DNA from: Daejeonella sp. JGW-45
GTDB taxonomy: Bacteria > Bacteroidota > Bacteroidia > Sphingobacteriales > Sphingobacteriaceae
Reading direction: 5' to 3'
DNA: 64,000 bases
NCBI RefSeq assembly: GCF_029360805.1
Contig: NZ_JARKNC010000003.1
Location: forward strand, 310,001-374,000
Shown here: piece by piece, positions 1 to 64,000 of the stretch
Layout: each line of letters opens with the position of its first letter
How positions within the stretch are numbered: position 1 is the stretch's first letter
Translations under genes and position numbers: made by a program
The notes under the pieces: model-generated
The model's database searches: none
Seen by the model: only the letters and a program-made list of their open reading frames with translations
Told to the model about the DNA's origin: nothing

Positions 1-3000
1 GGATAAACACTGCCAAAATTGTTATAATATGTGTCAAGCGTTGCCACATCCCAAAGTTTAGTGAATGGCGCACCTGTCTGATCCACTCCGCTCACAGTTA
101 AACCATTTTCCCTTCCAGGCAAAGTTACCGGAGTGTGTCCGAACCTGGTTGCGTACTGTATCAGGTTACTATAGCCAACCGCGCCAAATTTCGAATCGAT
201 ATCTATAGTAAGTGAAAAACGCTTGTAGCGGAAATTGTTCCCTAATCCCATTAAGTAGGGAGGGTTTCCAACGCCTATGTCCGCTAATACCCTGTCCTCA
301 TAACCGGTTGCCTTATTGTAAACAAGCTGGCCGCTGTCGTTTCTTCTCATCACGTAAGCGCGTATGGTTGAGTAAGGAAGTCCTACTGCATTGATCAGCT
401 GAGGTCCTCCAATGGCATTTCCAAGATTAAGAAAATCAATTCCTTCTGCAAGCTCAACGATCTTGCTCTGATTGTAACCAAAGTTGTAATTCACATCCCA
501 GCTAAAGTTTTCTTTCTTCACCGGTGTGCCGGTTAAACTTATCTCCCAACCCTTGTTAGTGATCAGACCAAGGTTCCGGCGTCCGGCAGAATAGCCTGTA
601 GCCTGTGAAATTGGCGGTGAAAGAATGTCATTACGTGTCCTTCTTGAATAATAGTTAACATCCAAACCAAGACGGCTGTCAAGCATCTGAACCTCGAATC
701 CGCCTTCCACTGTCGCCACGGTAACGGGACGGATATTTGGATTTTGCAAGGTATTAGGATTACTTAACGTAGGAAGACCGTAGGCGTTTACTGTACTTAT
801 TTCATAAGTCTGATTAATACTTCCGGCATTCACAGTCGCGCTGCCTACTTCAGCCCATGACGAACGAAGTTTTGCGTAGTTCAGGAACTTCGGCATCTTA
901 ACCACATCAGATAAAATGAAACTGGCCCCAACTGATGGATAAAAGATTGAGTTAAATCCAGGGTTCAATACAGAGAACCAGTCCTGCCTTCCGGTTACAG
1001 TCAGGTAGAAAATATTTTTATAATCGATGTTGGCTTCGCCAAACAAAGAGTTTGTTCCGCTTTTACTGCGTTCTATATTTACCAGGTCCCGGTTTATTAA
1101 ATTAGACAGGGCATAAAAATCAGGAACAACCCATTGACTGCCATTGGCTTCACTTTCCCTGTTAGAATATCTTTCACGCTGAGCACCAACTAATAAATTA
1201 AGTCCGACTTTATCAGCCAGGAATCTTTGATTGTAATTTGCAATAGCTTGAAAATTCGTCAGGTTCGAGTTCTCCTGGTTTGAGTCGTAATAGCCGAGAG
1301 GTGTGAACGCATTTGTTTTCGGCACATAGAACTGATCGTTATAGTCACTAAAGTCTCTGGCTGCTGTTCCTTTAATAAACAAATTAGGAAGAAGATTAAA
1401 CTGAACACTGGCTCTTCCAATTACACGCTGACGAGTATCTTCGTTACCCATTTGGTAGGCTGCATAATACGGGTTAACCGCTGCAGGTACGGGATTCCAC
1501 TCAAGCTCCCTTCCGGTAGCAGGATTTATTCCCGGCCTGGCAGGATCACCCTTCATATTCCTCACATCAACATTGTTTGCTGCCAGGTACACCGGCCAGG
1601 CTGCGTTAATTTCCGCATATCCGACATTAGGCCTGTTTTTACCTTCAACCAGGTTGTACTGAAGACTGGATTCTACTGTAATAAAATCGTTTTTACCCAT
1701 TTTACCGGTCACGTTTAAGTTCGCAGTTTTACGGTTGTACTCAGAATTCGGCTGCTGGTCTTTGGCACGAAGATCGCTTACTGATAACCTCATTCTTAAA
1801 TTCTGATTACCGGCGTTCAATGCTACAGTGTTTGTGAAGTTCTGACTCGTCTGGTAAAAGTTTTTGATATTGTCTTTGACATTGAACGCAGAATATGGAC
1901 GCATAACACCATCGAACTGCATCACCATCGAACCGTCAAGTTTAGCACCATAAGACAGACGTCCGGAGCTTAAAGCGGCTGCAGCGGTAGCTGGTTTTAC
2001 GCCGTCATTACCCTGACCGTATTCGTACTGGAAATTAGGGAATATATAAGGTGTACCAAAGTTGGCATCTGATGTAAATTCAATTCCAACACCCTTCTGA
2101 ACCGATCCCTTTTTAGTAGTGATCAGGATAACACCGTTTGCGGCCTGGCTTCCGTAAAGAGCCGCAGCAGCACCACCCTTCAATACAGAGATGGTTGCAA
2201 TATCATCCGGGTTCATACTAGAGATCCCATCACCACGGTCAACATTCAACCCGCTGGAGCTTGTTACCGGCCCCCGGTTATCGTTATTTATCGGCATACC
2301 ATCCACTACATATAGCGGTTGCTGATTTCCGTTCAATGATGTGTTACCACGAATGATCACGCGGCTGGAACCACCAACTCCGGAATTCGCCTGCGTTGCG
2401 TCAACCCCGGCAATCTTACCCGTTAGCGCATTAGCAACGTTATTCTGGCGGGCTTCAGTGAATTCGTCACCTCTTACTTCCTGCACCGCATACCCCAGAC
2501 CTCTTTTTGCTTTAGTCACACCAAGCGCCGTTACAACAACTTCGCTCAAAGCCTGGCGGTCTTCAAGAAGAGTAACATTCACACTGGTCCTTCCGTTCAC
2601 TGCAACCTCCTGGGTTACATAACCCACATAAGTAAATACAAGAACAGCATTAGCGGGTGCGTCTAATGTAAAATTACCCTGAACGTCTGTCGAAGCACCT
2701 ACCTGAGAGCCTTTTACCCGCACACTCACGCCGATCAGCGCTTGCCCTGTAGCATCGATCACTTTACCCCTGATGTCGATCTTTTCGGCCTGAATAGTGT
2801 AGCTTGATACAGCACCAAGCGTCTTCCCGGCTGACATAGCCGCGTCGCGTTCCCCCGGAACGATAGAAAACTTAGACACGCCTTCCAGGAAACGCTCATC
2901 CTTCCTTTTCAGAATGATGGTATTTTCAGTGATCGAATAAGTCAGCGGCTGATTTTTGAAAACTTCGGCCAGGACATCCTTCAACGCCGTATTTCTTGTT

Positions 3001-3293
3001 TTTAAAGTAACCGGAACTGTATTTCGTAATAAGCGGGTATTGTACAGGAAATCGTAACCGGTCTGCTTCCTTATTTCAGTAAAAACCTTATCAAGATTAG
3101 AATTTGTTTCATTTAACGTCACATTTTGAGAGAAGCCTTTAGCACTTACCTGCATCAAAGCCACTAATATTAAAATGGTAGTTAGCTTCATGATTCTTAG
3201 TATTTGAGTTGAGAGCGAATTGAGCCTCAGTTCAGGAAAATTCCTCCTATGCGTGCAGGAACCACCACACTCAGGGTGTAAAACATTTTTCAT
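1..3293 (-). CDS. SusC/RagA-type TonB-dependent outer membrane transporter (3' end cut by window edge)
   Basis: The frame is open from ATG at 3293 to the window edge (1097 codons), so perhaps the last 60-100 residues are missing. There is a short N-terminal extension before a second Met and a hydrophobic signal segment. An STN domain (about residues 50-125, ending in ITENTIILKRK) follows, then a carboxypeptidase-regulatory-like domain (about 155-235), a TonB-box-like stretch LSEVVVTALG, the plug, and the barrel. An STN domain marks a SusC that signals through FecR to an ECF sigma factor, and both lie upstream here (3468-4637, 5739-6284). Its role is import of an oligosaccharide or other ligand across the outer membrane. 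The SusD partner would be outside the window. I chose the upstream ATG because the second SusC in this window has the same extended start. Confidence 0.93.
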   Translation of the reverse strand, partial: MKNVLHPECGGSCTHRRNFPELRLNSLSTQILRIMKLTTILILVALMQVSAKGFSQNVTLNETNSNLDKVFTEIRKQTGYDFLYNTRLLRNTVPVTLKTRNTALKDVLAEVFKNQPLTYSITENTIILKRKDERFLEGVSKFSIVPGERDAAMSAGKTLGAVSSYTIQAEKIDIRGKVIDATGQALIGVSVRVKGSQVGASTDVQGNFTLDAPANAVLVFTYVGYVTQEVAVNGRTSVNVTLLEDRQALSEVVVTALGVTKAKRGLGYAVQEVRGDEFTEARQNNVANALTGKIAGVDATQANSGVGGSSRVIIRGNTSLNGNQQPLYVVDGMPINNDNRGPVTSSSGLNVDRGDGISSMNPDDIATISVLKGGAAAALYGSQAANGVILITTKKGSVQKGVGIEFTSDANFGTPYIFPNFQYEYGQGNDGVKPATAAAALSSGRLSYGAKLDGSMVMQFDGVMRPYSAFNVKDNIKNFYQTSQNFTNTVALNAGNQNLRMRLSVSDLRAKDQQPNSEYNRKTANLNVTGKMGKNDFITVESSLQYNLVEGKNRPNVGYAEINAAWPVYLAANNVDVRNMKGDPARPGINPATGRELEWNPVPAAVNPYYAAYQMGNEDTRQRVIGRASVQFNLLPNLFIKGTAARDFSDYNDQFYVPKTNAFTPLGYYDSNQENSNLTNFQAIANYNQRFLADKVGLNLLVGAQRERYSNRESEANGSQWVVPDFYALSNLINRDLVNIERSKSGTNSLFGEANIDYKNIFYLTVTGRQDWFSVLNPGFNSIFYPSVGASFILSDVVKMPKFLNYAKLRSSWAEVGSATVNAGSINQTYEISTVNAYGLPTLSNPNTLQNPNIRPVTVATVEGGFEVQMLDSRLGLDVNYYSRRTRNDILSPPISQATGYSAGRRNLGLITNKGWEISLTGTPVKKENFSWDVNYNFGYNQSKIVELAEGIDFLNLGNAIGGPQLINAVGLPYSTIRAYVMRRNDSGQLVYNKATGYEDRVLADIGVGNPPYLMGLGNNFRYKRFSLTIDIDSKFGAVGYSNLIQYATRFGHTPVTLPGRENGLTVSGVDQTGAPFTKLWDVATLDTYYNNFGSVY

Positions 3294-3304
3294 ACTTTTA
3301 CATT

Positions 3305-3403
3305 TTTAAAATTGTTTGTTTAATTAATAAAACTTCGCGTCCGCGTGGTTTAGGATTGACAATCAAATTGACCGGCCGGGGCGCAATCCTGACCGGTTTT
3401 TTT
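3305..3403 (+). ncRNA. candidate antisense small RNA opposite the susC leader (locus 1)
   Basis: On the plus strand a -7-like word TACTTTTA (3293-3300) overlaps the reverse complement of the susC start codon. About 80 nt further on lies an intrinsic terminator (3371-3403). Between them is a second hairpin (AAAC-CGC...GCG-GTTT, around 3330-3352). A transcript of roughly 95 nt would be antisense to the susC 5' untranslated region. Cis-encoded antisense RNAs that repress susC homologues, such as DonS in Bacteroides fragilis, are known at this place in sigma/FecR-controlled loci. No -33 element is evident, and the 5' end is an estimate. Confidence 0.42.
3371..3403 (+). terminator. plus-strand intrinsic terminator upstream of susC (locus 1)
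   Basis: The left arm 3371-3380 (ACCGGCCGGG) pairs with 3388-3397 (CCTGACCGGT), with one C-A mismatch and one G-T wobble. The loop is 7 nt and is followed by a T run at 3397-3403. The T run is on the plus strand, although the flanking genes are both on the minus strand, so it ends a transcript antisense to the fecR-susC gap. Confidence 0.6.
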
Positions 3404-3467
3404 ATTATCATTCCAAAAAACCTGGTTAACTGGTATTTTTTCTTATCATACTTGCTTATTTAGGTAA

Positions 3468-4637
3468 TTATTGAATTGATTTAACCTTTACTTTTCTTCC
3501 TTTTACTGTGAATTTGATGCCTCCGCTTTCTTCCAGCATTTTCAGCACGCCGGAGATTTTTACATCGTTAGAAATATAACCCGTAAACTCATCGGGAGCC
3601 AATTTCCCGTCGTACACCAGTTCCACATCGTACCACCTCTCGATCTCGCGCATAATATCCCTGATCGGGGTGTTTTTAAACTTGAAATAGCCGTTTTTCC
3701 ATGCAATCGCCTTTTCAGTATCCGTATGCTGAACTTTAATATCCGGACCGGCCGGACTTGTCAGCGATTGCTCACCCGGCTTCAATAGCTGAGCATTGGG
3801 TTTAGCCGAATTAAGTATAATACGTACGCTGCCTTCCAGGAGTGTCGTCTTGGTATACGCTTCGTCTTCGTAAGAGTTGATATTAAAATGAGTCCCCAGG
3901 ACTTCGACCACCTGGTTATTACTTTCAACCCGGAACGGTACATTTTTGCGCTTTGCAACTTCAAAATAAGCCTCACCTATAAGCCTGACCTTTCGCTCGT
4001 TACTGGCAAATGCGGTTGGGTAACTAAGGGTCGAAGCGGAGTTCAGCCATACCCTGCTGCCATCTGGCAACGTAATGTTATACCGTCCGCCTTTAGGTGT
4101 TTGTATTGTATTAGCTGCTGATAAACTTCCCATATTCCTGCCCCTGTCAAGCTTTTGGTAAACGATCTCCCCGTCTTCAGTCTTGGTTATAGAAATATTT
4201 CCCTGACTGGCCACAAAGCCATTTTTGACGTCATCCAAACTTATTCTTGAACCATCCGCAAGTGTTAGAATAGCTTTATTATTTGCCGGGTCTATGTCGT
4301 TCTTTTGGTTTATTTCAGTGAAAACTTCCGGCTCTGCCTGAGGTGCAGCATCCTTATAAAAATATAAGGATGCCGCAAGGGCGATAATGACTGTTGCTGC
4401 GATCGAAAGCCGCGCGACAAGCCGCGCCGGCATTCTCGGGGCCGGCTCACTTGTTTCAACGCTTTCCATCAGCCTCCTGAACATCCTGTCATCGAGCGAA
4501 GGCATATCTAAACCTGGCTGGTCTTCATTGGATTTATTAAAGCTTCCGTAAAAATTGAGCAGCTGCTGCTCTTCTTCCAAAGAAGCCTCACCAGAAATAT
4601 ACTTATCCAGTAATTTAAAAAACGTCGCTTTATCCAC
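3468..4637 (-). CDS. FecR-family anti-sigma factor
   Basis: Protein of 389 residues. It has an N-terminal cytoplasmic anti-sigma helix region (residues 1-70), one transmembrane segment (about 75-95, SIAATVIIALAASLYFY), a FecR domain with the typical PKGGRYNITLPDGSRVWLNS motif (about 180-200), and a C-terminal DUF4974/STN-like domain with FKFKNTPIRDIMREIERWYDVE near residue 320. The start appears to be GTG at 4637, which gives the usual MDKATFF-type N terminus. It should hold the ECF sigma factor at 5739-6284 inactive until the SusC STN domain signals. Unusually, an SGNH hydrolase gene and an 11-bp repeat array separate it from its sigma gene. Confidence 0.95.
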   Translation of the reverse strand: MDKATFFKLLDKYISGEASLEEEQQLLNFYGSFNKSNEDQPGLDMPSLDDRMFRRLMESVETSEPAPRMPARLVARLSIAATVIIALAASLYFYKDAAPQAEPEVFTEINQKNDIDPANNKAILTLADGSRISLDDVKNGFVASQGNISITKTEDGEIVYQKLDRGRNMGSLSAANTIQTPKGGRYNITLPDGSRVWLNSASTLSYPTAFASNERKVRLIGEAYFEVAKRKNVPFRVESNNQVVEVLGTHFNINSYEDEAYTKTTLLEGSVRIILNSAKPNAQLLKPGEQSLTSPAGPDIKVQHTDTEKAIAWKNGYFKFKNTPIRDIMREIERWYDVELVYDGKLAPDEFTGYISNDVKISGVLKMLEESGGIKFTVKGRKVKVKSIQ

Positions 4638-4770
4638 TGTATGGGTTGATTTTATATTGAAGAGTAAAAAGACAGGGGTATCCCCTAGTACCGGCGAAAA
4701 AAAAGCCTATTCGCTTTCTGCCGCTGACTGACGCAGGTTTGCATCTGAGAGATAACAGATTATTACCTGC

Positions 4771-4969
4771 TTCGTGTCTGATTCGGCGAGTTTTCGTGAT
4801 TTTTTCGGTGGCCGCGCAATCCCCGTCGAACCGGACACGAATCTGTGCCGAACCTGTCACGGCGCTGATGCGGCACAGATACAGCCAAAACCCGAAGCGG
4901 ACCCGAAGCCCAGTCGAAGCCGACTCGAACAATTGTCGAAGTGCAGTCGAAGCCGTGTCGAACAAATTG
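4771..4969. repeat. 11-bp-period array with inverted arms (TTCG / CGAA words)
   Basis: On the plus strand TTCG starts at 4771, 4782, 4793 and 4804. CGAA then starts at 4827, 4838, 4849, 4893, 4904, 4915, 4926, 4937, 4948 and 4959, and the three missing slots (4860, 4871, 4882) hold degenerate CGGC, CGGC and CAGC. Every step is exactly 11 bp. The two arms are mirror-symmetric about position 4817. The array lies between the stop codon of the SGNH hydrolase (4980) and the start of fecR (4637). A period of 11 is not a multiple of 3, so the 111-codon frame across it (4630-4965) is not a gene. Confidence 0.85.
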
Positions 4970-4979
4970 TCTCTTTTAT

Positions 4980-5693
4980 CTATTTATTCAGACCGGTATT
5001 CCCCCTGGACTTTTTTGTTAAAGTAATAAGCGACCCTGCGATAAACGCTGCCTGTAAAGTTCTGACGGATTCGTTATAATGCACATGGTCAATATAGGTT
5101 TCGTCACCCAAATTGAGTGTGAACTGATATAGGTCAATCACAGGGATGTTTTTTTTGCTGAATACGTCGTCAGCAATAGCGTTATAGGTATCAACGTCTT
5201 TGGCAAAGCGATGAAATACCTTCGACCGGGTATTGTGTCTCTCGTCGACCACAGGAGTGGTTCGAAGCCAGATCAATTGGATATTTTTCTTCGTTGCTAT
5301 CCTGCAGATGGCCTCAAGATTCTGGCGGTATTGCACTTCATCTATCTGGATAACGGAAGTTTGGGAGTTACGTTTGATATCATGCAAACCGCAATTCAGT
5401 AACAGCATGTCAGGCTTAAAAGTTGGATCATTCTGTTTTAACTTCAGATATTCAAGTACCATCCGGGAATCACCACCATTCGCACCCTCCGGATTATCAA
5501 GATTACTTTCCCCCCTGCCGTTATCCTTCTTCCGGTCATAATCGAAGAAACCCTTCAATTGATTTTGCAAAAACGGACCGTACTGCATTGAGATGCTGTC
5601 TCCGATAACAAAAACCGTGGGCAGCTTCTCTTTAACTGAAAACCCAAAACTTAATAATATACAGAGAATAATGGTTAGTTTTTCAAATTTCAT
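4980..5693 (-). CDS. SGNH/GDSL-family exported hydrolase
   Basis: Protein of 237 residues from ATG at 5693 (an upstream TTG at 5708 is possible). A hydrophobic signal segment (MKFEKLTIILCILLSFGFS) is followed by the block I motif VIGDSIS with the nucleophilic Ser, an NCGLHD segment in place of the usual GxND block III, and the C-terminal DHVH (DxxH) catalytic pair about 32 residues from the end. These suggest a periplasmic or surface esterase that removes acyl groups from carbohydrate, but the substrate cannot be read from sequence. It sits between the sigma and fecR genes of the same operon, 45 bp after the sigma stop codon. This placement is unusual and links it to the polymer handled by the downstream SusC. 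Confidence 0.88.
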   Translation of the reverse strand: MKFEKLTIILCILLSFGFSVKEKLPTVFVIGDSISMQYGPFLQNQLKGFFDYDRKKDNGRGESNLDNPEGANGGDSRMVLEYLKLKQNDPTFKPDMLLLNCGLHDIKRNSQTSVIQIDEVQYRQNLEAICRIATKKNIQLIWLRTTPVVDERHNTRSKVFHRFAKDVDTYNAIADDVFSKKNIPVIDLYQFTLNLGDETYIDHVHYNESVRTLQAAFIAGSLITLTKKSRGNTGLNK

Positions 5694-5738
5694 AGCGTGT
5701 GGTATCAAAGCTATCAGGACGTTTGCAAGCCTGATAGA

Positions 5739-6284
5739 TCAATATAATCCCAGCGATATCCTTAGCTGGCGCAACGCCTTATTAAGGTGATTCTCGACCG
5801 TTTTAGGAGATATATCAAGCTTGGACGCGATCTCCTTATGCGACAACTGTTCTTCGCGGCTGAGCTTATAAACAGTTTTGCATTTATCTGAAAGATTATT
5901 GACGATCGAATTAACGTAAGACAGCAATTCCCGGTGCTCAATATTTCCGTATTCGGAGGGTGACTGAAGGCGCTCGGAAATACTCTCAAATATACTTTCC
6001 CTAACGGAACCATGCCGTACCTGGCGGTACACCTCGTAGCGAACAGACGCAAAAAGATAAGATTTAAGAGATGCCTTAATTTCTATTTGCTCCCGCTTAT
6101 TCCACAGGTTTATAAAAAGATCCTGGATGATATCTTCGCAGGCCTGCTGATCGTTGAGTACATGATATGCAGACACAAAAAGCTGGTTCCAATACTTCTT
6201 ATAAATTAGCTTCAGCGCAAGATCGTCTCCTGCCCTTAACCGCTCCATCAGCTCTGTATCCTCAAAAAGTTGTATCTCAGCCAT
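5739..6284 (-). CDS. ECF RNA polymerase sigma factor (FecI-like, Bacteroides expansion type)
   Basis: Protein of 181 residues. Region 2 (about residues 10-85) includes LIYKKYWNQLFVSAYHVL and CEDIIQDLFINLWNKR. Region 4 (about 120-175) includes LSREEQLSHKEIASKLDISPKTVENHLNKALRQLR, written here as two adjacent motifs of a sigma-70 region 4 helix-turn-helix. There is no extra domain. It heads the minus-strand operon with the SGNH hydrolase, FecR and SusC, and should direct transcription of the SusC locus when FecR releases it. The divergent amidohydrolase begins about 290 bp away on the other strand, with a shared intergenic region. Confidence 0.95.
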   Translation of the reverse strand: MAEIQLFEDTELMERLRAGDDLALKLIYKKYWNQLFVSAYHVLNDQQACEDIIQDLFINLWNKREQIEIKASLKSYLFASVRYEVYRQVRHGSVRESIFESISERLQSPSEYGNIEHRELLSYVNSIVNNLSDKCKTVYKLSREEQLSHKEIASKLDISPKTVENHLNKALRQLRISLGLY

Positions 6285-6366
6285 ACGAAGTTTAAACCTA
6301 TTTAAAAAAAATTAAAATTCAAAATATAACATTTTGATTACCGTACCTTAATAAACAATCAATTGA

Positions 6367-6391
6367 TTTTACCGGTTTCGTAACGGTAAAA
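6367..6391. promoter_or_regulatory. 8-bp perfect inverted repeat in divergent promoter region
   Basis: TTTTACCG (6367-6374) and CGGTAAAA (6384-6391) are perfect reverse complements separated by 9 nt. The repeat lies about 85 bp upstream of the sigma gene start and about 185 bp upstream of the amidohydrolase start. This size and spacing suit a dimeric regulator site or a small RNA hairpin. The rest of the 291-bp gap (6285-6575) is AT-rich, with no gene seen. Confidence 0.35.
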
Positions 6392-6575
6392 TTGCATAAA
6401 GCCAACATTATCTTATTATTATTTTTACCAACACTAGGGGGTAAAGTATTTTTCACACTCCTTATAATGAATGTAACTAAAATAAGATACAGTAATATGC
6501 CCTACGGGGCGATTATGAATGTATTTTCACGCCGAAATTCAATCAATTTCCATAGAAACGTTAAAACTTATCACA

Positions 6576-7895
6576 ATGAACCGAAAACAAATCTTCTTTT
6601 TCTCCGTGATGCTTTTGTGGTGTTCCGGCCTATTCGCGCAACAGGCTGGAACAGTCAAGCCTTATAACATCGTTATCAAAGGCGGCCACATTATTGATCC
6701 AAAAAACAATGTCGATGCTGTTATGGATATCGCCATTAAAGATGGCAAGATAGCTTTGATAGCAAAGAGCATCGACGGTACCCAGGGAACCCAGGTGGTT
6801 AACGCCAAGGGTATGTATGTGACTCCGGGACTCATTGACCTTCATGTTCACTTTTTCTGGGGACACGATGGATCTTCTTATATGAATGCTCCGTCAAGCC
6901 TTCCGGCCGATGGCTTTACCTTCCCTGCGGGTGTGACTACTGTTGTTGATGCCGGAAGCCCGGGCTGGAAAAATTTCGAATTATATAAAAAACAAACTAT
7001 AGACCGGTCGCAGACCAGGGTACTGGCTATGCTGAATATTGTTGGACAGGGAATGGCCGGCGGACAATATGAGAGCAATATCGACGAAATGGAGCCTCAG
7101 AAGACAGCCGATATGGCTAAAAAATATCCGGAGCATGTGGTAGGCGTGAAACTTGCGCATTTCAGCGGCCGAGGTCCTTTAGCTCATAGCTGGATCCCGG
7201 TTGACCGTGCGATCGAGGCTGGCAAACTTGCCAATATCCCTATCATGGTGGATTTCGGCTCGGCTACTCCTTATCTGCCGCTTGATTCGTTGTTTAATGT
7301 AAAGTTCCGCCCTGGCGATATATATACACATGCTTTTGGCGGAGATCCGCAGGTAGGATTAACTATTCAGAACGGCCGGGAATCGATCGTGGACGTCAGC
7401 GCTAAAAAAGTTAAACAATATGCCTTCACTGCTCAAAAAAGAGGCGTTATATTTGATGTTGGCTTTGGCGGGTCCAGTTTCCTCTTCTCACAGGGAATAC
7501 CGGCTATCAAAAGCGGGTTCTATCCTAACTCCATAAGTACCGACCTGCATACCGGTAGTATGAATAATGCCATGAAAAATATGCCGAATATCATGTCTTT
7601 GTTCATGGCGATGGGCATGCCGTTCAAGGAAGTTATCAAGGCTTCTACATGGAATCCCGCACAACAGATCAAGAGGCCGGAATTGGGAAATCTTTCTGTA
7701 GGTTCTGAGGCTGATATTGCTATTTTCACCGTTCGTAAGGGTAATTTTGGGTTCTACGCACGCGATGGAAAAATTCCGGGCAAGGAAAGGCTTGAAACAG
7801 AAATGACCATCAGGGCCGGCAGGATCGTCTATAACCTGAATGCTATTGCAGAACCAAACGTAATACAAGCACCTCCGCGTCCAAGAAACAGGTAG
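6576..7895 (+). CDS. exported amidohydrolase, cog3964/EF_0837-type (paralogue 1)
   Basis: Protein of 439 residues from ATG 6576; the 19 codons before it lack signal-peptide character. A signal peptide (residues 1-21, ending LFAQ) precedes the amidohydrolase fold: VIKGGHIIDPKNNVDAVMDIAI, the metal motif DLHVH with H90 and H92, a GVKLAH segment with a candidate carboxylated Lys, THAFGG, and a late STDLHTGS with the catalytic Asp. Such genes are often misannotated as dihydroorotase or enamidase. Characterised cog3964 members (for example Atu3266, from memory) cleave acetylated (R)-alpha-hydroxy acids; many members sit beside SelA-like PLP enzymes, and one lies 5.4 kb away (13306-14520). It heads a plus-strand gene run, 32 bp before the propeller gene. 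IMVDFG replaces the MVHxG-type motif I expect in the family. Confidence 0.88.
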   Translation: MNRKQIFFFSVMLLWCSGLFAQQAGTVKPYNIVIKGGHIIDPKNNVDAVMDIAIKDGKIALIAKSIDGTQGTQVVNAKGMYVTPGLIDLHVHFFWGHDGSSYMNAPSSLPADGFTFPAGVTTVVDAGSPGWKNFELYKKQTIDRSQTRVLAMLNIVGQGMAGGQYESNIDEMEPQKTADMAKKYPEHVVGVKLAHFSGRGPLAHSWIPVDRAIEAGKLANIPIMVDFGSATPYLPLDSLFNVKFRPGDIYTHAFGGDPQVGLTIQNGRESIVDVSAKKVKQYAFTAQKRGVIFDVGFGGSSFLFSQGIPAIKSGFYPNSISTDLHTGSMNNAMKNMPNIMSLFMAMGMPFKEVIKASTWNPAQQIKRPELGNLSVGSEADIAIFTVRKGNFGFYARDGKIPGKERLETEMTIRAGRIVYNLNAIAEPNVIQAPPRPRNR

Positions 7896-7927
7896 CACTT
7901 CACATTTAAAAATCAAAATCCATATTA

Positions 7928-9355
7928 ATGCTTTTTAATTTCCGTATACAACAAACAGGGCTTTTAGCCCTGTTTGTGTCGTTTTCATTATTTGCTGAAG
8001 CACAGCAAACCAGACCGGTTGCACCGGTTAAAACCCCGGTCGCCTTGCGCGCTGATATTACTATCGATAAGGTAATGGACATCGGTCCGCTGGGTGTAAG
8101 GCTCATCAGAAACCCTAAAACGGGCGAATTCTGGTATTCTACCTTCGACGGGAATGTATTCAGGATCTCCGATTTTGATACGCCAAAGGCTGCCGAGCAT
8201 AAAATATTTTCAGCAGCAGACCATGGGATAACCCGTCTCCAGGGCGCTGCTTTCCTTAATAACACCTTGTTTTTGTGTGGAAATATCAGTGCAAATGGCG
8301 GAAAAGGAACAAAAGGAAGGATGGTCAAATACGATCTATCTAAGAAACAGCCGGTACTGACCGAAGTATTCAACACCGTAGAATACGGCACCAACGCAAC
8401 AACTTTTGACCATGGATGGAATGCCCTGGAGATCAGTCCGGATAAAAAATACATCTATGTTAACTCAGGAGCACGTACAGACCATGGGGAGGTGCAAGAT
8501 AATAACGGTGCTTATCCAAATGCGCGCGACAATGGGCTGACTGCAAATGTTTTCCGTTTCCCTGTAACGGCAGAAAACCTGTTACTCCCGTCGGAAGCCG
8601 CGGAGCTTAAGAAAATGGGCTACCTGTATGCCGAGGGAATACGCAATGCATACGATATGGCCTTTGATGCCGGCAACAATCTTTTCGGGGTAATTAACTC
8701 CGGTGATTATGATCAGTCAGAAGAGATGTTCTGGATCAGGCAAGGTCATCATTATGGATTTCCATGGCAAATGGCAGGAGTTGAAAACCCTCAACAGTTC
8801 TCGCCCTGGGTTCCGGACCCGGCTACAGATCTGTTTATAAGCCCTGGGGCTCATGCCTGGGTTGTTAAATATTTCCGGAACGACCCGGATTTCCCAAAGA
8901 TCCCGGCGGGCGTCAAATTCTCTCCGGGTGTACAGAACCTCGGCCCTGCGGCCAACGAATACCGCGATATCGCAACAGGAAAGATCGTGGATGGTGATAT
9001 TACCGGCCGCACGGTAAGTACATTTAATGCGCATTGCGTACCCCTGGGACTGGTGTTCGATACAAAGAAAGCACTCGCTCCTGAGTTTCGGGGCGACGGC
9101 TTCGTTTTCAGGTATGGGGGCGGCTCCACAAGGCCGGGCACTAACCTCCTTCGGAAGGAAGGCAAAGACCTGCTCCACCTTGAGATGCAGTACAATGAAG
9201 CTGCTGACAATTACTATATGAAAACTACCAGCCTGGCTAATAATTTCAATGCGCCGGTAGATGCTGTGCTTCACGGCAATAAGATCTATGTAATAGAACA
9301 CGGCGCCGCCGGATCAGCTGGCGGACGGATATGGAAGATTACTTTGCCCAGGTAG
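7928..9355 (+). CDS. exported PQQ-type sugar dehydrogenase-like beta-propeller protein
   Basis: Protein of 475 residues with an N-terminal signal (FSLFAEAQ near residue 25). It has the soluble glucose/sorbosone dehydrogenase-like propeller features: GNISANGGKGTKGRMVKYDL, GWNALEISPDKKYIYVNSGART, YAEGIRNAYDMAFD, and a final VIEHGAAGSAGGRIWKI repeat. There is no cytochrome c domain and no CxxCH motif. Family knowledge suggests PQQ-dependent oxidation of a sugar or alcohol in the periplasm, but many such Bacteroidota proteins have no known substrate. It follows the amidohydrolase by 32 bp and probably shares its transcript, which seems to end at the terminator at 9423-9465. Confidence 0.8.
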   Translation: MLFNFRIQQTGLLALFVSFSLFAEAQQTRPVAPVKTPVALRADITIDKVMDIGPLGVRLIRNPKTGEFWYSTFDGNVFRISDFDTPKAAEHKIFSAADHGITRLQGAAFLNNTLFLCGNISANGGKGTKGRMVKYDLSKKQPVLTEVFNTVEYGTNATTFDHGWNALEISPDKKYIYVNSGARTDHGEVQDNNGAYPNARDNGLTANVFRFPVTAENLLLPSEAAELKKMGYLYAEGIRNAYDMAFDAGNNLFGVINSGDYDQSEEMFWIRQGHHYGFPWQMAGVENPQQFSPWVPDPATDLFISPGAHAWVVKYFRNDPDFPKIPAGVKFSPGVQNLGPAANEYRDIATGKIVDGDITGRTVSTFNAHCVPLGLVFDTKKALAPEFRGDGFVFRYGGGSTRPGTNLLRKEGKDLLHLEMQYNEAADNYYMKTTSLANNFNAPVDAVLHGNKIYVIEHGAAGSAGGRIWKITLPR

Positions 9356-9411
9356 TTGAAAGTGGAAAGCTGAAAACTGAAAACTGAAAACTGAAAAGCT
9401 GAAAGTGAAAG
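9355..9411. repeat. 7-bp-period array (RSTGAAA words) at a stop codon
   Basis: Units GTTGAAA, GTGGAAA, GCTGAAA, ACTGAAA x3, then an 8-nt AGCTGAAA and GTGAAAG run from 9355 to 9411. The first base is the last base of the TAG stop codon of the propeller gene. Confidence 0.75.
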
Positions 9412-9422
9412 GTTAATGAATT

Positions 9423-9465
9423 ATCTCCGGCTTAAGTTTTATACGAAATGGTCCGGAGATTTTCT
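9423..9465 (+). terminator. stem-loop terminator after the propeller gene
   Basis: ATCTCCGG (9423-9430) pairs perfectly with CCGGAGAT (9453-9460) across a 22-nt loop, followed by a TTTCTATTTTT run. It lies about 70 bp after the stop codon at 9355 and before the RidA gene. Confidence 0.6.
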
Positions 9466-9500
9466 ATTTTTAATTTACGAATCACATAAAAACAAAACAA

Positions 9501-9995
9501 ATGCAAAAATCAACTCCTGATCAGAATTTCGCGAAAACAGGTTTAACGTTGCCTCCTGCACCCGCTCCTATCGGTGTTTACAAACCCTGCCTGATTGACG
9601 GCAAGTACCTGTACGTGTCAGGGCACGGTCCTGTGCAAAACAACAAGGAACTGATCAAAGGGCGGATAGGCAAAGACATGGACCTGGAGCAAGGCAGACT
9701 TGCCGCGCAGCAGGTTGGATTAACTATTCTTTCAACTATAAAAACCAATCTGGGAAGTCTTAACAGGGTAAAAAGAGTCATTAAGGTTTTGGGAATGGTG
9801 AACAGCACCGCGGATTTTGAACAGCACCCTAAGGTTATTAACGGATGCAGTGAGCTTTTCGCCCAGGTATGGGGCCCTGAAAATGGCATCGGAGTAAGAA
9901 GTGCCGTAGGGTTTGGTTCCCTGCCGGATAACATCCCGGTAGAGATCGAGTGCCTGTTTGAATTGGCGAATACACCGGGAGATCCGTTGAAGTGA
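9501..9995 (+). CDS. RidA/YjgF-family protein
   Basis: Protein of 164 residues with no signal peptide, hence cytoplasmic. It matches the chorismate mutase-like RidA fold: APAPIGVYKPCLIDGKYLYVSG, GRLAAQQVGLTILSTIKTNLG, and the C-terminal VRSAVGFGSLPDNIPVEIE, whose Arg corresponds to the catalytic Arg of RidA (Arg105 in E. coli numbering). RidA enzymes hydrolyse reactive enamine/imine intermediates such as 2-aminoacrylate to keto acids. Its place beside an amidohydrolase and opposite a SelA-like PLP enzyme fits clean-up of an enamine made by PLP-dependent elimination, which is inference. The subfamily is longer than archetypal RidA (about 130 residues). Its stop codon abuts a long 7-bp repeat array. 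Confidence 0.9.
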   Translation: MQKSTPDQNFAKTGLTLPPAPAPIGVYKPCLIDGKYLYVSGHGPVQNNKELIKGRIGKDMDLEQGRLAAQQVGLTILSTIKTNLGSLNRVKRVIKVLGMVNSTADFEQHPKVINGCSELFAQVWGPENGIGVRSAVGFGSLPDNIPVEIECLFELANTPGDPLK

Positions 9996-9997
9996 CC

Positions 9998-10224
9998 GGT
10001 AATCGGTAATCGGTAATTGGTAATCGGTGATCAGTAATCAGTATCCACCGGATGTACCCCGCTGATTATTGATCACTGATCACCGACTTCTGATTACTAA
10101 ATACTGATCACTGAATACTGATCACTGAATACTGAATACTAATCACTAAATACCGATCACTGAATACTAATTCACTGAATACTGAATACTGATTACTGGC
10201 TACTAAATACTAACTACTAAAAAT
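9998..10224. repeat. 7-bp-period array with inverted arms, ending at the lctP start codon
   Basis: The left arm 9998-10046 is seven units of GGTAATC type. The right arm 10063-10224 is 23 units of TGATCAC/TGAATAC type with one single-base insertion (10168-10175). The right-arm word is the reverse complement of the left-arm word (GATTACC), so the tract can fold into long imperfect hairpins. It fills the whole gap between the RidA stop codon (9995) and the LctP ATG (10225). Confidence 0.88.
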
Positions 10225-11892
10225 ATGGAACAAATCTGGGCGCAAAACTACGACCCTTTAAATAACCCCTGGCTTTCCACAATATTGGCATCATTGCCTA
10301 TTATTGTACTGCTGGGATCGATTGCCATATTCCACATGCGCATTCATCTTGCTGCAATTTTAGGCCTTGCCGTTGCTGTATGCGTTGCGCTATTTGTTTT
10401 TGAAATGCCTGCACAAGCCGTGAGCGCGTCAACTCTTTATGGTGGCGCATACGGGCTATTTCCTATCGGATGGATCGTTCTTAACCTTATCTTCCTGTAC
10501 CAGCTGACCGTCGATAAAGGCCTGTTCACGCTTATCAGGATGCATTTATCTACGATTGCGCCTGATCCAAGGATCCAGGTTATCCTTATCGCATTCGCTT
10601 TCGGGGCATTTTTTGAAGGGGCGGCCGGCTTCGGAACGCCTGTTGCCATCACTGCAGCTATACTCATACAGCTCGGCTTCCGGCCGTTGGCTGCCTGCGG
10701 ATTAGCACTTATAGCAAATACTGCGCCCGTAGCTTTTGGAGCGCTTGGAACGCCTATAATCGCCCTATCCGCCGTAACTGGCATCGATATCCTTGCACTG
10801 TCAGCGATGGTAGGCAGACAACTCCCGCTTTTCTCCTTCATCGTACCATTCTGGGTGATCTGGGCTATGACCGGATTCAGGGGTATGATACAAGTATGGC
10901 CTGCGGCTTTTACCGCCGGCTTTTCTTTTGCGTTAACCCAGTTCCTCGTATCGAACTATCACGGGCCATGGCTGGTTGATATTTTTGCTTCAATTGCTTC
11001 TATTGTTTCCATCATTGTGCTGCTTAAGTTCTGGCAGCCGAAGACACTCTGGAAGTTACCTGTTGCCGAGGATACCGTGCCGATAGATAAAAACCCGGCG
11101 GGTGTTGAAAGGAAAGACATCATCAGAGCATGGACACCATGGGTAATCCTTGTAATTTTCATATTTGCCTGGGGCGTACCTACGGTTAAAACAGCTTTGA
11201 ATAAAATATCGGCTCCGGAATTTGAAGTCGCCTACCTGCACGAGCTGGTAAAACGCACTCCTCCAATTGCTCCTGAACCGACAATTGACAAACCGGCACA
11301 AGCAGAGGCAGCAGTATTCAAATTAAACTGGTTATCTGCAACAGGATCGGGGATATTAATTGCTGCAGTTATAGCCGGCTTTGCTATCGGTTACTCTTTC
11401 AAGCAAATGGTAAGAGCATATTTCCAGACCATGTGGAAGGTGAGGTTTTCCCTTATTACGATAGCCGCCATGCTGGCCCTGGGCTATGTGACTAAGTATT
11501 CCGGCGCGGATGCAACCCTCGGGCTTGCCCTGGCCAAAACAGGCGTACTTTATCCATTTTTCGGTACTATGCTTGGCTGGCTTGGCGTGGCGCTTACTGG
11601 TTCTGATACTGCCTCTAACGTTCTGTTCGGAAGCTTGCAGACAATAACTGCGAAGCAAACCGGTGTAGATCCTGTGCTTATGGCTGCAGCAAACAGCTCC
11701 GGCGGCGTTATGGGTAAGATGGTTGATGCACAGAGTATAGTTGTAGCAAGTACAGCCACAAACTGGTATGGCCACGAAGGCCAGATCCTGCGGTACGTGT
11801 TTTTTCACAGTATTGCGCTGGCTGCGCTTGTAGGGATTTTTGTCATCCTGCAGGCATATGTGATACCGTTTTCGGATATGGTAGTGAAGTAG
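10225..11892 (+). CDS. L-lactate permease family transporter (LctP/GlcA type)
   Basis: Polytopic inner-membrane protein of 555 residues. The family signature FFEGAAGFGTPVAITAAILI lies at about residues 130-150. NTAPVAFGALGTPIIAL and, near the C terminus, LTGSDTASNVLFGSLQ and NSSGGVMGKMVDAQSI are also typical of LctP. Characterised members import L-lactate, D-lactate and glycolate by proton symport. No lactate dehydrogenase is adjacent, but a lutABC operon lies at 50366-53081. Its start codon directly follows the 7-bp repeat array, so translation initiation may be affected by that structure. The family call is firm; lactate against glycolate cannot be decided from sequence. Confidence 0.94.
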   Translation: MEQIWAQNYDPLNNPWLSTILASLPIIVLLGSIAIFHMRIHLAAILGLAVAVCVALFVFEMPAQAVSASTLYGGAYGLFPIGWIVLNLIFLYQLTVDKGLFTLIRMHLSTIAPDPRIQVILIAFAFGAFFEGAAGFGTPVAITAAILIQLGFRPLAACGLALIANTAPVAFGALGTPIIALSAVTGIDILALSAMVGRQLPLFSFIVPFWVIWAMTGFRGMIQVWPAAFTAGFSFALTQFLVSNYHGPWLVDIFASIASIVSIIVLLKFWQPKTLWKLPVAEDTVPIDKNPAGVERKDIIRAWTPWVILVIFIFAWGVPTVKTALNKISAPEFEVAYLHELVKRTPPIAPEPTIDKPAQAEAAVFKLNWLSATGSGILIAAVIAGFAIGYSFKQMVRAYFQTMWKVRFSLITIAAMLALGYVTKYSGADATLGLALAKTGVLYPFFGTMLGWLGVALTGSDTASNVLFGSLQTITAKQTGVDPVLMAAANSSGGVMGKMVDAQSIVVASTATNWYGHEGQILRYVFFHSIALAALVGIFVILQAYVIPFSDMVVK

Positions 11893-11983
11893 GGTATTCC
11901 AGCCTCCGCCCCCACAAAAACCGTATCTTTGCAACATTCTGCGGCTACGGTCGTTTCCAGTGGGAAGATTTAATCACATTGAC

Positions 11984-12556
11984 ATGAAACGTACACTTAT
12001 CATACTCTTCCTGGTTTCTGCCTTCTCAGCCGTATCTGCCCAAAATAAATTAGAGCGGGAATACAGGATAAAGCAATCTGAAGTACCTGCTAAAGCACTG
12101 GAGTTCGTGGAGAGCAGCTTTAAGGGCGTAAAGATCAAATGGTATGGTGAGGAGAACTTAGACGGTAAGGCCATCGAAGCAAAAGGCAAGCGTGATGGCA
12201 GGCTCTATAGCATTAAATTCGATACAAATGGTGTGTTACATGATATCGAAATGGTTATAAAATTCGGTGATATCCCCGAAGGAACGAGACTCCGGATTGA
12301 GAAGAATCTTCAAGACCGCTTCTCTAGATACAGCATCCAAAAAACGCAGAAACAATGGCTGGGAGCAACTGATGATTTGCGGGCGCTGGCGGAGGGAAAG
12401 CCTGTTTCGGGACAGTATTCGACAAATTACGAGATTAGCCTGCAGGGTACAAAAGATCGCCGCACAGACTATTTCGAGGTATTGGCAAACGCTGATGGCG
12501 AGATAGTGCGTGAATCGAAAATTGTACAGCGAAATAATCAGCATTTAATTTATTAG
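11984..12556 (+). CDS. exported PepSY-like protein
   Basis: Protein of 190 residues from ATG 11984 (signal MKRTLIILFLVSAFSAVSAQ). The body holds two halves resembling the PepSY-like (DUF2874) fold: VPAKALEFVESSFKGVKIKWYGEE and YEISLQGTKDRRTDYFEVLANADGEIV. It is periplasmic and of unknown function. It lies 16 bp before the DUF2490 gene, and the pair probably acts together at the envelope. It may be read through from lctP (91 bp gap, no terminator seen). Confidence 0.7.
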   Translation: MKRTLIILFLVSAFSAVSAQNKLEREYRIKQSEVPAKALEFVESSFKGVKIKWYGEENLDGKAIEAKGKRDGRLYSIKFDTNGVLHDIEMVIKFGDIPEGTRLRIEKNLQDRFSRYSIQKTQKQWLGATDDLRALAEGKPVSGQYSTNYEISLQGTKDRRTDYFEVLANADGEIVRESKIVQRNNQHLIY

Positions 12557-12572
12557 TTTCCGCCTGCTCATA

Positions 12573-13244
12573 ATGAAGTCATATATATTCTCTATTTTAT
12601 TCCTCTTCCTGAGTATAAACAGCTATGCTCAAAACCAGGTGGGCCTGATCCCTCAGATTAACTCAAGTTTTAAAATCGGCGATAGCTGGAAAGTCAACAC
12701 TAAATTGGAAGGGAGACAGCTTTTTTTTCAAAATCCTTACCCGGATCATCTGAAGGAGGCTGAATTCGAGCGCGTGGATGCAGAATTAATAGCTACTACG
12801 AGCCTGGACCCCCTGCACGCATTGGGTGGCGGCTACCTGATCAGACGTTCAAACAGATCGTTTACACACCGCTTTATTCAGCAGTATTCGATCACCCAAA
12901 AGCTGCGTTCATCCAGGATGTCGCATCGTTTCAGGACGGACCAGACTCTTGATAAAGATGAGGCACTGCAATGGCGATTGCGTTACCGGCTAAGCCTGGA
13001 AAAGCCGCTAAACGGGCTGGAACTTGACCCTGGGGAGTTTTATCTTAAATTGACCAATGAATACTTGGGTATCCTCCAGGACTCTGAAGGAAACCTGGAG
13101 ATCAGGGGACTGGCCTCACTGGGGTACGATCTGTCGGACCAGAACCGGGTAGAAACGGGAATTGACTACCGCATGGAAAAAGTGATGGATCCGACGGTAA
13201 CTCACAAGCTATTTTTGAGTATCGGGCTCTATCACAGTTTCTAA
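12573..13244 (+). CDS. DUF2490-family outer-membrane-like protein
   Basis: Protein of 223 residues with a signal peptide ending SYAQ (about residue 19). Alternating hydrophobic beta-strand segments (KVNTKLEGRQLFF, FIQQYSITQKL, RLRYRLSLEKPL, VETGIDYRM) and a C-terminal aromatic residue (YHSF) suit an outer-membrane beta-barrel and match the DUF2490 family pattern. Function unknown. It is the last gene of the plus-strand run and is followed immediately by a bidirectional terminator. Confidence 0.75.
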   Translation: MKSYIFSILFLFLSINSYAQNQVGLIPQINSSFKIGDSWKVNTKLEGRQLFFQNPYPDHLKEAEFERVDAELIATTSLDPLHALGGGYLIRRSNRSFTHRFIQQYSITQKLRSSRMSHRFRTDQTLDKDEALQWRLRYRLSLEKPLNGLELDPGEFYLKLTNEYLGILQDSEGNLEIRGLASLGYDLSDQNRVETGIDYRMEKVMDPTVTHKLFLSIGLYHSF

Positions 13245-13246
13245 AT

Positions 13247-13286
13247 AAAAAAAACCTGATCCTCCTCGATGGCGACCAGGTTTTTT
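13247..13286. terminator. bidirectional terminator between convergent genes
   Basis: An A-rich run plus CCTG (13255-13258) pairs with CAGG (13277-13280) plus TTTTTT (13281-13286). It sits between the convergent DUF2490 gene and the SelA-like gene and can serve both strands. Confidence 0.75.
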
Positions 13287-13305
13287 CTTATTATTTAACA
13301 AAGAG

Positions 13306-14520
13306 CTACACTACCGCTTTAGCAAGCTCTTCTTTTAACCGATTTGCTACTATCTTCTCTTCACCCGGAACCATAACGAACGTAGCGATCTGAACGCTAT
13401 TGCGGCCCGGATTAATTTCTATCGAAGGGTTTCCGTTCCTTAGATTTAACTGCATTTGTTGTGTAGTTAGTTTAACAACCGCCGGATCCCATTTAACTTC
13501 GATGGTTGGCACGTGATTGGCAAAGGGCGGCACGAACACACGGGTAGTAACGCCCTGCAGACCGTTTACTGCCTTATCTATGGTCGCGATCTGATCTTCC
13601 CACATCTTCCATTCCTTATCTCCCACCTTAATAAAGCGCTCAAGAGCTACATATAAGCCCAGTATCTCTTCCTTATTGACCTTATGTCCCCTGCCTATAG
13701 TATTTGATCTTGGTGATGCACTCAGGCGTGCCGCCGCAATTAAATCTTTCTTACCCATCAGGATCCCTGAACTCTGCGGACCGCGAATGGCCTTACCACC
13801 GGAGCAGCAAACAAGGTCGTATCCCATGTCGTTGAACTTCCAAAGATTTTCAACAGGGGGTACGTCAGCCGCCATATCAACCATAGTTGGTATGTTGTGT
13901 TTTCTGGCCAGCCTGATCCACTCCTCATGTCCTATTTTCCCATTATCCGCGTTAGCATTTAGGAAATGCATAAGAGCCGTTTTGTCAGAAATAGTCCTCT
14001 CCAGTTCCTCCACACCATCGACCTGAATGATCTTCACTCCGCAATTGGTAAGTGCCTGGTTGTACCCAATATCATGACCCTTTTGCATGATCACTTCCGT
14101 TTTCATGCCGGTACCTTCCAGGTGCGGAAGCATAGCAGCTTTCTTCGCATCGAGCCCTGTTAATACACCAGCCATTCCCAGCATCAATGCTGAAAAAGCG
14201 CCGGAGGTAACAGTGGCTGCCTCTGCATGTGTAAGTTCAGCTATTTTTGCCCCCACTTTATCCTGCAGCTCATCTATCATGCAGAATACCTTTGATGAAT
14301 CCCTGATCGTGTCCAGCACTTCATCGTGCATCAGCGATCCGGTCATGAAAGTGATTGTGCCGCGCCCGTTTATAAATGTACGTACGCCGAGCTCCTTATA
14401 GAGATCCCTCTTTGCAATCGCCGCGCCGGCTGAGTTAACGGCTGCCTGGGCTGTTCCAGCCAGGGCTCCTCCCGCTATGGGCAATAAAGTCAGCCCTTTG
14501 ATCAGGTCCCTTCTTTTCAT
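13306..14520 (-). CDS. Tat-exported SelA-like PLP enzyme (D-glucosaminate-6-phosphate ammonia-lyase/DgaE-like family)
   Basis: Protein of 404 residues. The N terminus MKRRDLIKGLTLLPIAGGAL is a twin-arginine signal ending AQA (about residue 26). The PLP fold has AAATVTSGAFSALML (cofactor phosphate region), VDMAADVPP (PLP-ring Asp region) and SGGKAIRGPQSSG with the likely Schiff-base Lys243. Family relatives (EF_0838/DgaE) eliminate ammonia from 2-amino sugar acids, and their genes often sit with a cog3964 amidohydrolase such as that at 6576. Export of a PLP enzyme is unusual; Tat would allow folding with the cofactor first. It is last in an operon with the ActP-like symporter (12 bp gap) and the DUF485 protein. 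The exact substrate is unknown. Confidence 0.87.
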   Translation of the reverse strand: MKRRDLIKGLTLLPIAGGALAGTAQAAVNSAGAAIAKRDLYKELGVRTFINGRGTITFMTGSLMHDEVLDTIRDSSKVFCMIDELQDKVGAKIAELTHAEAATVTSGAFSALMLGMAGVLTGLDAKKAAMLPHLEGTGMKTEVIMQKGHDIGYNQALTNCGVKIIQVDGVEELERTISDKTALMHFLNANADNGKIGHEEWIRLARKHNIPTMVDMAADVPPVENLWKFNDMGYDLVCCSGGKAIRGPQSSGILMGKKDLIAAARLSASPRSNTIGRGHKVNKEEILGLYVALERFIKVGDKEWKMWEDQIATIDKAVNGLQGVTTRVFVPPFANHVPTIEVKWDPAVVKLTTQQMQLNLRNGNPSIEINPGRNSVQIATFVMVPGEEKIVANRLKEELAKAVV

Positions 14521-14531
14521 CTTATATTTTA

Positions 14532-16112
14532 TTATTTTTCAGAGCCAACACCCAGGTAAGTACGCAGTTTTTCACTCTCAAATTTATCGGCAGCATCCTT
14601 TTCAGGACCAAGCAGCGAGGCGATAATGCCCACAACAAACGCTGAGGTCATGGATACCAAAGCCGGATTTTTCAGTGGGAAGATAGCCTCTGCATTTCCA
14701 AATACGTCAACCCAAACGGTCGGACTTAATACGATAAGTACCAAAGAAAGGATCGCACCCGTAACTATACTCAGTACTGCTCCCCGTGTTGTAAAGCCTT
14801 TCCAGATGATAGACATCAGCAATGCCGGGAAATTCGCGCTCGCTGCAATAGAGAATGCCAATCCAACCATAAATGCAACATTTTGTCCCTTAAAAATGAG
14901 ACCGAGTCCGATAGCCAGAACACCCAGGAATATTGTTGCCCTTTTTGCAACTTTGATCTCTCCTTTTTCGTCAGAAACACCTTTCTTAACAACATGGACG
15001 TACAGGTCATGCGAAATACTAGAGGCGCCCGACAAGGTTAACCCTGCAACAACAGCTAAGATGGTTGCAAAGGCTACCGACGCGATAAAGCCGAGAAAAG
15101 CGCTTCCTCCGGTATGCTCGGCAAGCAATAAGGCGGCCATGTTACCCCCTTTATCAAGTACCTCGATAGAATCTTTTCCAACCAGGGCCATAGCAGAGAA
15201 ACCGATAAAGAAGGTCAGGATATAGAAATAACCGATGAAGCCCGTCGCAACAAAAACAGATTTCCTCGCAGCTTTATCGTCAGGTACGGTGTAGAAACGC
15301 ATCAGGATATGCGGCAAACCAGCGGTTCCCAGCATAAGGGCAAGACCCAGGGATATCGCGTCAAGAGGGTTGGTGATATATCCGCCAGGAGCTAGCATAT
15401 CCGCACCATACTGTTCTTTTACAGAATCGAAAAGCGCGCCCGGGCTGAAATTGAACTGAGCCATAGCAAGCAATACCAGGATGGTAGCCCCCGAAAGCAA
15501 AAGCACGGCTTTAATGATCTGCACCCAGGTTGTAGCGATCATACCGCCGAAGAGTACATAGCAGGTCATTACGATACCCACCACAAAAACAGCGATTTCG
15601 TAATCGAGTCCGAATAGGGTTTGGATAAGCGTTCCGGCTCCAACCATCTGGGCGATCAGGTAGAATGCGATCGTCATTAGCGATCCTACAGATGAAGCGA
15701 TCCGGATCGGCCGCTGTCTCAGCCTGTAAGCCACAACATCCGCAAAGGTATATTTACCCAAATTACGAAGAGGCTCGGCTACCAGGAACATGATCAAAGG
15801 CCATCCTACAAGGAAACCTATGGAGTAGATGAGTCCGTCGTACCCTCTGATCGCCACCATGCCGGCAATGCCCAGAAAAGATGCAGCACTCATGTAATCT
15901 CCCGCAAGGGCTAGTCCGTTCTGAAAACCGGAAATATTACGGCCCGCAGCATAGAACTCGGATCCTGTTTTGGTTTTTTTTGCTGCCCAATACGTGATAT
16001 AGAGGGTAACCGCAACAAAAAGGAAAAAAATTGCAATAGATACTGGGTTAGCCGTTCCGAGGGTGGATGTAGTTCCAGCCGGGCTAACCTGAAGAAGTAA
16101 GTTTAAAGACAT
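14532..16112 (-). CDS. sodium:solute symporter, ActP-like (acetate/glycolate permease type)
   Basis: Protein of 526 residues with about 13 transmembrane segments. SSS-family motifs include GRNISGFQNGLALAGDYMSA (sodium-site region, about residues 58-78), ASFLGIAGM, and LMLGTAGLPHILMRFYTV, which is typical of the ActP branch. E. coli ActP carries acetate and glycolate. The upstream DUF485 gene (YjcH type) is the usual partner of actP, which supports the assignment. It is 12 bp from the SelA-like gene, suggesting that it imports a product of that enzyme or of the nearby exported amidohydrolase. That last link is inference. Confidence 0.92.
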   Translation of the reverse strand: MSLNLLLQVSPAGTTSTLGTANPVSIAIFFLFVAVTLYITYWAAKKTKTGSEFYAAGRNISGFQNGLALAGDYMSAASFLGIAGMVAIRGYDGLIYSIGFLVGWPLIMFLVAEPLRNLGKYTFADVVAYRLRQRPIRIASSVGSLMTIAFYLIAQMVGAGTLIQTLFGLDYEIAVFVVGIVMTCYVLFGGMIATTWVQIIKAVLLLSGATILVLLAMAQFNFSPGALFDSVKEQYGADMLAPGGYITNPLDAISLGLALMLGTAGLPHILMRFYTVPDDKAARKSVFVATGFIGYFYILTFFIGFSAMALVGKDSIEVLDKGGNMAALLLAEHTGGSAFLGFIASVAFATILAVVAGLTLSGASSISHDLYVHVVKKGVSDEKGEIKVAKRATIFLGVLAIGLGLIFKGQNVAFMVGLAFSIAASANFPALLMSIIWKGFTTRGAVLSIVTGAILSLVLIVLSPTVWVDVFGNAEAIFPLKNPALVSMTSAFVVGIIASLLGPEKDAADKFESEKLRTYLGVGSEK

Positions 16113-16133
16113 ATAAGTTTGAGTATGATTTGA

Positions 16134-16433
16134 TTAGAGATCTTTCTTTATTTCCTTTACTGCGGCATCATAGTAATTATTCGCCCAGTATACGTAAACA
16201 CCGGTGATCAACCATGAAAACAGGATTATACCCATACCAACGATGATAGCCAGATTGAGTGATTCGCCTACAGGCATTTTCAGTGTGTCTTTCTGATAAG
16301 CAACAACCATCAGGAACCCGATATACACAAAAAGCATCAGGAAGGTGAATGCGAGGGAAATACTCCATCTGTTTTTTACCAGCTTCTTAAAGGCTGCACT
16401 TTGAAGGATTTCATTTGTTTTAGTCTTACTCAT
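16134..16433 (-). CDS. DUF485-family inner membrane protein (YjcH-like)
   Basis: Protein of 99 residues with two transmembrane segments (about residues 25-50 and 62-85, FLMLFVYIGFLMVVAY and LAIIVGMGIILFSWLITGVYVYWA). The N-terminal FKKLVKNRWSISL and the C-terminal VYVYWANNYYD match DUF485. It is almost always encoded just upstream of an ActP-type symporter, as here (21 bp gap). Probable accessory subunit of the symporter. Confidence 0.9.
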   Translation of the reverse strand: MSKTKTNEILQSAAFKKLVKNRWSISLAFTFLMLFVYIGFLMVVAYQKDTLKMPVGESLNLAIIVGMGIILFSWLITGVYVYWANNYYDAAVKEIKKDL

Positions 16434-16596
16434 AGAGTTTAGTGAATTAGTTTTAGATGTAGATTATTTGTTGTTCTGGCCGTGTTGAATTGCCGTTTTA
16501 GATGTTAAATAAATCAGTTTATAAGTCTATGAAAAATAATTGAATTTAAAACGGAATTGGGCTAAAGTTTTTATGAGGTTATTAAAAAGTTACGGT

Positions 16597-17823
16597 CTAA
16601 ATCTTCAACCTCACCCCCATCTTATTCAATCCCCTGGTAGCGAGCACACATAAGAGTGCGAAACATAAGGACTTAAGGAGTCCCACACTACCGGTTACCA
16701 GCACATCCGGAAATTTGAGCCCGATAAGCCTGAACGTCATATACATAAAGGTTGGGACCAGGTAACAAAGCAGTGTATCCGTCCCGGCGGGTTTAATAAG
16801 AGCGAACCAGCTGGATTTCTTCCAGACATCAGCTATCCAATAAATAATGACGAAGGCCAGTAAGGTAAAAGCACTGCACAGGAATAACCAGGCAGGAGTT
16901 GCGCCTAATTTAGCCAATCCCCAGTATGGGCGGGTTATAACGGACAAACCGGTCAGTACGATCGATGACACCAGGAATATCATAGTGAGCTTCCGGTTGT
17001 CCCTTTTCCCGACGTAATAACGGAATATAAACGAGGCAACGACCCCTCCCATTGTCAGCCCTGCAAGCGTGCCGCCAAGTATTGCATCGGGAATAAAAGA
17101 TAAAAAACCCGGGACATAGCCGGCTTTGGATACCATGCTCAGCAAACAGAAAAAAATCCAACCCGCCAACAGAACGTAAAAGTTGTTCCTTGAAAAAACC
17201 GTGATCAGTGCACTGACAAGGTATGCCCAGCCAATTAAGCCCAGTATACCCCACCAGTGCGGCTCGAAACGGCTCGTACCTTCTTGTCCTCCGCGATACA
17301 GGTAAGCAATCACGATCAGCGTGATGATCCCGATCCCTTTTAAAACGATAACGAGATTATTGTTAATATTTTTTGAATAGGCGTTCCAGATCAGGATAAA
17401 ACACAGGCAGCTAAGTGGATTCCATATCCACCGACTAAAGCCTGTTGCAGCCCCGTTCATACTTTCGCCGTTCACCAGAAAAACGCCCATAATCAATAGG
17501 GCAATGGTACGGGATAAAACATGTTTAACAAGTTCCCAGTCTGAATCACCTTTTTCTCTTCTGTTTTGCACAGCATAGGGTAATGACAGACCTACGATAA
17601 ACAGAAATGCCGGGAACACGACATCAGAAAGCCCGATACCGTCAACTCCCCGTTCCACGTGACCCAGCCAGCCGGGAATATCCTTCAAGCTCCAGAAATC
17701 GTTAACAAATATCATCAGCACCATCGTAAGGGCGCGCAGGATATCTATTGATTCAACACGTTGAGAGGCCTGAACGGGCGCTGATTTGGGGAAGCTTTCA
17801 GATTTAGTTTTGCCAGCCGTCAT
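16597..17823 (-). CDS. HGSNAT-like/DUF5009 transmembrane acyltransferase
   Basis: Polytopic protein of 408 residues with about 10-11 transmembrane segments. The N-terminal motif RVESIDILRALTMVLMIFVN and the segment GHVERGVDGIGLSDVVFP resemble the start of human heparan-alpha-glucosaminide N-acetyltransferase, in which a His in this region carries the acetyl group; His55 is the candidate here. LSDVVFPAFLFIVGLSLP is the family hallmark. HGSNAT acetylates the terminal glucosamine of heparan sulfate. A heparinase-family PUL starts 0.9 kb away on the same strand, so a role in glycan handling is reasonable but unproven. Peptidoglycan or lipid acetylation is an alternative. Confidence 0.8.
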   Translation of the reverse strand: MTAGKTKSESFPKSAPVQASQRVESIDILRALTMVLMIFVNDFWSLKDIPGWLGHVERGVDGIGLSDVVFPAFLFIVGLSLPYAVQNRREKGDSDWELVKHVLSRTIALLIMGVFLVNGESMNGAATGFSRWIWNPLSCLCFILIWNAYSKNINNNLVIVLKGIGIITLIVIAYLYRGGQEGTSRFEPHWWGILGLIGWAYLVSALITVFSRNNFYVLLAGWIFFCLLSMVSKAGYVPGFLSFIPDAILGGTLAGLTMGGVVASFIFRYYVGKRDNRKLTMIFLVSSIVLTGLSVITRPYWGLAKLGATPAWLFLCSAFTLLAFVIIYWIADVWKKSSWFALIKPAGTDTLLCYLVPTFMYMTFRLIGLKFPDVLVTGSVGLLKSLCFALLCVLATRGLNKMGVRLKI

Positions 17824-17984
17824 TAAAGAGCTTTATTCTCAGAATCCGTTTGATCTTATATTGAATTCTTTATCCAAGGTATAAAAAATCATTCAAAAAC
17901 ATTCGCCCCGGAATTATTACATTTAGATGCAAATAGTCTTTTAAAACACGCACTAATCGGAACTTCAATCTTTAAATTTTTTCA

Positions 17985-18668
17985 ATGAAATTAAGCTTTA
18001 ACCGTTTCGGCGTTCTGCCGCTGATATTCGGAACTATGATTATACACGGATGTGCATTACCGACCCCAACATTCAGGACGTTTGATAAGCCGGTAGTGTT
18101 CAATGCTGAGCGGAAAAAACTCTCGCTGGAATATATGAAGGCCAGACACGGAATTGTTCAGGATTCGGCAACGATAGTTCCAAAAATGATCGTGCTGCAT
18201 TGGACAGCCATACCAAGCCTGGAGGCCTCATTCGATGTAATGAACCCCGCGGTTTTACCGGGTGCCAGAAGCGGGATTGCAGGAGCCAGCAGCTTAAATG
18301 TTGCCGCTCAGTTCCTCGTGGACCGAGACGGTACAATTTTCAGGCAGCTTCCGGAAACAGCTTTCGCCCGCCATGTGATCGGTTTGAATCACTGTGCAAT
18401 AGGTGTAGAAAATGTCGGCAGCGGAAAGATGCCTTTGACAAAAAAGCAGCTTGAGGCGAATGAAGATCTTATTCGTTACCTGAAAAAGAAATATGACATT
18501 CAATATGTAATAGGCCATCATGAATACAAAACATTTATTGGCCATGAGCTTTGGAAAGAAACAGACCCCAACTATCTGACCTCCAAAAGTGATCCGGGCG
18601 ATGAGTTTATGAGGAAAATAAGGGAGCGGATCAAAGACCTGGGGATCCGGGGCGCCGGCGGTAAATAA
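17985..18668 (+). CDS. N-acetylmuramoyl-L-alanine amidase (Amidase_2), probable lipoprotein
   Basis: Protein of 227 residues. A hydrophobic N terminus with HGC at 21-23 is a possible lipobox. Amidase_2 zinc-site features: MIVLHWTA (first His), FARHVIGLNHCAIGVENVG, YVIGHHEYK and a late SDPGDEF (DPG motif with the last ligand nearby). It cleaves the bond between N-acetylmuramic acid and L-alanine in cell-wall peptides, in the periplasm. It is a single gene flanked by divergent and convergent neighbours, with its own 161-bp upstream region and a perfect terminator 3'. Confidence 0.9.
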   Translation: MKLSFNRFGVLPLIFGTMIIHGCALPTPTFRTFDKPVVFNAERKKLSLEYMKARHGIVQDSATIVPKMIVLHWTAIPSLEASFDVMNPAVLPGARSGIAGASSLNVAAQFLVDRDGTIFRQLPETAFARHVIGLNHCAIGVENVGSGKMPLTKKQLEANEDLIRYLKKKYDIQYVIGHHEYKTFIGHELWKETDPNYLTSKSDPGDEFMRKIRERIKDLGIRGAGGK

Positions 18669-18698
18669 AAAACCTGTTCCAATTGGAACAGGTTTTTT
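18667..18698. terminator. perfect bidirectional terminator
   Basis: AAAAAACCTGTTCC (18667-18680) and GGAACAGGTTTTTT (18685-18698) form a perfect 14-bp stem with an AATT loop. It lies between the convergent amidase gene and susD and can terminate both transcripts. Confidence 0.92.
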
Positions 18699-18706
18699 AA
18701 AGAAGA

Positions 18707-20314
18707 TTATTTATCCCACCAGATCCGTGTAAGGAATGTATCGGGACCCTGATTAGCTATAGCTGCATTATAATTTTCAGTATTAATGCTCTGCTCGGCT
18801 GCAGGATAACGCAAACGGCGCTGAATTATACCACCGGTTTCATTGCCAGGATAATTCACCGGAACCAACACGGGATAACCTGTTCGCCTCCAGTTTGAAA
18901 AGGATTCGATATTATTCATGTATCCGAATAAAGCGACCCACATCTCGCTATGAATTTGCTCCATTTGCTGGGCTGCAGTACCGCCGGCATACGGATTTGC
19001 GGCGAGGTAACTTGCAGCAGCAGCTGTCGGATTAGGCATCACAACAGCATAATTAGGATAAAGCGTGGCTGAAGTAATACTAGCCGCCACTGCTTTTTCA
19101 AAGTGTTCTTTGGCAGTTCCGGGGCCCCATCCGCGAAGGGCAGCCTCAGCTAAAAGGAACTCTACTTCTGCATAGCTTTGAAAATGTGTCGGAGCCTCAA
19201 GGTGCGCGATCGTATGTTGATTCATTTCGGAATAGTCACGCTGCATATTCGCATTCCAACCGGGAATAGCAGTTGCTATTGACGTATAATCGTAGCCCCC
19301 CGGAAGACCCTTAGCTTTCGCAGGCGCTGACTCGGCAGGTAGGTTCGCTATGTTGATATTCCCCTGCCATAAGGTCGCGTAGAACGGCAGCCTGGGATCA
19401 TTTTTTGATTTCAAACGATTAATTAACGTTTCATTGAGCTTGGAGAAACCTAAGCCCTGAGCTGATGCAGGATTACCCTCAACAGTTTGCATCTGCCGTG
19501 AATTCCAGTTCCAGTTAGTACCTGAAGCTGATGTGTGTGGCACCTTTGCATTGTCAGCATTGCTGGTCATGACACCTGCAGCTATTGCCTTTTTAACCCA
19601 GGTTTCGGCAGACGCTGCGTTGGCTTTGGTCATGCGCATTGCAAGACGAAGCATTAGTGAATTTGCGAGTGTTTTCCATTTTGCAGGAGAGCCGTTATAA
19701 ACGAAATCAGCGGCACCGTAAGACGGCTTGGCAGGATCAAGCGCCTTTGATGCCTCTTCAAGCTCTTTCAGCATATCCGCATAAATGTCAGCCTGCTTGT
19801 CGTATTTAGGTTTGTATATTCCGTCGAGCGCCCTGCCAGCTTCAGAATAAGGCATATCGCCGTAAAGGTCTGTAACGCGATGCAGGATATCTACCCGCAG
19901 GATACGGGCTATGTTATATTGGTTTACCATCTCAGCATTACCTTTGGTCAGGTTGATGATCTGCTGAACCTCTTTCAGCTCTGTACTGAACGCAGTATTC
20001 CACAATCCATTATTATAATCAGCCTTTCCCTGATAAAGGTATTTCACTCCGGTCCATTGAAATGCGTTGAGTGAAGAAAAGTACTGGATTAAGGAACCTG
20101 CCTGTTTTGAGTTAGGATAAAGCGTATTTCCATCCCCTACTCCGGCGTGTCTCATTACTGATGCTGAGAACATAGAGCTGATAACCGGCTCAGTGTAGGC
20201 ATTTGGGTTTTTATTCATTTCCTCAAAGCCTTTATCACAGGATGACAACAATAAAGCGGCCAGCACTCCTATTTTCAATGTCAATCCTCTTAATGTGCGT
20301 TTAATAAATTTCAT
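18707..20314 (-). CDS. SusD/RagB-family nutrient-binding outer membrane lipoprotein
   Basis: Protein of 535 residues. Lipobox LLLSSC gives lipidated Cys26, followed by DKGFEEMNKNPNAYTEP, typical of the SusD-like group that pairs with STN-containing SusC. Helical TPR-like segments such as YNIARILRVDILHRVTDLYGDMPYSEA and the C-terminal YPAAEQSINTENYNAAIA are also typical. It caps the SusC barrel (20437-23826) at the cell surface and binds the glycan. It is the last gene of the 25-kb PUL, 122 bp after susC, and ends at a perfect terminator. Confidence 0.95.
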   Translation of the reverse strand: MKFIKRTLRGLTLKIGVLAALLLSSCDKGFEEMNKNPNAYTEPVISSMFSASVMRHAGVGDGNTLYPNSKQAGSLIQYFSSLNAFQWTGVKYLYQGKADYNNGLWNTAFSTELKEVQQIINLTKGNAEMVNQYNIARILRVDILHRVTDLYGDMPYSEAGRALDGIYKPKYDKQADIYADMLKELEEASKALDPAKPSYGAADFVYNGSPAKWKTLANSLMLRLAMRMTKANAASAETWVKKAIAAGVMTSNADNAKVPHTSASGTNWNWNSRQMQTVEGNPASAQGLGFSKLNETLINRLKSKNDPRLPFYATLWQGNINIANLPAESAPAKAKGLPGGYDYTSIATAIPGWNANMQRDYSEMNQHTIAHLEAPTHFQSYAEVEFLLAEAALRGWGPGTAKEHFEKAVAASITSATLYPNYAVVMPNPTAAAASYLAANPYAGGTAAQQMEQIHSEMWVALFGYMNNIESFSNWRRTGYPVLVPVNYPGNETGGIIQRRLRYPAAEQSINTENYNAAIANQGPDTFLTRIWWDK

Positions 20315-20436
20315 CTTGTTGTTTTTTAGTTAAAATAGCAACGAAGCTCTCATGATCTAACAGTGTTACACTGCGGATTCGATTAACATGATGGTTTCAT
20401 ACTATGAAATCTAACAATGAATACTTTTTGTTTATA

Positions 20437-23400
20437 CTAGAATTTAACCATCAGGTTTAAACCGAAACTGCGGGTTGTTGGCACACCAAAGTTCTCAAGC
20501 CCGAAAGAAGAACCGCTAACACTGTAGCTTGATTCCGGATCAACATTGGGAACATTGTTATGAAGCATAAACAGGTTTCTTGCCACCAGCGATAAACTGG
20601 CTGACTGTAAAGGTGTTTTGGCGATCAACGACTTCGGCAAATTGTATCCAAAAGTAAGCTGACGTAATTTTATAAAGTCGGCATCATACACGAACTGGTC
20701 CGTAATTGCAAATGCAATGCCCTGATAATACTGCTGCGCTGGTATCGTTCTGGCGAATGGAGCGCCCGTTTGATCAACCCCATTTACAGCTACTCCATTT
20801 TCTCTTACACCGCCGCCGACCGTGCGTTTATCCAACCCATAGCTGGTGCCATAGGCATTGGTTGATGTATAGAGCACACCTCCGAATTTACCGTCAATGA
20901 GGAATCCCAGTGAAAAGTTCTTGTACCTGAATGAGTTATTCAGTCCCATGGTTAATGGCGGAACACCCCTGCCCAGGTCGGCAATTGACGTACTTTGCAT
21001 TGGGAGGCCGCTCCCGCTGTTATATACTATGTTGCCACTCGCGTCTTTCCGGAAAGTATATCCCGAAACCATACCAAACGGTTTACCTACATAATGGTTC
21101 ACAAACGCATTCTGGGTCCTTGGCTGCCCCCCGGCCAGTGTATTAAGACCCGGAGCTATACTAACTACTTCATTTTCATTGTAAGCAACGTTCAGGCTAA
21201 CGTCCCAGTTCAGGCCGTTTCCGGGTTTAACCGGCGTGCCTGTAAGCAACATCTCTATCCCTCTGTTTCGCATTTCACCCACGTTCAGCCGTACGGAAGT
21301 AAATCCTGAAGTATTAGGGATCGTGGCACTAACTATATCGTCGGTTGTAATCTTTTGATACACCGTAAGATCCAGACCCAGGCGGCCTCCTATCATCCTG
21401 GTTTCCAGACCAGCCTCAGAAGTTGTTGATGTAAACGGCCTCAATGGGTTTGGAATTGTACTTCCGCTGATTGTCATCAGAGCTTGCCCCAGGTGAGTAA
21501 TGGCTCCTGCGCTATAGGTCAGGTCCAATCCGTAAGGGCCTGGTGTACCACCCCCGACCTGTGCCCATGAACCCCTTATTTTGGCGTAGTCCAGCCAGCC
21601 GGGTTTGGATTTCCAAACCTCAGAAGCAACGAAGCTTAAGCCGGCAGATGGATAGAGAACACTGTTGCTTGTCGGAGAAAGAGTCGAGAACCAATCCTGG
21701 CGGGCAGTTAGGCTAAGGTATAAATAACTGTTGAAGCCGATATCTGCTGACCCGAACAGTGAATTAATCGCGGATTCACCAAAGCTCTCGGTAAACGATT
21801 GACTTTTTCCATTCGAAATAAAATAGTTATATGGAACGTTGAGATCGCCGCTATTTAAGCCGTTCGAAGCGTTCTGAGTATACATCATATTACCGCCGAC
21901 GAAAGCATTAACTGAGAATTTCCCAAAGCTTTTATCGAACCCCAGCAAACCCTCTACATTAGTTTCGAATCCTGTTGTTCTGCCCTTTTCGAACGTTCCG
22001 GCGAGGTTGGTTAATGCTCCCGTAGCTCCGATTATCCAGTTTTCCCGGGTAAAATAATCAATTCCGGCACCGCCCCGGGCATACAGGAAGTCCGTGATAT
22101 TCCAGCGCGTTCTGAAAGATCCTATTATCCTGCGTCGCTGATCCTCGTTCTGATGCTTATTGACAGCAAAAAAAGGATTGGCAACAAAGGGATCGTCAGC
22201 CCATTGAACTTCCCTCAATGTAGTTGGATTATATCCGGGAGCGAGCGTCCTGACATCAAGACTAGTGGCCATTACCCCAACAGAGGCGTTAGGATTTCGC
22301 GTGAAATCGCCGATATTCGTTCTGTTTTTATTTACCTCAATATTGTATTGTGCATTACCTTCAAAAGTGATCTTGTTCGAAATATTCGCATTTGCTGCCA
22401 AGCTGAACGTATTTCTTTTCAAAGAAGAGTTCGGCACGATTCCATTATTCTTCATGTCAGATACAGAGAACCTGAAATTGGCATTCTGATTACCACCGGT
22501 CAGTGCAAGGTTATTTGAAAAGGTAGTACCTGTATTATAAAAATTCTTATTGTTATCTTTTTGAGCGACATACGGCCGGCTTTGTCCGTCGAATTGAATG
22601 ACGTCAGAACCATCTAGCTTAGGACCCCACGACAATCGACCCTGCGACATCGCCTGCGCGGCATCGGTAGGTTTAAGTCCCAGGCTTCCCTGGCCATATT
22701 CATACTGCCATTCAGGAATTGTTATTACGTTATCCGTGGTAAATGTTGTATTGTAGTCAACACCAAGTCCCTGTGATCCGCGGCCCGATTTGGTAGTGAT
22801 CAATATTACACCCGCAGCCGCACGGGAGCCATAAAGAGCCGCTGCCTGACCGCCCTTTAGAACTGACAGAGTTTCAATATCGTCGGGATTGATACTGATC
22901 AAACCGTCGCCGGCATCCCTGCCGCCAAATGTACCCGGAGTACCATTATTGGAGTTGTTAATCGGCACGCCGTTCACAACATATAATGGCTGATTATCTG
23001 ACGAGAATGAGCCGTTTCCCCTGATAACCACGCGGCTGGATCCACCGGGACCAGTTGCTGTACTGCTGGCATTAACACCGGCAACTTTACCTGAGAGTGC
23101 GTTACCGAGGTTATTTTCCCGTGCCTGGGTGAATGAATCTCCTTTAACCTCTGTTAGTGCATAAGATAGTGCTTTCTTATCTCGTGAGATGCCAAGCGCT
23201 GTGACAACAACTTCACTCAGGGCCTGAGCATCGTCGGCCATTGTCACGTTAATCGTTGACCGGCCATTGATAGGCATTTCCTGGGTCACGAAGCCGATAT
23301 AGCTGAAAACAAGAATAGAGTTTGCGGGGAAATTAAAGGAGTAGTTGCCGGATGCATCCGTAGATGTCCCGATATTACTCCCCTTGACTTTGATGCTTAC

Positions 23401-23826
23401 GCCAGGTAAACCTTGTCCCGTTCCGTCAATAACCTGGCCTCTCACAATATCCTTTACCGATGCATCGGGCGCAGCCGCTAATTTGACTACGACTACTTCG
23501 TCTACTACTTCAAAAGTCAGCGGCTGATTCCGGAGAACCTGGCTCATTACATTCTCGATGGTACCCTGCTTCGCAAGAACACTGACTTTTTGATCCAGGT
23601 TTACCTGGTCTAAACGATAAAAGATAGAATACTTACTGTTTTTTTCAATTTGCTTGAACATTTGCTTCACCGTTGTATTCGTTTCATTAAAATTAAACGA
23701 TTGCGAATGAACCTCGGCCCGGAGCTGGAAGATCACTACAAATGTTAAGAAAGCTATTAATTTCATAGCGCGGATAGTTTTTCGCCGAAATTCAGCGAAT
23801 ACTGATTTTTGATAAAGAATAATCAT
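20437..23826 (-). CDS. SusC/RagA-type TonB-dependent outer membrane transporter with STN domain
   Basis: Protein of 1129 residues. An N-terminal extension of about 20 residues precedes the signal MKLIAFLTFVVIFQL. Next come the STN domain (about residues 45-118, MFKQIEKNSKYSIFYRLDQ), a carboxypeptidase-like domain (about 130-205), TonB-box region LSEVVVTALGIS, the plug with VSVLKGGQAAALYGSRAAAG-type motif, and the barrel ending in LNLMVKF. With SusD it imports oligosaccharides, and through the STN domain it signals to FecR (23967-25022). I keep the first ATG because both SusC genes here show the same extended N terminus. The start codon overlaps a plus-strand promoter-like word (see antisense RNA). 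Confidence 0.96.
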   Translation of the reverse strand: MIILYQKSVFAEFRRKTIRAMKLIAFLTFVVIFQLRAEVHSQSFNFNETNTTVKQMFKQIEKNSKYSIFYRLDQVNLDQKVSVLAKQGTIENVMSQVLRNQPLTFEVVDEVVVVKLAAAPDASVKDIVRGQVIDGTGQGLPGVSIKVKGSNIGTSTDASGNYSFNFPANSILVFSYIGFVTQEMPINGRSTINVTMADDAQALSEVVVTALGISRDKKALSYALTEVKGDSFTQARENNLGNALSGKVAGVNASSTATGPGGSSRVVIRGNGSFSSDNQPLYVVNGVPINNSNNGTPGTFGGRDAGDGLISINPDDIETLSVLKGGQAAALYGSRAAAGVILITTKSGRGSQGLGVDYNTTFTTDNVITIPEWQYEYGQGSLGLKPTDAAQAMSQGRLSWGPKLDGSDVIQFDGQSRPYVAQKDNNKNFYNTGTTFSNNLALTGGNQNANFRFSVSDMKNNGIVPNSSLKRNTFSLAANANISNKITFEGNAQYNIEVNKNRTNIGDFTRNPNASVGVMATSLDVRTLAPGYNPTTLREVQWADDPFVANPFFAVNKHQNEDQRRRIIGSFRTRWNITDFLYARGGAGIDYFTRENWIIGATGALTNLAGTFEKGRTTGFETNVEGLLGFDKSFGKFSVNAFVGGNMMYTQNASNGLNSGDLNVPYNYFISNGKSQSFTESFGESAINSLFGSADIGFNSYLYLSLTARQDWFSTLSPTSNSVLYPSAGLSFVASEVWKSKPGWLDYAKIRGSWAQVGGGTPGPYGLDLTYSAGAITHLGQALMTISGSTIPNPLRPFTSTTSEAGLETRMIGGRLGLDLTVYQKITTDDIVSATIPNTSGFTSVRLNVGEMRNRGIEMLLTGTPVKPGNGLNWDVSLNVAYNENEVVSIAPGLNTLAGGQPRTQNAFVNHYVGKPFGMVSGYTFRKDASGNIVYNSGSGLPMQSTSIADLGRGVPPLTMGLNNSFRYKNFSLGFLIDGKFGGVLYTSTNAYGTSYGLDKRTVGGGVRENGVAVNGVDQTGAPFARTIPAQQYYQGIAFAITDQFVYDADFIKLRQLTFGYNLPKSLIAKTPLQSASLSLVARNLFMLHNNVPNVDPESSYSVSGSSFGLENFGVPTTRSFGLNLMVKF

Positions 23827-23837
23827 AATTTTGATTG

Positions 23838-23924
23838 TTTTTAGTTAATACTGGCTTCCCAAAGCATTGGGTATTAGCTATTGATTACGGAACCGGGGAT
23901 GTTAGCGCATCCTCGGTTTTTTTT
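23838..23924 (+). ncRNA. candidate antisense small RNA opposite the susC leader (locus 2)
   Basis: A perfect TAnnTTTG word (TAATTTTG, 23826-23833) overlaps the susC start codon on the opposite strand, with TTTG at 23808-23811 upstream (a 14-nt spacer, shorter than usual). A hairpin CCCAA-agca-TTGGG follows at about 23858-23871, and then a strong plus-strand terminator at 23891-23924. The predicted transcript of about 85 nt is antisense to the susC leader, as in Bacteroides DonS-type RNAs. The 5' end is an estimate. Confidence 0.5.
23891..23924 (+). terminator. plus-strand intrinsic terminator upstream of susC (locus 2)
   Basis: AACCGGGGATG (23891-23901) pairs with CATCCTCGGTT (23908-23918), 11 pairs with one G-T wobble and a 6-nt loop, followed by T through 23924. 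On the minus strand the wobble becomes a C-A mismatch and there is no 3' T run, so the plus strand is the functional one. No plus-strand protein gene precedes it. Confidence 0.72.
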
Positions 23925-23966
23925 GAGGTCTTTTTATGTCATAGGCTTCTGTTGTTTAAGTTTTAC

Positions 23967-25022
23967 TTACCAAATCGTAATTACCTTTCCGTTTTTCTCG
24001 TAATTTATATCTGTGGTCTCCTGCAGTATCTTGAGCGCCTTTTCTACTTTGTCCACGTTCTTAAAACTGCCGGTATAGGAGTAATTTTTAAGCTTTACGT
24101 CATTCATCACTATTTCAACATCATACCGTCTCTCCATTATTTTTGTAATTTCATGAAAGGTTTTACCTTCAAAAACCAGGAGATCTTCTGTCCACCCGGT
24201 GTAAGCCTCCAATTGTGAAGAGTTCACTTTTTGAACTTTCGCCTCTATTAGATCCGTGACATCCTTTTTACTCTGCCCTGAAATTATTACCGGGGCATAA
24301 TTCAGTTTTAGAACTTGCTGCCGTTTTACAGATACAGTTTCTTTATTGTCAGAATTGAGAGATAATCTACCTTCAATAGAAACCTCGCCTTCAATAACAG
24401 CAGTTTCGAATTCGAGATCATCGGCGTATGCTTTCACATTAAAGATGGTCCCAATATCCCTGATAACATGGTGACTGGTTTTCACGATAAACGGGACGTC
24501 ATGGTCGGCAATATCAAAATATGCCTCTCCGTCCAGGTAAACTGTTCTTGAACTGTTACCAAAACCCTTATCGAATTTCAATGTACTTCCCGCATTAATA
24601 GAAACTTTAGTTCCATCGGGCAATACTATTTTCCTCGTGGAGCCTTTAGGTACGTTGACTTCACTTTCTGCAAGGCCTTGCGGCGACAGGTTCAGATTAG
24701 TTCTGATATCATAAAAGTATATTCCAAATGCGCAAACCAATAAAACAAAAGCTGCTATGGCCAGCCTCCTTAAAATAACTGACGGTTGGGGTTTCTTAGT
24801 TTCTTCCTGAGCCGCCGAAGCGAGGAAGTTTGAATACGCTTTATTTGCATCGATTGATTCAATATTATAATACAAAGATTTCTGCCAGGTTTCATAATAC
24901 GCTGCATAAAAAGCTTCATGCGCTTTGCTGCTGTTGATTAAATATTTAGCCATGGCAGTTTCCTCTTGGTTGGCCTGCCTTGTTATATATTTTACTATTA
25001 AAATTTTATCGTGCTCGTTCAT
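23967..25022 (-). CDS. FecR-family anti-sigma factor
   Basis: Protein of 351 residues. It has an N-terminal anti-sigma region (residues 1-80), one transmembrane helix (about 87-105, LAIAAFVLLVCAFGIYFY), the FecR domain with PKGSTRKIVLPDGTKVSINAGS (about 123-145), and a C-terminal DUF4974 domain with FEGKTFHEITKIMERRYDVE near residue 290. It should control the sigma factor at 25098-25664 and receive the signal from the SusC STN domain. The sigma-fecR gap is 75 bp and the fecR-susC gap is 140 bp. Confidence 0.95.
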   Translation of the reverse strand: MNEHDKILIVKYITRQANQEETAMAKYLINSSKAHEAFYAAYYETWQKSLYYNIESIDANKAYSNFLASAAQEETKKPQPSVILRRLAIAAFVLLVCAFGIYFYDIRTNLNLSPQGLAESEVNVPKGSTRKIVLPDGTKVSINAGSTLKFDKGFGNSSRTVYLDGEAYFDIADHDVPFIVKTSHHVIRDIGTIFNVKAYADDLEFETAVIEGEVSIEGRLSLNSDNKETVSVKRQQVLKLNYAPVIISGQSKKDVTDLIEAKVQKVNSSQLEAYTGWTEDLLVFEGKTFHEITKIMERRYDVEIVMNDVKLKNYSYTGSFKNVDKVEKALKILQETTDINYEKNGKVITIW

Positions 25023-25097
25023 GCTTATAATTTAAAGACAATTAGCCCCTGCCAATACCCCCAAGGCTTATGAAATTTTCATTAAGATTGCATTAAT

Positions 25098-25664
25098 TTA
25101 AAGGATGAGGAGTAGAGCGGCGCTTAGAATACACTCAAGACTTTTTCGTAGCTTATCAAGGGCGATAGTGATCTGGCGCTCTACAGTATTTTGCGAGATA
25201 TTGAGTCTCTGGGCAATTTCGCGATTTTTCAGGTATTCAAAACGGCTCATTATAAATACCTGCCTGCATCGTTCGGGAAGTGAATCGACAGCCAATTTTA
25301 TCTGACAGGCTATTTCCTTTTCCAGAAGCGGGTCCGTATCATGTTCCGGCAATTCATTAATCAGGTTATTTCGCATTAAATAATTCACGTATTCGTTTTC
25401 GACCTTCCGATGTTTCAGATAGTTCATCGATTTGTGCCGAACCATTGTGTATAAATAGGCGGTTACGGATGACGAAAAATTAATGGATTCGCGTTTTTCC
25501 CAAAGCTGGGCAAGAGATTCTGAGACAATCTCTTCGGCTATATCGACGTCGTTAAGGAATTTATTGGCGTACAGGGTAAGCTTAACATAATGACATTTAA
25601 AAACATCTTCAAATGCTTTAATATCCACGTTATTTACCTTCCTGCTGAAGTTACCATCCGTCAT
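25098..25664 (-). CDS. ECF RNA polymerase sigma factor of the glycan locus
   Basis: Protein of 188 residues with sigma region 2 (FKCHYVKLTLYANKFL, DIAEEIVSESLAQLWEKR, about residues 20-60) and region 4 (SLPERCRQVFIMSRFEYL, IAQRLNISQNTVERQITIAL, about 125-175). It is the first gene of the sigma-fecR-susC-susD block and should activate the susCD genes when the polymer is sensed. Whether it also drives the upstream catabolic genes cannot be told. The 155-bp region upstream (25665-25819) holds no gene that I can see. Confidence 0.95.
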   Translation of the reverse strand: MTDGNFSRKVNNVDIKAFEDVFKCHYVKLTLYANKFLNDVDIAEEIVSESLAQLWEKRESINFSSSVTAYLYTMVRHKSMNYLKHRKVENEYVNYLMRNNLINELPEHDTDPLLEKEIACQIKLAVDSLPERCRQVFIMSRFEYLKNREIAQRLNISQNTVERQITIALDKLRKSLECILSAALLLIL

Positions 25665-25819
25665 GTTCCCGGTCCGTCCCTTAATTGATTTAACTCCCCA
25701 ATATAAGGATTTTAGGAGTCTTCGAAAAAGGGAGCGCGAAGCGAAAGAAAACGGGCAGAGGCCTGGACAGGCTTCAAATCATCTGCCATCTATCATTTCG
25801 AAAGAACTAATCATTAGTA

Positions 25820-27025
25820 CTACTGCTGTGCCCGGGTCATTGAATTCACAATTCCATATTCTAATCCACGTAATTCGGCTAATCCCCGCAGCCTTCCTAT
25901 CGCCGAGTAGCCCGGATTCGTCTGCTTTTTCAGGTCGTCAAGCATCTGGTGGCCGTGGTCGGGCCTCATTGGTATGGACACACCCCTGTCCCGGGAAATC
26001 TCAACAATTGCTTTAACCACAGCGTACATATCGACATCGCCTTCCAGGTGATTATCCTCGAAAAAATCACCTAGTGCATTCCGTCTGGTACTTCTCAGAT
26101 GGATAAAATTAATGCGATCGGCAAATCGTGTTACCATTGCCGGAAGGTCATTATCCTGTCTGACGCCAAAGGACCCTGTGCAAAAACATAGGCCATTGCT
26201 TAACGACGGAACGGCAGCGATCAGCGCTTCAACATCCTCTGCGGTGCTCACCACTCTGGGTAAGCCGAGAATCGCATAGGGAGGGTCATCCGGGTGGATA
26301 ACCATGCTTACACCGCATTCTTCAGCAACAGGGATGACCTCACTGAGAAAATATATCAGATTAGCCCGTAAACGGTCGCGGTCGATACCCTGATAGGTGT
26401 CCAAAGCCTGCTGAAACTGTTCAATGGTAAAACTTTCTTCGCTGCCAGGTAAGCCCGCAATGATATTTCTCGTCAGCCTATGCCTTTCCTCATCAGACAT
26501 TTCCGAAAAACGCTTCGCTGCCCTGTCTATCTCCTGCTGGCTATAATCGTTCCCGGCACCCGGCCGTTTCAAAATAAACAGATCAAAGGCTATAAATGCT
26601 GCCCTTTCAAATTTCAACGCCTTAGAGCCGTCCTCAACAACATAAGCCAGGTCGGTCCGCGTCCAGTCAAGCACAGGCATGAAATTATAGGTCACGCACT
26701 TTATCCCACAGGCCGATAAATTGCGGATACTTTGTTTATAATTCTCTATATACTTCTTATAAGAGCCGCTTTGGGTTTTGATGTTTTCGTGCACCGGCAC
26801 ACTTTCTACAACACTCCAGACCATGCCTGCCTGTTCGACTTCGATACGGCGCTTTTCGATCTCTTCGATCGTCCAGGCCTCTCCATTTGGAATATGGTGA
26901 AGCGCTGTAACGACACCGGCACATCCTGCCTGCCTGATATCAGAAAGGCTAACCGGGTCTTTGGGACCATACCAGCGCATGGTCTGCTGCATGAGGTGAT
27001 TTTTGCTTGTATTGTTCGCCGCCAT
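25820..27025 (-). CDS. uxuA: D-mannonate dehydratase
   Basis: Protein of 401 residues, the usual UxuA length. Family motifs include [20 protein letters not shown] (residues 16-35), [29 protein letters not shown], and metal-site segments [20 protein letters not shown] and FIHLRSTRR. It converts D-mannonate to 2-keto-3-deoxygluconate in the cytoplasm, in hexuronate catabolism. Its ATG directly follows the stop codon of the SDR gene (0-bp gap), showing translational coupling. No kdgK, kdgA, uxaC or GH88/GH105 gene lies in this window, so the pathway is completed elsewhere. Confidence 0.96.
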
Positions 27026-27841
27026 TTATACTCCTCCGAAAATTGAAAAACCGCCATCAACGCAGATCATAGAACCCGTCACAAACTGAGAAGCGTCACT
27101 CAGCAGCCAAACAAGGGCGCCTTGAAGCTCATCAGGGTGACCAAACCGTTTAAATGGCGTCTGAGTGATCACCTTTTGTCCCCGTTCGGTAAATGACCCA
27201 TCAGGATTTGTCAGCAGGTTCCTGTTCTGCTCTGTCAGGAAGAAGCCCGGAGCGAGTGCATTCATACGGATCTTATCTCCATAGCGGTTAGCCAGTTCAA
27301 CAGCGAACCATTGATTATAACAGTCAACCGCTGCCTTACCCATATTGTATCCCAGCACACGCGTTATAGCGCGCTTAGAATTCATCGAAGATATATTCAC
27401 TATACTTCCTTTCTCAGCGGTAGCTGCTATTGCCTCACCGAATATCTGGCTTGGTATCAGGGTTCCCCAGGTATTCAGGTCCATCACCTTTTTCATCCCC
27501 TCAATATTCATTTTAAAAATATCGTTACCCGGAAGCAGCACTCCTTCAGGCTGATTGCCTCCTGCCCCATTTACAAGTCCGTCGATTCTTCCAAAGGCGT
27601 CCAGGGTTTTATTTTTAGCATCAATCAGCTGTGATTCATCCATTGCATCTGCGATGAGTGCTATTGCCTTTCCACCACTTTTATTGACCTGATCTGCCCG
27701 CTCATTGGCAACTTCTTTATTACGGCCAAGGATGCCGACTGCGCCTCCTGCATTTACAATTCCATCGATAAATGATTTACCAAGTATACCGGTACCTCCG
27801 GTTACTATGATTACTTTGTCTTGAAGAGAGAAATCGCCCAT
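27026..27841 (-). CDS. SDR-family oxidoreductase, probable D-mannonate oxidoreductase (fructuronate reductase)
   Basis: Protein of 271 residues. The Rossmann motif VTGGTGILGKSF lies at residues 14-25. NGAGGNQPEG follows, and the catalytic pair is in IVNISSMNSKRAITRVLGYNMGK, split as Ser (NISS) and YxxxK (YNMGK). The C-terminal TGSMICVDGGFSIFGG is classical SDR. Placed directly before uxuA, it should reduce fructuronate to mannonate. A KduD/DEH-reductase-like role on a lyase product is the alternative, given the heparinase-family gene upstream. Confidence 0.85.
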   Translation of the reverse strand: MGDFSLQDKVIIVTGGTGILGKSFIDGIVNAGGAVGILGRNKEVANERADQVNKSGGKAIALIADAMDESQLIDAKNKTLDAFGRIDGLVNGAGGNQPEGVLLPGNDIFKMNIEGMKKVMDLNTWGTLIPSQIFGEAIAATAEKGSIVNISSMNSKRAITRVLGYNMGKAAVDCYNQWFAVELANRYGDKIRMNALAPGFFLTEQNRNLLTNPDGSFTERGQKVITQTPFKRFGHPDELQGALVWLLSDASQFVTGSMICVDGGFSIFGGV

Positions 27842-27853
27842 GGAAAAGTTGTC

Positions 27854-28038
27854 GTTGTAAGTTATACGTTGTAAGTTAATAAGATAGTTATAGGTTGTAA
27901 GTTTTACGTGATACGTTACTACGTAAAAAGCCGCAATAAGTTAGTTTTACGCGATACGTTAGATATTATGATAAAAGCCGCAAGTTAATAAGTTAAAAGA
28001 TCAGTCAAACGTACTACGTACAACTTACAACGTAATAC
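27854..28038. repeat. 7-bp-period array (GTTGTAA/GTTATAC words) containing a stop codon
   Basis: Units GTTGTAA, GTTATAC, GTTGTAA, GTTATAG, GTTGTAA, GTTTTAC and GTGATAC run from 27854 to 27914. GTTTTAC and GCGATAC sit at 27944-27957. The inverted words GTACTAC, GTACAAC, TTACAAC and GTAATAC run from 28011 to 28038. An 11-nt word AAAAGCCGCAA occurs twice in the interior. The TAA stop of the heparinase-family gene (28025-28027) and its last codons lie inside the final units. Confidence 0.8.
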
Positions 28039-31000
28039 TCAATAGGCCTTCGCCAGCCGGAACCGTTATTGAAAGGGTCTTGGTGTCGCTATCGTAGACA
28101 ATATTACGCACACCGACGCCATTCAGCTTTAGGGATGATGGTTTCGCCGGCGACCCGATCAGCAATTTAGCGTCTTTATCAACCGAGTATTTCAATCCTT
28201 CATCAGAAAACTCAAAGCTCAATGGCCTGTCGGCGCTCAGCGACCTGCTTCCGGCCGCCCCTTTAAAAATCTTAGCAAGAGCTACAAAGATCCTGTCCTG
28301 GTTCCATACCACGGCGGCTGCGTCAGTCTCCCCCACAGATGCTTTATATAGTTTGCCCGGACGGGTATTAAAGACAAACTGTTTGCCTGATGCTGTGCCC
28401 TGAACAAAACCGTCCTTCACTTCGGTGACCACATCCGGTGCAGTTCCCCTGGTTGTTGTAAGGATGTTTGCCATCACGAGTGGCTCCCTGCCTTTTGTAC
28501 TCGCCGATACAGTAAGCATACCCTCCTTTTTCAGATGGCGTTCCCGCTGAAGTGTATATAAATAATGCGGCGTTTCAACTGCCTTTGTTTCAACTGCAGA
28601 GGGTGAAATGTGCAGGAAGTTTAAAGCAACCCCGTTTTTAGTGATGGTAGAAACGTCTTTCCCGGCCTTTATATCCTCCAGTTTAGCTGTTTGATATAAG
28701 AGAGTAACCTTGGCATCCTTCCCGGACGGCACTGCTGTATCCAGCATCAGTATTGTGCGGGGCTTAATATAGACCACATTTCTTGCCAGAGACTTTACCT
28801 TATCGAAATAGAGCCGCCCTATATCGCCTGAAGAAAATGCAGCATCTGTTCCGTCAAGGAAGTTTGCGATAAATGCATGATCATCAAAGCCAGGGGCAAA
28901 CTTAAGATGATCACCCGTACGCTGACTCTGCTCATTATCGTCTATGAGGATAGTCGAATGGGCAACCGGCTGAATAAGCTTAGGCTGGTACAGCGGGTCG
29001 TCATAATACGTTGAATTCTTCAGATGGCGCTCTTCCACGAATATCTCACCGTGATCGGCCAGCCAGAAGCTACCCTGATCTATGTGCTGATGGTTATAAA
29101 ATGCACCCGTACGCATAACGAAAGTAAAATCATCCTTTTCCCAACCATTCTTAAAGACAGTGGTTCCTATTTCGCGGAAAGCCTTCACAGGACTTTCGTC
29201 AAAGGGACTATCTTCCGGGATACCCTTGGTATTAAATAAAACATCTTCATACGTCTCGCCCGATTTCATAAAGTTATAGAACCAGCTAAGCCGTGGTTCC
29301 CTCCGTTTTTCCAGCAGGAAAGCCCAGAAGGTAGCCGGTGTCATTTCCCCTTTAGAGTCGCCGTATTCGAACCACAGTTTGTTCCTTACATTCCCCGCAT
29401 AGATAAATTCTTTATAAGTACCGACCAAAGGTGCGGTCAGATCGATGTTAAACACGTTCTGCAGGGCAGGCAGGCTATAAGACATATTGGAAAAAGAGTA
29501 ACTGTTATAACCATAACCTTCACCCCATGCGCCATCTTTAGAATCTACAACGCGGTTAATGAACTTGTTATACTTGAGCATCGCTCCGGTAAAATATGGT
29601 TCCAGATTCTGTGTTTCAGGTCCGTCATCATATATAGCAGCCATATTCATCAGGGAGCCACCCAGGATCATTGCAAGCCAGTTAGAAGTTGCCGCTGTTA
29701 TATCATCGTTGTAGACGTAAGTACGGTGCGCGCCGTCTACAATGTTTGCCATAATTGCTTTCCTAACCTTTGTGCGCTCTTCCGGAGTCATCAGATCATA
29801 CACCAGATCATAGGCCTCGGCAACTCTGTGAGCCCAGCTGCCAGTACGATGCTCGCTGTAACGGCCACGATTAGTTTGCCATGGATGCGTCCAGTCTGGC
29901 CACCCGGACAGCTTCACGAGCACATCTTTTGCATATAGGCCCGCCTCCTTTTCACCGTGGAACGTATAGGCTCTCGCGTTCAAACGCAAGGCCTCGCCAG
30001 TATGATAAATTTTATTTCCCCAGGCATTCCAGGTGGCTAACCAGTCTTCTTTCGGGAATTGATCAAGGTCATAAATGAGAGTATTCACTGGTATAGCTTC
30101 GCGCTGCTTTTTGGCTGCATTTTTAATATCGCTATATACCTTGCCGAACTCAGGCTGCTGCAGCTTAGCCTGAAGCAATTCTTTTTTATCGGAATCAAAT
30201 AGCAAGCGCGGATGTTTTCCGCTCATGTTTTTTGGCGCAATATGAATAGTGAATTCTGTTGTAGAAAGAATCTTACTGCCATCGGCAGCATTTAGCTTAC
30301 CAATATAAAGTCCTACAGGAAAGGCCAGTTTCAATGGCTTCAGGGACCAGCCGTTTGCATTCTTAACCAGTTCGCCTTTATAAAAAGATTTGCTTTCATC
30401 AGCAAAGGATACGATTTCCAGATTTACCTTTTTTGCATCAAGGGGCCACTGACCGGCCAATACAAAGTTATCATTCTGATAGTAATGCTTTTTTGGAATG
30501 TATGGAGCATATTCCGGCAGTTTGACTACTTCAGGGGTGGCAAAACGAAATTCTGTTGCCCGGGAAGCAGAAAGAGAGATATCGTCAATTCCAAAATATA
30601 TAGGCATATCAGGGTCAGCAGAAGGAAATTTTGCCAAAAATGCGAGGGCATATATGCGGACTTTGTTTTTTCCTGCTATAGCTGGATTCTCCTTAAGCAG
30701 ATCGTTAAAATCCACTGTGGCTGTAACCCATTTATTCCTTTCCGGGTTATTGATTGTGAAGTCCAGTTTTCCGTATTCGCCTGCAGCGAACCTTACCTTA
30801 TAAAACTCCGCCTTGCTATTCGATTTCAGATAGTATCTGAACGACAGCCTGGCTGCAGGTGTAAGATACATATCAAGCAATTTCTGGGCGCCAGCATATG
30901 CATCCACGTTGGTGAATGCTGTTACCTTCTGAACGACCGAGATATTCGGATCGCCGGGCACAATTTCGTTAGGCCGGAAGTCCTGATTATATGCGATGTC

Positions 31001-31174
31001 CTGCCAATGCGGATATGAGGCCCAGGCACCCAACTCCCTGTCCTGGAAATCCTCTGAATACACTGACGGTTCAAGGACCACATCGGGGTTTACACGTGGT
31101 ACCGTATTGAGCTGAGCTTGTGCCACCGGGGTTGTACAGATTAGGGCGGCAGCAAATAATGATATTCTCTTCAT
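28025..31174 (-). CDS. heparinase II/III-family polysaccharide lyase, large multidomain
   Basis: Protein of 1049 residues from ATG 31174; an in-frame TTG/ATG upstream adds 11 non-signal residues. After a signal peptide (to AQAQ) come a jelly-roll-like region (to about 205), an Ig-like region (about 210-320), an alpha/alpha toroid with TAATSNWLAMILGG and GAWGEGYGYNSYSF (Asn, Tyr region, about 490-560), and the heparinase II/III beta-sheet domain with YNHQHIDQGSFWLAD (about 695-710). HxHxD is the metal-binding/structural signature. Such enzymes cleave uronic-acid-containing polymers by beta-elimination. The final residues and stop codon are encoded by the 7-bp repeat array. The exact polymer is unknown; the neighbouring sulfatase and amino-sugar genes favour a glycosaminoglycan-like substrate. 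Confidence 0.87.
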   Translation of the reverse strand: MKRISLFAAALICTTPVAQAQLNTVPRVNPDVVLEPSVYSEDFQDRELGAWASYPHWQDIAYNQDFRPNEIVPGDPNISVVQKVTAFTNVDAYAGAQKLLDMYLTPAARLSFRYYLKSNSKAEFYKVRFAAGEYGKLDFTINNPERNKWVTATVDFNDLLKENPAIAGKNKVRIYALAFLAKFPSADPDMPIYFGIDDISLSASRATEFRFATPEVVKLPEYAPYIPKKHYYQNDNFVLAGQWPLDAKKVNLEIVSFADESKSFYKGELVKNANGWSLKPLKLAFPVGLYIGKLNAADGSKILSTTEFTIHIAPKNMSGKHPRLLFDSDKKELLQAKLQQPEFGKVYSDIKNAAKKQREAIPVNTLIYDLDQFPKEDWLATWNAWGNKIYHTGEALRLNARAYTFHGEKEAGLYAKDVLVKLSGWPDWTHPWQTNRGRYSEHRTGSWAHRVAEAYDLVYDLMTPEERTKVRKAIMANIVDGAHRTYVYNDDITAATSNWLAMILGGSLMNMAAIYDDGPETQNLEPYFTGAMLKYNKFINRVVDSKDGAWGEGYGYNSYSFSNMSYSLPALQNVFNIDLTAPLVGTYKEFIYAGNVRNKLWFEYGDSKGEMTPATFWAFLLEKRREPRLSWFYNFMKSGETYEDVLFNTKGIPEDSPFDESPVKAFREIGTTVFKNGWEKDDFTFVMRTGAFYNHQHIDQGSFWLADHGEIFVEERHLKNSTYYDDPLYQPKLIQPVAHSTILIDDNEQSQRTGDHLKFAPGFDDHAFIANFLDGTDAAFSSGDIGRLYFDKVKSLARNVVYIKPRTILMLDTAVPSGKDAKVTLLYQTAKLEDIKAGKDVSTITKNGVALNFLHISPSAVETKAVETPHYLYTLQRERHLKKEGMLTVSASTKGREPLVMANILTTTRGTAPDVVTEVKDGFVQGTASGKQFVFNTRPGKLYKASVGETDAAAVVWNQDRIFVALAKIFKGAAGSRSLSADRPLSFEFSDEGLKYSVDKDAKLLIGSPAKPSSLKLNGVGVRNIVYDSDTKTLSITVPAGEGLLSITL

Positions 31175-31239
31175 TTTTTTAGTTAAAGGTCCCGGATTCA
31201 TATCCAATAAATAGATCTAACGGCTTTGAGCAGGGATTT

Positions 31240-32553
31240 TTACCATTTTCTAAGTGCGTAACCACGGAACGCATAAAAAATCAGGTACAAATAGCAAGGG
31301 AATAATACCCAGTAGGCTTCCCTGGCGGTAGTAAGGTCAGCAAAATAGCCATAAATAAGAGGAAGAATGGCATTACCGGCCAGTCCCATGATCATTATTG
31401 AAGCACCAATTTTAGTGAAGCGGCCCAAACCATCCAACGCCAGCGGCCAGATTCCGGCCCAAACCAACGAATTGGCGAGTCCGAGCATCACAACAAACCA
31501 TAACGAAATATCATTTGTGTGGCCGAGAAAATTCACCTGTCCTTTTGCAAAAACAATTAACAGCGTCAAGATGAGTCCGAATACGGTGCTTAATCTCAGT
31601 GCAGTTAACTGGGATAAAAATTTCGGTATAAAAAAGACGCCTACCAGATACGCGCAGATCTGAGCGGTTAATGTGTATGACGGAAAGTCTTTCGCTTCTA
31701 TTAAGTTCAGGTTCATGGTACCTGCATAGCTGATAACCGTGTCAATTGAGATAACCTGTGTACCGACGTGCAGGAAAATAGCAACTGCTCCCAGAACAAG
31801 GTGAGGAAACTGCATAATACTGGTCTTTGAAGAATTTGCTAATGCAACGTCATCACTTTCATGTTCGGTATCAATTTCGGGCAACGGGGAGAATCGAATA
31901 AAGAGTCCAAGCAAAAACAAAAACGCACCAACACAAGCATAAGGAACTATGATCCGTTGTATTAATTCATGAAGAGCAGCATTTTTTTCGGTTTCGCTCA
32001 TTGTTGACAGCTGATCAAACATGTCGCTGTCTGATACACGAAAAATAACAGCAGCAAACAGCAAAGGCGCTAAAATCCCCGCCCCCTTGTTACAGATACC
32101 CATAATACTGAACCGCTGCGCCGCACTTTCCTTCGGCCCAAGGATGGTTATATAAGGGTTTGCCGCCGTCTGCAGAAGTGCGAGACCAGCCCCGATTGAG
32201 AATAATCCCAGCAAGAATAAACCATAGGTCATAGTGATTGCTGCAGGGACGAATAGTAATGCGCCCCCGGACATCACCCAGAAACCGATCATCATTCCCT
32301 TTTTGAAACCAACATTTTTGAGCAGGTAGGATGAGGGGACCGAAAAAATAAGATAAGAAATATAAAATGCAAATGTAACCAGGTAAGAAGCAACGTGACT
32401 AAGTTGGAATGCTACTTTGAAATAGGGAATTAATATGGCATTTATCCAGGAAGTAAATCCAAACATAAAGAACATAAAACCAATGATGACCATTCCTGTT
32501 ACTGTATCCCTCTGACTTAAAGAGCCAGCTGCAACGGTGCTATTTTTCTTCAT
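31240..32553 (-). CDS. MFS sugar permease, FucP/NagP-like
   Basis: Protein of 437 residues with 12 predicted transmembrane segments. FucP-branch motifs: FGFTSWINAILIPYFK (about residues 32-47), SIGAGLALLQTAANPYITILG (about 118-138) and SLVWAGIWPLALDGLGRFT (about 345-365). Homologues in Bacteroidota import fucose, N-acetylglucosamine or other monosaccharides by proton symport. In this locus it probably takes up the amino sugar or uronic acid released in the periplasm. A long Asp/Glu-rich central loop (DTEHESDD) is normal for the group. Confidence 0.92.
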   Translation of the reverse strand: MKKNSTVAAGSLSQRDTVTGMVIIGFMFFMFGFTSWINAILIPYFKVAFQLSHVASYLVTFAFYISYLIFSVPSSYLLKNVGFKKGMMIGFWVMSGGALLFVPAAITMTYGLFLLGLFSIGAGLALLQTAANPYITILGPKESAAQRFSIMGICNKGAGILAPLLFAAVIFRVSDSDMFDQLSTMSETEKNAALHELIQRIIVPYACVGAFLFLLGLFIRFSPLPEIDTEHESDDVALANSSKTSIMQFPHLVLGAVAIFLHVGTQVISIDTVISYAGTMNLNLIEAKDFPSYTLTAQICAYLVGVFFIPKFLSQLTALRLSTVFGLILTLLIVFAKGQVNFLGHTNDISLWFVVMLGLANSLVWAGIWPLALDGLGRFTKIGASIMIMGLAGNAILPLIYGYFADLTTAREAYWVLFPCYLYLIFYAFRGYALRKW

Positions 32554-32607
32554 AATTTCATTTGTTAATTCAGGTATTTATCAGTTAAGTTAATTAAAAT
32601 TATCTTG

Positions 32608-34119
32608 CTATTTACCGGCTCTTTCTTTGGCCGGAATATGAACGATTGCGAAAGACGTAAGCCCAAAACCCGCTTCATGCTGTTTTGGCTTTGCTGATCC
32701 GGCTACCGAGCCGTTCAGGCCGATATAGAGCGTAGATCCGTCTTTACTGATCTTAACTCCATAAGTTCCGCCGGGTGAATAATTAAAGGCGTTTGACATC
32801 GGACCCGACAGGAAGGCCAATGCTTTCTGTTTCCCCGATGTGATGTCATATTGAATAACCGGTGTACCCGAAAAGCCTGCAGAGCCGTGAGCCCCTGGCA
32901 GGTAATACATATATTTTTCATCCGGAGAAAGTACGCAGACGGTAATATATTCGCCCTTATCCAGAAAGTTGCTGCCGAGCAGTGTAAGTTCATCTGCCGA
33001 CGGCGAGTACCTGAATAACTCTCCGGCCATAGTTGTGCCATAGATAAACCCGGATTTTGATTCATGGGTTGACGCTCTGAATCCACCTAAGGTTTTAGAT
33101 TTTGTTGGGCTTACTGTGCCCGTTTCGGGATCGTATTTCCATATTTCTGTGAGGGGGAGCCTTCTGATCCTGTCGATCTGGTCGGCGGGCAGCATAGATG
33201 TTGTCTTTCCTTTTTGCTTCTCCTGGTGAGCCTGGTACTCGGAAACACTTAGCGTGTCCTGCACGCCATTGAAATACACATTACCGCTCTTATCCAGCAT
33301 TAGGTTTCTATGATGACTCACCACCCCTGGTTCAGTCTGGAATACCCATTCCTTCTTCCCCATGTCAAAAACACCAAAAGAAACTCCTCTGGGATCACCC
33401 TCTAACTCGCAATAAAGAAAGTTACGGTTGGGATCATAAACCGACGTCGCAGTTACCCGCGCCGGAGGAAAATCTGCATAAACAATAGTCTTTCCCGATG
33501 CAGGATCATACTGAAATAGTTTTCCGCCCGGAATATTAGTACTCCATTTATCAAGTATCGGTTTACTGCCCCCTTTATCGCCATCATCCAGTGTTCCGGT
33601 GAAATATATTTTCTTATCCCTGCCTTCAAAAATAGGAGCATGAACTTTCGAAAAATGAATTTCATCGTCAGCCGCCGCAGTAAGCTTGTTCACGTCTGCT
33701 ATTTTTTTTATCTCTTTTGCGGACGGGTCCCAGCTATACACGTAGGTTTCCCCTTTATCTGTATACCAATGATTTCCGGTTCCTGAATAGACCTTTCCAT
33801 TACTCGCAAGACAGATGTCACCCCAGGAAGACCAGCCTACCCCGTTGAGTGCGGCGTTTGGCAGTTCGTTATGATAAACCAATTCCACCAGGGGCGCCTC
33901 AGTGGCAACTGAGAGAGTAATATGCCGAGCTGAATCTAAAATATGACGCACTTCTGAAGGCATCGTCAGCAGGTCGGGAGTGCTTAGAGAAGCCACGCCT
34001 TTTTCATTTGACGCCGGCAGAACCGGAGGCCATACGGTTTCGTTCTGAACATTGCTGCAAGCAGAAAAAAGCGCTGCAGAAAGCAAAAGAATGAACGATA
34101 TGGTCTTTAATTTAGACAT
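32608..34119 (-). CDS. PUL-encoded beta-propeller lipoprotein of unknown function
   Basis: Protein of 503 residues. Lipobox ALFSAC gives lipidated Cys21. The rest is a series of propeller-like blades: NGKVYSGTGNHWYT, ETYVYSWDPSAKEIKKIADV, GGKLFQYDPASGKTIVYADF, TEIWKYDPETGTVSPTKSKTLGG, GELFRYSPSADELTLLGS and VIQYDITSGKQKALAFL. The blade repeat xxWxYDPxxG recurs about six times. I do not recognise a characterised family. A conserved His/Trp cluster early in the chain (GNHWYTDKG, DDEIHFSKVHAP) could be catalytic. Position between nagB-like and the permease inside the PUL suggests a role in glycan cleavage or binding at the envelope. Confidence 0.75.
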   Translation of the reverse strand: MSKLKTISFILLLSAALFSACSNVQNETVWPPVLPASNEKGVASLSTPDLLTMPSEVRHILDSARHITLSVATEAPLVELVYHNELPNAALNGVGWSSWGDICLASNGKVYSGTGNHWYTDKGETYVYSWDPSAKEIKKIADVNKLTAAADDEIHFSKVHAPIFEGRDKKIYFTGTLDDGDKGGSKPILDKWSTNIPGGKLFQYDPASGKTIVYADFPPARVTATSVYDPNRNFLYCELEGDPRGVSFGVFDMGKKEWVFQTEPGVVSHHRNLMLDKSGNVYFNGVQDTLSVSEYQAHQEKQKGKTTSMLPADQIDRIRRLPLTEIWKYDPETGTVSPTKSKTLGGFRASTHESKSGFIYGTTMAGELFRYSPSADELTLLGSNFLDKGEYITVCVLSPDEKYMYYLPGAHGSAGFSGTPVIQYDITSGKQKALAFLSGPMSNAFNYSPGGTYGVKISKDGSTLYIGLNGSVAGSAKPKQHEAGFGLTSFAIVHIPAKERAGK

Positions 34120-34133
34120 CTGCCCGGATCCGG

Positions 34134-34889
34134 TTATAGCTTGGAAGCACTATCCTCATCTATAAAGAGTGTGGCATTCTCATGCCTTCTTAAAATGGTT
34201 GAAGGATAAAGCTCGCTTATATCGCTATTGATAGTATGGTTTATCGCATTGGCTTTAAACGTGCCTGGTACGATCGCATAGGCGAAAGTTGATTTAAACA
34301 GTGCAGGCATCGTAATCGTAAGTGCGTGTGTCGGTACCTCACCGATATTCGGAAAGCAACCATCATTAACTTGCTGTACCCGGCAGTCCTGGTCAAGATC
34401 CACTACCTTTACGATCAAGGGGTCGTTAAAATCTGCGACATGGGGATCGTTGAATGCAAGATGGGTATTTTCTCCAATGCCAAGTATAACAATGTCCGTT
34501 GGATACTTTGTGAGAAGACCAGCATAACGTTTGCACTCTTCCTGTATATCCGGAGCATTTCCATTCATGTAATGAACCTCGCGGCACTTGACATTCTGGA
34601 AAAGCCTGTCCTTTAAAAAATTCCCGAAGCCCTGTGGTGCGTCTTTGTCCAGGCCAACATATTCGTCCATATGGAAAGCGTTAATACGCTTCCATTCCAC
34701 GTTTTTTTTATTGACCTCAGCCAGAAATTCATTCTGAGACGGAGCCGAAGCAAAAATCACATTGACATATTCTTTAGTTTTCAAAAGTTCTTCGACCTTT
34801 TGCGCAAAGGTCTCTGCCGCCGCCGCGCCCAGTTCCGGCCGTCCTTCATACACTTTAACGTTAAGCTTCTCCTTCTTAAATTCTCTCAT
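34134..34889 (-). CDS. glucosamine-6-phosphate deaminase-like protein (NagB family)
   Basis: Protein of 251 residues with no signal. NagB-fold motifs are INAFHMDEYVGL (catalytic Asp region, about residue 70) and VILGIGENTHLAFNDP (about 130-150). In E. coli NagB the second motif reads GxGNDGHIAFNEP; here the first Asp is Asn, Gly is Thr, and the final Glu is Asp, while the His is kept. This suggests either altered rate or a different amino-sugar phosphate. Family role: deamination and isomerisation of an amino-sugar phosphate to fructose 6-phosphate and ammonia. It lies 84 bp after nagA-like and 14 bp before the propeller lipoprotein gene. Confidence 0.85.
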   Translation of the reverse strand: MREFKKEKLNVKVYEGRPELGAAAAETFAQKVEELLKTKEYVNVIFASAPSQNEFLAEVNKKNVEWKRINAFHMDEYVGLDKDAPQGFGNFLKDRLFQNVKCREVHYMNGNAPDIQEECKRYAGLLTKYPTDIVILGIGENTHLAFNDPHVADFNDPLIVKVVDLDQDCRVQQVNDGCFPNIGEVPTHALTITMPALFKSTFAYAIVPGTFKANAINHTINSDISELYPSTILRRHENATLFIDEDSASKL

Positions 34890-34973
34890 AATTGTTTACT
34901 TTTTTCAATCGTGTTAATTTTCTCGTAATGGTTAACTACATCGCTTTGCAGTTAAGCCTTTTCAATCGTTTGC

Positions 34974-36164
34974 TTAGTTTTCACTATAGATGACCCGGCC
35001 TTGGACGATGGTTGTACTAACCTGAATATCTTCATCAAATATGACAATATCAGCATCCTTCCCTTTAATGAGTGAACCCTTGGCATCATTTATTCCTAAT
35101 ATATTTGCTGGTGTAAGAGATGCCATCTTAACCGCCTCCAGAAGCGGAACATTGGCCATGTTGACCATATTCCTTACAAGCCGGTCGCTGGTTGCCACAC
35201 TGCCCGCAAAGGAAGTGCGATCAGGCAGTTTAGCAACACCATCCTCGACAATAACCTTCAGTCCATTGTGTTTGCTGCCCAGGATACTCTCTCCCGGAGG
35301 CATTCCTGCAGCACGCATAGAATCAGTTATTAAGGCAATCCGGTCTGGCCCTTTGATTTTATAGATCAGTTTTAATAACGACGCGGGAAGATGTATGCCA
35401 TCCGCAATGATCTCTACGTCCATTTCATCAAGCAGGTATGCTGTTTCGATCACACCGGCGTAACGGAAGCACTCCCTTCTGGTTACACCCGACATACAGG
35501 AATAGAAGTGGGTGGCCAGAGTATAACCTGCCTCAAACGCTTCCAGGGCTTCCTCATAGATAGCGTCCGTATGCGCCATGGCTACCAGGATATTTTTTGA
35601 GCGAAGATGATTTCCAAACTCAATAGCTCCCGCAAGCTCCGGAGCTGCACTCCATCGCTTTATATCGGAAGACCGTGACAGGATATCCATATATTCTTTT
35701 GGGTCAGGGTTCCTGATGTACCGGGGATCCTGGGCACCGCACTGCTTTACAGAGAAATACGGCCCTTCAAGATGCATTCCCAGGAACTGAGCTCCTCTAT
35801 GATTATTTCTGTCAGCTTGTTTGTATAGATCCAGTGTATGATAAAGCTCATCAAGCTCGCTTGTAAGAGTGGTTGGCATCAGGCCAGTAGTACCGTACTT
35901 TGCGTGGGTTTCTGCGATCTTCAAAAATGCTTCTTCAGAGCCATCCATAAAATCGTGGCCACCTCCCCCATGAACATGAATATCTATAAAGCCCGGTGAC
36001 ACGTATTTACCTTGTGCATCTATATTCACAGCGTCGGCAAAATCAACCTGCTGCTGGGTAACCTGAACTATCTTACCATCGGCAACAAGTAATGTTGCAT
36101 TTTCCAATATTCTGTAAGGCGTGATGATACGGGCGTTATGTATCTTTAATCTGTTGTTGTTCAT
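34974..36164 (-). CDS. N-acetylglucosamine-6-phosphate deacetylase-like amidohydrolase (NagA family)
   Basis: Protein of 396 residues from ATG 36164 (MNNNRLKIHNARI), which fits the usual NagA start better than ATG 36218. Features: DIHVHGGGGHDF (HxH), LEGPYFSVKQCGAQD (metal Glu), MAHTDAIYEEA and THFYSCMSGVTRR (later His ligands), and ALITDSMRAAG (catalytic Asp). The substrate loop normally reading HxxNAM is HFYSCM here, a change at sugar-contact positions. The expected reaction is removal of acetate from an N-acetylamino-sugar phosphate. Pairing with the altered NagB-like gene supports amino-sugar catabolism, possibly not standard GlcNAc-6-P. No sugar kinase gene is present in the locus. Confidence 0.9.
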   Translation of the reverse strand: MNNNRLKIHNARIITPYRILENATLLVADGKIVQVTQQQVDFADAVNIDAQGKYVSPGFIDIHVHGGGGHDFMDGSEEAFLKIAETHAKYGTTGLMPTTLTSELDELYHTLDLYKQADRNNHRGAQFLGMHLEGPYFSVKQCGAQDPRYIRNPDPKEYMDILSRSSDIKRWSAAPELAGAIEFGNHLRSKNILVAMAHTDAIYEEALEAFEAGYTLATHFYSCMSGVTRRECFRYAGVIETAYLLDEMDVEIIADGIHLPASLLKLIYKIKGPDRIALITDSMRAAGMPPGESILGSKHNGLKVIVEDGVAKLPDRTSFAGSVATSDRLVRNMVNMANVPLLEAVKMASLTPANILGINDAKGSLIKGKDADIVIFDEDIQVSTTIVQGRVIYSEN

Positions 36165-36258
36165 TATTATAGTGATCTTGTCGTGGTAATATAGTGAATC
36201 AAAATGTATCAATCGCATAGCTCGCTGTCAGAACTGACGTGGCGAGTTGTAGCGGATA

Positions 36259-37521
36259 TTATTTAAGGAATAACTCATTGACATTACTGGCAGCTAAAAG
36301 TACCAGGATCAATAAACCAATGGCTCCGATTACCTTAACCGCCGGAGAATTTGTATGCTTACCCATTATCTTTTCGTCATTCGATACGGCATACAAAGCC
36401 AGCCCTATGAACGGCACCAGGAATATGGTCACGCTCTGCGCGAAGACGATTAACTCTAATGGCAGCTTTCCAAACCGGATAGCGATTATTGCGCCGAATA
36501 CCATAACGAGGGCAATGAACAACTTAACCCTGCCGGAGCTCAGGTTACTTTCATGTCCGAGAGAATCTGCCATTAGTGTGCCTCCTATTGTTGCATTTCC
36601 AACAAGAGACGAAAAAGAAGCGCCAAAGAGACCGATCAGAAACAATGATGAAGCGTAATTTCCGAAGAGAGGCACCAGTGCTCTCGACATATCTGAAGCA
36701 CTAACAACATTTATCCCCTGTTTATGTAAAACCGCTGCCGCACAAATCATGATAATCGCACTCATTAACCCAAGAATAAAAATACCGGTTATACTATTAC
36801 TGTTGTGTTCCTTTATTTCCGGATTAACTTTTATTCTTTCTTGTACCAGGTAAGATTGATAAAATGCCGCAACCATCGAAAACGATGAAGCAAAAAAAGC
36901 AATTACAAGGCCCAGGGATCCGGGAGCCAAACTAGGGACAAATCCTCCGGCGATTGCCGCAAAGTCAGGCTTTATCATGAAGAAGGTGGTAAGAAATGCG
37001 AAGAGCATCAAAGCCACCAGAAATATCATCAACTTCTCCAATACTTTATAAAATCCCCTAAAAAAAAGCAAAGCCATCCCTAAAAGGTTGAATGTTATAA
37101 TCCAAACAACAGGCTTTGTTCCAGTCGCTTCCGCGATCGCAATACCAACACCAATTGAATTTCCGGCCTGAAAGGAAGTCGTCACGATAAAGATGCCGAG
37201 GCCGACCGCGATAGCTGCCACCTGCCCCCACTTATGACGTATGGTTGTTAACAGCGAATGCTTTGTAGCAACTCCTATCCGGGCACCCATAATGGTAAAA
37301 ACAGCCATAAAAAACATCGCTATGACAACAATCCAGAGTAAGGAATACCCATACTGGGATCCCAGTTTTGATGTGATAGTCATTTTACTGGGTCCGAAAA
37401 CCACAGCTGCTATAATTATCCCTGGCCCAAGGGAAAGAAAAATACTTTTTAATGCACTCATGGAGCTTTTTGAGTCTGCCACAGCTGTACTTTTTGAATC
37501 ATTATTTTCTGATACTTTCAT
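36259..37521 (-). CDS. NRAMP-like inner-membrane transporter lacking canonical metal-binding residues
   Basis: Protein of 420 residues from ATG 37521, with about 11 transmembrane segments. The N-terminal LGPGIIIAAVVFGPSKMT aligns with the NRAMP TM1 motif GPGxxxxxxxxDPGN, but Asp is Gly43, Gly is Ser45 and Asn is Lys46. The TM6 MPH-type motif is also absent (ASSFSMVAAFYQSYLVQE). In true NRAMP transporters the Asp, Asn and Met coordinate manganese or iron. A metal role is therefore unlikely. It sits in the PUL, 94 bp after the next gene start boundary of nagA-like and beside a sulfatase-maturase gene, so an organic or sulfate-linked substrate is possible. The substrate is unknown. Confidence 0.85.
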   Translation of the reverse strand: MKVSENNDSKSTAVADSKSSMSALKSIFLSLGPGIIIAAVVFGPSKMTITSKLGSQYGYSLLWIVVIAMFFMAVFTIMGARIGVATKHSLLTTIRHKWGQVAAIAVGLGIFIVTTSFQAGNSIGVGIAIAEATGTKPVVWIITFNLLGMALLFFRGFYKVLEKLMIFLVALMLFAFLTTFFMIKPDFAAIAGGFVPSLAPGSLGLVIAFFASSFSMVAAFYQSYLVQERIKVNPEIKEHNSNSITGIFILGLMSAIIMICAAAVLHKQGINVVSASDMSRALVPLFGNYASSLFLIGLFGASFSSLVGNATIGGTLMADSLGHESNLSSGRVKLFIALVMVFGAIIAIRFGKLPLELIVFAQSVTIFLVPFIGLALYAVSNDEKIMGKHTNSPAVKVIGAIGLLILVLLAASNVNELFLK

Positions 37522-37604
37522 CAAATCTGGTTTTTATATTTTTCGTCCGGGCATTTACGGTTACGCACCCGAATGTAGTAACTTTATTATATAAATCAAA
37601 CTAA

Positions 37605-38660
37605 TCACAATCCCTCTGAATCTTTTACGCACCTGAAGCCCAGATTACTGCTTGAACTATTAATTTCTCCTTTACCGCGACTTCCCGCTTTATAACGGAT
37701 ACAATATTGATCGCTGCAAAGAAAAGACCCTCCCCTCTGAACCCGCTTTACTGCTCCCGGCTCGGCAGGGTCAAAACTATCAGAAGGTCCCTTAGGATCC
37801 TTTTCCGGACTCCGGCTATAATAATCTCCCCGATAAAAGTCACTGCACCATTCCCATACATTTCCTTCCATATCGTAAAGTCCATATCCATTTGAGGGGA
37901 ATGATTTGACAGGCGCCACCCCTTCGAATCCATCGTCAAGGGTATTTGCATCGGGAAAATTTCCCTGATAAATATTTGCCGCCCATTTACCTCCGGGCTT
38001 TAATTCTTTTCCCCAATAATATGGCAGATGTTCTTTTCCGCCACGGGCTGCGTATTCCCACTCCGCTTCGGTCGGAAGCCGCTTACCTGCCCATTTTGCA
38101 TAGGCCTCAGCGTCTGTATAAGTAACATGAACAACAGGATCATTTGGCCTGCCTGTAACCGAGCTTTCAGGGCCTTTAGGGTTTTTCCACCTCGCCCCGG
38201 GAACATATGCCCACCATGCCAGGGGATTATCATAACTTACAGGTTGAGCGGTGGGAGTGAATACACCAGACCCCGGCACCAGATTTTCAAGCGGCACGCC
38301 CGGAAAATCGGCTGGGTCTAAAGGCCGCTCCGCTATGGTCTGGTAGTTTGTAGCCTTTACAAACCGCTCAAACTCCGCGTTCGTAACTTCATGTTCGTCC
38401 ATCCAGAACCCGCTAACCGTAACCTTATGTACAGGTTGCGCATCAGGAAAAGCAGGATCTGCTGACCCCATATCGAAGGTACCTCCAGGAACCCATACCA
38501 TTTTTTCTGGAACGGTGTCTACTACAGACTGAACGGTATCGCTAAGATCATTGGTAGTTGATCTGGTACAGGCCGAAAGCAATATCGCAGCAAGCAATGA
38601 CCATACACTTAAGCGAGCATACGTCGCTGGTTGGGTCCGCAATTGGTAATGAAATGACAT
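37605..38660 (-). CDS. formylglycine-generating enzyme family lipoprotein (SUMF1-like)
   Basis: Protein of 351 residues from ATG 38660. A signal with lipobox LLSAC (Cys about 31) is followed by the FGE-sulfatase domain: MVWVPGGTFDMGSADP, FWMDEHEVTNAEF, RLPTEAEWEYAARGG, YGLYDMEGNVWEWCSDFY and RGGSFLCSDQYCIRY. Cys315 and Cys320 match the active-site Cys336/Cys341 pair of human FGE, so this is likely a true maturase and not one of the many degenerate family members. It would oxidise the sulfatase active-site Cys to formylglycine. The C-type sulfatase at 40024-41607 in the same operon has such a Cys. Being a lipoprotein, it would act outside the cytoplasm. Confidence 0.88.
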   Translation of the reverse strand: MSFHYQLRTQPATYARLSVWSLLAAILLSACTRSTTNDLSDTVQSVVDTVPEKMVWVPGGTFDMGSADPAFPDAQPVHKVTVSGFWMDEHEVTNAEFERFVKATNYQTIAERPLDPADFPGVPLENLVPGSGVFTPTAQPVSYDNPLAWWAYVPGARWKNPKGPESSVTGRPNDPVVHVTYTDAEAYAKWAGKRLPTEAEWEYAARGGKEHLPYYWGKELKPGGKWAANIYQGNFPDANTLDDGFEGVAPVKSFPSNGYGLYDMEGNVWEWCSDFYRGDYYSRSPEKDPKGPSDSFDPAEPGAVKRVQRGGSFLCSDQYCIRYKAGSRGKGEINSSSSNLGFRCVKDSEGL

Positions 38661-38825
38661 AGTTGATTTATTAACAAAGCTGATCAACAGGCTCATATTC
38701 TTCGGAAGTCGCTTCATATGCACCTCTCATTATTGCAGCTTTAGCCTCAATCCCCGAGATCTTTGATTGAGAACTATTGGACCGGGAATAAAGCCAAAAG
38801 GTTTGATAAATTTTATTTTTTGCCA

Positions 38826-39881
38826 TTAAATAAGGATCTCAAATATTCTTCTCTTTTGTTCGGCATCCAAAGCTATCTTAACGGCTGCGGCATTGGATTC
38901 TAACTGCTTTACTGTAGATGAAGACGGAATCACCGGGCCCATCCCCGGAAGAGATAACATGTAAGCAATTACCAACTGGCTTAGTTCAACATTCAACTCA
39001 CGGGAAATCACTCCGAGCTTTTGAAGTTTTTGAAAAATCGGTCCGGTTGCTTTCGATTCCATTCCACCTTCGTCAAATAAACGGTCGCCGGGTCCTATAT
39101 TTTGGGGATCCAGATATTTGTCTGTCAGCAGGCCTCTTGCCATAGGGCTCCAGGCAATAAACGACATCCCCGTACTTTCGGCATAGTCCAGTACACCTTT
39201 ATGGTTTTCGCTTTCACCATCCAGGATATCGAATTGATTTTGTACAGCCAGCAAGCGACAACGGGAGGATACCTGCTTTTCCAGAGATTGGTAAAGCCTG
39301 ATTTGCTCTACCGTAAAATTTGAAACTGAAAAATATCTTACCAGATCTTGCCTTATAAGATCCTCCACCGCCATAAGACTCTCCTCAGGAGGAGTCAATG
39401 GATCAAACAAGTGGAAATAAAGCACATCGAGATAATCGGTTTGCAATCTTTCAAGGCTGGCGTACACTCCATCCATAATGTTAGTGCGCGACAGGCCACA
39501 GTGATTAGGTGTAATACCATCCATAGTTCCACCAAGTTTAGTAGCCAATACCACATTCCGCCGCTGATCAGGATTATTGTTGAACCAGGTACCTATTATC
39601 CTTTCAGAATTGCCGGATGCATTGTTATACCGGTTAGCGGTATCCCAAAAGGTCACACCCAATTCCAAAGCACGGTCCAGTATCTGAAGTGAAGTTTTTT
39701 CATCTGTACGGGAACCGTCGCCACTTTCAGGGTATCCCATTTTCCAGGTACCCAGGCCTACATCAGACACTTTGAGACCAGATCTTCCAAGTACACGAAA
39801 AGGCATCTCGTTAAACGTCTTCACTTCAAATGGAATATTGTAAAATTTCGTGTCTCTGTTCTGCATGTTCGCTTCTTTCAT
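38826..39881 (-). CDS. aldo/keto reductase
   Basis: Protein of 351 residues from ATG 39881; no signal, so cytoplasmic. The AKR barrel is clear: FRVLGRSGLKVSDVGLGTW, then FWDTANRYN (catalytic Asp and Tyr), VVLATKLGG (Lys), DVLYFHLFD (His), and the C-terminal cofactor segment GPVIPSSSTVKQLESN. NADPH-dependent reduction or oxidation of a sugar carbonyl is expected. In the PUL it may process an unusual monosaccharide released by the lyase and sulfatase. The substrate is not deducible. Confidence 0.93.
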   Translation of the reverse strand: MKEANMQNRDTKFYNIPFEVKTFNEMPFRVLGRSGLKVSDVGLGTWKMGYPESGDGSRTDEKTSLQILDRALELGVTFWDTANRYNNASGNSERIIGTWFNNNPDQRRNVVLATKLGGTMDGITPNHCGLSRTNIMDGVYASLERLQTDYLDVLYFHLFDPLTPPEESLMAVEDLIRQDLVRYFSVSNFTVEQIRLYQSLEKQVSSRCRLLAVQNQFDILDGESENHKGVLDYAESTGMSFIAWSPMARGLLTDKYLDPQNIGPGDRLFDEGGMESKATGPIFQKLQKLGVISRELNVELSQLVIAYMLSLPGMGPVIPSSSTVKQLESNAAAVKIALDAEQKRRIFEILI

Positions 39882-40023
39882 ATGGATCTGATCGTTCAAT
39901 TAATGAGTTCTTAAAGATATTCGTAAGTTATCAAGAATATTTATATTCTACACTTCATAGCCTGAACCGTGATAACAGGCGGGAGTTGTAGCTGAGAGCA
40001 TGCAGAATTTATTATTGTTTGTC

Positions 40024-41607
40024 TTAAAACCATTTTGTGGTCCCACTAATACTTTGCAGTGATTGATAATCATCCTTCTGCGGTATACCATCCTTCAAAA
40101 TAGTATATCCTTTCGGCGATCCGCCCGGCCACTTCAAATCTTTAACCTGTTCAGATAAAAGTTTGCGATGCTCCTTAATAATTTCTTTGCTTGATGGCTT
40201 ATAGGCTATATTATTCCATTCATTATCATCCGTATCATGGTCATAAAGTTCTTCCAGGTTTATAAAGGGATAATAAATATACCGGTACCGGTCGGTCCTG
40301 ATCGTGTAAGCGTCACCACCCGGGGCATCCGGGGCTTCTTTAAGAACATAACCGGTTACCACACCTTTGTGGTCAAAGCTTTTGCCTTTTAGCATAGGCA
40401 CCAGGCTTTCTCCATCGACATAAGAGGGCGACTTTTCTCCTATCAATTCTGCAAGCGTTGGATACAGGTCTATTATTCCAACAGGTTTATGCGTAGAAGT
40501 TCCTCCTTTAGTAACTCCGGGCGCCGATATGAATAATGGAGCCCGGGTGGACCGCTCCCATAATGTAAACTTTTCCCAATTTTCCTTCTCACCCATATGC
40601 ATTCCATGGTCGGACCATAAAACGATAATCGTATTATCTTTATACGCAGACTTTTCAAAAACGTCCAATAACCTTCCCAGCATTGCGTCGGTAAAAGATA
40701 TCGTAGCCATATAAGCCTGGACAACTTTCTTCTGTTGGTCATTGTCAACTATAAATTTATGCAGCGGCCGTCTCCCATGAATAAATGCGTCACTAAGATC
40801 ATTCTCCTTGATCTTGATTTCGGGAACTGATTCCAGCGGGTACATATCAAAATATTTCTGGGGAACTTCCCATGGATCGTGAGGTTTGGTTAATCCTACA
40901 GCGAGAAACAAAGGCTTTTCATATTTTTGACTGAGCTGGTAGTTTGCCCATTCAACAATTTGGTAATCAGCCATATATTCATCGCTATGAGCTATTGGCC
41001 CCCAGGTAAAATAATCAGGCTGTGTGCCAACAAACAATTTCGGGTCTATCTCTTTCAAAGGCGCCCTCACCTGAAAGGGAATTGGTATGGCCAGACTTGG
41101 ATAATAATAATCCCAGCCCTTGGCTTCCGACTGGTTTACCGTAGCTCGCGGGGGTGCCAGTGTATGATATATTTTTCCTCCGGCAAGAGTTGTATATCCT
41201 CTGTTTTTGAAAAATTGCTCGATCGTTTCAACATCTCTCAGTGCCGGAACTTTTCTCCACTCGGGATTCCCCCATCCTGTTATACCTGATTTTGCGGGAT
41301 GCACACCAGTCATTATTGCTGCTCTTGAAGGCGCACAGGCTGGTGAAGGGATATGCGCATTGGTAAAGCGCATAGACATTTTTGCGAGTCTGTCGAAGTT
41401 GGGTGTTTTAAGTCCCGGTATTCCACCAAATTCTGCCGGATTGACCCAGTCGTTCAGATCATCGATCGAAACAAACAACACATTCGGCTTAGCTGACGGA
41501 GATCTTACCTGAGCATTGCAGGAAAAAGCCAGCACTAGAAATATCAGTTGGATCAGAATGACCTTGATCAAAAAGTTTAAAAATTCGGTTTTAATGTGCA
41601 GCATCAT
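40024..41607 (-). CDS. C-type sulfatase, iduronate-2-sulfatase-like (S1 family)
   Basis: Protein of 527 residues from ATG 41607 (a GTG precedes it). A hydrophobic N terminus ends LAFSCNAQ, either lipoprotein or cleaved signal. Metal-site residues lie in NVLFVSIDDLNDW (Asp49-Asp50) and WSDHGMHMGEKENWEKFT. The sulfatase signature CAPSRAAIMTG begins at Cys91, the residue converted to formylglycine. FLAVGLTKPHDPWEVPQKYF closely resembles the matching part of human iduronate-2-sulfatase. It removes sulfate esters from the glycan in the periplasm or at the surface. The FGE-type maturase two genes downstream (37605-38660) is its likely partner. Confidence 0.92.
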   Translation of the reverse strand: MMLHIKTEFLNFLIKVILIQLIFLVLAFSCNAQVRSPSAKPNVLFVSIDDLNDWVNPAEFGGIPGLKTPNFDRLAKMSMRFTNAHIPSPACAPSRAAIMTGVHPAKSGITGWGNPEWRKVPALRDVETIEQFFKNRGYTTLAGGKIYHTLAPPRATVNQSEAKGWDYYYPSLAIPIPFQVRAPLKEIDPKLFVGTQPDYFTWGPIAHSDEYMADYQIVEWANYQLSQKYEKPLFLAVGLTKPHDPWEVPQKYFDMYPLESVPEIKIKENDLSDAFIHGRRPLHKFIVDNDQQKKVVQAYMATISFTDAMLGRLLDVFEKSAYKDNTIIVLWSDHGMHMGEKENWEKFTLWERSTRAPLFISAPGVTKGGTSTHKPVGIIDLYPTLAELIGEKSPSYVDGESLVPMLKGKSFDHKGVVTGYVLKEAPDAPGGDAYTIRTDRYRYIYYPFINLEELYDHDTDDNEWNNIAYKPSSKEIIKEHRKLLSEQVKDLKWPGGSPKGYTILKDGIPQKDDYQSLQSISGTTKWF

Positions 41608-41639
41608 CACGCAGTTCTATTTAGAATTAAAAGATATAC

Positions 41640-42968
41640 TTAAGAAAACATACCAGACGGTTTGCCGCCCCGCTTGGTTATCCTGTCAAATGCAAGCAGG
41701 CTAATCATTAGCTGTCTCGGGTAATGATAGTGTTCAGCACGATTCGTGGTGTGCTTTTCAACTTTCCTGTCACCGCTATCTATAACAAAAGCATATTCAG
41801 GACGAACGAATTTAGTCCTGACATAATTCTCTGTTTCGGCAAAGCAATTCACTGCCCATTCATCACCTGTGTGCTCGATCATAATCAGCGCTCCTATCAG
41901 TATTTCTTCCTGAAGCCAACGCACTTTGGATAATAAATACTTGTTTGAAGGGATGTCGTCGAACGCGTGAAAATGCCCGCCAAAGACGTTGTCTTTAGCT
42001 ATTTCAACGTGACGTTTAAATTCGTCAGACGCCCGTCTGAAAAGCGCTGCATCTTTAAGCAATACAGCATAATTCATTACAAATGCCAATGTTTCACAGC
42101 CATGGCCTATATCACCATAACGGGATGCGATCGGGTCTGCCAGCGGACTAAGATCATGCGCCAGAGCCTCATTTAACACCCCATACTCTTTAGTTAAATG
42201 ATGATTCAAGATCGCGTCTACACAACGATCGGCGAGCAAACGAATCCTATCATCGTGCTGCTGTTTGAGTATTTGCGTAGACAGACTAAGCAGGATCATC
42301 CAATGCCCGAGGATCCTCGGACCCGGCAATCTGTTTTCTGCTTTATAGGGGTATTCGAAATCAGGCCGGTCATATCTTTCCACAGCCTTTAGAATAATTT
42401 GAATAGCCTGGTCCAAATACTGTTTTTCGCCTGTGGCCTTTGAGTATTCAGCAAGTCCTTCCGCAACGAAAAGGTTGCCATATATATCGCCCGGCACCTT
42501 TCCAATCGGCCTTCCTTCTCTTGTGAAGCTCGAAATATAATATGTATCGTCTGATGGCAAGAGCTTTAAAATAAAGTCCTTGGATTTCTTAGCAATCTCC
42601 AAATAACGCGGGTTCTTTTCAAAATTGTTATACAGGAACGAGTACATCCAAATACCCCGCCCCTCGAACCAGGCACGCTTGTTTGTACTTAATGTCTTTC
42701 TGTTCAGAATATCAACGGTACACATGAAACCGCCGTATTCATGATCTACAACCAGGCTATCCATGTTTGGTATGAATTTGTGAAATAAAGCCTCCCTGTA
42801 GGTTTCCTGGAGCTTACTGATATCAAGCCCTTTGATTATACGTAGATCAGGCTCTGACGGGCTTATTCGCGTAAGATTGGCATAAGCCGGTACAATTCCA
42901 ACTCCCAATAGGCCAAGACCTGACAGTGAGTTTCTCCTGATAAAGCTGCGTCTAGAATAGTCCGTCAT
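41640..42968 (-). CDS. Tat-exported AGE-family (N-acylglucosamine 2-epimerase-like) protein 1
   Basis: Protein of 442 residues. The N-terminal SRRSFIRRNSLSGLGLLG is a twin-arginine signal. The (alpha/alpha)6 barrel has AWFEGRGIWMYSFLYNN, GDIYGNLFVAEGLAEYSKATGE, GHGCETLAFVMNYAVL and NRAEHYHYPRQLM. The two His of GHxxE and of HYPR match the catalytic His pair of AGE epimerases. Cytoplasmic AGE enzymes epimerise N-acylglucosamine and N-acylmannosamine. Export makes a classical metabolic role doubtful; action on free or terminal sugars in the periplasm, or hydrolysis, is possible. It is paralogous to the next gene and shares most motifs with it. Confidence 0.87.
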   Translation of the reverse strand: MTDYSRRSFIRRNSLSGLGLLGVGIVPAYANLTRISPSEPDLRIIKGLDISKLQETYREALFHKFIPNMDSLVVDHEYGGFMCTVDILNRKTLSTNKRAWFEGRGIWMYSFLYNNFEKNPRYLEIAKKSKDFILKLLPSDDTYYISSFTREGRPIGKVPGDIYGNLFVAEGLAEYSKATGEKQYLDQAIQIILKAVERYDRPDFEYPYKAENRLPGPRILGHWMILLSLSTQILKQQHDDRIRLLADRCVDAILNHHLTKEYGVLNEALAHDLSPLADPIASRYGDIGHGCETLAFVMNYAVLLKDAALFRRASDEFKRHVEIAKDNVFGGHFHAFDDIPSNKYLLSKVRWLQEEILIGALIMIEHTGDEWAVNCFAETENYVRTKFVRPEYAFVIDSGDRKVEKHTTNRAEHYHYPRQLMISLLAFDRITKRGGKPSGMFS

Positions 42969-43023
42969 TCGTATTTATTATTATTCTATAGATTTCGTAA
43001 TGTGCAGAAAAAATTGCAATTCC

Positions 43024-44352
43024 CTATCCGAACAATCCTGAAACCCTCCCTTTTCTGTCAATGATCCTATTCAATGCCAGTAGATTAAGCATAAGATGCC
43101 GCGGATGATGATAATGCTCTGCGCGGTTTTTCTGTACCACCTTCAGCTCCCGGTCGCCCGCTGCAGGCCAAAATAGGTACCCATCGCGATCGAAATTCTT
43201 TTGCACGAAGGCCAAGGTCTCCCTGAAGCAGTTCCGGGCCCATTTGTCCCCCGTATGTTCTGCGAGAAAAAGAGTACCTATCAGAACTTCCTCCTGCAGC
43301 CACAACACTTTGTCCAACTTCCAGATATTGTTGCTTACGTTATCAAGCGAGCGGAAATATCCTCCATAAACGCCATCCTTAGCTGCAGTTACATGTCTTT
43401 TAAATATCCGCGCGGTCTTATCGAGCAGCTGCTGGTCCTTCCGGCGTGCGGCTTCGAACATTAGCATCCAACAGGTCTCAATTCCATGACCGGTATAGGC
43501 AAAATCACCAAAGGAATTCTCTGGTCTGCTAAAGTCGTGATTTAAAACCTCATTAAATAATTGATATTCAGGATTAAGATGATGATTAAGCAGGGCGTCT
43601 AAACACCTGTCGGCAATGTTTTGTATATCCGGATCGGGCCCATTCTCCAGCATTTGAGTAGCAGCCCGCAGGAAAACCATCCAGTGACCAACTACCCGCG
43701 GCGCAGGAATTTTTGGAGCTTCGGCATTCAGATAAGCTACATAGTAATCATAATCCGGCCTGTCATAGCGGGCCATAGAGTTCATTACGATTTTCCTGGC
43801 CAGCTCTGTATAGCTGCTTTCACCAGATGCTTTCGCGTATTCAGCAAGACCCTCAGCGATAAACAAGCCTGTATATATATCGCCCGGACCAGACAGCGGT
43901 TTTCCCTCGCGTGTAAATGAAGTCGGCCAGAATGTATCATCTGCTGGCCGCAGCTTTAAAATCAGGTCCTTTGACTTCCTGGCTATCTCGAGATATTTCG
44001 GGTTCTTTTCGATATTGTTGTACAAAAATGAATACGTCCAAAGGCCCCGGCCTTCAAACCATGCACTTTTGTTCGTTCCCAGCTGCTCGCCTGATTGGAT
44101 ATCCACAGAACAGTTAAACCCTCCGAACTGAGAATCAATAACGAATTTATCCATATTGGGGATAAACTTTTCAAAAAGATCTGAACGGTATTTGGTCTGC
44201 AGGTTTTCGAGTAATTGTGCCTGGTCCGGATCAGCAAAAACGTCTTTCAGACCACTGGCCACCGAACCCGATTTAACAACATTACATCCCGCAATGCTTC
44301 CCATGCTTAAACTTGCAAACATGGCATTTGACATAAATTGTCTTCTTTTCAT
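43024..44352 (-). CDS. Tat-exported AGE-family (N-acylglucosamine 2-epimerase-like) protein 2
   Basis: Protein of 442 residues from ATG 44352 (MKRRQFMSNAMFASLSMGS). The twin-arginine signal ends at AGC, a possible lipoprotein site. It shares with the downstream paralogue AWFEGRGLWTYSFLYNN, GDIYTGLFIAEGLAEYAKASGE, GHGIETCWMLMFEAAR and NRAEHYHHPRHLM, so both candidate catalytic His are present. It is the first gene of the PUL transcript. A TAGTTTTG -7-like word lies on the minus strand at 44448-44441, about 90 bp upstream. The tandem pair probably arose by duplication and may act on two positions or anomers of one substrate. Confidence 0.87.
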   Translation of the reverse strand: MKRRQFMSNAMFASLSMGSIAGCNVVKSGSVASGLKDVFADPDQAQLLENLQTKYRSDLFEKFIPNMDKFVIDSQFGGFNCSVDIQSGEQLGTNKSAWFEGRGLWTYSFLYNNIEKNPKYLEIARKSKDLILKLRPADDTFWPTSFTREGKPLSGPGDIYTGLFIAEGLAEYAKASGESSYTELARKIVMNSMARYDRPDYDYYVAYLNAEAPKIPAPRVVGHWMVFLRAATQMLENGPDPDIQNIADRCLDALLNHHLNPEYQLFNEVLNHDFSRPENSFGDFAYTGHGIETCWMLMFEAARRKDQQLLDKTARIFKRHVTAAKDGVYGGYFRSLDNVSNNIWKLDKVLWLQEEVLIGTLFLAEHTGDKWARNCFRETLAFVQKNFDRDGYLFWPAAGDRELKVVQKNRAEHYHHPRHLMLNLLALNRIIDRKGRVSGLFG

Positions 44353-44718
44353 ATTGCGGGGTTTTCGTGGGAATTTACAGTTTATATTAAGAATTTCGAA
44401 TAAACTAAAATACAATTATTTTAATTGTTTCATGCTTCTTCAAAACTAATTTTGTCTGAATAGACCTGCTCGTGTACGTTAACATAATGCGAACGAATAC
44501 TAAATGTGCGATAAATCAGCATGGAAGCAGCACAGCCATGATCCATCCTGTAGAGCAGGACCTGGCAGGCTGGCATTTCCCCCAAAATTGTGACAATTCA
44601 AAAATGTAACATTACTGATCATAAGTCTCTTTGAACGAGCTCTTGGCATATCTTTAGCACTTGATTTTCACAGACGAAAATCAATTTTGGCTTATAACAG
44701 CCGGTTAACAATGCTCGT
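44353..44718. promoter_or_regulatory. divergent promoter region of the PUL and the beta-barrel gene
   Basis: This 366-bp gap contains no gene. Minus strand: TAGTTTTG (44448-44441), a TAnnTTTG -7 word for the PUL. Centre: a TCCTG-tagag-CAGGA hairpin at 44546-44560. Plus strand: TTGGCATATCTTTAGCA at 44643-44659 resembles a sigma-54 -24/-12 element, with GG (44645-44646) and GC (44657-44658) separated by exactly 10 nt. Confidence 0.4.
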
Positions 44719-47403
44719 ATGTTTAGAATTCTGATTACATCTTTATTTCTCTTTGGTTCTTTTGCTGGCTATGCACAAACTTATTCTGTTCAAGGAACTG
44801 TAAAAGACACCGCCGGCGTGCCTCTAACGGGCACAGTCGTTAAACTAAAATGGGGAACTGACAGTACTGCAACGTCAGTTAATATTGATGGCGACTTCTC
44901 ACTTAGCAACATCAAATCACCAGATTTTACGCTTTCTGCTGCATTCATAGGTTTCCAAACATATATTAAGCAGTTTAAAATTGAAAATGGCACCAGTCTG
45001 ACTATTCCACCGATTGTTTTAAAACAAGGGGTAAACACTTTGAATGAAGTTGTTATCACAGCGGTGACAGCCATGAAGGTAGGCGAAGACACCGTGACCT
45101 TCAATGCTTCCTCCTTTCCTGTGAGGCAAGGTGATGCCGTTGATGAGCTATTACGAAAATTACCGGGCGTTAAAGTTGATGCCGACGGGAATGTTACTAA
45201 CCAGGGGCAAGCTATTACAAAGATCCGGCTGAACGGCAAAGACTTCTTTGGGGGGGATGTAGCAACAGCTATTAAAAACTTACCGGCTGATGTCATAAAG
45301 AATCTTCAGTTTATCGACGATTACGGAGATCAGGCTAATCTCACAGGAATAAAAACCGGTGAGCCTGAAAAGGTACTGAATATAACGATCCAGGAAGATA
45401 AAAATAAAGGCTATTTCGTTAGAGGAAATGCGGGGTTAGGTAATGAAGATCGTTATAATACAGGAGTCAGGGGGAATATCTTCCGGGGTGAGGAACGCTT
45501 TTCATTCGATGGTACAGTGACTAACGCCAATCGCGGAGGCGGTGGAGGGAATGGTATAACTGCCACTAATGCCGCGGGCCTAAGCTACCAGAACGAATGG
45601 AATAAAAAGCTTTCGGTCGATGCCGGATACAATTTCAACAATCGGCGGAATAACACGATCGGGAAAGCGTTCACACAGAACTTTCTGGAAACATTTACAC
45701 GACTTGAAGACGAATCAACCAATAATAACAGCGATAATTATAACCATAGCCTATCGGGAAACCTGGAGTACCGCAAGGATTCTTTAAACTTTCTTAGGAT
45801 ATCTCCCCGTATCTCATATAACACAGCCAAAACTGACAATTTCGGACTTTATACGATAACGCAGGAGAATTTGCTTACGGTAAGAGATAACCAAACCTCT
45901 ACCGATAATTCTTCGGCAAATATCTCCACTAACGTGTTCTACAATCATAAGTTCCGCAAAAAAGGAAGGAATATCAGTGTACGGGGGAATGTGAATTTCT
46001 CTAACGGCGACAACTTCAGGAACGTACTTAATGACTATGTGATTACGCAATCCGGAGTCGATTCTCTTCGGTTACAGAACCAGTTAATCGATAATACTAA
46101 CCGTAACTTCCAAACCCATTTATATGCTGCATACATGGAACCTCTTGGAAAAAGAAATTATATCGAAGCCAGCTATAGTTGGAACCGGTCGGTTAACAGC
46201 ACCAATAGAAATACCAATGATGTGTTAAGTGGTGTGCAGGTGTTCAACCCGGATCTAAGCAACAAATATGAATATCAGTTCGTTACTAACCGTGTCGGAT
46301 TAAACTATCGCTTCATTGAGAAAAAATACAACTACACCCTCGGTGTTAATGCGCAGCCGGCCTTGCTTACCGGCCAGAACCTAAGCAGGAATATTAACAC
46401 CCGCAAAAGCACTTTCAACTTCATCCCTTCTGCAAGATTTGTCTACAATTTTACGAAACAACAATCGCTGCAGGTAAATTACTGGGGTAGAAATAACCAG
46501 CCTGGATTTGTGCAGCTGCAGCCCATTACTGATAACTCTAACCTGCAAAACACGGTTACCGGTAACCCTAACCTGAATCCCGAATTCATCCATATGATTA
46601 ATGCCCGCTACAACCAAACAGATTGGAATATGGGGCATTTTCTAACGGCAAACGTCATGTATAACCGTACAGAGGATAAAATTGTAACTACAAAAATGTT
46701 AGTTCCCGGGACAATTAACCAGGTTACAAGTTATACCAATACCGACGGCTTTTATACCTTAAGCGGAGACTATTCCTATGGTAAACCCTTTGCCGACCGG
46801 AAATTCACTATTACTTACAGCGGTAATGCTTCATTAAATAACAACGTTGCCTTCATTGACGCAAGTAAGAATATAGCGAAGAATTTTTACCTGCGGCAGG
46901 AGTTGGAGTTCGAAGTCGATATTAAAGATGTGATCGATGTCGAATTTGAAACATCTTATGGGATTAATACTACCAAATATTCACAGGAGAACTTTGAAGA
47001 TCGCCGAACCAATTCTATGCGTTATGTGATCAGGGGGAGAAACTTCTTTTTTAAAGACCTCACAGTGGGTTATAATTTAAGCAAAACGGTAAACACCGGA
47101 TTTGACAACTCAATTGTAAAGAACCCGACTATCCTCGGAGCTTTTACTGAATACCGGTTCCTTAAGGACAATAGAATGCGAATTCGCCTGGAAGCGTTTG
47201 ACCTTTTGAATCAGAATACAGGTATATCGAGAGACGTATTTGACAATATTATTATCGACCGTCAGACCAACCGGCTCGGAAGATATTTCATGCTTTCCCT
47301 GAATATGACCCTGAGAAAGTTCGGAGGCAACGGTCCGCCTCCTGACAATCAACATCGCCCAGGCGGACCCGGCCGGCCGGGCGGCTATGGGAACCGCAAT
47401 TAA
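44719..47403 (+). CDS. TonB-dependent-receptor-like outer membrane beta-barrel protein
   Basis: Protein of 894 residues with signal (to GYAQ, about 19). A carboxypeptidase-regulatory-like domain (about 22-110, ending NTLNEVVITAV) precedes a plug-like region with DAVDELLRKLPGVKVDADGN and ITKIRLNGKDFFGG (about 135-190) and a long barrel of the outer-membrane beta-barrel family 3 type. The C-terminal tail is Pro/Gly-rich (PPPDNQHRPGG and on), not a barrel strand. This branch is not a SusC, lacks an STN domain and has no SusD neighbour. Function unknown, perhaps peptide, siderophore or envelope-stress related. An out-of-frame mini reading frame (ATG 44711, 7 codons) overlaps its start. Its TAA stop overlaps the stop of the convergent beta-lactamase-like gene. 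Confidence 0.9.
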   Translation: MFRILITSLFLFGSFAGYAQTYSVQGTVKDTAGVPLTGTVVKLKWGTDSTATSVNIDGDFSLSNIKSPDFTLSAAFIGFQTYIKQFKIENGTSLTIPPIVLKQGVNTLNEVVITAVTAMKVGEDTVTFNASSFPVRQGDAVDELLRKLPGVKVDADGNVTNQGQAITKIRLNGKDFFGGDVATAIKNLPADVIKNLQFIDDYGDQANLTGIKTGEPEKVLNITIQEDKNKGYFVRGNAGLGNEDRYNTGVRGNIFRGEERFSFDGTVTNANRGGGGGNGITATNAAGLSYQNEWNKKLSVDAGYNFNNRRNNTIGKAFTQNFLETFTRLEDESTNNNSDNYNHSLSGNLEYRKDSLNFLRISPRISYNTAKTDNFGLYTITQENLLTVRDNQTSTDNSSANISTNVFYNHKFRKKGRNISVRGNVNFSNGDNFRNVLNDYVITQSGVDSLRLQNQLIDNTNRNFQTHLYAAYMEPLGKRNYIEASYSWNRSVNSTNRNTNDVLSGVQVFNPDLSNKYEYQFVTNRVGLNYRFIEKKYNYTLGVNAQPALLTGQNLSRNINTRKSTFNFIPSARFVYNFTKQQSLQVNYWGRNNQPGFVQLQPITDNSNLQNTVTGNPNLNPEFIHMINARYNQTDWNMGHFLTANVMYNRTEDKIVTTKMLVPGTINQVTSYTNTDGFYTLSGDYSYGKPFADRKFTITYSGNASLNNNVAFIDASKNIAKNFYLRQELEFEVDIKDVIDVEFETSYGINTTKYSQENFEDRRTNSMRYVIRGRNFFFKDLTVGYNLSKTVNTGFDNSIVKNPTILGAFTEYRFLKDNRMRIRLEAFDLLNQNTGISRDVFDNIIIDRQTNRLGRYFMLSLNMTLRKFGGNGPPPDNQHRPGGPGRPGGYGNRN

Positions 47404-48299
47404 TCCAGTATTACCCCATACCGGGTCGCTCTTGCCATCCTGGAATAATAGTCATAAAGTGTTTTTGAAATGTTAGCTATAAGGTCCTGGGGCGCGGGCC
47501 CTGCTTTATAATTCTCCATAACTGCAACAGCGTAAGGGCGCTTAGCCATGTATATGATTCCCCATTCGGTAGACACCCCTCCCATCCCGCCGGGTTTGAA
47601 AGCAATCTTAGTACCGGTATTTTGCGGCAATCCCCTGGCGAGCTTACTGTTGTCGATCGGATTCTTTTGCAATATGAGTAATATTTCGTCAGAACTCGCT
47701 TTATCAATGAACTTTCCGTCATACAGCAACTTCATGATCTTTACAGCTTCTGCCGGAGTTGAGATATTTTCCTCGTTTCTCAAAGAGGCAGGCTGATCGA
47801 TCATCTTACGTTGCACGCGTGTGTTTTTTAACCCAAGGGATTCCATAGTTGCATTGATATTATTCAGCCCGACAAGCTCAATAAGGGTATTCGTCGCCGA
47901 GTTATCACTCAGCCCGATCATCAGCGTACAATAATTACGGATACTTAAGGAGACTGGGTCCATCATGACATTTAGTATTCCTGAACCGCCCACTGTATTA
48001 GATGCTGTCAATGGGCGGGTATCGCTAAGTGCGAATTTCCCTTCCCTGGCCTGCTTATAAACCTCCATCAGTATAGGGATCTTAATGGCGCTTGCCTGGG
48101 CAAAAACGATATCCTGGTTAATAGCGAAACTATCTCCTGTGGTGAGATCAACCGCCATTACGCCAGACAGGAACGGAGAAAAATTGACAATGTCCTGCAG
48201 CTGTTTTTCGGCTTTTTGTTTGAGGATGTCTTTTGCTGTTTGGGAGAAGGCGATTTGGCTGGTGAAGGAAATACAGATCAGTAATAATAGCTTTTTCAT
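47400..48299 (-). CDS. class A beta-lactamase-like serine hydrolase
   Basis: Protein of 299 residues from ATG 48299; signal ends FSQ (residue 20). Active-site motifs: SAIK (Ser70-Lys73 in direct numbering), SDN (131-133), NEENISTP near 176 for the Glu of the omega-type loop, and KPGG (235-238) in place of the usual KTG. The Thr-to-Pro change may narrow or lower beta-lactam hydrolysis, so the enzyme could be a beta-lactamase or a related peptidase-type hydrolase. It is exported to the periplasm. It stands alone, convergent with the beta-barrel gene, sharing a 4-bp stop overlap. Confidence 0.85.
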   Translation of the reverse strand: MKKLLLLICISFTSQIAFSQTAKDILKQKAEKQLQDIVNFSPFLSGVMAVDLTTGDSFAINQDIVFAQASAIKIPILMEVYKQAREGKFALSDTRPLTASNTVGGSGILNVMMDPVSLSIRNYCTLMIGLSDNSATNTLIELVGLNNINATMESLGLKNTRVQRKMIDQPASLRNEENISTPAEAVKIMKLLYDGKFIDKASSDEILLILQKNPIDNSKLARGLPQNTGTKIAFKPGGMGGVSTEWGIIYMAKRPYAVAVMENYKAGPAPQDLIANISKTLYDYYSRMARATRYGVILD

Positions 48300-48471
48300 T
48301 GTAATTGAGTTTGTATGCCTTTGTAGTGATGCAAGACTAAGATAAATGAATAGACACGCGAACCTAAAATAAAAGCGATTGATGTGAAAAGGATACACGA
48401 TTATAATATGGCTGCGGACTTTCCGCCGTCATCTGTTTATGAACCTCAGGCAGCATAGCTAGCCTTCAATT

Positions 48472-50361
48472 TTATTTAGCAAGAAAATCCAAATTCTCCG
48501 TAATCCTCTTCCCCTGCGTCTTAAACGCTTCTATATATTCAGCGATCCGCCTCTTGCCTGTTTCGAGATCGGAGTTATTGAGGTTGATGTTCAACAGATC
48601 AATGAACCAGGGAATCTTAAACTCGTTAAAGACGTAGATATCTGCTATTTCTTTAGCGATCGGCAAAGTGGTTGTTTTTGAGGCATCGTACACATCTTTA
48701 TTTCCCGCTTTCAACAGCTTCCCGTACTCCTCTTCCATTAACCGTTCAAGCAATTCCCTGGTAAATGTGTCACCTGCCCTCACTCCCGTCTCCGGGTCAT
48801 CCTCTGTAAACTTAGCACCTTTACTAAGCCATTCCCATATAATGCTTAGCCTGATCTCCCCTGTTGCCATGTCTTCCATCAGATACAGGATATCATCATT
48901 GCCGAAATAATCTGCCGCTTTCAGCGCAGCAGCCTGCATCCCCTGGCCAAAGGCGTTACCATATTGAACGGCAACACTTAGCAAGTTACGCGCGCCCCTT
49001 ATCGTTATAGGAGCCGGCTCAATCAATATGAGACCATCGGCGTCTCCCTGTGTATAGGTCAGGGGCGGGAACTTCCTCCCCAACTGGTTTGGTTCACCTA
49101 TTTTCTCCCAAACTGGTCTTACAATGTTTACCATTTTCCAGTGGGCAACCCACTTCCCGCTTGCCCCCTCACGCTGTTCGCGCTCAGCTCCCGCTACAGC
49201 CTTTTGCATACTCGACGACACTCCTTCTTCCGACCCCACCGGGATATTAGGCTCCATACCACCCTGCCAAAGAGCAAAGTTCCCATTTATATCCGGAGTG
49301 TTCACGGCCCGGCGCACACGGTCTTCGTAGTTCCGCATATAGCCGTAGGTCATCGTGATTGATTCAATGTTAGGATTGATAAAGCTCTTATCCCAGGCCA
49401 TAGCGTCTGACACACTGTTAATATAATCCCATCTCCCTGTATTGTATCCAACGAAATGCCTGCCAAGAACGGCTCTGATCTCCATGAGCATATGAGTAGC
49501 CTCAAGCTGCTCCACCAGCAGGTAGACCTTAATAGTGCCCTCCGCCAAACCAAGGTGCCCTTCCAGCGCCGTAAGCATTTCATTCCATAAGGCAGCTTCT
49601 TCTGCAGTCTGGATCTTCGGCAAATAAAGCACTATCGATGAGCCGGCCTTTTGAAGTTCCTGGTAATTATTAACCACATACAAGGTCAGGTCGGCTATTG
49701 AAGCTGCCAGCGCTACGCCATCGGCATCACGAATATGACGATCATCGAGATGCAGCCCGCGGCAACGGAATATCTTAGTAGTAAAATCTAATTGCGACCT
49801 CCAGTCCTTAACCATCGGATAACCCAGGAAGCCCTCCGACCAGCGGTTCATTTCGCCGGCCACCTGCTCCGCTACTTTGAGGAAAACGGGATCTCTCCGG
49901 ATCGCCAGTTTCAGATTACGCTGGTTATCCAGCGACATGCTGTCTATCTGGCCAAGAGCATCCTCACCATCGAACATCCAGCCATCGGCGCCCGACAGCA
50001 ACGCATAAGCAACATTTCGTATACTGCTTTCCAGGCTGGCGTTGGGCTTTGCCGCCGGACCAGTGCCCTGGATCCACTGGCGCTGAAGGTCGGCGGGAAT
50101 CTCCGAACCTTCAAACTTCCCGTCCCTTGCATCCTGCACCCTGATGTTTGTGCGTGGAATAAGGCTGTCAGCATCATAGAAGCTAACGCGCTTGTGATCT
50201 CTCTGGCGTTCAGCGCGTCTCCTGATCCGCTTGTCCATTAACTCCTTCACATCTTTATTGAAATGCACCATCGCCGAGAAGGCGCTAAGTGCCTCACTGG
50301 TATAAACATCATTGTATTCTTCCCGCAAATTATCACGGATTATAATATTTAAGTCTTTCAT
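48472..50361 (-). CDS. malate synthase family protein in the lut operon
   Basis: Protein of 629 residues, longer than E. coli AceB (533). Malate synthase features: GWMFDGEDALGQIDSMS (about 130-150), SIVLYLPKIQTAEEAALWN (about 255-275), VEQLEATHMLMEI and GYNTGRWDYINSV (about 310-340), IRGARNLLSVAVQYG (about 470), and SIIWEWLSKGAKF. The signature normally reading GLNxGRWDYIF has Tyr and Asn substitutions. It would condense glyoxylate with acetyl-CoA to malate. It starts 4 bp after lutC and no isocitrate lyase is seen. This suggests that glyoxylate comes from glycolate oxidation and not from the glyoxylate shunt; that is inference. It could act on a related keto acid. Confidence 0.85.
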   Translation of the reverse strand: MKDLNIIIRDNLREEYNDVYTSEALSAFSAMVHFNKDVKELMDKRIRRRAERQRDHKRVSFYDADSLIPRTNIRVQDARDGKFEGSEIPADLQRQWIQGTGPAAKPNASLESSIRNVAYALLSGADGWMFDGEDALGQIDSMSLDNQRNLKLAIRRDPVFLKVAEQVAGEMNRWSEGFLGYPMVKDWRSQLDFTTKIFRCRGLHLDDRHIRDADGVALAASIADLTLYVVNNYQELQKAGSSIVLYLPKIQTAEEAALWNEMLTALEGHLGLAEGTIKVYLLVEQLEATHMLMEIRAVLGRHFVGYNTGRWDYINSVSDAMAWDKSFINPNIESITMTYGYMRNYEDRVRRAVNTPDINGNFALWQGGMEPNIPVGSEEGVSSSMQKAVAGAEREQREGASGKWVAHWKMVNIVRPVWEKIGEPNQLGRKFPPLTYTQGDADGLILIEPAPITIRGARNLLSVAVQYGNAFGQGMQAAALKAADYFGNDDILYLMEDMATGEIRLSIIWEWLSKGAKFTEDDPETGVRAGDTFTRELLERLMEEEYGKLLKAGNKDVYDASKTTTLPIAKEIADIYVFNEFKIPWFIDLLNINLNNSDLETGKRRIAEYIEAFKTQGKRITENLDFLAK

Positions 50362-50365
50362 TCAG

Positions 50366-50953
50366 TTATTGTTTAATCAGGAAAATAGTCATACTTAAGG
50401 GGCCATGGGCGCCTAGCACCAATGCTTGTTCAATGTCGGCTGTTTTAGACGGGCCGCCTATAAACCCGCCGAAGCCATAGTCTTCGGATGCGATCTTTCC
50501 ATAGGCATCATGCATCGTGGATACCAGGCTGTCTTCGGTAACAACTACTGCCAAATGCTGGCAGATATATGGGATGATCCGCTGTCCCATCACGCTTTCT
50601 GTTAACCAAACCGCTCCGTTCTCGGCTACCGCCAGCCGTGCCCTTATTATTGCCAGCTCTACGTCGTCAAAGCTGTGAGGATCAACCTCTGTGTTTATTA
50701 ATTCTGCCACATCTGAGAGCTCCGGCAAGGTGGTCACAGTACGCTTTGATATATCGAAGTGCTCAGATAGCAGGGGTTTGATGTGTTCTAATTCACTAAC
50801 CGCTATTACCTGTCCTCCTATGCCCGTAAACACTTCCGTGTACCTGGAGGCGATGTCTGCTTCGACCACCTTGAACATCGATATATCAGGCAATGGCGAT
50901 AGCGCAGGCTGGTTCTTCTTTACTGCTGCCAGGATGGCTTCTCTGCTGTTCAT
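50366..50953 (-). CDS. lutC: lactate utilisation protein C (LUD domain)
   Basis: Protein of 195 residues with the LUD fold: MNSREAILAAVKKNQP, ISELEHIKPLLSEHF-type region, ENGAVWLTESVMGQRIIPYICQ, and AYGKIASEDYGFGGFIGGPSKTADIEQALVLGAHGP. It is one of three subunits of the cytoplasmic L-lactate oxidation complex LutABC. The start codon overlaps the lutB stop codon by one base (TGATG), and malate synthase starts 4 bp after it ends. The whole operon is translationally coupled. Confidence 0.94.
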   Translation of the reverse strand: MNSREAILAAVKKNQPALSPLPDISMFKVVEADIASRYTEVFTGIGGQVIAVSELEHIKPLLSEHFDISKRTVTTLPELSDVAELINTEVDPHSFDDVELAIIRARLAVAENGAVWLTESVMGQRIIPYICQHLAVVVTEDSLVSTMHDAYGKIASEDYGFGGFIGGPSKTADIEQALVLGAHGPLSMTIFLIKQ

Positions 50954-52338
50954 CAGTGTTTATCTTTGCTATTAATATTCTTCTTGTACCATTCGCCAAA
51001 TGACTGCTTCGGACTTCCAGGCATATCTCTTTGCCTGTACCAGGGATTCAGCTTATGGTTTACAGCGAAAGGTGCGTGGTTTAATATCCAGCGACCGGTT
51101 TTTCCAGCCGTCTGATACATCTCCGGAGAGGAGAAGGTGAGCGACATAGCCTTCATGCTAAATGTTTTGCGATTGGCTACATAACCCTCCTTCACGATCA
51201 CCTGCCGCCACTTGTACAGCTGATCGTGTATGGGTATTTTCACCGGGCATACATTGGAGCATGATCCGCAGAGTGTAGATGCGAACGGAAGATCGGCATG
51301 CTGCTGCATATCCAGGTTTGGTGCAAGGATAGCCCCGATCGGTCCTGATATGGTATTGTGATAGCTCAAGCCCCCGCTTTTACGGTAGACCGGGCAGGTG
51401 TTCATACATCCTCCACACTTGATACATTTCAGTGAATCGCGGAAATCCGGCCGCGCCATCAGACTGCTCCTTCCCTTATCAACCAGGATAAGATGCATTT
51501 CCTGCCCCGGCCGCGGTTTCTTAAAATGACTGGAATATATCGTGATCGGCTGACCAATAGCGCTGCGGGCAAGCAGTCTTAAAAAGACTCCCAGGTGTTT
51601 CCTTTCCGGTATCAGCTTTTCCAGTCCCATAGAAGCTATCTGCACTTCCGACAGGTGTGCACCCATATCTGCATTGCCCTCGTTGGTACAAACCACGTAC
51701 TCACCGGTTTCAGCAACAGCGAAGTTGACACCAGTAAGTGCGGCCCTGCGGGTGAGGAACACATTCCTCAGGTGCTTCCGGGCTACGCGCGTAAGTAATG
51801 TAGGATCCGACAGGCCCTTTTCCGTACCCAGATGCTCATGGAACAACTCCCCTATTTCTTCTTTCCGTTTATGGATACACGGCAGAACAATATGGCTCGG
51901 CGGCTCATTATCGATCTGCTGGATATACTCACCCAGGTCCGAATTGATCACATCAATACCTCTTTCGTGCAGATACTCGTTCAGACCGCATTCCTCTGTG
52001 AGCATAGATTTACTCTTAACCATTTGAGTGATCTCTTTCGCCTTAAGGATCGAGTATACGATCTGGTTATGTTCTTCGGCATCAGCTGCCCAATAAACCT
52101 TTACCCCGTTCTTCTTCAGGTTATCTTCAAACTGGACCAGGTAATCGTGAAGGTTAGAGATCACGTTGCTTTTTATGGCCGAGGCAGCCTCCCGCAGTTC
52201 CTCCCACTGAGGCGTCTGGTTGGCAGAGCGGTCGCGTTTCTGCCTGATCCACCATAGTGCACCGTCATGCCAGTCGACACGTTCTTCGTCTCTGTTAAAC
52301 TGTTCCGCTAAAGTTGCGTGGTCTGCGGTGCTCTTCAT
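50953..52338 (-). CDS. lutB: lactate utilisation iron-sulfur protein B
   Basis: Protein of 461 residues with an N-terminal LUD domain and a C-terminal ferredoxin-type region. Iron-sulfur motifs CIKCGGCMNTCPVY and CGSCSNVCPVKIPIH (about residues 310-370) bind two [4Fe-4S] clusters. VVCTNEGNADMGAHLSEVQIA is typical of LutB/YkgF. It carries electrons from hydroxy-acid oxidation to LutA and the quinone pool. ATGA overlap with lutA upstream and TGATG overlap with lutC downstream. Confidence 0.96.
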   Translation of the reverse strand: MKSTADHATLAEQFNRDEERVDWHDGALWWIRQKRDRSANQTPQWEELREAASAIKSNVISNLHDYLVQFEDNLKKNGVKVYWAADAEEHNQIVYSILKAKEITQMVKSKSMLTEECGLNEYLHERGIDVINSDLGEYIQQIDNEPPSHIVLPCIHKRKEEIGELFHEHLGTEKGLSDPTLLTRVARKHLRNVFLTRRAALTGVNFAVAETGEYVVCTNEGNADMGAHLSEVQIASMGLEKLIPERKHLGVFLRLLARSAIGQPITIYSSHFKKPRPGQEMHLILVDKGRSSLMARPDFRDSLKCIKCGGCMNTCPVYRKSGGLSYHNTISGPIGAILAPNLDMQQHADLPFASTLCGSCSNVCPVKIPIHDQLYKWRQVIVKEGYVANRKTFSMKAMSLTFSSPEMYQTAGKTGRWILNHAPFAVNHKLNPWYRQRDMPGSPKQSFGEWYKKNINSKDKH

Positions 52339-53081
52339 AATGCCGGCATATTGCTATTTAATATCTCTGCAATGTGAATTATCTTGACATTGCTCTTATT
52401 TCGCTGAAGTATTCCTTCCATATGCATCAGGCATGAAAGGTCTGGTGAGGTAATATATTCTGCACCATTCTTGGTGTGGTCTGTGATCCGGTCCTTGCCC
52501 ATCTTTACTGAAACTGACTCTTCCGCGATACAAAACAAGCCCCCGAAACCGCAGCACTCGTCCTTCCGGTCAAGAGAGATCATTTCGATTCCCTGCACCA
52601 TATTCAGCAGATGCTGTGGTTTAGAGAAATCAGGAGCCACCAGTTCGCTCATCTGCGCCAGGTGCAAGCCCCTAAGTCCGTGGCAGCTCTGATGTATCCC
52701 GACCTTATGCGGGAAATAAGCGTCCAGGCTTTCGATCTTAAGCACGTCCGTAAGGAATTCGACCAGTTCATAGATCCTGCCCCTGATGGCTGTTGCCGCA
52801 GCTTCATCAGCATGTGAATGCAGATGATCCTTGATATGAAGTACGCAACTGGCGGACGGGGCGACGATATAGTCGAAGCCTGAGAAATTCTCAATAAAAA
52901 GATTGTTACATGACTGGGTCATGTGCTCAAATCCTGAATTGGCCATTGGCTGTCCGCAGCAAGTCTGCTTTGCAGGGTAAGTTACCTCAACTGCAAGTTT
53001 CTGCAGGAGCTCCAATGTAGCAATAGCAGCAGCAGGGTAAAGCTGGTTAATGTAACAGGGAATAAAAAGGGCAACTTTCAT
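52335..53081 (-). CDS. lutA: lactate utilisation protein A, CCG-domain (Fe-S) protein
   Basis: Protein of 248 residues with two cysteine-rich CCG domains: TCCGQPMANSGF (about 40-52) and ECCGFGGLFCIAEES (about 178-192), with SASCVLHIKDHL and HQSCHGLRGLHL between. This is the LutA/YkgE subunit of lactate oxidation, related to GlcF of glycolate oxidase. First gene of the lut operon; the divergent esterase gene begins 153 bp away. No GntR-type regulator gene (lutR/lldR) is adjacent. Confidence 0.96.
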   Translation of the reverse strand: MKVALFIPCYINQLYPAAAIATLELLQKLAVEVTYPAKQTCCGQPMANSGFEHMTQSCNNLFIENFSGFDYIVAPSASCVLHIKDHLHSHADEAAATAIRGRIYELVEFLTDVLKIESLDAYFPHKVGIHQSCHGLRGLHLAQMSELVAPDFSKPQHLLNMVQGIEMISLDRKDECCGFGGLFCIAEESVSVKMGKDRITDHTKNGAEYITSPDLSCLMHMEGILQRNKSNVKIIHIAEILNSNMPAL

Positions 53082-53137
53082 AAAACTAGTCTATAAAACC
53101 CGCACAAAGGAGCAGGTAAACTTTCAACAAATTAGTT

Positions 53138-53145
53138 TATTTTTG
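53138..53145 (+). promoter_or_regulatory. TAnnTTTG -7-like word upstream of the esterase gene
   Basis: TATTTTTG matches the Bacteroidota -7 consensus and would give a leader of about 85 nt before ATG 53235. No -33 TTTG is evident at the usual distance. Confidence 0.35.
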
Positions 53146-53234
53146 ATAAAGAAAAAATAATTAATTGTACTCCTGCTATGCCCGGCAATGATGTCCCGGC
53201 CCACGCAGACACTACCTGGTAATTTAGCCCTTAT

Positions 53235-54158
53235 ATGCTTAGAAACTTCTCCCTTTTAGTCCTGTGTGTAATAAGTATTACGCAATTGTTATTTGCCCAG
53301 AATTTAAAAACGCCGGGAATCCACACGGAAACTGTCAAGTTCGGCGGGCTCGACCGTAAATACATGTATTATATTCCGCAAGGGTACAATGAAAAAGCAA
53401 AGCTGCCCGTTGTTTTCTTCCTGCATGGCATGGGTGCCAGCGCCCAGATCGGCGTTAACGTGCTGGGTCCCCAGTTCCATGCACGCGCAGAGCGCGATAA
53501 GGCCATCGTGGTATATCCAGAGGCCACTTCAAAGCACTGGAACGATAAGCTTGGTGGGAGTTATCCCTTAACAGACAGCGTAAATGATGTGGGATACATC
53601 AGTTCGCTGATAGACCTTTTTATCAAAGAGTTTAAAGGCGATCCCTCACGCATATATGTATCGGGAAGTTCAAACGGCGGCATGATGACCTACCGCTTAA
53701 GTGTAGATATCCCCGGGAAGATCGCGGCTGCAGCACCCTTTATTTCGTCGATAAGCGACGAGGTTGCGGCGCAGTTTCCCAGTGCCGAACCTATCCCGAT
53801 CATCATCACCAGCGGCACTGCGGACACGGTTATAAAATGGAGCGGCGGACCTATCCGGGTAACGCGCACTGCGAGTATATTATCCGGCGATGCGAATGTG
53901 GCCTATTGGGTTAAGCGTAATGGTGTGAGCGCTAAGCCGAAGATCACCACGCTTCCTGATATTGAGCCGGGCGACAAATCTACCGTGGAGGTTCAGGAAT
54001 ATAAGGGCAAGTACGATGTGGTCTTGTATAAGATCGTAAATGGCCACCATCAGCACCCTACATTAAGAGAGGCCGGCAAGCCTTTGGTACCGGGAAAGAA
54101 TATGGATTATAATTCTTTTGAACGGGTGTGGGATTTTATGCTCAGCTATAAGAAGTAA
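53235..54158 (+). CDS. exported PHB-depolymerase-like esterase (LpqC family)
   Basis: Protein of 307 residues; signal peptide ends LFAQ (about 21). Alpha/beta-hydrolase features: VVFFLHGMGASAQIG (oxyanion region, about 59-73), GSSNG with nucleophile Ser146, TSGTADTVIKWSGG (acid region, about 196-209), and NGHHQHPT (catalytic His, about 274-281). Members hydrolyse polyhydroxybutyrate oligomers, feruloyl or acetyl esters. Release of hydroxybutyrate or another hydroxy acid would feed the divergent lut operon, but this is only a guess from position. The next 179 bp (54159-54337) hold nothing that I recognise. Confidence 0.88.
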   Translation: MLRNFSLLVLCVISITQLLFAQNLKTPGIHTETVKFGGLDRKYMYYIPQGYNEKAKLPVVFFLHGMGASAQIGVNVLGPQFHARAERDKAIVVYPEATSKHWNDKLGGSYPLTDSVNDVGYISSLIDLFIKEFKGDPSRIYVSGSSNGGMMTYRLSVDIPGKIAAAAPFISSISDEVAAQFPSAEPIPIIITSGTADTVIKWSGGPIRVTRTASILSGDANVAYWVKRNGVSAKPKITTLPDIEPGDKSTVEVQEYKGKYDVVLYKIVNGHHQHPTLREAGKPLVPGKNMDYNSFERVWDFMLSYKK

Positions 54159-54337
54159 CAGCAGAACTACGGAGCGGCTGGTGATTTATGGACAATGACA
54201 TCAATGCATGGAACATTTGCCCCAGCTACGCAGTGAAGTTGAACAGTTATTAGGTGAATAGCCACTATCAATGTCTGTCCTGACGTTATTTTAATTAGTC
54301 ATTCGTAACTTGCCGTTCTTAATTCGGACCCAAGCAC

Positions 54338-55288
54338 ATGCGCGATATCACCAGCAAACAAGTAACCCTTCGTACGGCCCGGGCCGTTGGCATTATATTT
54401 TGTTCAGCGAACTCTATAGGACTGATCAATTCGGGCTCCCTGCCTAAAGGTAATTTGTTTGATGTGGCTCGCGCTGCCGGTTTTCTCGGTGCGAAGCTGA
54501 CACCGCAGCTCCTGCCCCATTGCCACCCGGTAACTATCGATGGGATGGATTTCACTTTCGAATTCCTGAGCCGGGAGCTTCATGCGGAGCTGTTTGGCGA
54601 TGCGATTGCCGCACGTACCGGTATCGTTATTTCCGGAGAAGCTAAGTCCATTGGCCGGACGGGTATTGAGATGGAGACGCTTACGGCTGTATCCGTCGCA
54701 GCGCTGGAGATCTACGATATGTTAAAACCAGTGGATACCGGCCTTGAGATCGGCCATATTAAACTGCTGGAAAAGAAAGGCGGCAAGAGCGACCGGAGCC
54801 GGTTTACTGAAACAACTCCGACCTGCGCTGTACTTGTCTGTTCAGATTCCACAGCAGCAGGTACTCGTGAAGATAAGAGCGGCAGGCTGGTATCTGCCAT
54901 GCTTGAGAACGTTAAGGCCAGTGTATTACATTACAAAGTGCTCCCTGACGACAAGGAAGCCATTCAAGCCCAGATCAAAGCCTGGGTAGCTGATGATGTC
55001 CAGTTCATTTTTACCACCGGGGGTACAGGACTCGGGCCGCGGGACAATACCACGGAGGCTGTATGTGAGATCCTCGAACGCAATGCAGATGGCATATCGG
55101 AGGCTATGCGCAGCTTCGGCCAGGCGCGTACTCCACTGGCAATGATGAGCCGCTCTATTGCAGGCACTATCGCAAGCACCCTGATCGTTACCCTGCCGGG
55201 AAGCACCAACGGCGCCCGCGAATCGCTCGAGGCCATTTTGCCCGGGGTGTTTCATGCAAGAAAGATGATGGAGGGAGGCTCTCACTGA
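54338..55288 (+). CDS. moaCB: bifunctional molybdenum cofactor biosynthesis protein MoaC-MoaB
   Basis: Protein of 316 residues. Residues 1-155 are MoaC: MRDITSKQVTLRTARAVG, PKGNLFDVARAAGFLGAK, LLPHCHPVTIDGMD (His61-Cys62-His63) and GIEMETLTAVSVAALEIYDM. Residues 165-316 are MoaB/MogA-like: ALVCSDSTAAGTREDKSG-type start, FTTGGTGLGPRDNTTEAV and the final TLPGSTNGARESLEAILPG. MoaC forms cyclic pyranopterin monophosphate with MoaA; MoaB-type domains adenylylate molybdopterin or are inert. No moaA, moaD, moaE or moeA is adjacent. The molybdenum hydroxylase at 59433-62032 is a likely client. An 11-bp repeat array begins 5 bp after its stop codon. Confidence 0.95.
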   Translation: MRDITSKQVTLRTARAVGIIFCSANSIGLINSGSLPKGNLFDVARAAGFLGAKLTPQLLPHCHPVTIDGMDFTFEFLSRELHAELFGDAIAARTGIVISGEAKSIGRTGIEMETLTAVSVAALEIYDMLKPVDTGLEIGHIKLLEKKGGKSDRSRFTETTPTCAVLVCSDSTAAGTREDKSGRLVSAMLENVKASVLHYKVLPDDKEAIQAQIKAWVADDVQFIFTTGGTGLGPRDNTTEAVCEILERNADGISEAMRSFGQARTPLAMMSRSIAGTIASTLIVTLPGSTNGARESLEAILPGVFHARKMMEGGSH

Positions 55289-55293
55289 CCGCT

Positions 55294-55391
55294 ATCTAAG
55301 TACCATCCTACGCTGATCCTACGCATAAAGTATCACTATCCCTGTGTGATCCTATAGCTGTCCTGGCTCTCAGCGTTCTCATCCTATAAGC
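55294..55391. repeat. 11-bp-period array (ATCCTAnnnnn words) after moaCB
   Basis: Successive 11-bp slots read ATCTAAGTACC (55294), ATCCTACGCTG (55305), ATCCTACGCAT (55316), AAAGTATCACT (55327), ATCCCTGTGTG (55338), ATCCTATAGCT (55349), GTCCTGGCTCT (55360), then a 10-nt slot, and ATCCTATAAGC (55381). It starts 5 bp after the moaCB stop codon. The rest of the gap to 55580 has an inverted repeat GGTGAAAA/TTTTCACC (about 55413-55440) and a direct TTCCGCC repeat (55446, 55467). Confidence 0.65.
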
Positions 55392-55512
55392 GAAAATCAC
55401 TTATTGAACCGGTGAAAAAACCGCGTTCTATTTTCACCTAGAAATTTCCGCCGTTTACCGAAAAAGTTCCGCCCTCCGCCTAATAGCTGTATGCCAGCGT
55501 CGATCTGCGCTA

Positions 55513-55520
55513 TACTTTTG
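55513..55520 (+). promoter_or_regulatory. TAnnTTTG -7-like word upstream of the NTF2-like gene
   Basis: TACTTTTG fits the Bacteroidota -7 consensus and would start transcription about 55 nt before ATG 55581. No clear -33 TTTG is seen. Confidence 0.4.
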
Positions 55521-55580
55521 ATCAACGAAACAAACCAGATAAAATATAAACACAAAACTTAAACTTAAAAAACAAGCGTT

Positions 55581-56006
55581 ATGAAAACTCTAAAAAGCAT
55601 CGCAGCAGCATTATTAATCGCATTCTCATTATCATCATTTGCAGCAGACGGAACTGCTAAGGAGAAGCTGGAAATGAATTATGCATTGAAAACCTACATT
55701 GAGGCAGTAACCGTTGGTAAGATTACCGCGCTTCCGGAAGTACTTGACAAAAACGTAAAATTCACTTCAACAAGAGGCGAAAACATCATCAGCCACAACC
55801 GCTCAGAGATGTTAAATGTTTTGAAAACCACTGAAAACGTAAAGCAAAACTGTGTTACTGAATTCAGCGTGATTGAATCTACTCCATCTGCAAGCGTCGT
55901 AAAGGTTACCATGAAATATGACAACTTTTCAAAAGTGAGCTACCTTAACCTTGCAAACACCACCAAAGGCTGGAAAATTACAAGTGTTAGCACTTCCTTT
56001 ATATAA
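55581..56006 (+). CDS. exported NTF2/SnoaL-like protein
   Basis: Protein of 141 residues with signal peptide (MKTLKSIAAALLIAFSLSSFA). The body (about 30-141) resembles an NTF2-like cone fold: NYALKTYIEAVTVGKITALPEVLDKNVKF, SRSEML-type helix, SVIESTPSASVVKVTMKY and TTKGWKITSVSTSFI. Bacteroidota have many such exported small proteins of unknown function. It is a single gene with its own -7-like promoter word and a terminator (56028-56059). Confidence 0.8.
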   Translation: MKTLKSIAAALLIAFSLSSFAADGTAKEKLEMNYALKTYIEAVTVGKITALPEVLDKNVKFTSTRGENIISHNRSEMLNVLKTTENVKQNCVTEFSVIESTPSASVVKVTMKYDNFSKVSYLNLANTTKGWKITSVSTSFI

Positions 56007-56027
56007 ATTCAGACCTTATCTTTGATG

Positions 56028-56059
56028 AAGCCAGTCTCTTAAATGGGGCTGGCTTTTTT
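56028..56059 (+). terminator. intrinsic terminator after the NTF2-like gene
   Basis: AAGCCAG (56028-56034) pairs with CTGGCTT (56049-56055), followed by a T run through 56059. It lies 22 bp after the stop codon. Confidence 0.8.
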
Positions 56060-56134
56060 GTAAAGGATCGGTGCCCTCTAACTATAATATCTCTATAAAC
56101 ATTTGAAACACCCGCGCTACTGGATCCGGCTGAT

Positions 56135-56623
56135 TCAATTATTAATCATCGGCTTCAGCCTTTCATCTTTATTTCTCAGATCTATTCCCCCTTCATATAC
56201 AGATTTAAGGTTGACCAGGTAAAACGCCCAACCATGGGAACAGCCCAGGCGGACAAACTTCTTAGACTTATCATCTGTGGGGATATTATGCTGTTTCAAC
56301 TCAACTATAGTGTATCCTTTGTCTTCGCTAAGCCGCACATCTACCAGGCATTCTCCTTCGAAAGTAAACTGCAGGAAATCCTTCCCGTTTGCCTGTATGA
56401 TCCTTCCTTTCATTGGATCCTTATATAAATACCACAGCCATTCATAGTTCGATCCCGCAGAAGCACTTTCAACCGGGTTCGGCCCATCGGTTCCCACGAA
56501 AGTCACCTTTTCAAGGAACCATTTTTCAAGCTCAGCTGCATTGGTCCAGGCTTTATATACATCAGCAATATTCGCTTTTACAGCAATCGTTTTGGTGAAG
56601 GATGTCCAATCAAAATCTTCCAT
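56135..56623 (-). CDS. SRPBCC/AHSA1-like domain protein
   Basis: Protein of 162 residues with no signal. The START-like ligand-binding fold is indicated by FTKTIAVKANIADVYKAWTNAAELEKWF (about residues 8-36), YEWLWYLYKDPMKGRIIQANGKDFLQFTFEGE, and the C-terminal helix GCSHGWAFYLVNLKSVYEGG. Function unknown; possible stress or ligand-binding role. Monocistronic by appearance. Confidence 0.87.
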   Translation of the reverse strand: MEDFDWTSFTKTIAVKANIADVYKAWTNAAELEKWFLEKVTFVGTDGPNPVESASAGSNYEWLWYLYKDPMKGRIIQANGKDFLQFTFEGECLVDVRLSEDKGYTIVELKQHNIPTDDKSKKFVRLGCSHGWAFYLVNLKSVYEGGIDLRNKDERLKPMINN

Positions 56624-56789
56624 TTGGGTTTAGATCTATGTGATCGCCTAAATTACAAGTTTTGGTATTATTTCCGCAGTGATGGTTCTGTCTCCACGAT
56701 ATTCAGAAGTAAAAAGTCATCGAGGTTTCCGCCTGCGCGGGATGCGATGGCTATCGGATGATATCGCTGTGGGGGAGGGAGCATGCGGT

Positions 56790-57239
56790 TTATACCGCGG
56801 CAGCCAGCCTGCTTGTACTTCTGTAAACGAAGTTATTATAGATGTGGCGCCTTGCAAAGCGACCTGGCGAGTCGGCATTGATCAGCTTGATATACACAGC
56901 TCTGGGCACATCGAAATATTCATAAACACTGCCGTCTGCAAAACTGACCTTCAGTACCTGGGACTGGTACTCGAAATCAAGCATCATTGAAGTGGTTGTG
57001 GTTAGCGTATATTCGGCGAAAGACTGGTTATGCGTTTCGGGAGCTATGCTCACCAGGAAATGATAGGCTTCAATAATAGTCTTGCTTTTCTCTTCAGCTT
57101 CGACCCTGGCCTCAGGCGAATCGGTGAACTTGTCGGGATGCCATGTTTTCATCATGGTGCGGTATACCGTCTTCAGGGCCTGAAGGTCTGCATTCTTATC
57201 AACTTCTAGAAGTTTCCGGTAATCAATTATTTTCTTCAT
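56790..57239 (-). CDS. J-domain protein with C-terminal KTSC domain
   Basis: Protein of 149 residues from ATG 57239 (an upstream start at 57266 adds 9 residues). The N-terminal J domain (1-60) starts DYRKLLEVDKNADLQALKTVYRTMMKTW and has the HPD tripeptide at 34-36, needed to stimulate Hsp70 ATPase. The C-terminal KTSC domain (about 88-145) has FEYQSQVLKVSFADGSVYEYFDVP and FARRHIYNNFVY. KTSC domains are linked to nucleic-acid or RNA-polymerase-associated proteins. This fusion is short and has no G/F or zinc region. The role is unknown; DnaK partner expected. Confidence 0.9.
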   Translation of the reverse strand: MKKIIDYRKLLEVDKNADLQALKTVYRTMMKTWHPDKFTDSPEARVEAEEKSKTIIEAYHFLVSIAPETHNQSFAEYTLTTTTSMMLDFEYQSQVLKVSFADGSVYEYFDVPRAVYIKLINADSPGRFARRHIYNNFVYRSTSRLAAAV

Positions 57240-57307
57240 GCTGTGCTTATCATCGTATGAAAGCATGGAACACCTTCAATAGAATTCTGCGAAGGTAGAA
57301 AAAAATA

Positions 57308-58039
57308 CTATACCGGTATCAGGTCTGTATACCAGAACCCGCTCAGTTTGCCGGCAGATGCAGCTGGCGTGGTGCAGCTATCGTCAGCGTCCATTGGCTG
57401 CTTGTATTCTTTGAAGACTTTCTCGCCGTCTCTAAAACGGACAGGTTCCCTGAAGATAGGTCCGTCGAATGCGAAGGTGTGGAATTCTCCGTTCTCGCCG
57501 CAGATGTCGATATCTTCCGGGAAAGCGAGCAGCAATTCCTTTGTAAGTTCCCTGCCAGCCAGCCGCTCGAGCTGATGCTGTGTACAAACTATTGTGGTGC
57601 GAAAGCCAAGATCCAGAAACTCGTGGATAAGCTCGGTGGTATCGCGCTTCCATAAGGGAAACATAGCCTGCAAGCCTGCCTCAGCGAGACGGTCTTCCCG
57701 GTATTTCCTCAGATCTTCCAGGAAGATATCCCCGAAGATGGAGTGGGTGATCCCTTCTGCCTTAAATTTTTCGAGGTGCGTCCTCATGGTATCATCGTAC
57801 TCTTTCATTCCCGGCATTTCAGGAAGCCTGATCTGGTGAAGAGGAATTCCGATAGACCGGGCCTGTCTGATCAGCAGCTCTTCCCTGACGCCATGCATCG
57901 ACACCCTGTTCACGCTGTCGTTAACCGAGGTGACGAGATACCTGACATCCAGCCGTGGGTCCTGCAGGCAATGATAAAGTGCAAGCGCGCTGTCTTTGCC
58001 CCCGCTCCAGTTGAAAATACAGGAAATCTTAGGCTCCAT
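57308..58039 (-). CDS. Dph6-related ATP pyrophosphatase (adenine nucleotide alpha hydrolase-like)
   Basis: Protein of 243 residues from ATG 58039. The PP-loop SGGKDSALALYHCLQ lies near residues 11-25. The family motif EGITHSIFGDIFLEDLRKYRE (about 100-120), ELIHEFLDLGFRTTIVCTQHQLE and CGENGEFHTFAFDGPIF (about 190-206) match the diphthine-ammonia-ligase-like group. In bacteria, where diphthamide is absent, the substrate is unknown. Its start overlaps the end of the MmcQ/YjbR gene by 11 bp, indicating coupled translation. Confidence 0.9.
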   Translation of the reverse strand: MEPKISCIFNWSGGKDSALALYHCLQDPRLDVRYLVTSVNDSVNRVSMHGVREELLIRQARSIGIPLHQIRLPEMPGMKEYDDTMRTHLEKFKAEGITHSIFGDIFLEDLRKYREDRLAEAGLQAMFPLWKRDTTELIHEFLDLGFRTTIVCTQHQLERLAGRELTKELLLAFPEDIDICGENGEFHTFAFDGPIFREPVRFRDGEKVFKEYKQPMDADDSCTTPAASAGKLSGFWYTDLIPV

Positions 58040-58382
58040 CCACGCTCCCCCTGATCTGTGCGGCAAGTCGCGACGGCGCAACTTCGCAATAGGCCGTGCT
58101 TAAGATGTCAAGAAGCATATCTTCCCGTACAGCTCCGAGATCCACCAGCGTCCAGCCCTGTTTACCCCATTTGTTTGGAACCGGATAGATAATATTCTTG
58201 TCGAACGCCGAAAATACATCCTGGTCTATATCAGACAGCTTAGCGCATACACGGTTCTCCTTCAGGTTCATGGTAGCAAATATCTTCTTACCAATTCTGA
58301 AGGAAGGCTTTTCAAAATGAGGCTCTTCATGCGATTCAGGGAATGAAAGCGCCAATTCACGGCAGGTTTGTTCTGTGACCAT
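58029..58382 (-). CDS. MmcQ/YjbR-family protein
   Basis: Protein of 117 residues. CRELALSFPESHEEPHFEKPSFRIGKKIFA and the C-terminal WGKQGWTLVDLGAVREDMLLDILSTAYCEVAP are the hallmark of MmcQ/YjbR (CyaY-like, double-winged helix fold). Cytoplasmic, proposed DNA-binding, function unknown. It overlaps the downstream ATP pyrophosphatase gene. Confidence 0.92.
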   Translation of the reverse strand: MVTEQTCRELALSFPESHEEPHFEKPSFRIGKKIFATMNLKENRVCAKLSDIDQDVFSAFDKNIIYPVPNKWGKQGWTLVDLGAVREDMLLDILSTAYCEVAPSRLAAQIRGSVDGA

Positions 58383-58466
58383 TTGAATTTTTTAAGAGCA
58401 TCGCCAAGCTGTGCTTTCACACCTGCTCAGCCATGCCTCAAATGTAATAAAAGGTAATTCAGGAGA

Positions 58467-58733
58467 TTAAAAATCGAATATATCGTCCAGGAATGATTTC
58501 TTCTTTTTATGAGGATTTGCCCTGTAATACTCGCTGTTATGCTTACCGTACTCGTATTTCCTGGAATCAGCCTCGTAGTTTTCGCGATTTGAATAATGTT
58601 CGGCTGATCTTTCAATTATCTTCTCCAATTCTCCCCTGTCGAGCCATATTCCCCGGCAATCAGGGCAATAATCTATTTCTATACCTTTTTTATCTGTTAT
58701 CAATAATGTTGTTTGACAATTTGGACACTTCAT
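58467..58733 (-). CDS. zf-TFIIB zinc-ribbon protein
   Basis: Protein of 88 residues. KCPNCQTTLLITDKKGIEIDYCPDCRGIWLDRGELEKI (residues 2-38) is a classical zf-TFIIB domain with CxxC-CxxC zinc ligands. The C-terminal part is charged and Tyr/Lys-rich (YEYGKHNSEYYRANPHKKKKSFLDDIFDF). Small cytoplasmic protein of unknown function, common in Bacteroidota. Confidence 0.92.
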   Translation of the reverse strand: MKCPNCQTTLLITDKKGIEIDYCPDCRGIWLDRGELEKIIERSAEHYSNRENYEADSRKYEYGKHNSEYYRANPHKKKKSFLDDIFDF

Positions 58734-58760
58734 GTTTATCTATACTTATGTGAATTGGTT

Positions 58761-59258
58761 CTAATTTTTGTTCTTTTCAACTGGTTCTACCGTTCCATAA
58801 AATGAAATAGGCTGGCGATTGACGCTGTTTACCTGCAAGGTTCCATATCCCGAGGGACTGATGGAAAGTGTCAGCGTAGCAGGGTCGCTCGGCTTATTGA
58901 GTTTCACTATCACGGTTTGTCCGCCCCTAGATGACGTTTTGGTTTCGTAACTGAAGTCGGACGAAGTAAACGTGAGCGGGCTATCGGTAGAACCATATTG
59001 CGCCCGGTATGCAGTTCCGAAATACGGAAGAAAGCTGCTTAATGAGTCGTCTAAAAAGCGTACTTCATAATAGGATGAAGTTAACCGGATGTTGCCTCCG
59101 GACATAGGAGTAGCCGATTCTGGCTTGAATATAAACGATCTACTATCCACGAGGCTTTTCATACGGGCATTCTTTTGTGATTTGCTTTGCGCAAGAGATA
59201 CCGTCGAAATACAGACGAGTAAGGCTATGCTGCTTATTATTATCTTGAACGTTTTCAT
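58761..59258 (-). CDS. exported DUF4251 protein
   Basis: Protein of 165 residues with signal peptide ending SLAQ (about 24). RMKSLVDSRSFIFKPESATPMSGG, YYEVRFLDDSLSSFLPYFGTAY and NGTLQV/ISFYGTVEP-type segments match DUF4251. Periplasmic beta-rich protein of unknown function. Flanked by a 173-bp gap (59259-59432) that contains the hairpin at 59395-59432. Confidence 0.87.
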   Translation of the reverse strand: MKTFKIIISSIALLVCISTVSLAQSKSQKNARMKSLVDSRSFIFKPESATPMSGGNIRLTSSYYEVRFLDDSLSSFLPYFGTAYRAQYGSTDSPLTFTSSDFSYETKTSSRGGQTVIVKLNKPSDPATLTLSISPSGYGTLQVNSVNRQPISFYGTVEPVEKNKN

Positions 59259-59394
59259 AACACTAATTTTGAGGTTAAAGGGTCAAAAACCATGCTAATA
59301 TTAAACGTTCAGATCGCGGCTATCGTGTGTTAAAAACACAACCGGTTTGGTCATGCCGGTTATGTTAATTTAATTGTTAAGCTGGTAGTCTTTT

Positions 59395-59432
59395 ACAGGA
59401 GACCAGAGATTAAAGTCCTCTGATTCTCCTGT
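59395..59432 (-). terminator. stem-loop directly 3' of the molybdenum hydroxylase gene
   Basis: ACAGGAGA (59395-59402) pairs with TCTCCTGT (59425-59432), and inside it CAGAG (59404-59408) pairs with CTCTG (59418-59422). The hairpin begins at the base next to the stop codon (59433). There is no T run, so it may stabilise the 3' end or act with Rho. Confidence 0.5.
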
Positions 59433-61568
59433 TTAAATGACTGTCTTGAACACATCGAGCTCGGCAAATGGCTGGCTTCTCAACCTCTTACCAGTTGCCT
59501 TGAAGATCGCATTCGCCACGGCACCTCCCGTTGGCGGAAGCGCTGGCTCCCCAAGTCCTGTTGGATCTATACCATTGTCGACAAAGTGTGTTTCAATTTC
59601 AGGGATCTCTTTCATCCGGATCAGGCGGTAGCTGTCGTAGTTCCTTTGCTGCGCTGCGCCATCTTTAAAACTAAGCTTGCTGTACATCGCGTGTCCCAGG
59701 CCATCAACGATGCCGCCCATTACCTGCTGGCGTGCGCCTCCGAGGTTAACCACCTGCCCGCAATCTGCAACAGCAACTATCTTTTTAACGACAGGCATAC
59801 TACCCTGCATTTCTACTTCCGCCACCTGGGCAACGTAAGAAGCATGTGAGAAATACACACTAAAGCCCTGTGATACATTTTTATTTTTACCCCAGTTCGA
59901 CTTCTCAGCCGCAAGCTTGATCACACCGATCATCCGGTCGACATCATAGCGCACCGGACCTGCAGGGCTTTTCTTAGCCTTTTCCAATAGTTCAAGCCTG
60001 AATGTCACCGGGTCTTTGCCTGCCGCCACAGCTACTTCATCCAGGAATGATTGCTCAGCATAGGCCAGGAAATTAGTTATCGGCGCACGCCATGCACCGG
60101 TGGTTATGGGCGACTTATGTTCTACTGAATCTATTAAAAGGTTGTCGACAGAGCCTGAAGGGAAATTATTCTCCCGTGTAGAATTGCCGGCATTTATTCC
60201 AACACCTCTTAATTTATAACCGGTCATATTACCCGATGCATCCAGCGCTGCTTCAAAACGATAGCGTACTGCCGGGCGGTAGGTACCACCGGTCATGTCA
60301 TCTTCTTTTGTCCAGATAAGCTTGATAGGCGCTTTCATGATGCTCGACAATTCGGCTGCTTCTACAGCGAAATCATTGTTGAGTCTCCTTCCGAAACCAC
60401 CTCCCAGGCGGGTAAGCTCTAAACTTATCTTATCCTCCGGAACTTTGAGCAGCTGAGCAACCTGTGTACGGGCCCGTGCAGGTGTCTGGGTAGGGCCGGC
60501 GAGTTCAACGCTATCAGGTTTTACGTGAGCAAAGAAGTTCATGGGCTCCATCGGACTGTGAGAAAGGAATGGGCACTGATATTCTCCTTTGACAACTTTA
60601 GCGGCATTCTTAAATGCGGCATCTACGTCGCCCTCTTTGCGGCGCACGGTGGCCGTTCCACTGTCCATTAAAGAAAGGAAAAGCTTGTTGTGATCATCTG
60701 TACTTTCAATATCTCCCTCCTTCTCATATTCTATCTTAAGCAGCTTCCTGGCTTTCATAACCTGCCAAGTCGACTTTCCTACGACAGCAACGTTATTCTT
60801 AAAACTAACCACATCGACGATGCCTGGCATCGCTTTCGCAGCAGCCGAATCTACCGACTTAAGTTTCATCCCAAATGATTCAGGTCGCTGTATCATCGCG
60901 AAAAGCATACCTTCACGTTGGAAATCAAGGCCAAAAAGCGGCTTGCCTGTAACTATCTTCTTATTTTCCACGTTCCTGACACTGGATCCGATCAGCTTAA
61001 AGTCTTTCCTGTCTTTAAGTTTTACATCAGTGGGTACAGACAATTTCGAAGCTGCTTCGGCCAGCTCACCATAGCTTAATTTTTTGCCCGACCGGTGGCT
61101 TACATAGCCGAGCGATGCGGTGCATTCAGATTCAGGTACAGACCATTGCTTTGCTGCCGCCTGAATGAGCATAGCTTTGGCTGTTGCTCCTGCCGTCCGG
61201 AGCAGTTTCCAGGAATGCGGTACTGCACCGCTGCCCCCTGTAAGTTGCCGGTCGAATTTGTTATCCAGGTTTGCCTGTAAAACTTTAACCTTTGTCCAAT
61301 CAGCTTCGAGCTCTTCAGCCACTACCATTGGAAAAGAGGTCATAATATTTTGTCCGAGCTCAGGGTTAGGCGACATGATGGTCACCACCCCGTCGGTAGC
61401 GATAGACAGGTAGCTGTTAAACCCGATGTTTCCCGCTAGGGCAGCATCAGAAACAATAACAGGCGCTGCCTCTACATTAAACCAGTTGAAGCCCAATACA
61501 AGTCCCCCGCCGGTAATAGCTGTCATCTTTAAGAAATCGCGCCGGCTGTTTTTAATTACACTTTCCAT
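59433..61568 (-). CDS. molybdopterin-binding hydroxylase subunit, IorB/xanthine-dehydrogenase-like, Tat-exported
   Basis: Protein of 711 residues. Twin-arginine signal SRRDFLKMTAITGGG (about 8-22). Molybdenum-site motifs: QFxGP-type EPMNFFAHVKPDSVELAGPTQ, GGGFGRRLNNDFAVEAAELS (about 390-410), GAWRAPITNFLAYAEQSFLD, and the C-terminal GLGEPALPPTGGAVANAI with the catalytic Glu. This is the isoquinoline 1-oxidoreductase/aldehyde dehydrogenase type that works with a small [2Fe-2S] subunit (61574-62032). It hydroxylates an aldehyde or N-heterocycle in the periplasm. No cytochrome c subunit is present, so the electron acceptor is unknown. Confidence 0.94.
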   Translation of the reverse strand: MESVIKNSRRDFLKMTAITGGGLVLGFNWFNVEAAPVIVSDAALAGNIGFNSYLSIATDGVVTIMSPNPELGQNIMTSFPMVVAEELEADWTKVKVLQANLDNKFDRQLTGGSGAVPHSWKLLRTAGATAKAMLIQAAAKQWSVPESECTASLGYVSHRSGKKLSYGELAEAASKLSVPTDVKLKDRKDFKLIGSSVRNVENKKIVTGKPLFGLDFQREGMLFAMIQRPESFGMKLKSVDSAAAKAMPGIVDVVSFKNNVAVVGKSTWQVMKARKLLKIEYEKEGDIESTDDHNKLFLSLMDSGTATVRRKEGDVDAAFKNAAKVVKGEYQCPFLSHSPMEPMNFFAHVKPDSVELAGPTQTPARARTQVAQLLKVPEDKISLELTRLGGGFGRRLNNDFAVEAAELSSIMKAPIKLIWTKEDDMTGGTYRPAVRYRFEAALDASGNMTGYKLRGVGINAGNSTRENNFPSGSVDNLLIDSVEHKSPITTGAWRAPITNFLAYAEQSFLDEVAVAAGKDPVTFRLELLEKAKKSPAGPVRYDVDRMIGVIKLAAEKSNWGKNKNVSQGFSVYFSHASYVAQVAEVEMQGSMPVVKKIVAVADCGQVVNLGGARQQVMGGIVDGLGHAMYSKLSFKDGAAQQRNYDSYRLIRMKEIPEIETHFVDNGIDPTGLGEPALPPTGGAVANAIFKATGKRLRSQPFAELDVFKTVI

Positions 61569-61573
61569 AATGA

Positions 61574-62032
61574 TCAGGCTTTAGTACTTGCTAATTTAAC
61601 TGCTTCGCGGATGCGGTGATAGGCGCCGCAACGGCATATATTACCATGCATAGTATTTGCAATATCCTCGTCGGAAGGCTTTGGTGTCTTTTTCAATAAA
61701 GCCGCAGCCGTCATGATCTGGCCGGCCTGGCAGTAACCGCATTGCGCTACATCAACTTCGTCCCATGCCAGCTGTAAAGGATGGTCTCCTTTCTCGGATA
61801 GACCTTCTATCGTAATTACCTGAGAGTTGCCTACGGCAGACACCGGGTACACACAAGAGCGGGTTGCTCCCCCGTTTACATGAACGGTACAGGCACCGCA
61901 CTGGGCGATCCCGCAGCCATATTTAGTTCCCACCAGTCCCAGATGGTCACGAAGGACCCAAAGAAGAGGGGTATCCGGTTCAACATCCGCCTGCAGTGTT
62001 TTACCGTTAACTTGAAGTTTATAAGTAGCCAT
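61574..62032 (-). CDS. [2Fe-2S]-binding subunit of molybdenum hydroxylase (IorA-like)
   Basis: Protein of 152 residues. The plant-type ferredoxin cluster is Cys40, Cys45, Cys48 and Cys60 ([18 protein letters not shown]). The second, helical cluster is Cys98, Cys101, Cys133 and Cys135 ([12 protein letters not shown]). It passes electrons from the molybdenum subunit 5 bp downstream. It has no signal of its own and would be carried out with the Tat-exported large subunit. First gene of this minus-strand pair. Confidence 0.96.
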
Positions 62033-62112
62033 AAATTAGGTATTGGTCGTTTTAAAAATAACTAAAATTATCTTCAATAAAATGTAACAATATCGTTTTT
62101 TAGCCGCCAGCG

Positions 62113-62162
62113 TCTCCCATCCCCATATCTCATCTCTCACAGCTCATCTCTCACATCTCAGT
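62113..62162. repeat. 7-bp-period array (TCTCACA/TCTCATC words)
   Basis: TCTCCCA (62113), an 8-nt slot, then TCTCATC (62128), TCTCACA (62135), GCTCATC (62142), TCTCACA (62149) and TCTCAGT (62156) run in a 7-bp register. It lies in the 195-bp divergent gap between the [2Fe-2S] subunit gene and the second amidohydrolase. Confidence 0.65.
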
Positions 62163-62227
62163 AACAATTCCATAATCAAATCTTGTTGCTAATTATTCTT
62201 AATTATATTAGGAAATAATTAAATCTT

Positions 62228-63511
62228 ATGAAATTAAACTGCTACAAGAAAACTAAACTAAGCCTCTTTACCCTAAGCTTCCTGGTTCTTACCGGGATTT
62301 CGGGCGTCAGAGCGCAGGAGATCGACCTGCTTCTTAAGGGAGGCCATGTGATCGACCCGGCGAATAATATTGACGGTAAAATGGATGTAGGCGTAAAAGC
62401 CGGCAAGATATTCCAGGTAGCTGCCAATATTCCGGCTGCCAGTGCAAAAAGGACAATTGACGTTACTGGCCTGTATGTAACCCCTGGAATTATCGACATG
62501 CACACCCACGTATTTGAGGGGAACGACCCGGGTTCTTATATTGCCGACGGCCATACCAGTGTGAATCCGGATGCTTTTAGTTTCCGCTCTGGTGTAACGA
62601 CCATGGTAGATGCAGGATCGTCGGGCTGGAGGAATTTCAGGAAGTTTAAGGAACAAACCATAGACCGTTCGCATACCAGAGTGCTGGCCTTACTTAATAT
62701 AGTCGGGACGGGAATGTATGGTCGTTTTGAGGAGCAGGACGTCAGCGATATGAATCCCGAAATGACTGCTCACATGATCAAGCGTTTGTACCCGCAGATA
62801 CTGGTCGGCATAAAGGCAGCGCATTATTGGGGCGGTTTTACCCAGGTAGATAAAGCGGTTGAAGCAGGGAAACTGGCTAATGTACCGGTCATGGTGGACT
62901 TCGGCGAACATAATCCGCCAAACCCTATTAAGTCACTGTTCCTGGAGCATTTGCGCCCGGGCGACATTTTTACGCATACTTATTCTTACGGACCGGCAAA
63001 TCGTGAAACTGTTGTTGATGAGGACGGAAAGGTAAAGCCCTTTATTTTTGAGGCTAAAAAAAGAGGGATACTTTTTGATGTTGGCCACGGCGGCGGGGCC
63101 TTCTCATGGAGACAGGCGGTGCCTGCAGTTAAACAGGGATTCAAACCTGATGTCATCAGCACCGACCTTCACGCAGAGAGCATGAACGCGGGAATGAAGG
63201 ATATGAGTAATGTAATGTCTAAATTCCTGAATATTGGGATGACCCTACAAGAAGTCATCCAGCGCTCAACACAGGCGCCGGCGAAAGTTATAAAACGGCC
63301 TGACCTCGGAAATCTGAGCATCGGCACCGAGGCCGACATCGCTGTATTCAGCCTGCAAAAGGGCAACTTTGGCTTTCTGGATGTGAGACGCATAAAGGTG
63401 CCCGGTACTCAGAAACTACAGGCAGAACTTACCCTGAGAGCGGGCCGCGTTATGTGGGATTTAAATGGTGTAGGCAGCCCGGCATATGATCCGACTTCAA
63501 AAACAAACTAA
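62228..63511 (+). CDS. exported amidohydrolase, cog3964/EF_0837-type (paralogue 2)
   Basis: Protein of 427 residues; signal peptide ends GVRAQ (residue 30). Motifs: LLKGGHVIDPANNIDGKMDVGV, IIDMHTH with His92 and His94, VGIKAAHYWGG (candidate carboxylated Lys), VMVDFGEHNPPNP, DIFTHTYSYG, STDLHAESMN (catalytic Asp). It is clearly paralogous to the product at 6576-7895 and closer to the tandem gene that follows 11 bp later. A periplasmic deacetylase or esterase role on a small hydroxy- or amino-acid derivative is likely. Unlike paralogue 1 it has a His right after the DFG motif. Confidence 0.88.
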   Translation: MKLNCYKKTKLSLFTLSFLVLTGISGVRAQEIDLLLKGGHVIDPANNIDGKMDVGVKAGKIFQVAANIPAASAKRTIDVTGLYVTPGIIDMHTHVFEGNDPGSYIADGHTSVNPDAFSFRSGVTTMVDAGSSGWRNFRKFKEQTIDRSHTRVLALLNIVGTGMYGRFEEQDVSDMNPEMTAHMIKRLYPQILVGIKAAHYWGGFTQVDKAVEAGKLANVPVMVDFGEHNPPNPIKSLFLEHLRPGDIFTHTYSYGPANRETVVDEDGKVKPFIFEAKKRGILFDVGHGGGAFSWRQAVPAVKQGFKPDVISTDLHAESMNAGMKDMSNVMSKFLNIGMTLQEVIQRSTQAPAKVIKRPDLGNLSIGTEADIAVFSLQKGNFGFLDVRRIKVPGTQKLQAELTLRAGRVMWDLNGVGSPAYDPTSKTN

Positions 63512-63522
63512 TAATTCAGAAC

Positions 63523-64000
63523 ATGCAATTACCGAATCGTTTTAACAGAAATTTCTTCAATTCTTTACTTACAGCCTGCTTTGTATTCTCGATGGCATTA
63601 CCGGCCTCGCTTAAAGCGCAACAGATCGACCTGCTTTTAAAGGGAGGTCACGTTATTGACCCGAAAAACAATATTGATGGCAAAATGGACGTAGCCATCG
63701 CTGACGGCAAGATCTTTAAAGTTGCAGCAAATATTCCGGCTAATACAGCAAAGAAGACGGTGAATGTTACAGGACTTTATGTCACCCCTGGATTAATTGA
63801 TATCCACGGGCATGTATTTCATGGGACGGAGCCTGATCATTACCTGAGCAACGGACTTACTGCACTTCCGCCTGACGGGTTTACATTCCGTGCGGGCGTA
63901 ACTACCGTCGTAGATGCTGGTGGTGCCGGCTGGCGAAACTTCGCGCTCTTTAAAAAGAATGTGATCGATGAATCGCAAACACGTGTTCTGGCTTTCATGA
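63523..64000 (+). CDS. exported amidohydrolase, cog3964/EF_0837-type (paralogue 3, 3' end cut by window edge)
   Basis: The frame is open from ATG 63523 to the window edge (159 codons). Signal peptide ends LKAQ (about 33). IDLLLKGGHVIDPKNNIDGKMDVAI, YVTPGLIDIHGHVF (His95, His97) and FRAGVTTVVDAGGAGWRNF repeat the paralogue 2 pattern. It starts 11 bp after paralogue 2, so the two are co-transcribed. The HxH interior residue differs in each of the three paralogues (V, T, G). Only about the first third of the protein is visible. Confidence 0.88.
   Translation, partial: MQLPNRFNRNFFNSLLTACFVFSMALPASLKAQQIDLLLKGGHVIDPKNNIDGKMDVAIADGKIFKVAANIPANTAKKTVNVTGLYVTPGLIDIHGHVFHGTEPDHYLSNGLTALPPDGFTFRAGVTTVVDAGGAGWRNFALFKKNVIDESQTRVLAFM

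What the first reader, a model, noticed from the sequence alone, without database searches (positions are those of the whole stretch)
4771..62162. A genome-wide class of fixed-period, variable-word intergenic arrays (period 7 or 11)
Six arrays occur in 64 kb: period 11 at 4771 and 55294, period 7 at 9355, 9998, 27854 and 62113. Unit words differ at each locus, three show inverted arms, and five abut or include the stop codon of the preceding gene. Independent loci converging on two exact periods implies a shared generating process, such as templated or hairpin-primed slippage synthesis by a dedicated polymerase or reverse transcriptase, or shared structural selection. I cannot say that it is undescribed, but I recognise no named element with these properties.
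Basis: partly seen in the sequence, partly recalled or inferred. Interest (0 to 1): 0.8.

Follow-up and report, generated by a model that had tools for sequence, protein, structure and literature searches.

The report
Outward-pointing seven-base repeats between bacterial genes
Gaps between genes in this Bacteroidota bacterium, and in several other bacteria and phages, carry arrays of near-identical seven-base units whose G-richer strand usually points away from the neighbouring gene; seven-base repeats are a known kind, but I found no description of that shared direction.

Summary
In 1.52 Mb of the window's genome (genus Daejeonella, Bacteroidota), a scan for tandem periods 3-13 finds 100 arrays at period 7, 9 at 11, and 0-2 at every other period. 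Intergenic heptamer repeats are a known kind (LSSR5-11, cyanobacterial STRRs, TAACTGA arrays).

What I did not find described is their geometry: gene, G-rich array, spacer, C-rich array, gene. Adjacent opposite arrays read G-then-C 101 times and C-then-G 5 times, without gene calls. The rule, seen in 77 arrays, held in 800 kb of unread sequence (21:3 left, 1:22 right, p=4e-9). It also holds, more weakly, in a cyanobacterium, contigs of many phyla and phage contigs.

Array sites are shared with D. lutea more than chance; 3 of 8 shared sites have unrelated words. Of 20 indels inside phage arrays 9 are exactly 7 bp, against 2 of 76 outside. Slippage is the likely engine; the polarity is unexplained.

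Not supported: one process for 7 and 11 (11-mers show no polarity), or a reverse transcriptase (none found in two array-bearing relatives). Two of the six reported loci are individually weak.

The parts
9353..9410 (+). Period-7 array, words TTGAAAG and CTGAAAA, starting at the stop codon of ORF 7928-9355; G-strand points away from that gene
   Evidence: composition A29 C5 G14 T10
9997..10043 (+). Left (G-strand) arm of an inverted period-7 pair, word CGGTAAT/CAGTAAT, directly after the stop of ORF 9501-9995
   Evidence: C6 against G13
10044..10062 (.). Spacer between the two arms
10063..10220 (-). Right (C-strand) arm of the same pair, words CTGATTA, CTGATCA, CTGAATA, ending next to the start of ORF 10225-11892 (L-lactate permease)
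   Evidence: C33 against G17
27854..27921 (+). Degenerate left arm, words GTTGTAA and GTTATAC
   Evidence: C5 against G16 over 27854-27925
28008..28040 (-). Right arm of the same inverted pair, words ACGTACA and ACTTACA, overlapping the stop of minus-strand ORF 28025-31207
   Evidence: C9 against G3
62113..62160 (-). Weak C-strand array (14-bp unit x2.3, 7-bp sub-period) between divergent ORFs
   Evidence: C22 against G2 over 62113-62162
4771..4975 (.). Period-11 array (TCGAAGCC-type units; 33-bp higher-order unit at 4904-4971) ending next to the stop of minus-strand ORF 4980-5708 (GDSL lipase family); a separate class without polarity
55289..55345 (.). Weak period-11 tract (CCTACGCTGAT-type) after the stop of ORF 54338-55288
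   Evidence: by eye it resembles the AACGTAGGATA arrays of own contig C2 and D. lutea

Best explanation
The period-7 arrays are heptanucleotide simple sequence repeats that grow and shrink by slippage of whole 7-bp units. They occupy non-coding gaps up to the edges of genes, where purifying selection stops them. They tend to form inverted pairs whose G-richer strand runs 5'->3' away from the flanking gene, so a gap reads G-array, spacer, C-array on either strand. Shown: the period, the edge location, the inverted pairing, the polarity, frequent unit-size indels (in phage contigs), and sites shared between species with words that sometimes differ. Inferred: slippage during replication or repair as the generator, with 7 nt set by polymerase contact as proposed by others; same-word arms made or kept alike by fold-back template switching. 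Not explained: why polarity also holds for single arrays and for arms with unrelated words. My leading inference is that synthesis of new units is directional (3' ends pointing into the gap), rather than that a given word is selected. The period-11 arrays are a separate, rarer, apparently lineage-limited repeat class.
For: Period 7 dominates without gene calls: own 100 of 116 segments at periods 3-13, D. lutea 41 of 51, Fischerella 113 of 152 (the 400-kb Fischerella stretch does not contain the word hits that led to the genome). In the word-selected sets, with the selecting matches excluded, cross-phylum loci still have 76 at period 7 against 11 at 8 and 8 at 10. Unit-size indels: 9 of 20 indels inside arrays are exactly 7 bp, against 2 of 76 outside, in 26 non-identical homologous gap pairs (79 further pairs were identical). 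Polarity: discovery 42:7 / 7:19; independent test 21:3 / 1:22; one vote per gap side, Daejeonella 56:7 / 4:40 (p=1.3e-17), Fischerella 28:12 / 9:24 (p=0.0004), cross-phylum 46:23 / 17:45 (p=1e-5), phage 56:19 / 32:57 (p=8.5e-7); gene-call-free order 101:5. Control, array-free 45-nt gap edges: odds ratio 1.77 in Daejeonella, 1.14 in Fischerella, 0.82 cross-phylum. Polarity in single-array gaps: 25:4 / 3:12. Shared sites against D. lutea: of 98 gaps 8 both, 5 and 6 one-sided, 79 neither, p=1.8e-5; words unrelated by my reading in 3 of the 8. Edge location: 52 of 100 within 12 nt of a stop, 28.5 expected. Array gaps fold more strongly: median z -2.45 (45 gaps) against -0.76 (60 gaps), p=0.0002.
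Against: Plain slippage gives no polarity and predicts random words; instead a small genome-specific lexicon recurs. In Daejeonella, short motifs sit at the inner edge of arrays of different words: CGTACC in 8 of 113 inner and 0 of 113 outer flanks; AGCGTTTAG 15 of 28 occurrences near arrays, where 1.6% of the sample is near arrays, though several of the 15 are copies within one D. lutea tandem cluster. That hints at a dispersed element with a core; TAAACGC, ACGTACC and CTGGGCGG were not enriched at inner edges in Fischerella or the cross-phylum loci. 11 of 20 in-array indels are not 7 bp, and events among related contigs are not independent. D. lutea alone gives G->C 3, C->G 2 in the gene-call-free test. 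The array-free control in Daejeonella shows a weak polarity of its own (p=3.6e-5). In Fischerella the rule is absent in convergent gaps (7:2 / 4:2) and does not hold as a purine rule (p=0.43). In divergent gaps it is weak overall (25:9 / 11:18, p=0.0056) and absent in the phage set (5:3 / 6:5). Genes were called by a simple longest-ORF rule.
Confidence: 0.5

Rival explanations
1. Dispersed element: each gap carries a copy of a small non-autonomous element with a short core whose terminal inverted arms are heptamer arrays; elements insert in gaps and their arms then drift.
For: Recurrent inner-edge motifs shared by arrays of different words; recurrent lexicon; whole-gap replacement between phage contigs with near-identical flanks, e.g. 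L310/L361 and L402/L308.
Against: The motifs mark a minority of arrays and were not found in the other two data sets tested. By eye, 7 or 8 of the 33 two-arm gaps have unrelated words in the two arms. No target-site duplication or transposase was tested.
Confidence: 0.2
2. Selected RNA or DNA function: arrays are gene-end hairpins (termination, mRNA protection or insulation), kept for structure, not sequence.
For: Stronger folding and gap-type bias: short divergent gaps carry none (0 of 70), short convergent gaps 19 of 97; stop-codon proximity; fewer arrays than expected by length in divergent gaps of Fischerella (16 against 31.4) and the cross-phylum loci (14 against 36.1) and of the phage loci (58 against 85.8).
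Against: Long divergent gaps do carry them (9 of 67), and the first 77 arrays showed no gap-type bias. At the one place I looked, a separate terminator-like stem with a T-run (9424-9471) lies downstream of the array. Polarity holds for unpaired arrays. Nine other genus members examined show no array at the orthologous site (read by eye).
Confidence: 0.15
3. Codon-level filter: orientation is simply the one that supplies stop codons in all frames after a gene.
For: Of 63 stop-proximal arrays the sense strand has more stop triplets in 44, fewer in 13, equal in 6.
Against: G>C predicts orientation better (53 against 5, 5 ties), and the rule also holds at start-side edges of tandem gaps, where no stop is needed.
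Confidence: 0.07
4. A dedicated reverse transcriptase or telomerase-like enzyme writes the repeats.
For: DRT10 enzymes make tandem-repeat DNA (passages of PMC12632851); the own genome and D. lutea each have one RVT_1 match.
Against: G010 and G013 carry heptamer arrays in their sampled 20 kb but have no RVT_1 match. The DRT10 unit given for Eco3 is 9 nt.
Confidence: 0.03

Closest known systems
Heptanucleotide long simple sequence repeats (LSSR5-11; Mrazek et al. 2007, seen only as cited in PMC4679880 and PMC4692102)
   Same: Tandem units with 7 nt the commonest length, scattered phylogeny, polymerase-slippage proposal
   Different: Here arrays are imperfect, often paired in inverted orientation, and oriented by gap edge; that geometry is not in the passages I read
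TAACTGA repeats of Beggiatoaceae, some cyanobacteria and Bacteroidetes (MacGregor 2015, PMC4679880; introduction and selected passages read)
   Same: Heptamer arrays between genes; mostly forward toward start codons in one genome, consistent with the C-strand arm of the rule; indels mostly in 7-nt steps between two Cyanothece strains
   Different: One fixed word; no general polarity across words in the passages seen, and mixed orientation in Microcystis; the TAACTGA necklace is not among the Daejeonella consensus necklaces
GGGAATC / GGGGA(T/C)T repeats of Xanthomonas and Nostoc (PMC4692102; selected passages read)
   Same: Intergenic heptamers, length and sequence variation between close relatives, inverted repeats noted
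   Different: G-quadruplex words; a strand rule relative to gap edges is not in the passages seen
REP/REPIN/BIME elements (recalled; PMC3116915 seen in a search listing only)
   Same: Short intergenic inverted repeats
   Different: As recalled, a fixed palindrome and a RAYT transposase define them; here the units are variable-word tandem arrays; RAYT not tested
DRT10 telomerase-like repeat synthesis (PMC12632851, passages)
   Same: Templated tandem-repeat DNA, variable words
   Different: cDNA made in phage defence, 9-nt unit for Eco3; two array-bearing relatives lack an RVT_1 match

Membership tests
Intergenic heptanucleotide SSR (LSSR5-11 / STRR) | Tandem 7-nt units more often than chance | tested here: met
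   100 segments in 1.52 Mb; none in 8 shuffles of the intergenic sequence of 400 kb
Intergenic heptanucleotide SSR (LSSR5-11 / STRR) | Copy number changes by whole units | tested here: met
   9 of 20 in-array indels are exactly 7 bp, 2 of 76 outside; in phage contigs, not in Daejeonella strains
Intergenic heptanucleotide SSR (LSSR5-11 / STRR) | Mainly non-coding | tested here: met
   35 segments in 70.0 kb of called gaps plus 50 in 86.6 kb of called gaps with 30-nt flanks, against 100 in the whole 1.52 Mb
TAACTGA arrays | Word TAACTGA | tested here: not met
   Its necklace AACTGAT occurs in Fischerella (12 arrays) but is not among the necklaces Daejeonella shares with Fischerella or the cross-phylum set, so it is not a Daejeonella consensus word
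REP/REPIN | Conserved palindrome of about 20-25 nt in many copies (recalled) | tested here: inconclusive
   Only short inner-edge motifs recur; 37% of the genome read
REP/REPIN | RAYT transposase in the genome (recalled) | not tested
   No search made
RT-written repeats (DRT10-like) | Reverse transcriptase present wherever arrays are | tested here: not met
   G010 and G013: arrays, no RVT_1 match
Known structured RNA | Rfam match at array loci | tested here: not met
   0 matches in the window at gathering thresholds
Intrinsic transcription terminators | GC-rich stem followed by a T-run | not tested
   Folding was tested, T-runs were not scanned systematically

The most novel reading that the evidence does not exclude
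A directional repeat-adding process, widespread in bacteria, extends 3' ends facing into intergenic gaps with 7-nt units, G-richer strand first, so that both sides of a break or stalled gap receive G-strand arrays that are then joined. This would be a telomere-like healing or snap-back synthesis mode that needs no reverse transcriptase and also acts between phage genes.
Probability: 0.1. Interest if true: 0.9.

Novelty: new variant of a known kind. Interest (0 to 1): 0.6.

Why it matters
A strand rule that holds across unrelated words, gene orientations and several bacterial groups means heptamer repeats are not just random slippage products. It gives a simple, quantitative signature that any model of their origin or use must explain, and it makes the old question of why seven bases testable: unit length, strand and gap edge can be varied independently. 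It also warns that intergenic sequence can be swapped wholesale while flanking genes stay nearly identical, as in a few phage gaps here.

Tried and rejected
But Daejeonella and Fischerella share only 1 necklace (2.5 expected by chance), and the cross-phylum set was selected by that word. Rejected.

Transcription terminators as the whole story: gap-type counts were flat in the first sample (42 tandem, 13 convergent, 22 divergent against 41.9, 11.3, 23.8); in the second, convergent gaps were enriched (18 against 6.9) and divergent gaps depleted (5 against 13.6). Not decisive.

Stop-codon supply as the cause of polarity: weaker than the G/C rule. A purine rule: weaker in Daejeonella and absent in Fischerella.

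Gene-caller artefact: the order test was repeated without gene calls. I reason, without a test, that 5' over-extension of called ORFs would bias the other way.

Period 11 as the same class: no polarity. Period 9 does show polarity pooled over the sets (8:2 / 0:10), small numbers.

Dropped before counts: arrays with equal G and C; gaps under 20 to 60 nt depending on the script; gaps with runs of N; the D. lutea cluster at 217580-217960 of the joined stretch (46-bp tandem copies) (composition only; lexicon only); redundant phage loci (71 of 110 kept); 79 identical gap pairs. The phage and cross-phylum loci were selected because they contain a period-7 word, so their array density is not a genome-wide estimate.

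Literature: seven paper searches. One search searched five array strings and returned none; one search searched polarity and inverted-orientation terms and listed nothing on this rule by title or abstract start. Passages were read in PMC4679880, PMC4692102, PMC4060949, PMC12699852 and PMC12632851. PMC12699852 reports no average enrichment of short tandem repeats in bacteria. I did not see Mrazek 2007 itself.
Full report
WHAT WAS CHECKED. The window is contig 4, 310001-374000, of a 4.1 Mb genome. I therefore call the source a Daejeonella species (Bacteroidota, Sphingobacteriaceae). I scored places where a sequence matches itself at a fixed lag (match +1, mismatch -1.5, score at least 14), for lags 3-13 or more, and compared with dinucleotide shuffles.

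THE OBSERVATION. In the window, lag 7 is in excess in gene gaps (z=6.3) and lag 11 only weakly (1.8). Locus by locus: 9355, 9998 and 4771 are strong, 27854 is real but degenerate, 55294 and 62113 are weak on their own. Genome-wide the claim holds. The first 400 kb gave 14 segments at period 7, 5 at 11 and none at the other periods from 3 to 13; shuffles gave none. The first 724 kb gave 35, 6 and none. All 1.52 Mb without gene calls gave 100 at 7, 9 at 11, 2 at 10, 2 at 3, and one each at 6, 8 and 9. D. lutea (0.4 Mb) gave 41 and 4, with 2, 1 and 2 at 8, 9 and 10 and 1 at 3.

TWO CLASSES. Single 20-kb stretches of 20 relatives, taken without selection (one was 213 bases and one 2,521), gave 10 segments at 7, 1 at 8, 2 at 9 and none at 11. 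Fischerella sp. PCC 9431 gave 113 of 152 segments at 7 and none at 11 in 400 kb. Two sets selected by a heptamer word also lean to 7: contigs of many phyla 234 of 296, non-redundant phage contigs 311 of 445; with the selecting matches removed the cross-phylum gaps still have 76 at 7 against 11 at 8 and 8 at 10. The twelve period-11 arrays in Daejeonella show no strand rule (2:4 left, 4:2 right) but share words across species: AACGTAGGATA occurs in both genomes. I treat period 11 as a separate repeat.

GEOMETRY. Arrays of the 7-class often occur as inverted pairs. In Daejeonella gaps with exactly two segments by a laxer threshold, the order along the top strand is G then C in 33 and C then G in 1. 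In the first 77 arrays, those in the left half of a gap had G>C on the top strand 42:7, those in the right half 7:19. I fixed this rule and tested it on 800 kb not yet read: 21:3 and 1:22, p=3.6e-9. With one vote per gap side it holds in Daejeonella, Fischerella, the cross-phylum contigs and the phage contigs (pooled 186:61 and 62:166, p=1.6e-26). It is strongest in Daejeonella (56:7 and 4:40). Pooled by gap type it holds in tandem and convergent gaps and weakly in divergent gaps (25:9 and 11:18, p=0.0056); it is absent in Fischerella convergent gaps (7:2 and 4:2) and in phage divergent gaps (5:3 and 6:5). Without gene calls, adjacent opposite arrays within 150 bp read G-then-C 101 times and C-then-G 5 times (own 14:0, D. 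lutea 3:2, Fischerella 16:1, cross-phylum 27:1, phage 41:1). Array-free gap edges show little of this (odds ratios 1.77, 1.14, 0.82), though the Daejeonella value is significant (p=3.6e-5). The rule also holds where only one array is present (25:4 and 3:12) and where the two arms have unrelated words (7 or 8 of 33 gaps, read by eye). It is a G-versus-C rule: purine content is weaker in Daejeonella and shows nothing in Fischerella. The window's own 7-class arrays fit it, the weak 62113 included (composition).

PLACE. 52 of 100 arrays in tandem or convergent gaps lie within 12 nt of a stop codon, against 28.5 expected. Short divergent gaps carry none (0 of 70), short convergent gaps 19 of 97, long divergent gaps 9 of 67. 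Genes were called by a longest-ORF rule, so 5' ends are approximate.

CHANGE. In 98 gaps syntenic between the own genome and D. lutea, 8 have arrays in both, 5 and 6 in one, 79 in neither (p=1.8e-5); by my reading 3 of the 8 have unrelated words, 1 has words one base apart, 4 the same family. After ORF 7928-9355 the own genome has CTGAAAA units, D. lutea GTAATCA units, and nine other genus members show no array (read by eye). In homologous phage gaps with flanks at least 90% identical, 104 of 115 array-bearing pairs are alike, 8 partly, 3 replaced; below 90%, 0 of 15 are alike, 5 partly, 10 replaced. These pairs are not independent. Indels inside arrays are exactly 7 bp in 9 of 20 cases, against 2 of 76 outside. 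In one pair (L310/L361) the flanking blocks are 97.4% and 96.5% identical while the gap has changed from GAAAACC-type to CAGTGAG/CTGATTA-type units; both look G-first by eye.

PHAGE CONTIGS. A scan of viral contigs with CRGTRATC x3 returned 110 stretches. In some, gaps of 60 nt or more nearly all have arrays: 8 of 8 in L372, 7 of 7 in L334 and L373, 9 of 10 in L389 and L401; over all 110 redundant loci 243 of 520 gaps. Of ten proteins tested from L372, L334 and L371, seven match PHROGs families, among them tail, neck and head-tail proteins, and five match Pfam families. These contigs were chosen because they contain the word, so the density is not typical. Whether they are prophages in array-rich hosts is not known.

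WORDS. Each genome has its own small lexicon: the Daejeonella set 51 necklaces in 118 arrays, Fischerella 37 in 102; one is shared, 2.5 expected. An exact 24-mer of the CTGAAAA word has 26 overlapping matches at 8 places in the own genome and none in 40 relatives. The CRGTRATC word occurs in 11 of 296 genomes of the phylum, the own genome included.

MECHANISM. Unit-size indels fit slippage, as proposed for heptamers (Mrazek 2007, cited in PMC4679880 and PMC4692102, passages read). Slippage alone gives neither polarity nor a recurrent lexicon. Fold-back copying could give same-word arms, but single arrays and unrelated arms also obey the rule, so I infer a directional step whose nature is open. 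A reverse transcriptase is unlikely: two relatives with arrays have no RVT_1 match. A dispersed element with a core is a serious rival in Daejeonella, because short motifs recur at the inner edges of arrays of different words.

RELATION TO WHAT IS KNOWN. The 7-class belongs with intergenic heptanucleotide repeats. MacGregor (PMC4679880) reports that TAACTGA arrays mostly face start codons in one genome, which agrees with the C-strand arm of this rule, and a mixed picture in Microcystis (passages). I found no statement of the general rule in seven searches, seen as listings plus the passages named above; by its description the library lacks most subscription papers.

Noticed in passing
D. lutea G001 C10 617457-617964: A 46-bp unit made of heptamers plus a TTTTAAGCGTTTAGTAAC-type stretch is itself repeated about eight times in tandem in one gap.
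   Followed up: partly
own genome and D. lutea, inner edges of arrays: Short motifs AGCGTTTAG, CGTACC and CTGGGCGG recur next to arrays of different words; a core element may exist in this genus.
   Followed up: partly
Fischerella G334 C1 1000001-1400000: Period 9 is the second class there (25 segments); pooled over all sets, period 9 shows the same polarity (8:2 / 0:10).
   Followed up: no
L308, L310 and L361 gaps: Palindromes of the type GTAGGGGCGGGTTTTAAACCCGCCCCTAC and spaced GATGAACAC-type units sit in gaps that carry heptamers in close relatives.
   Followed up: no
window 9424-9471: A stem with T-run (TCTCCGG...CCGGAGA-TTTT) lies downstream of the 9353-9410 array; a similar stem is visible in several genus members.
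   Followed up: partly
L301 (G000 C9 402008-402574): The single RVT_1 match of the own genome, in a 575-aa open frame; its type was not determined.
   Followed up: no
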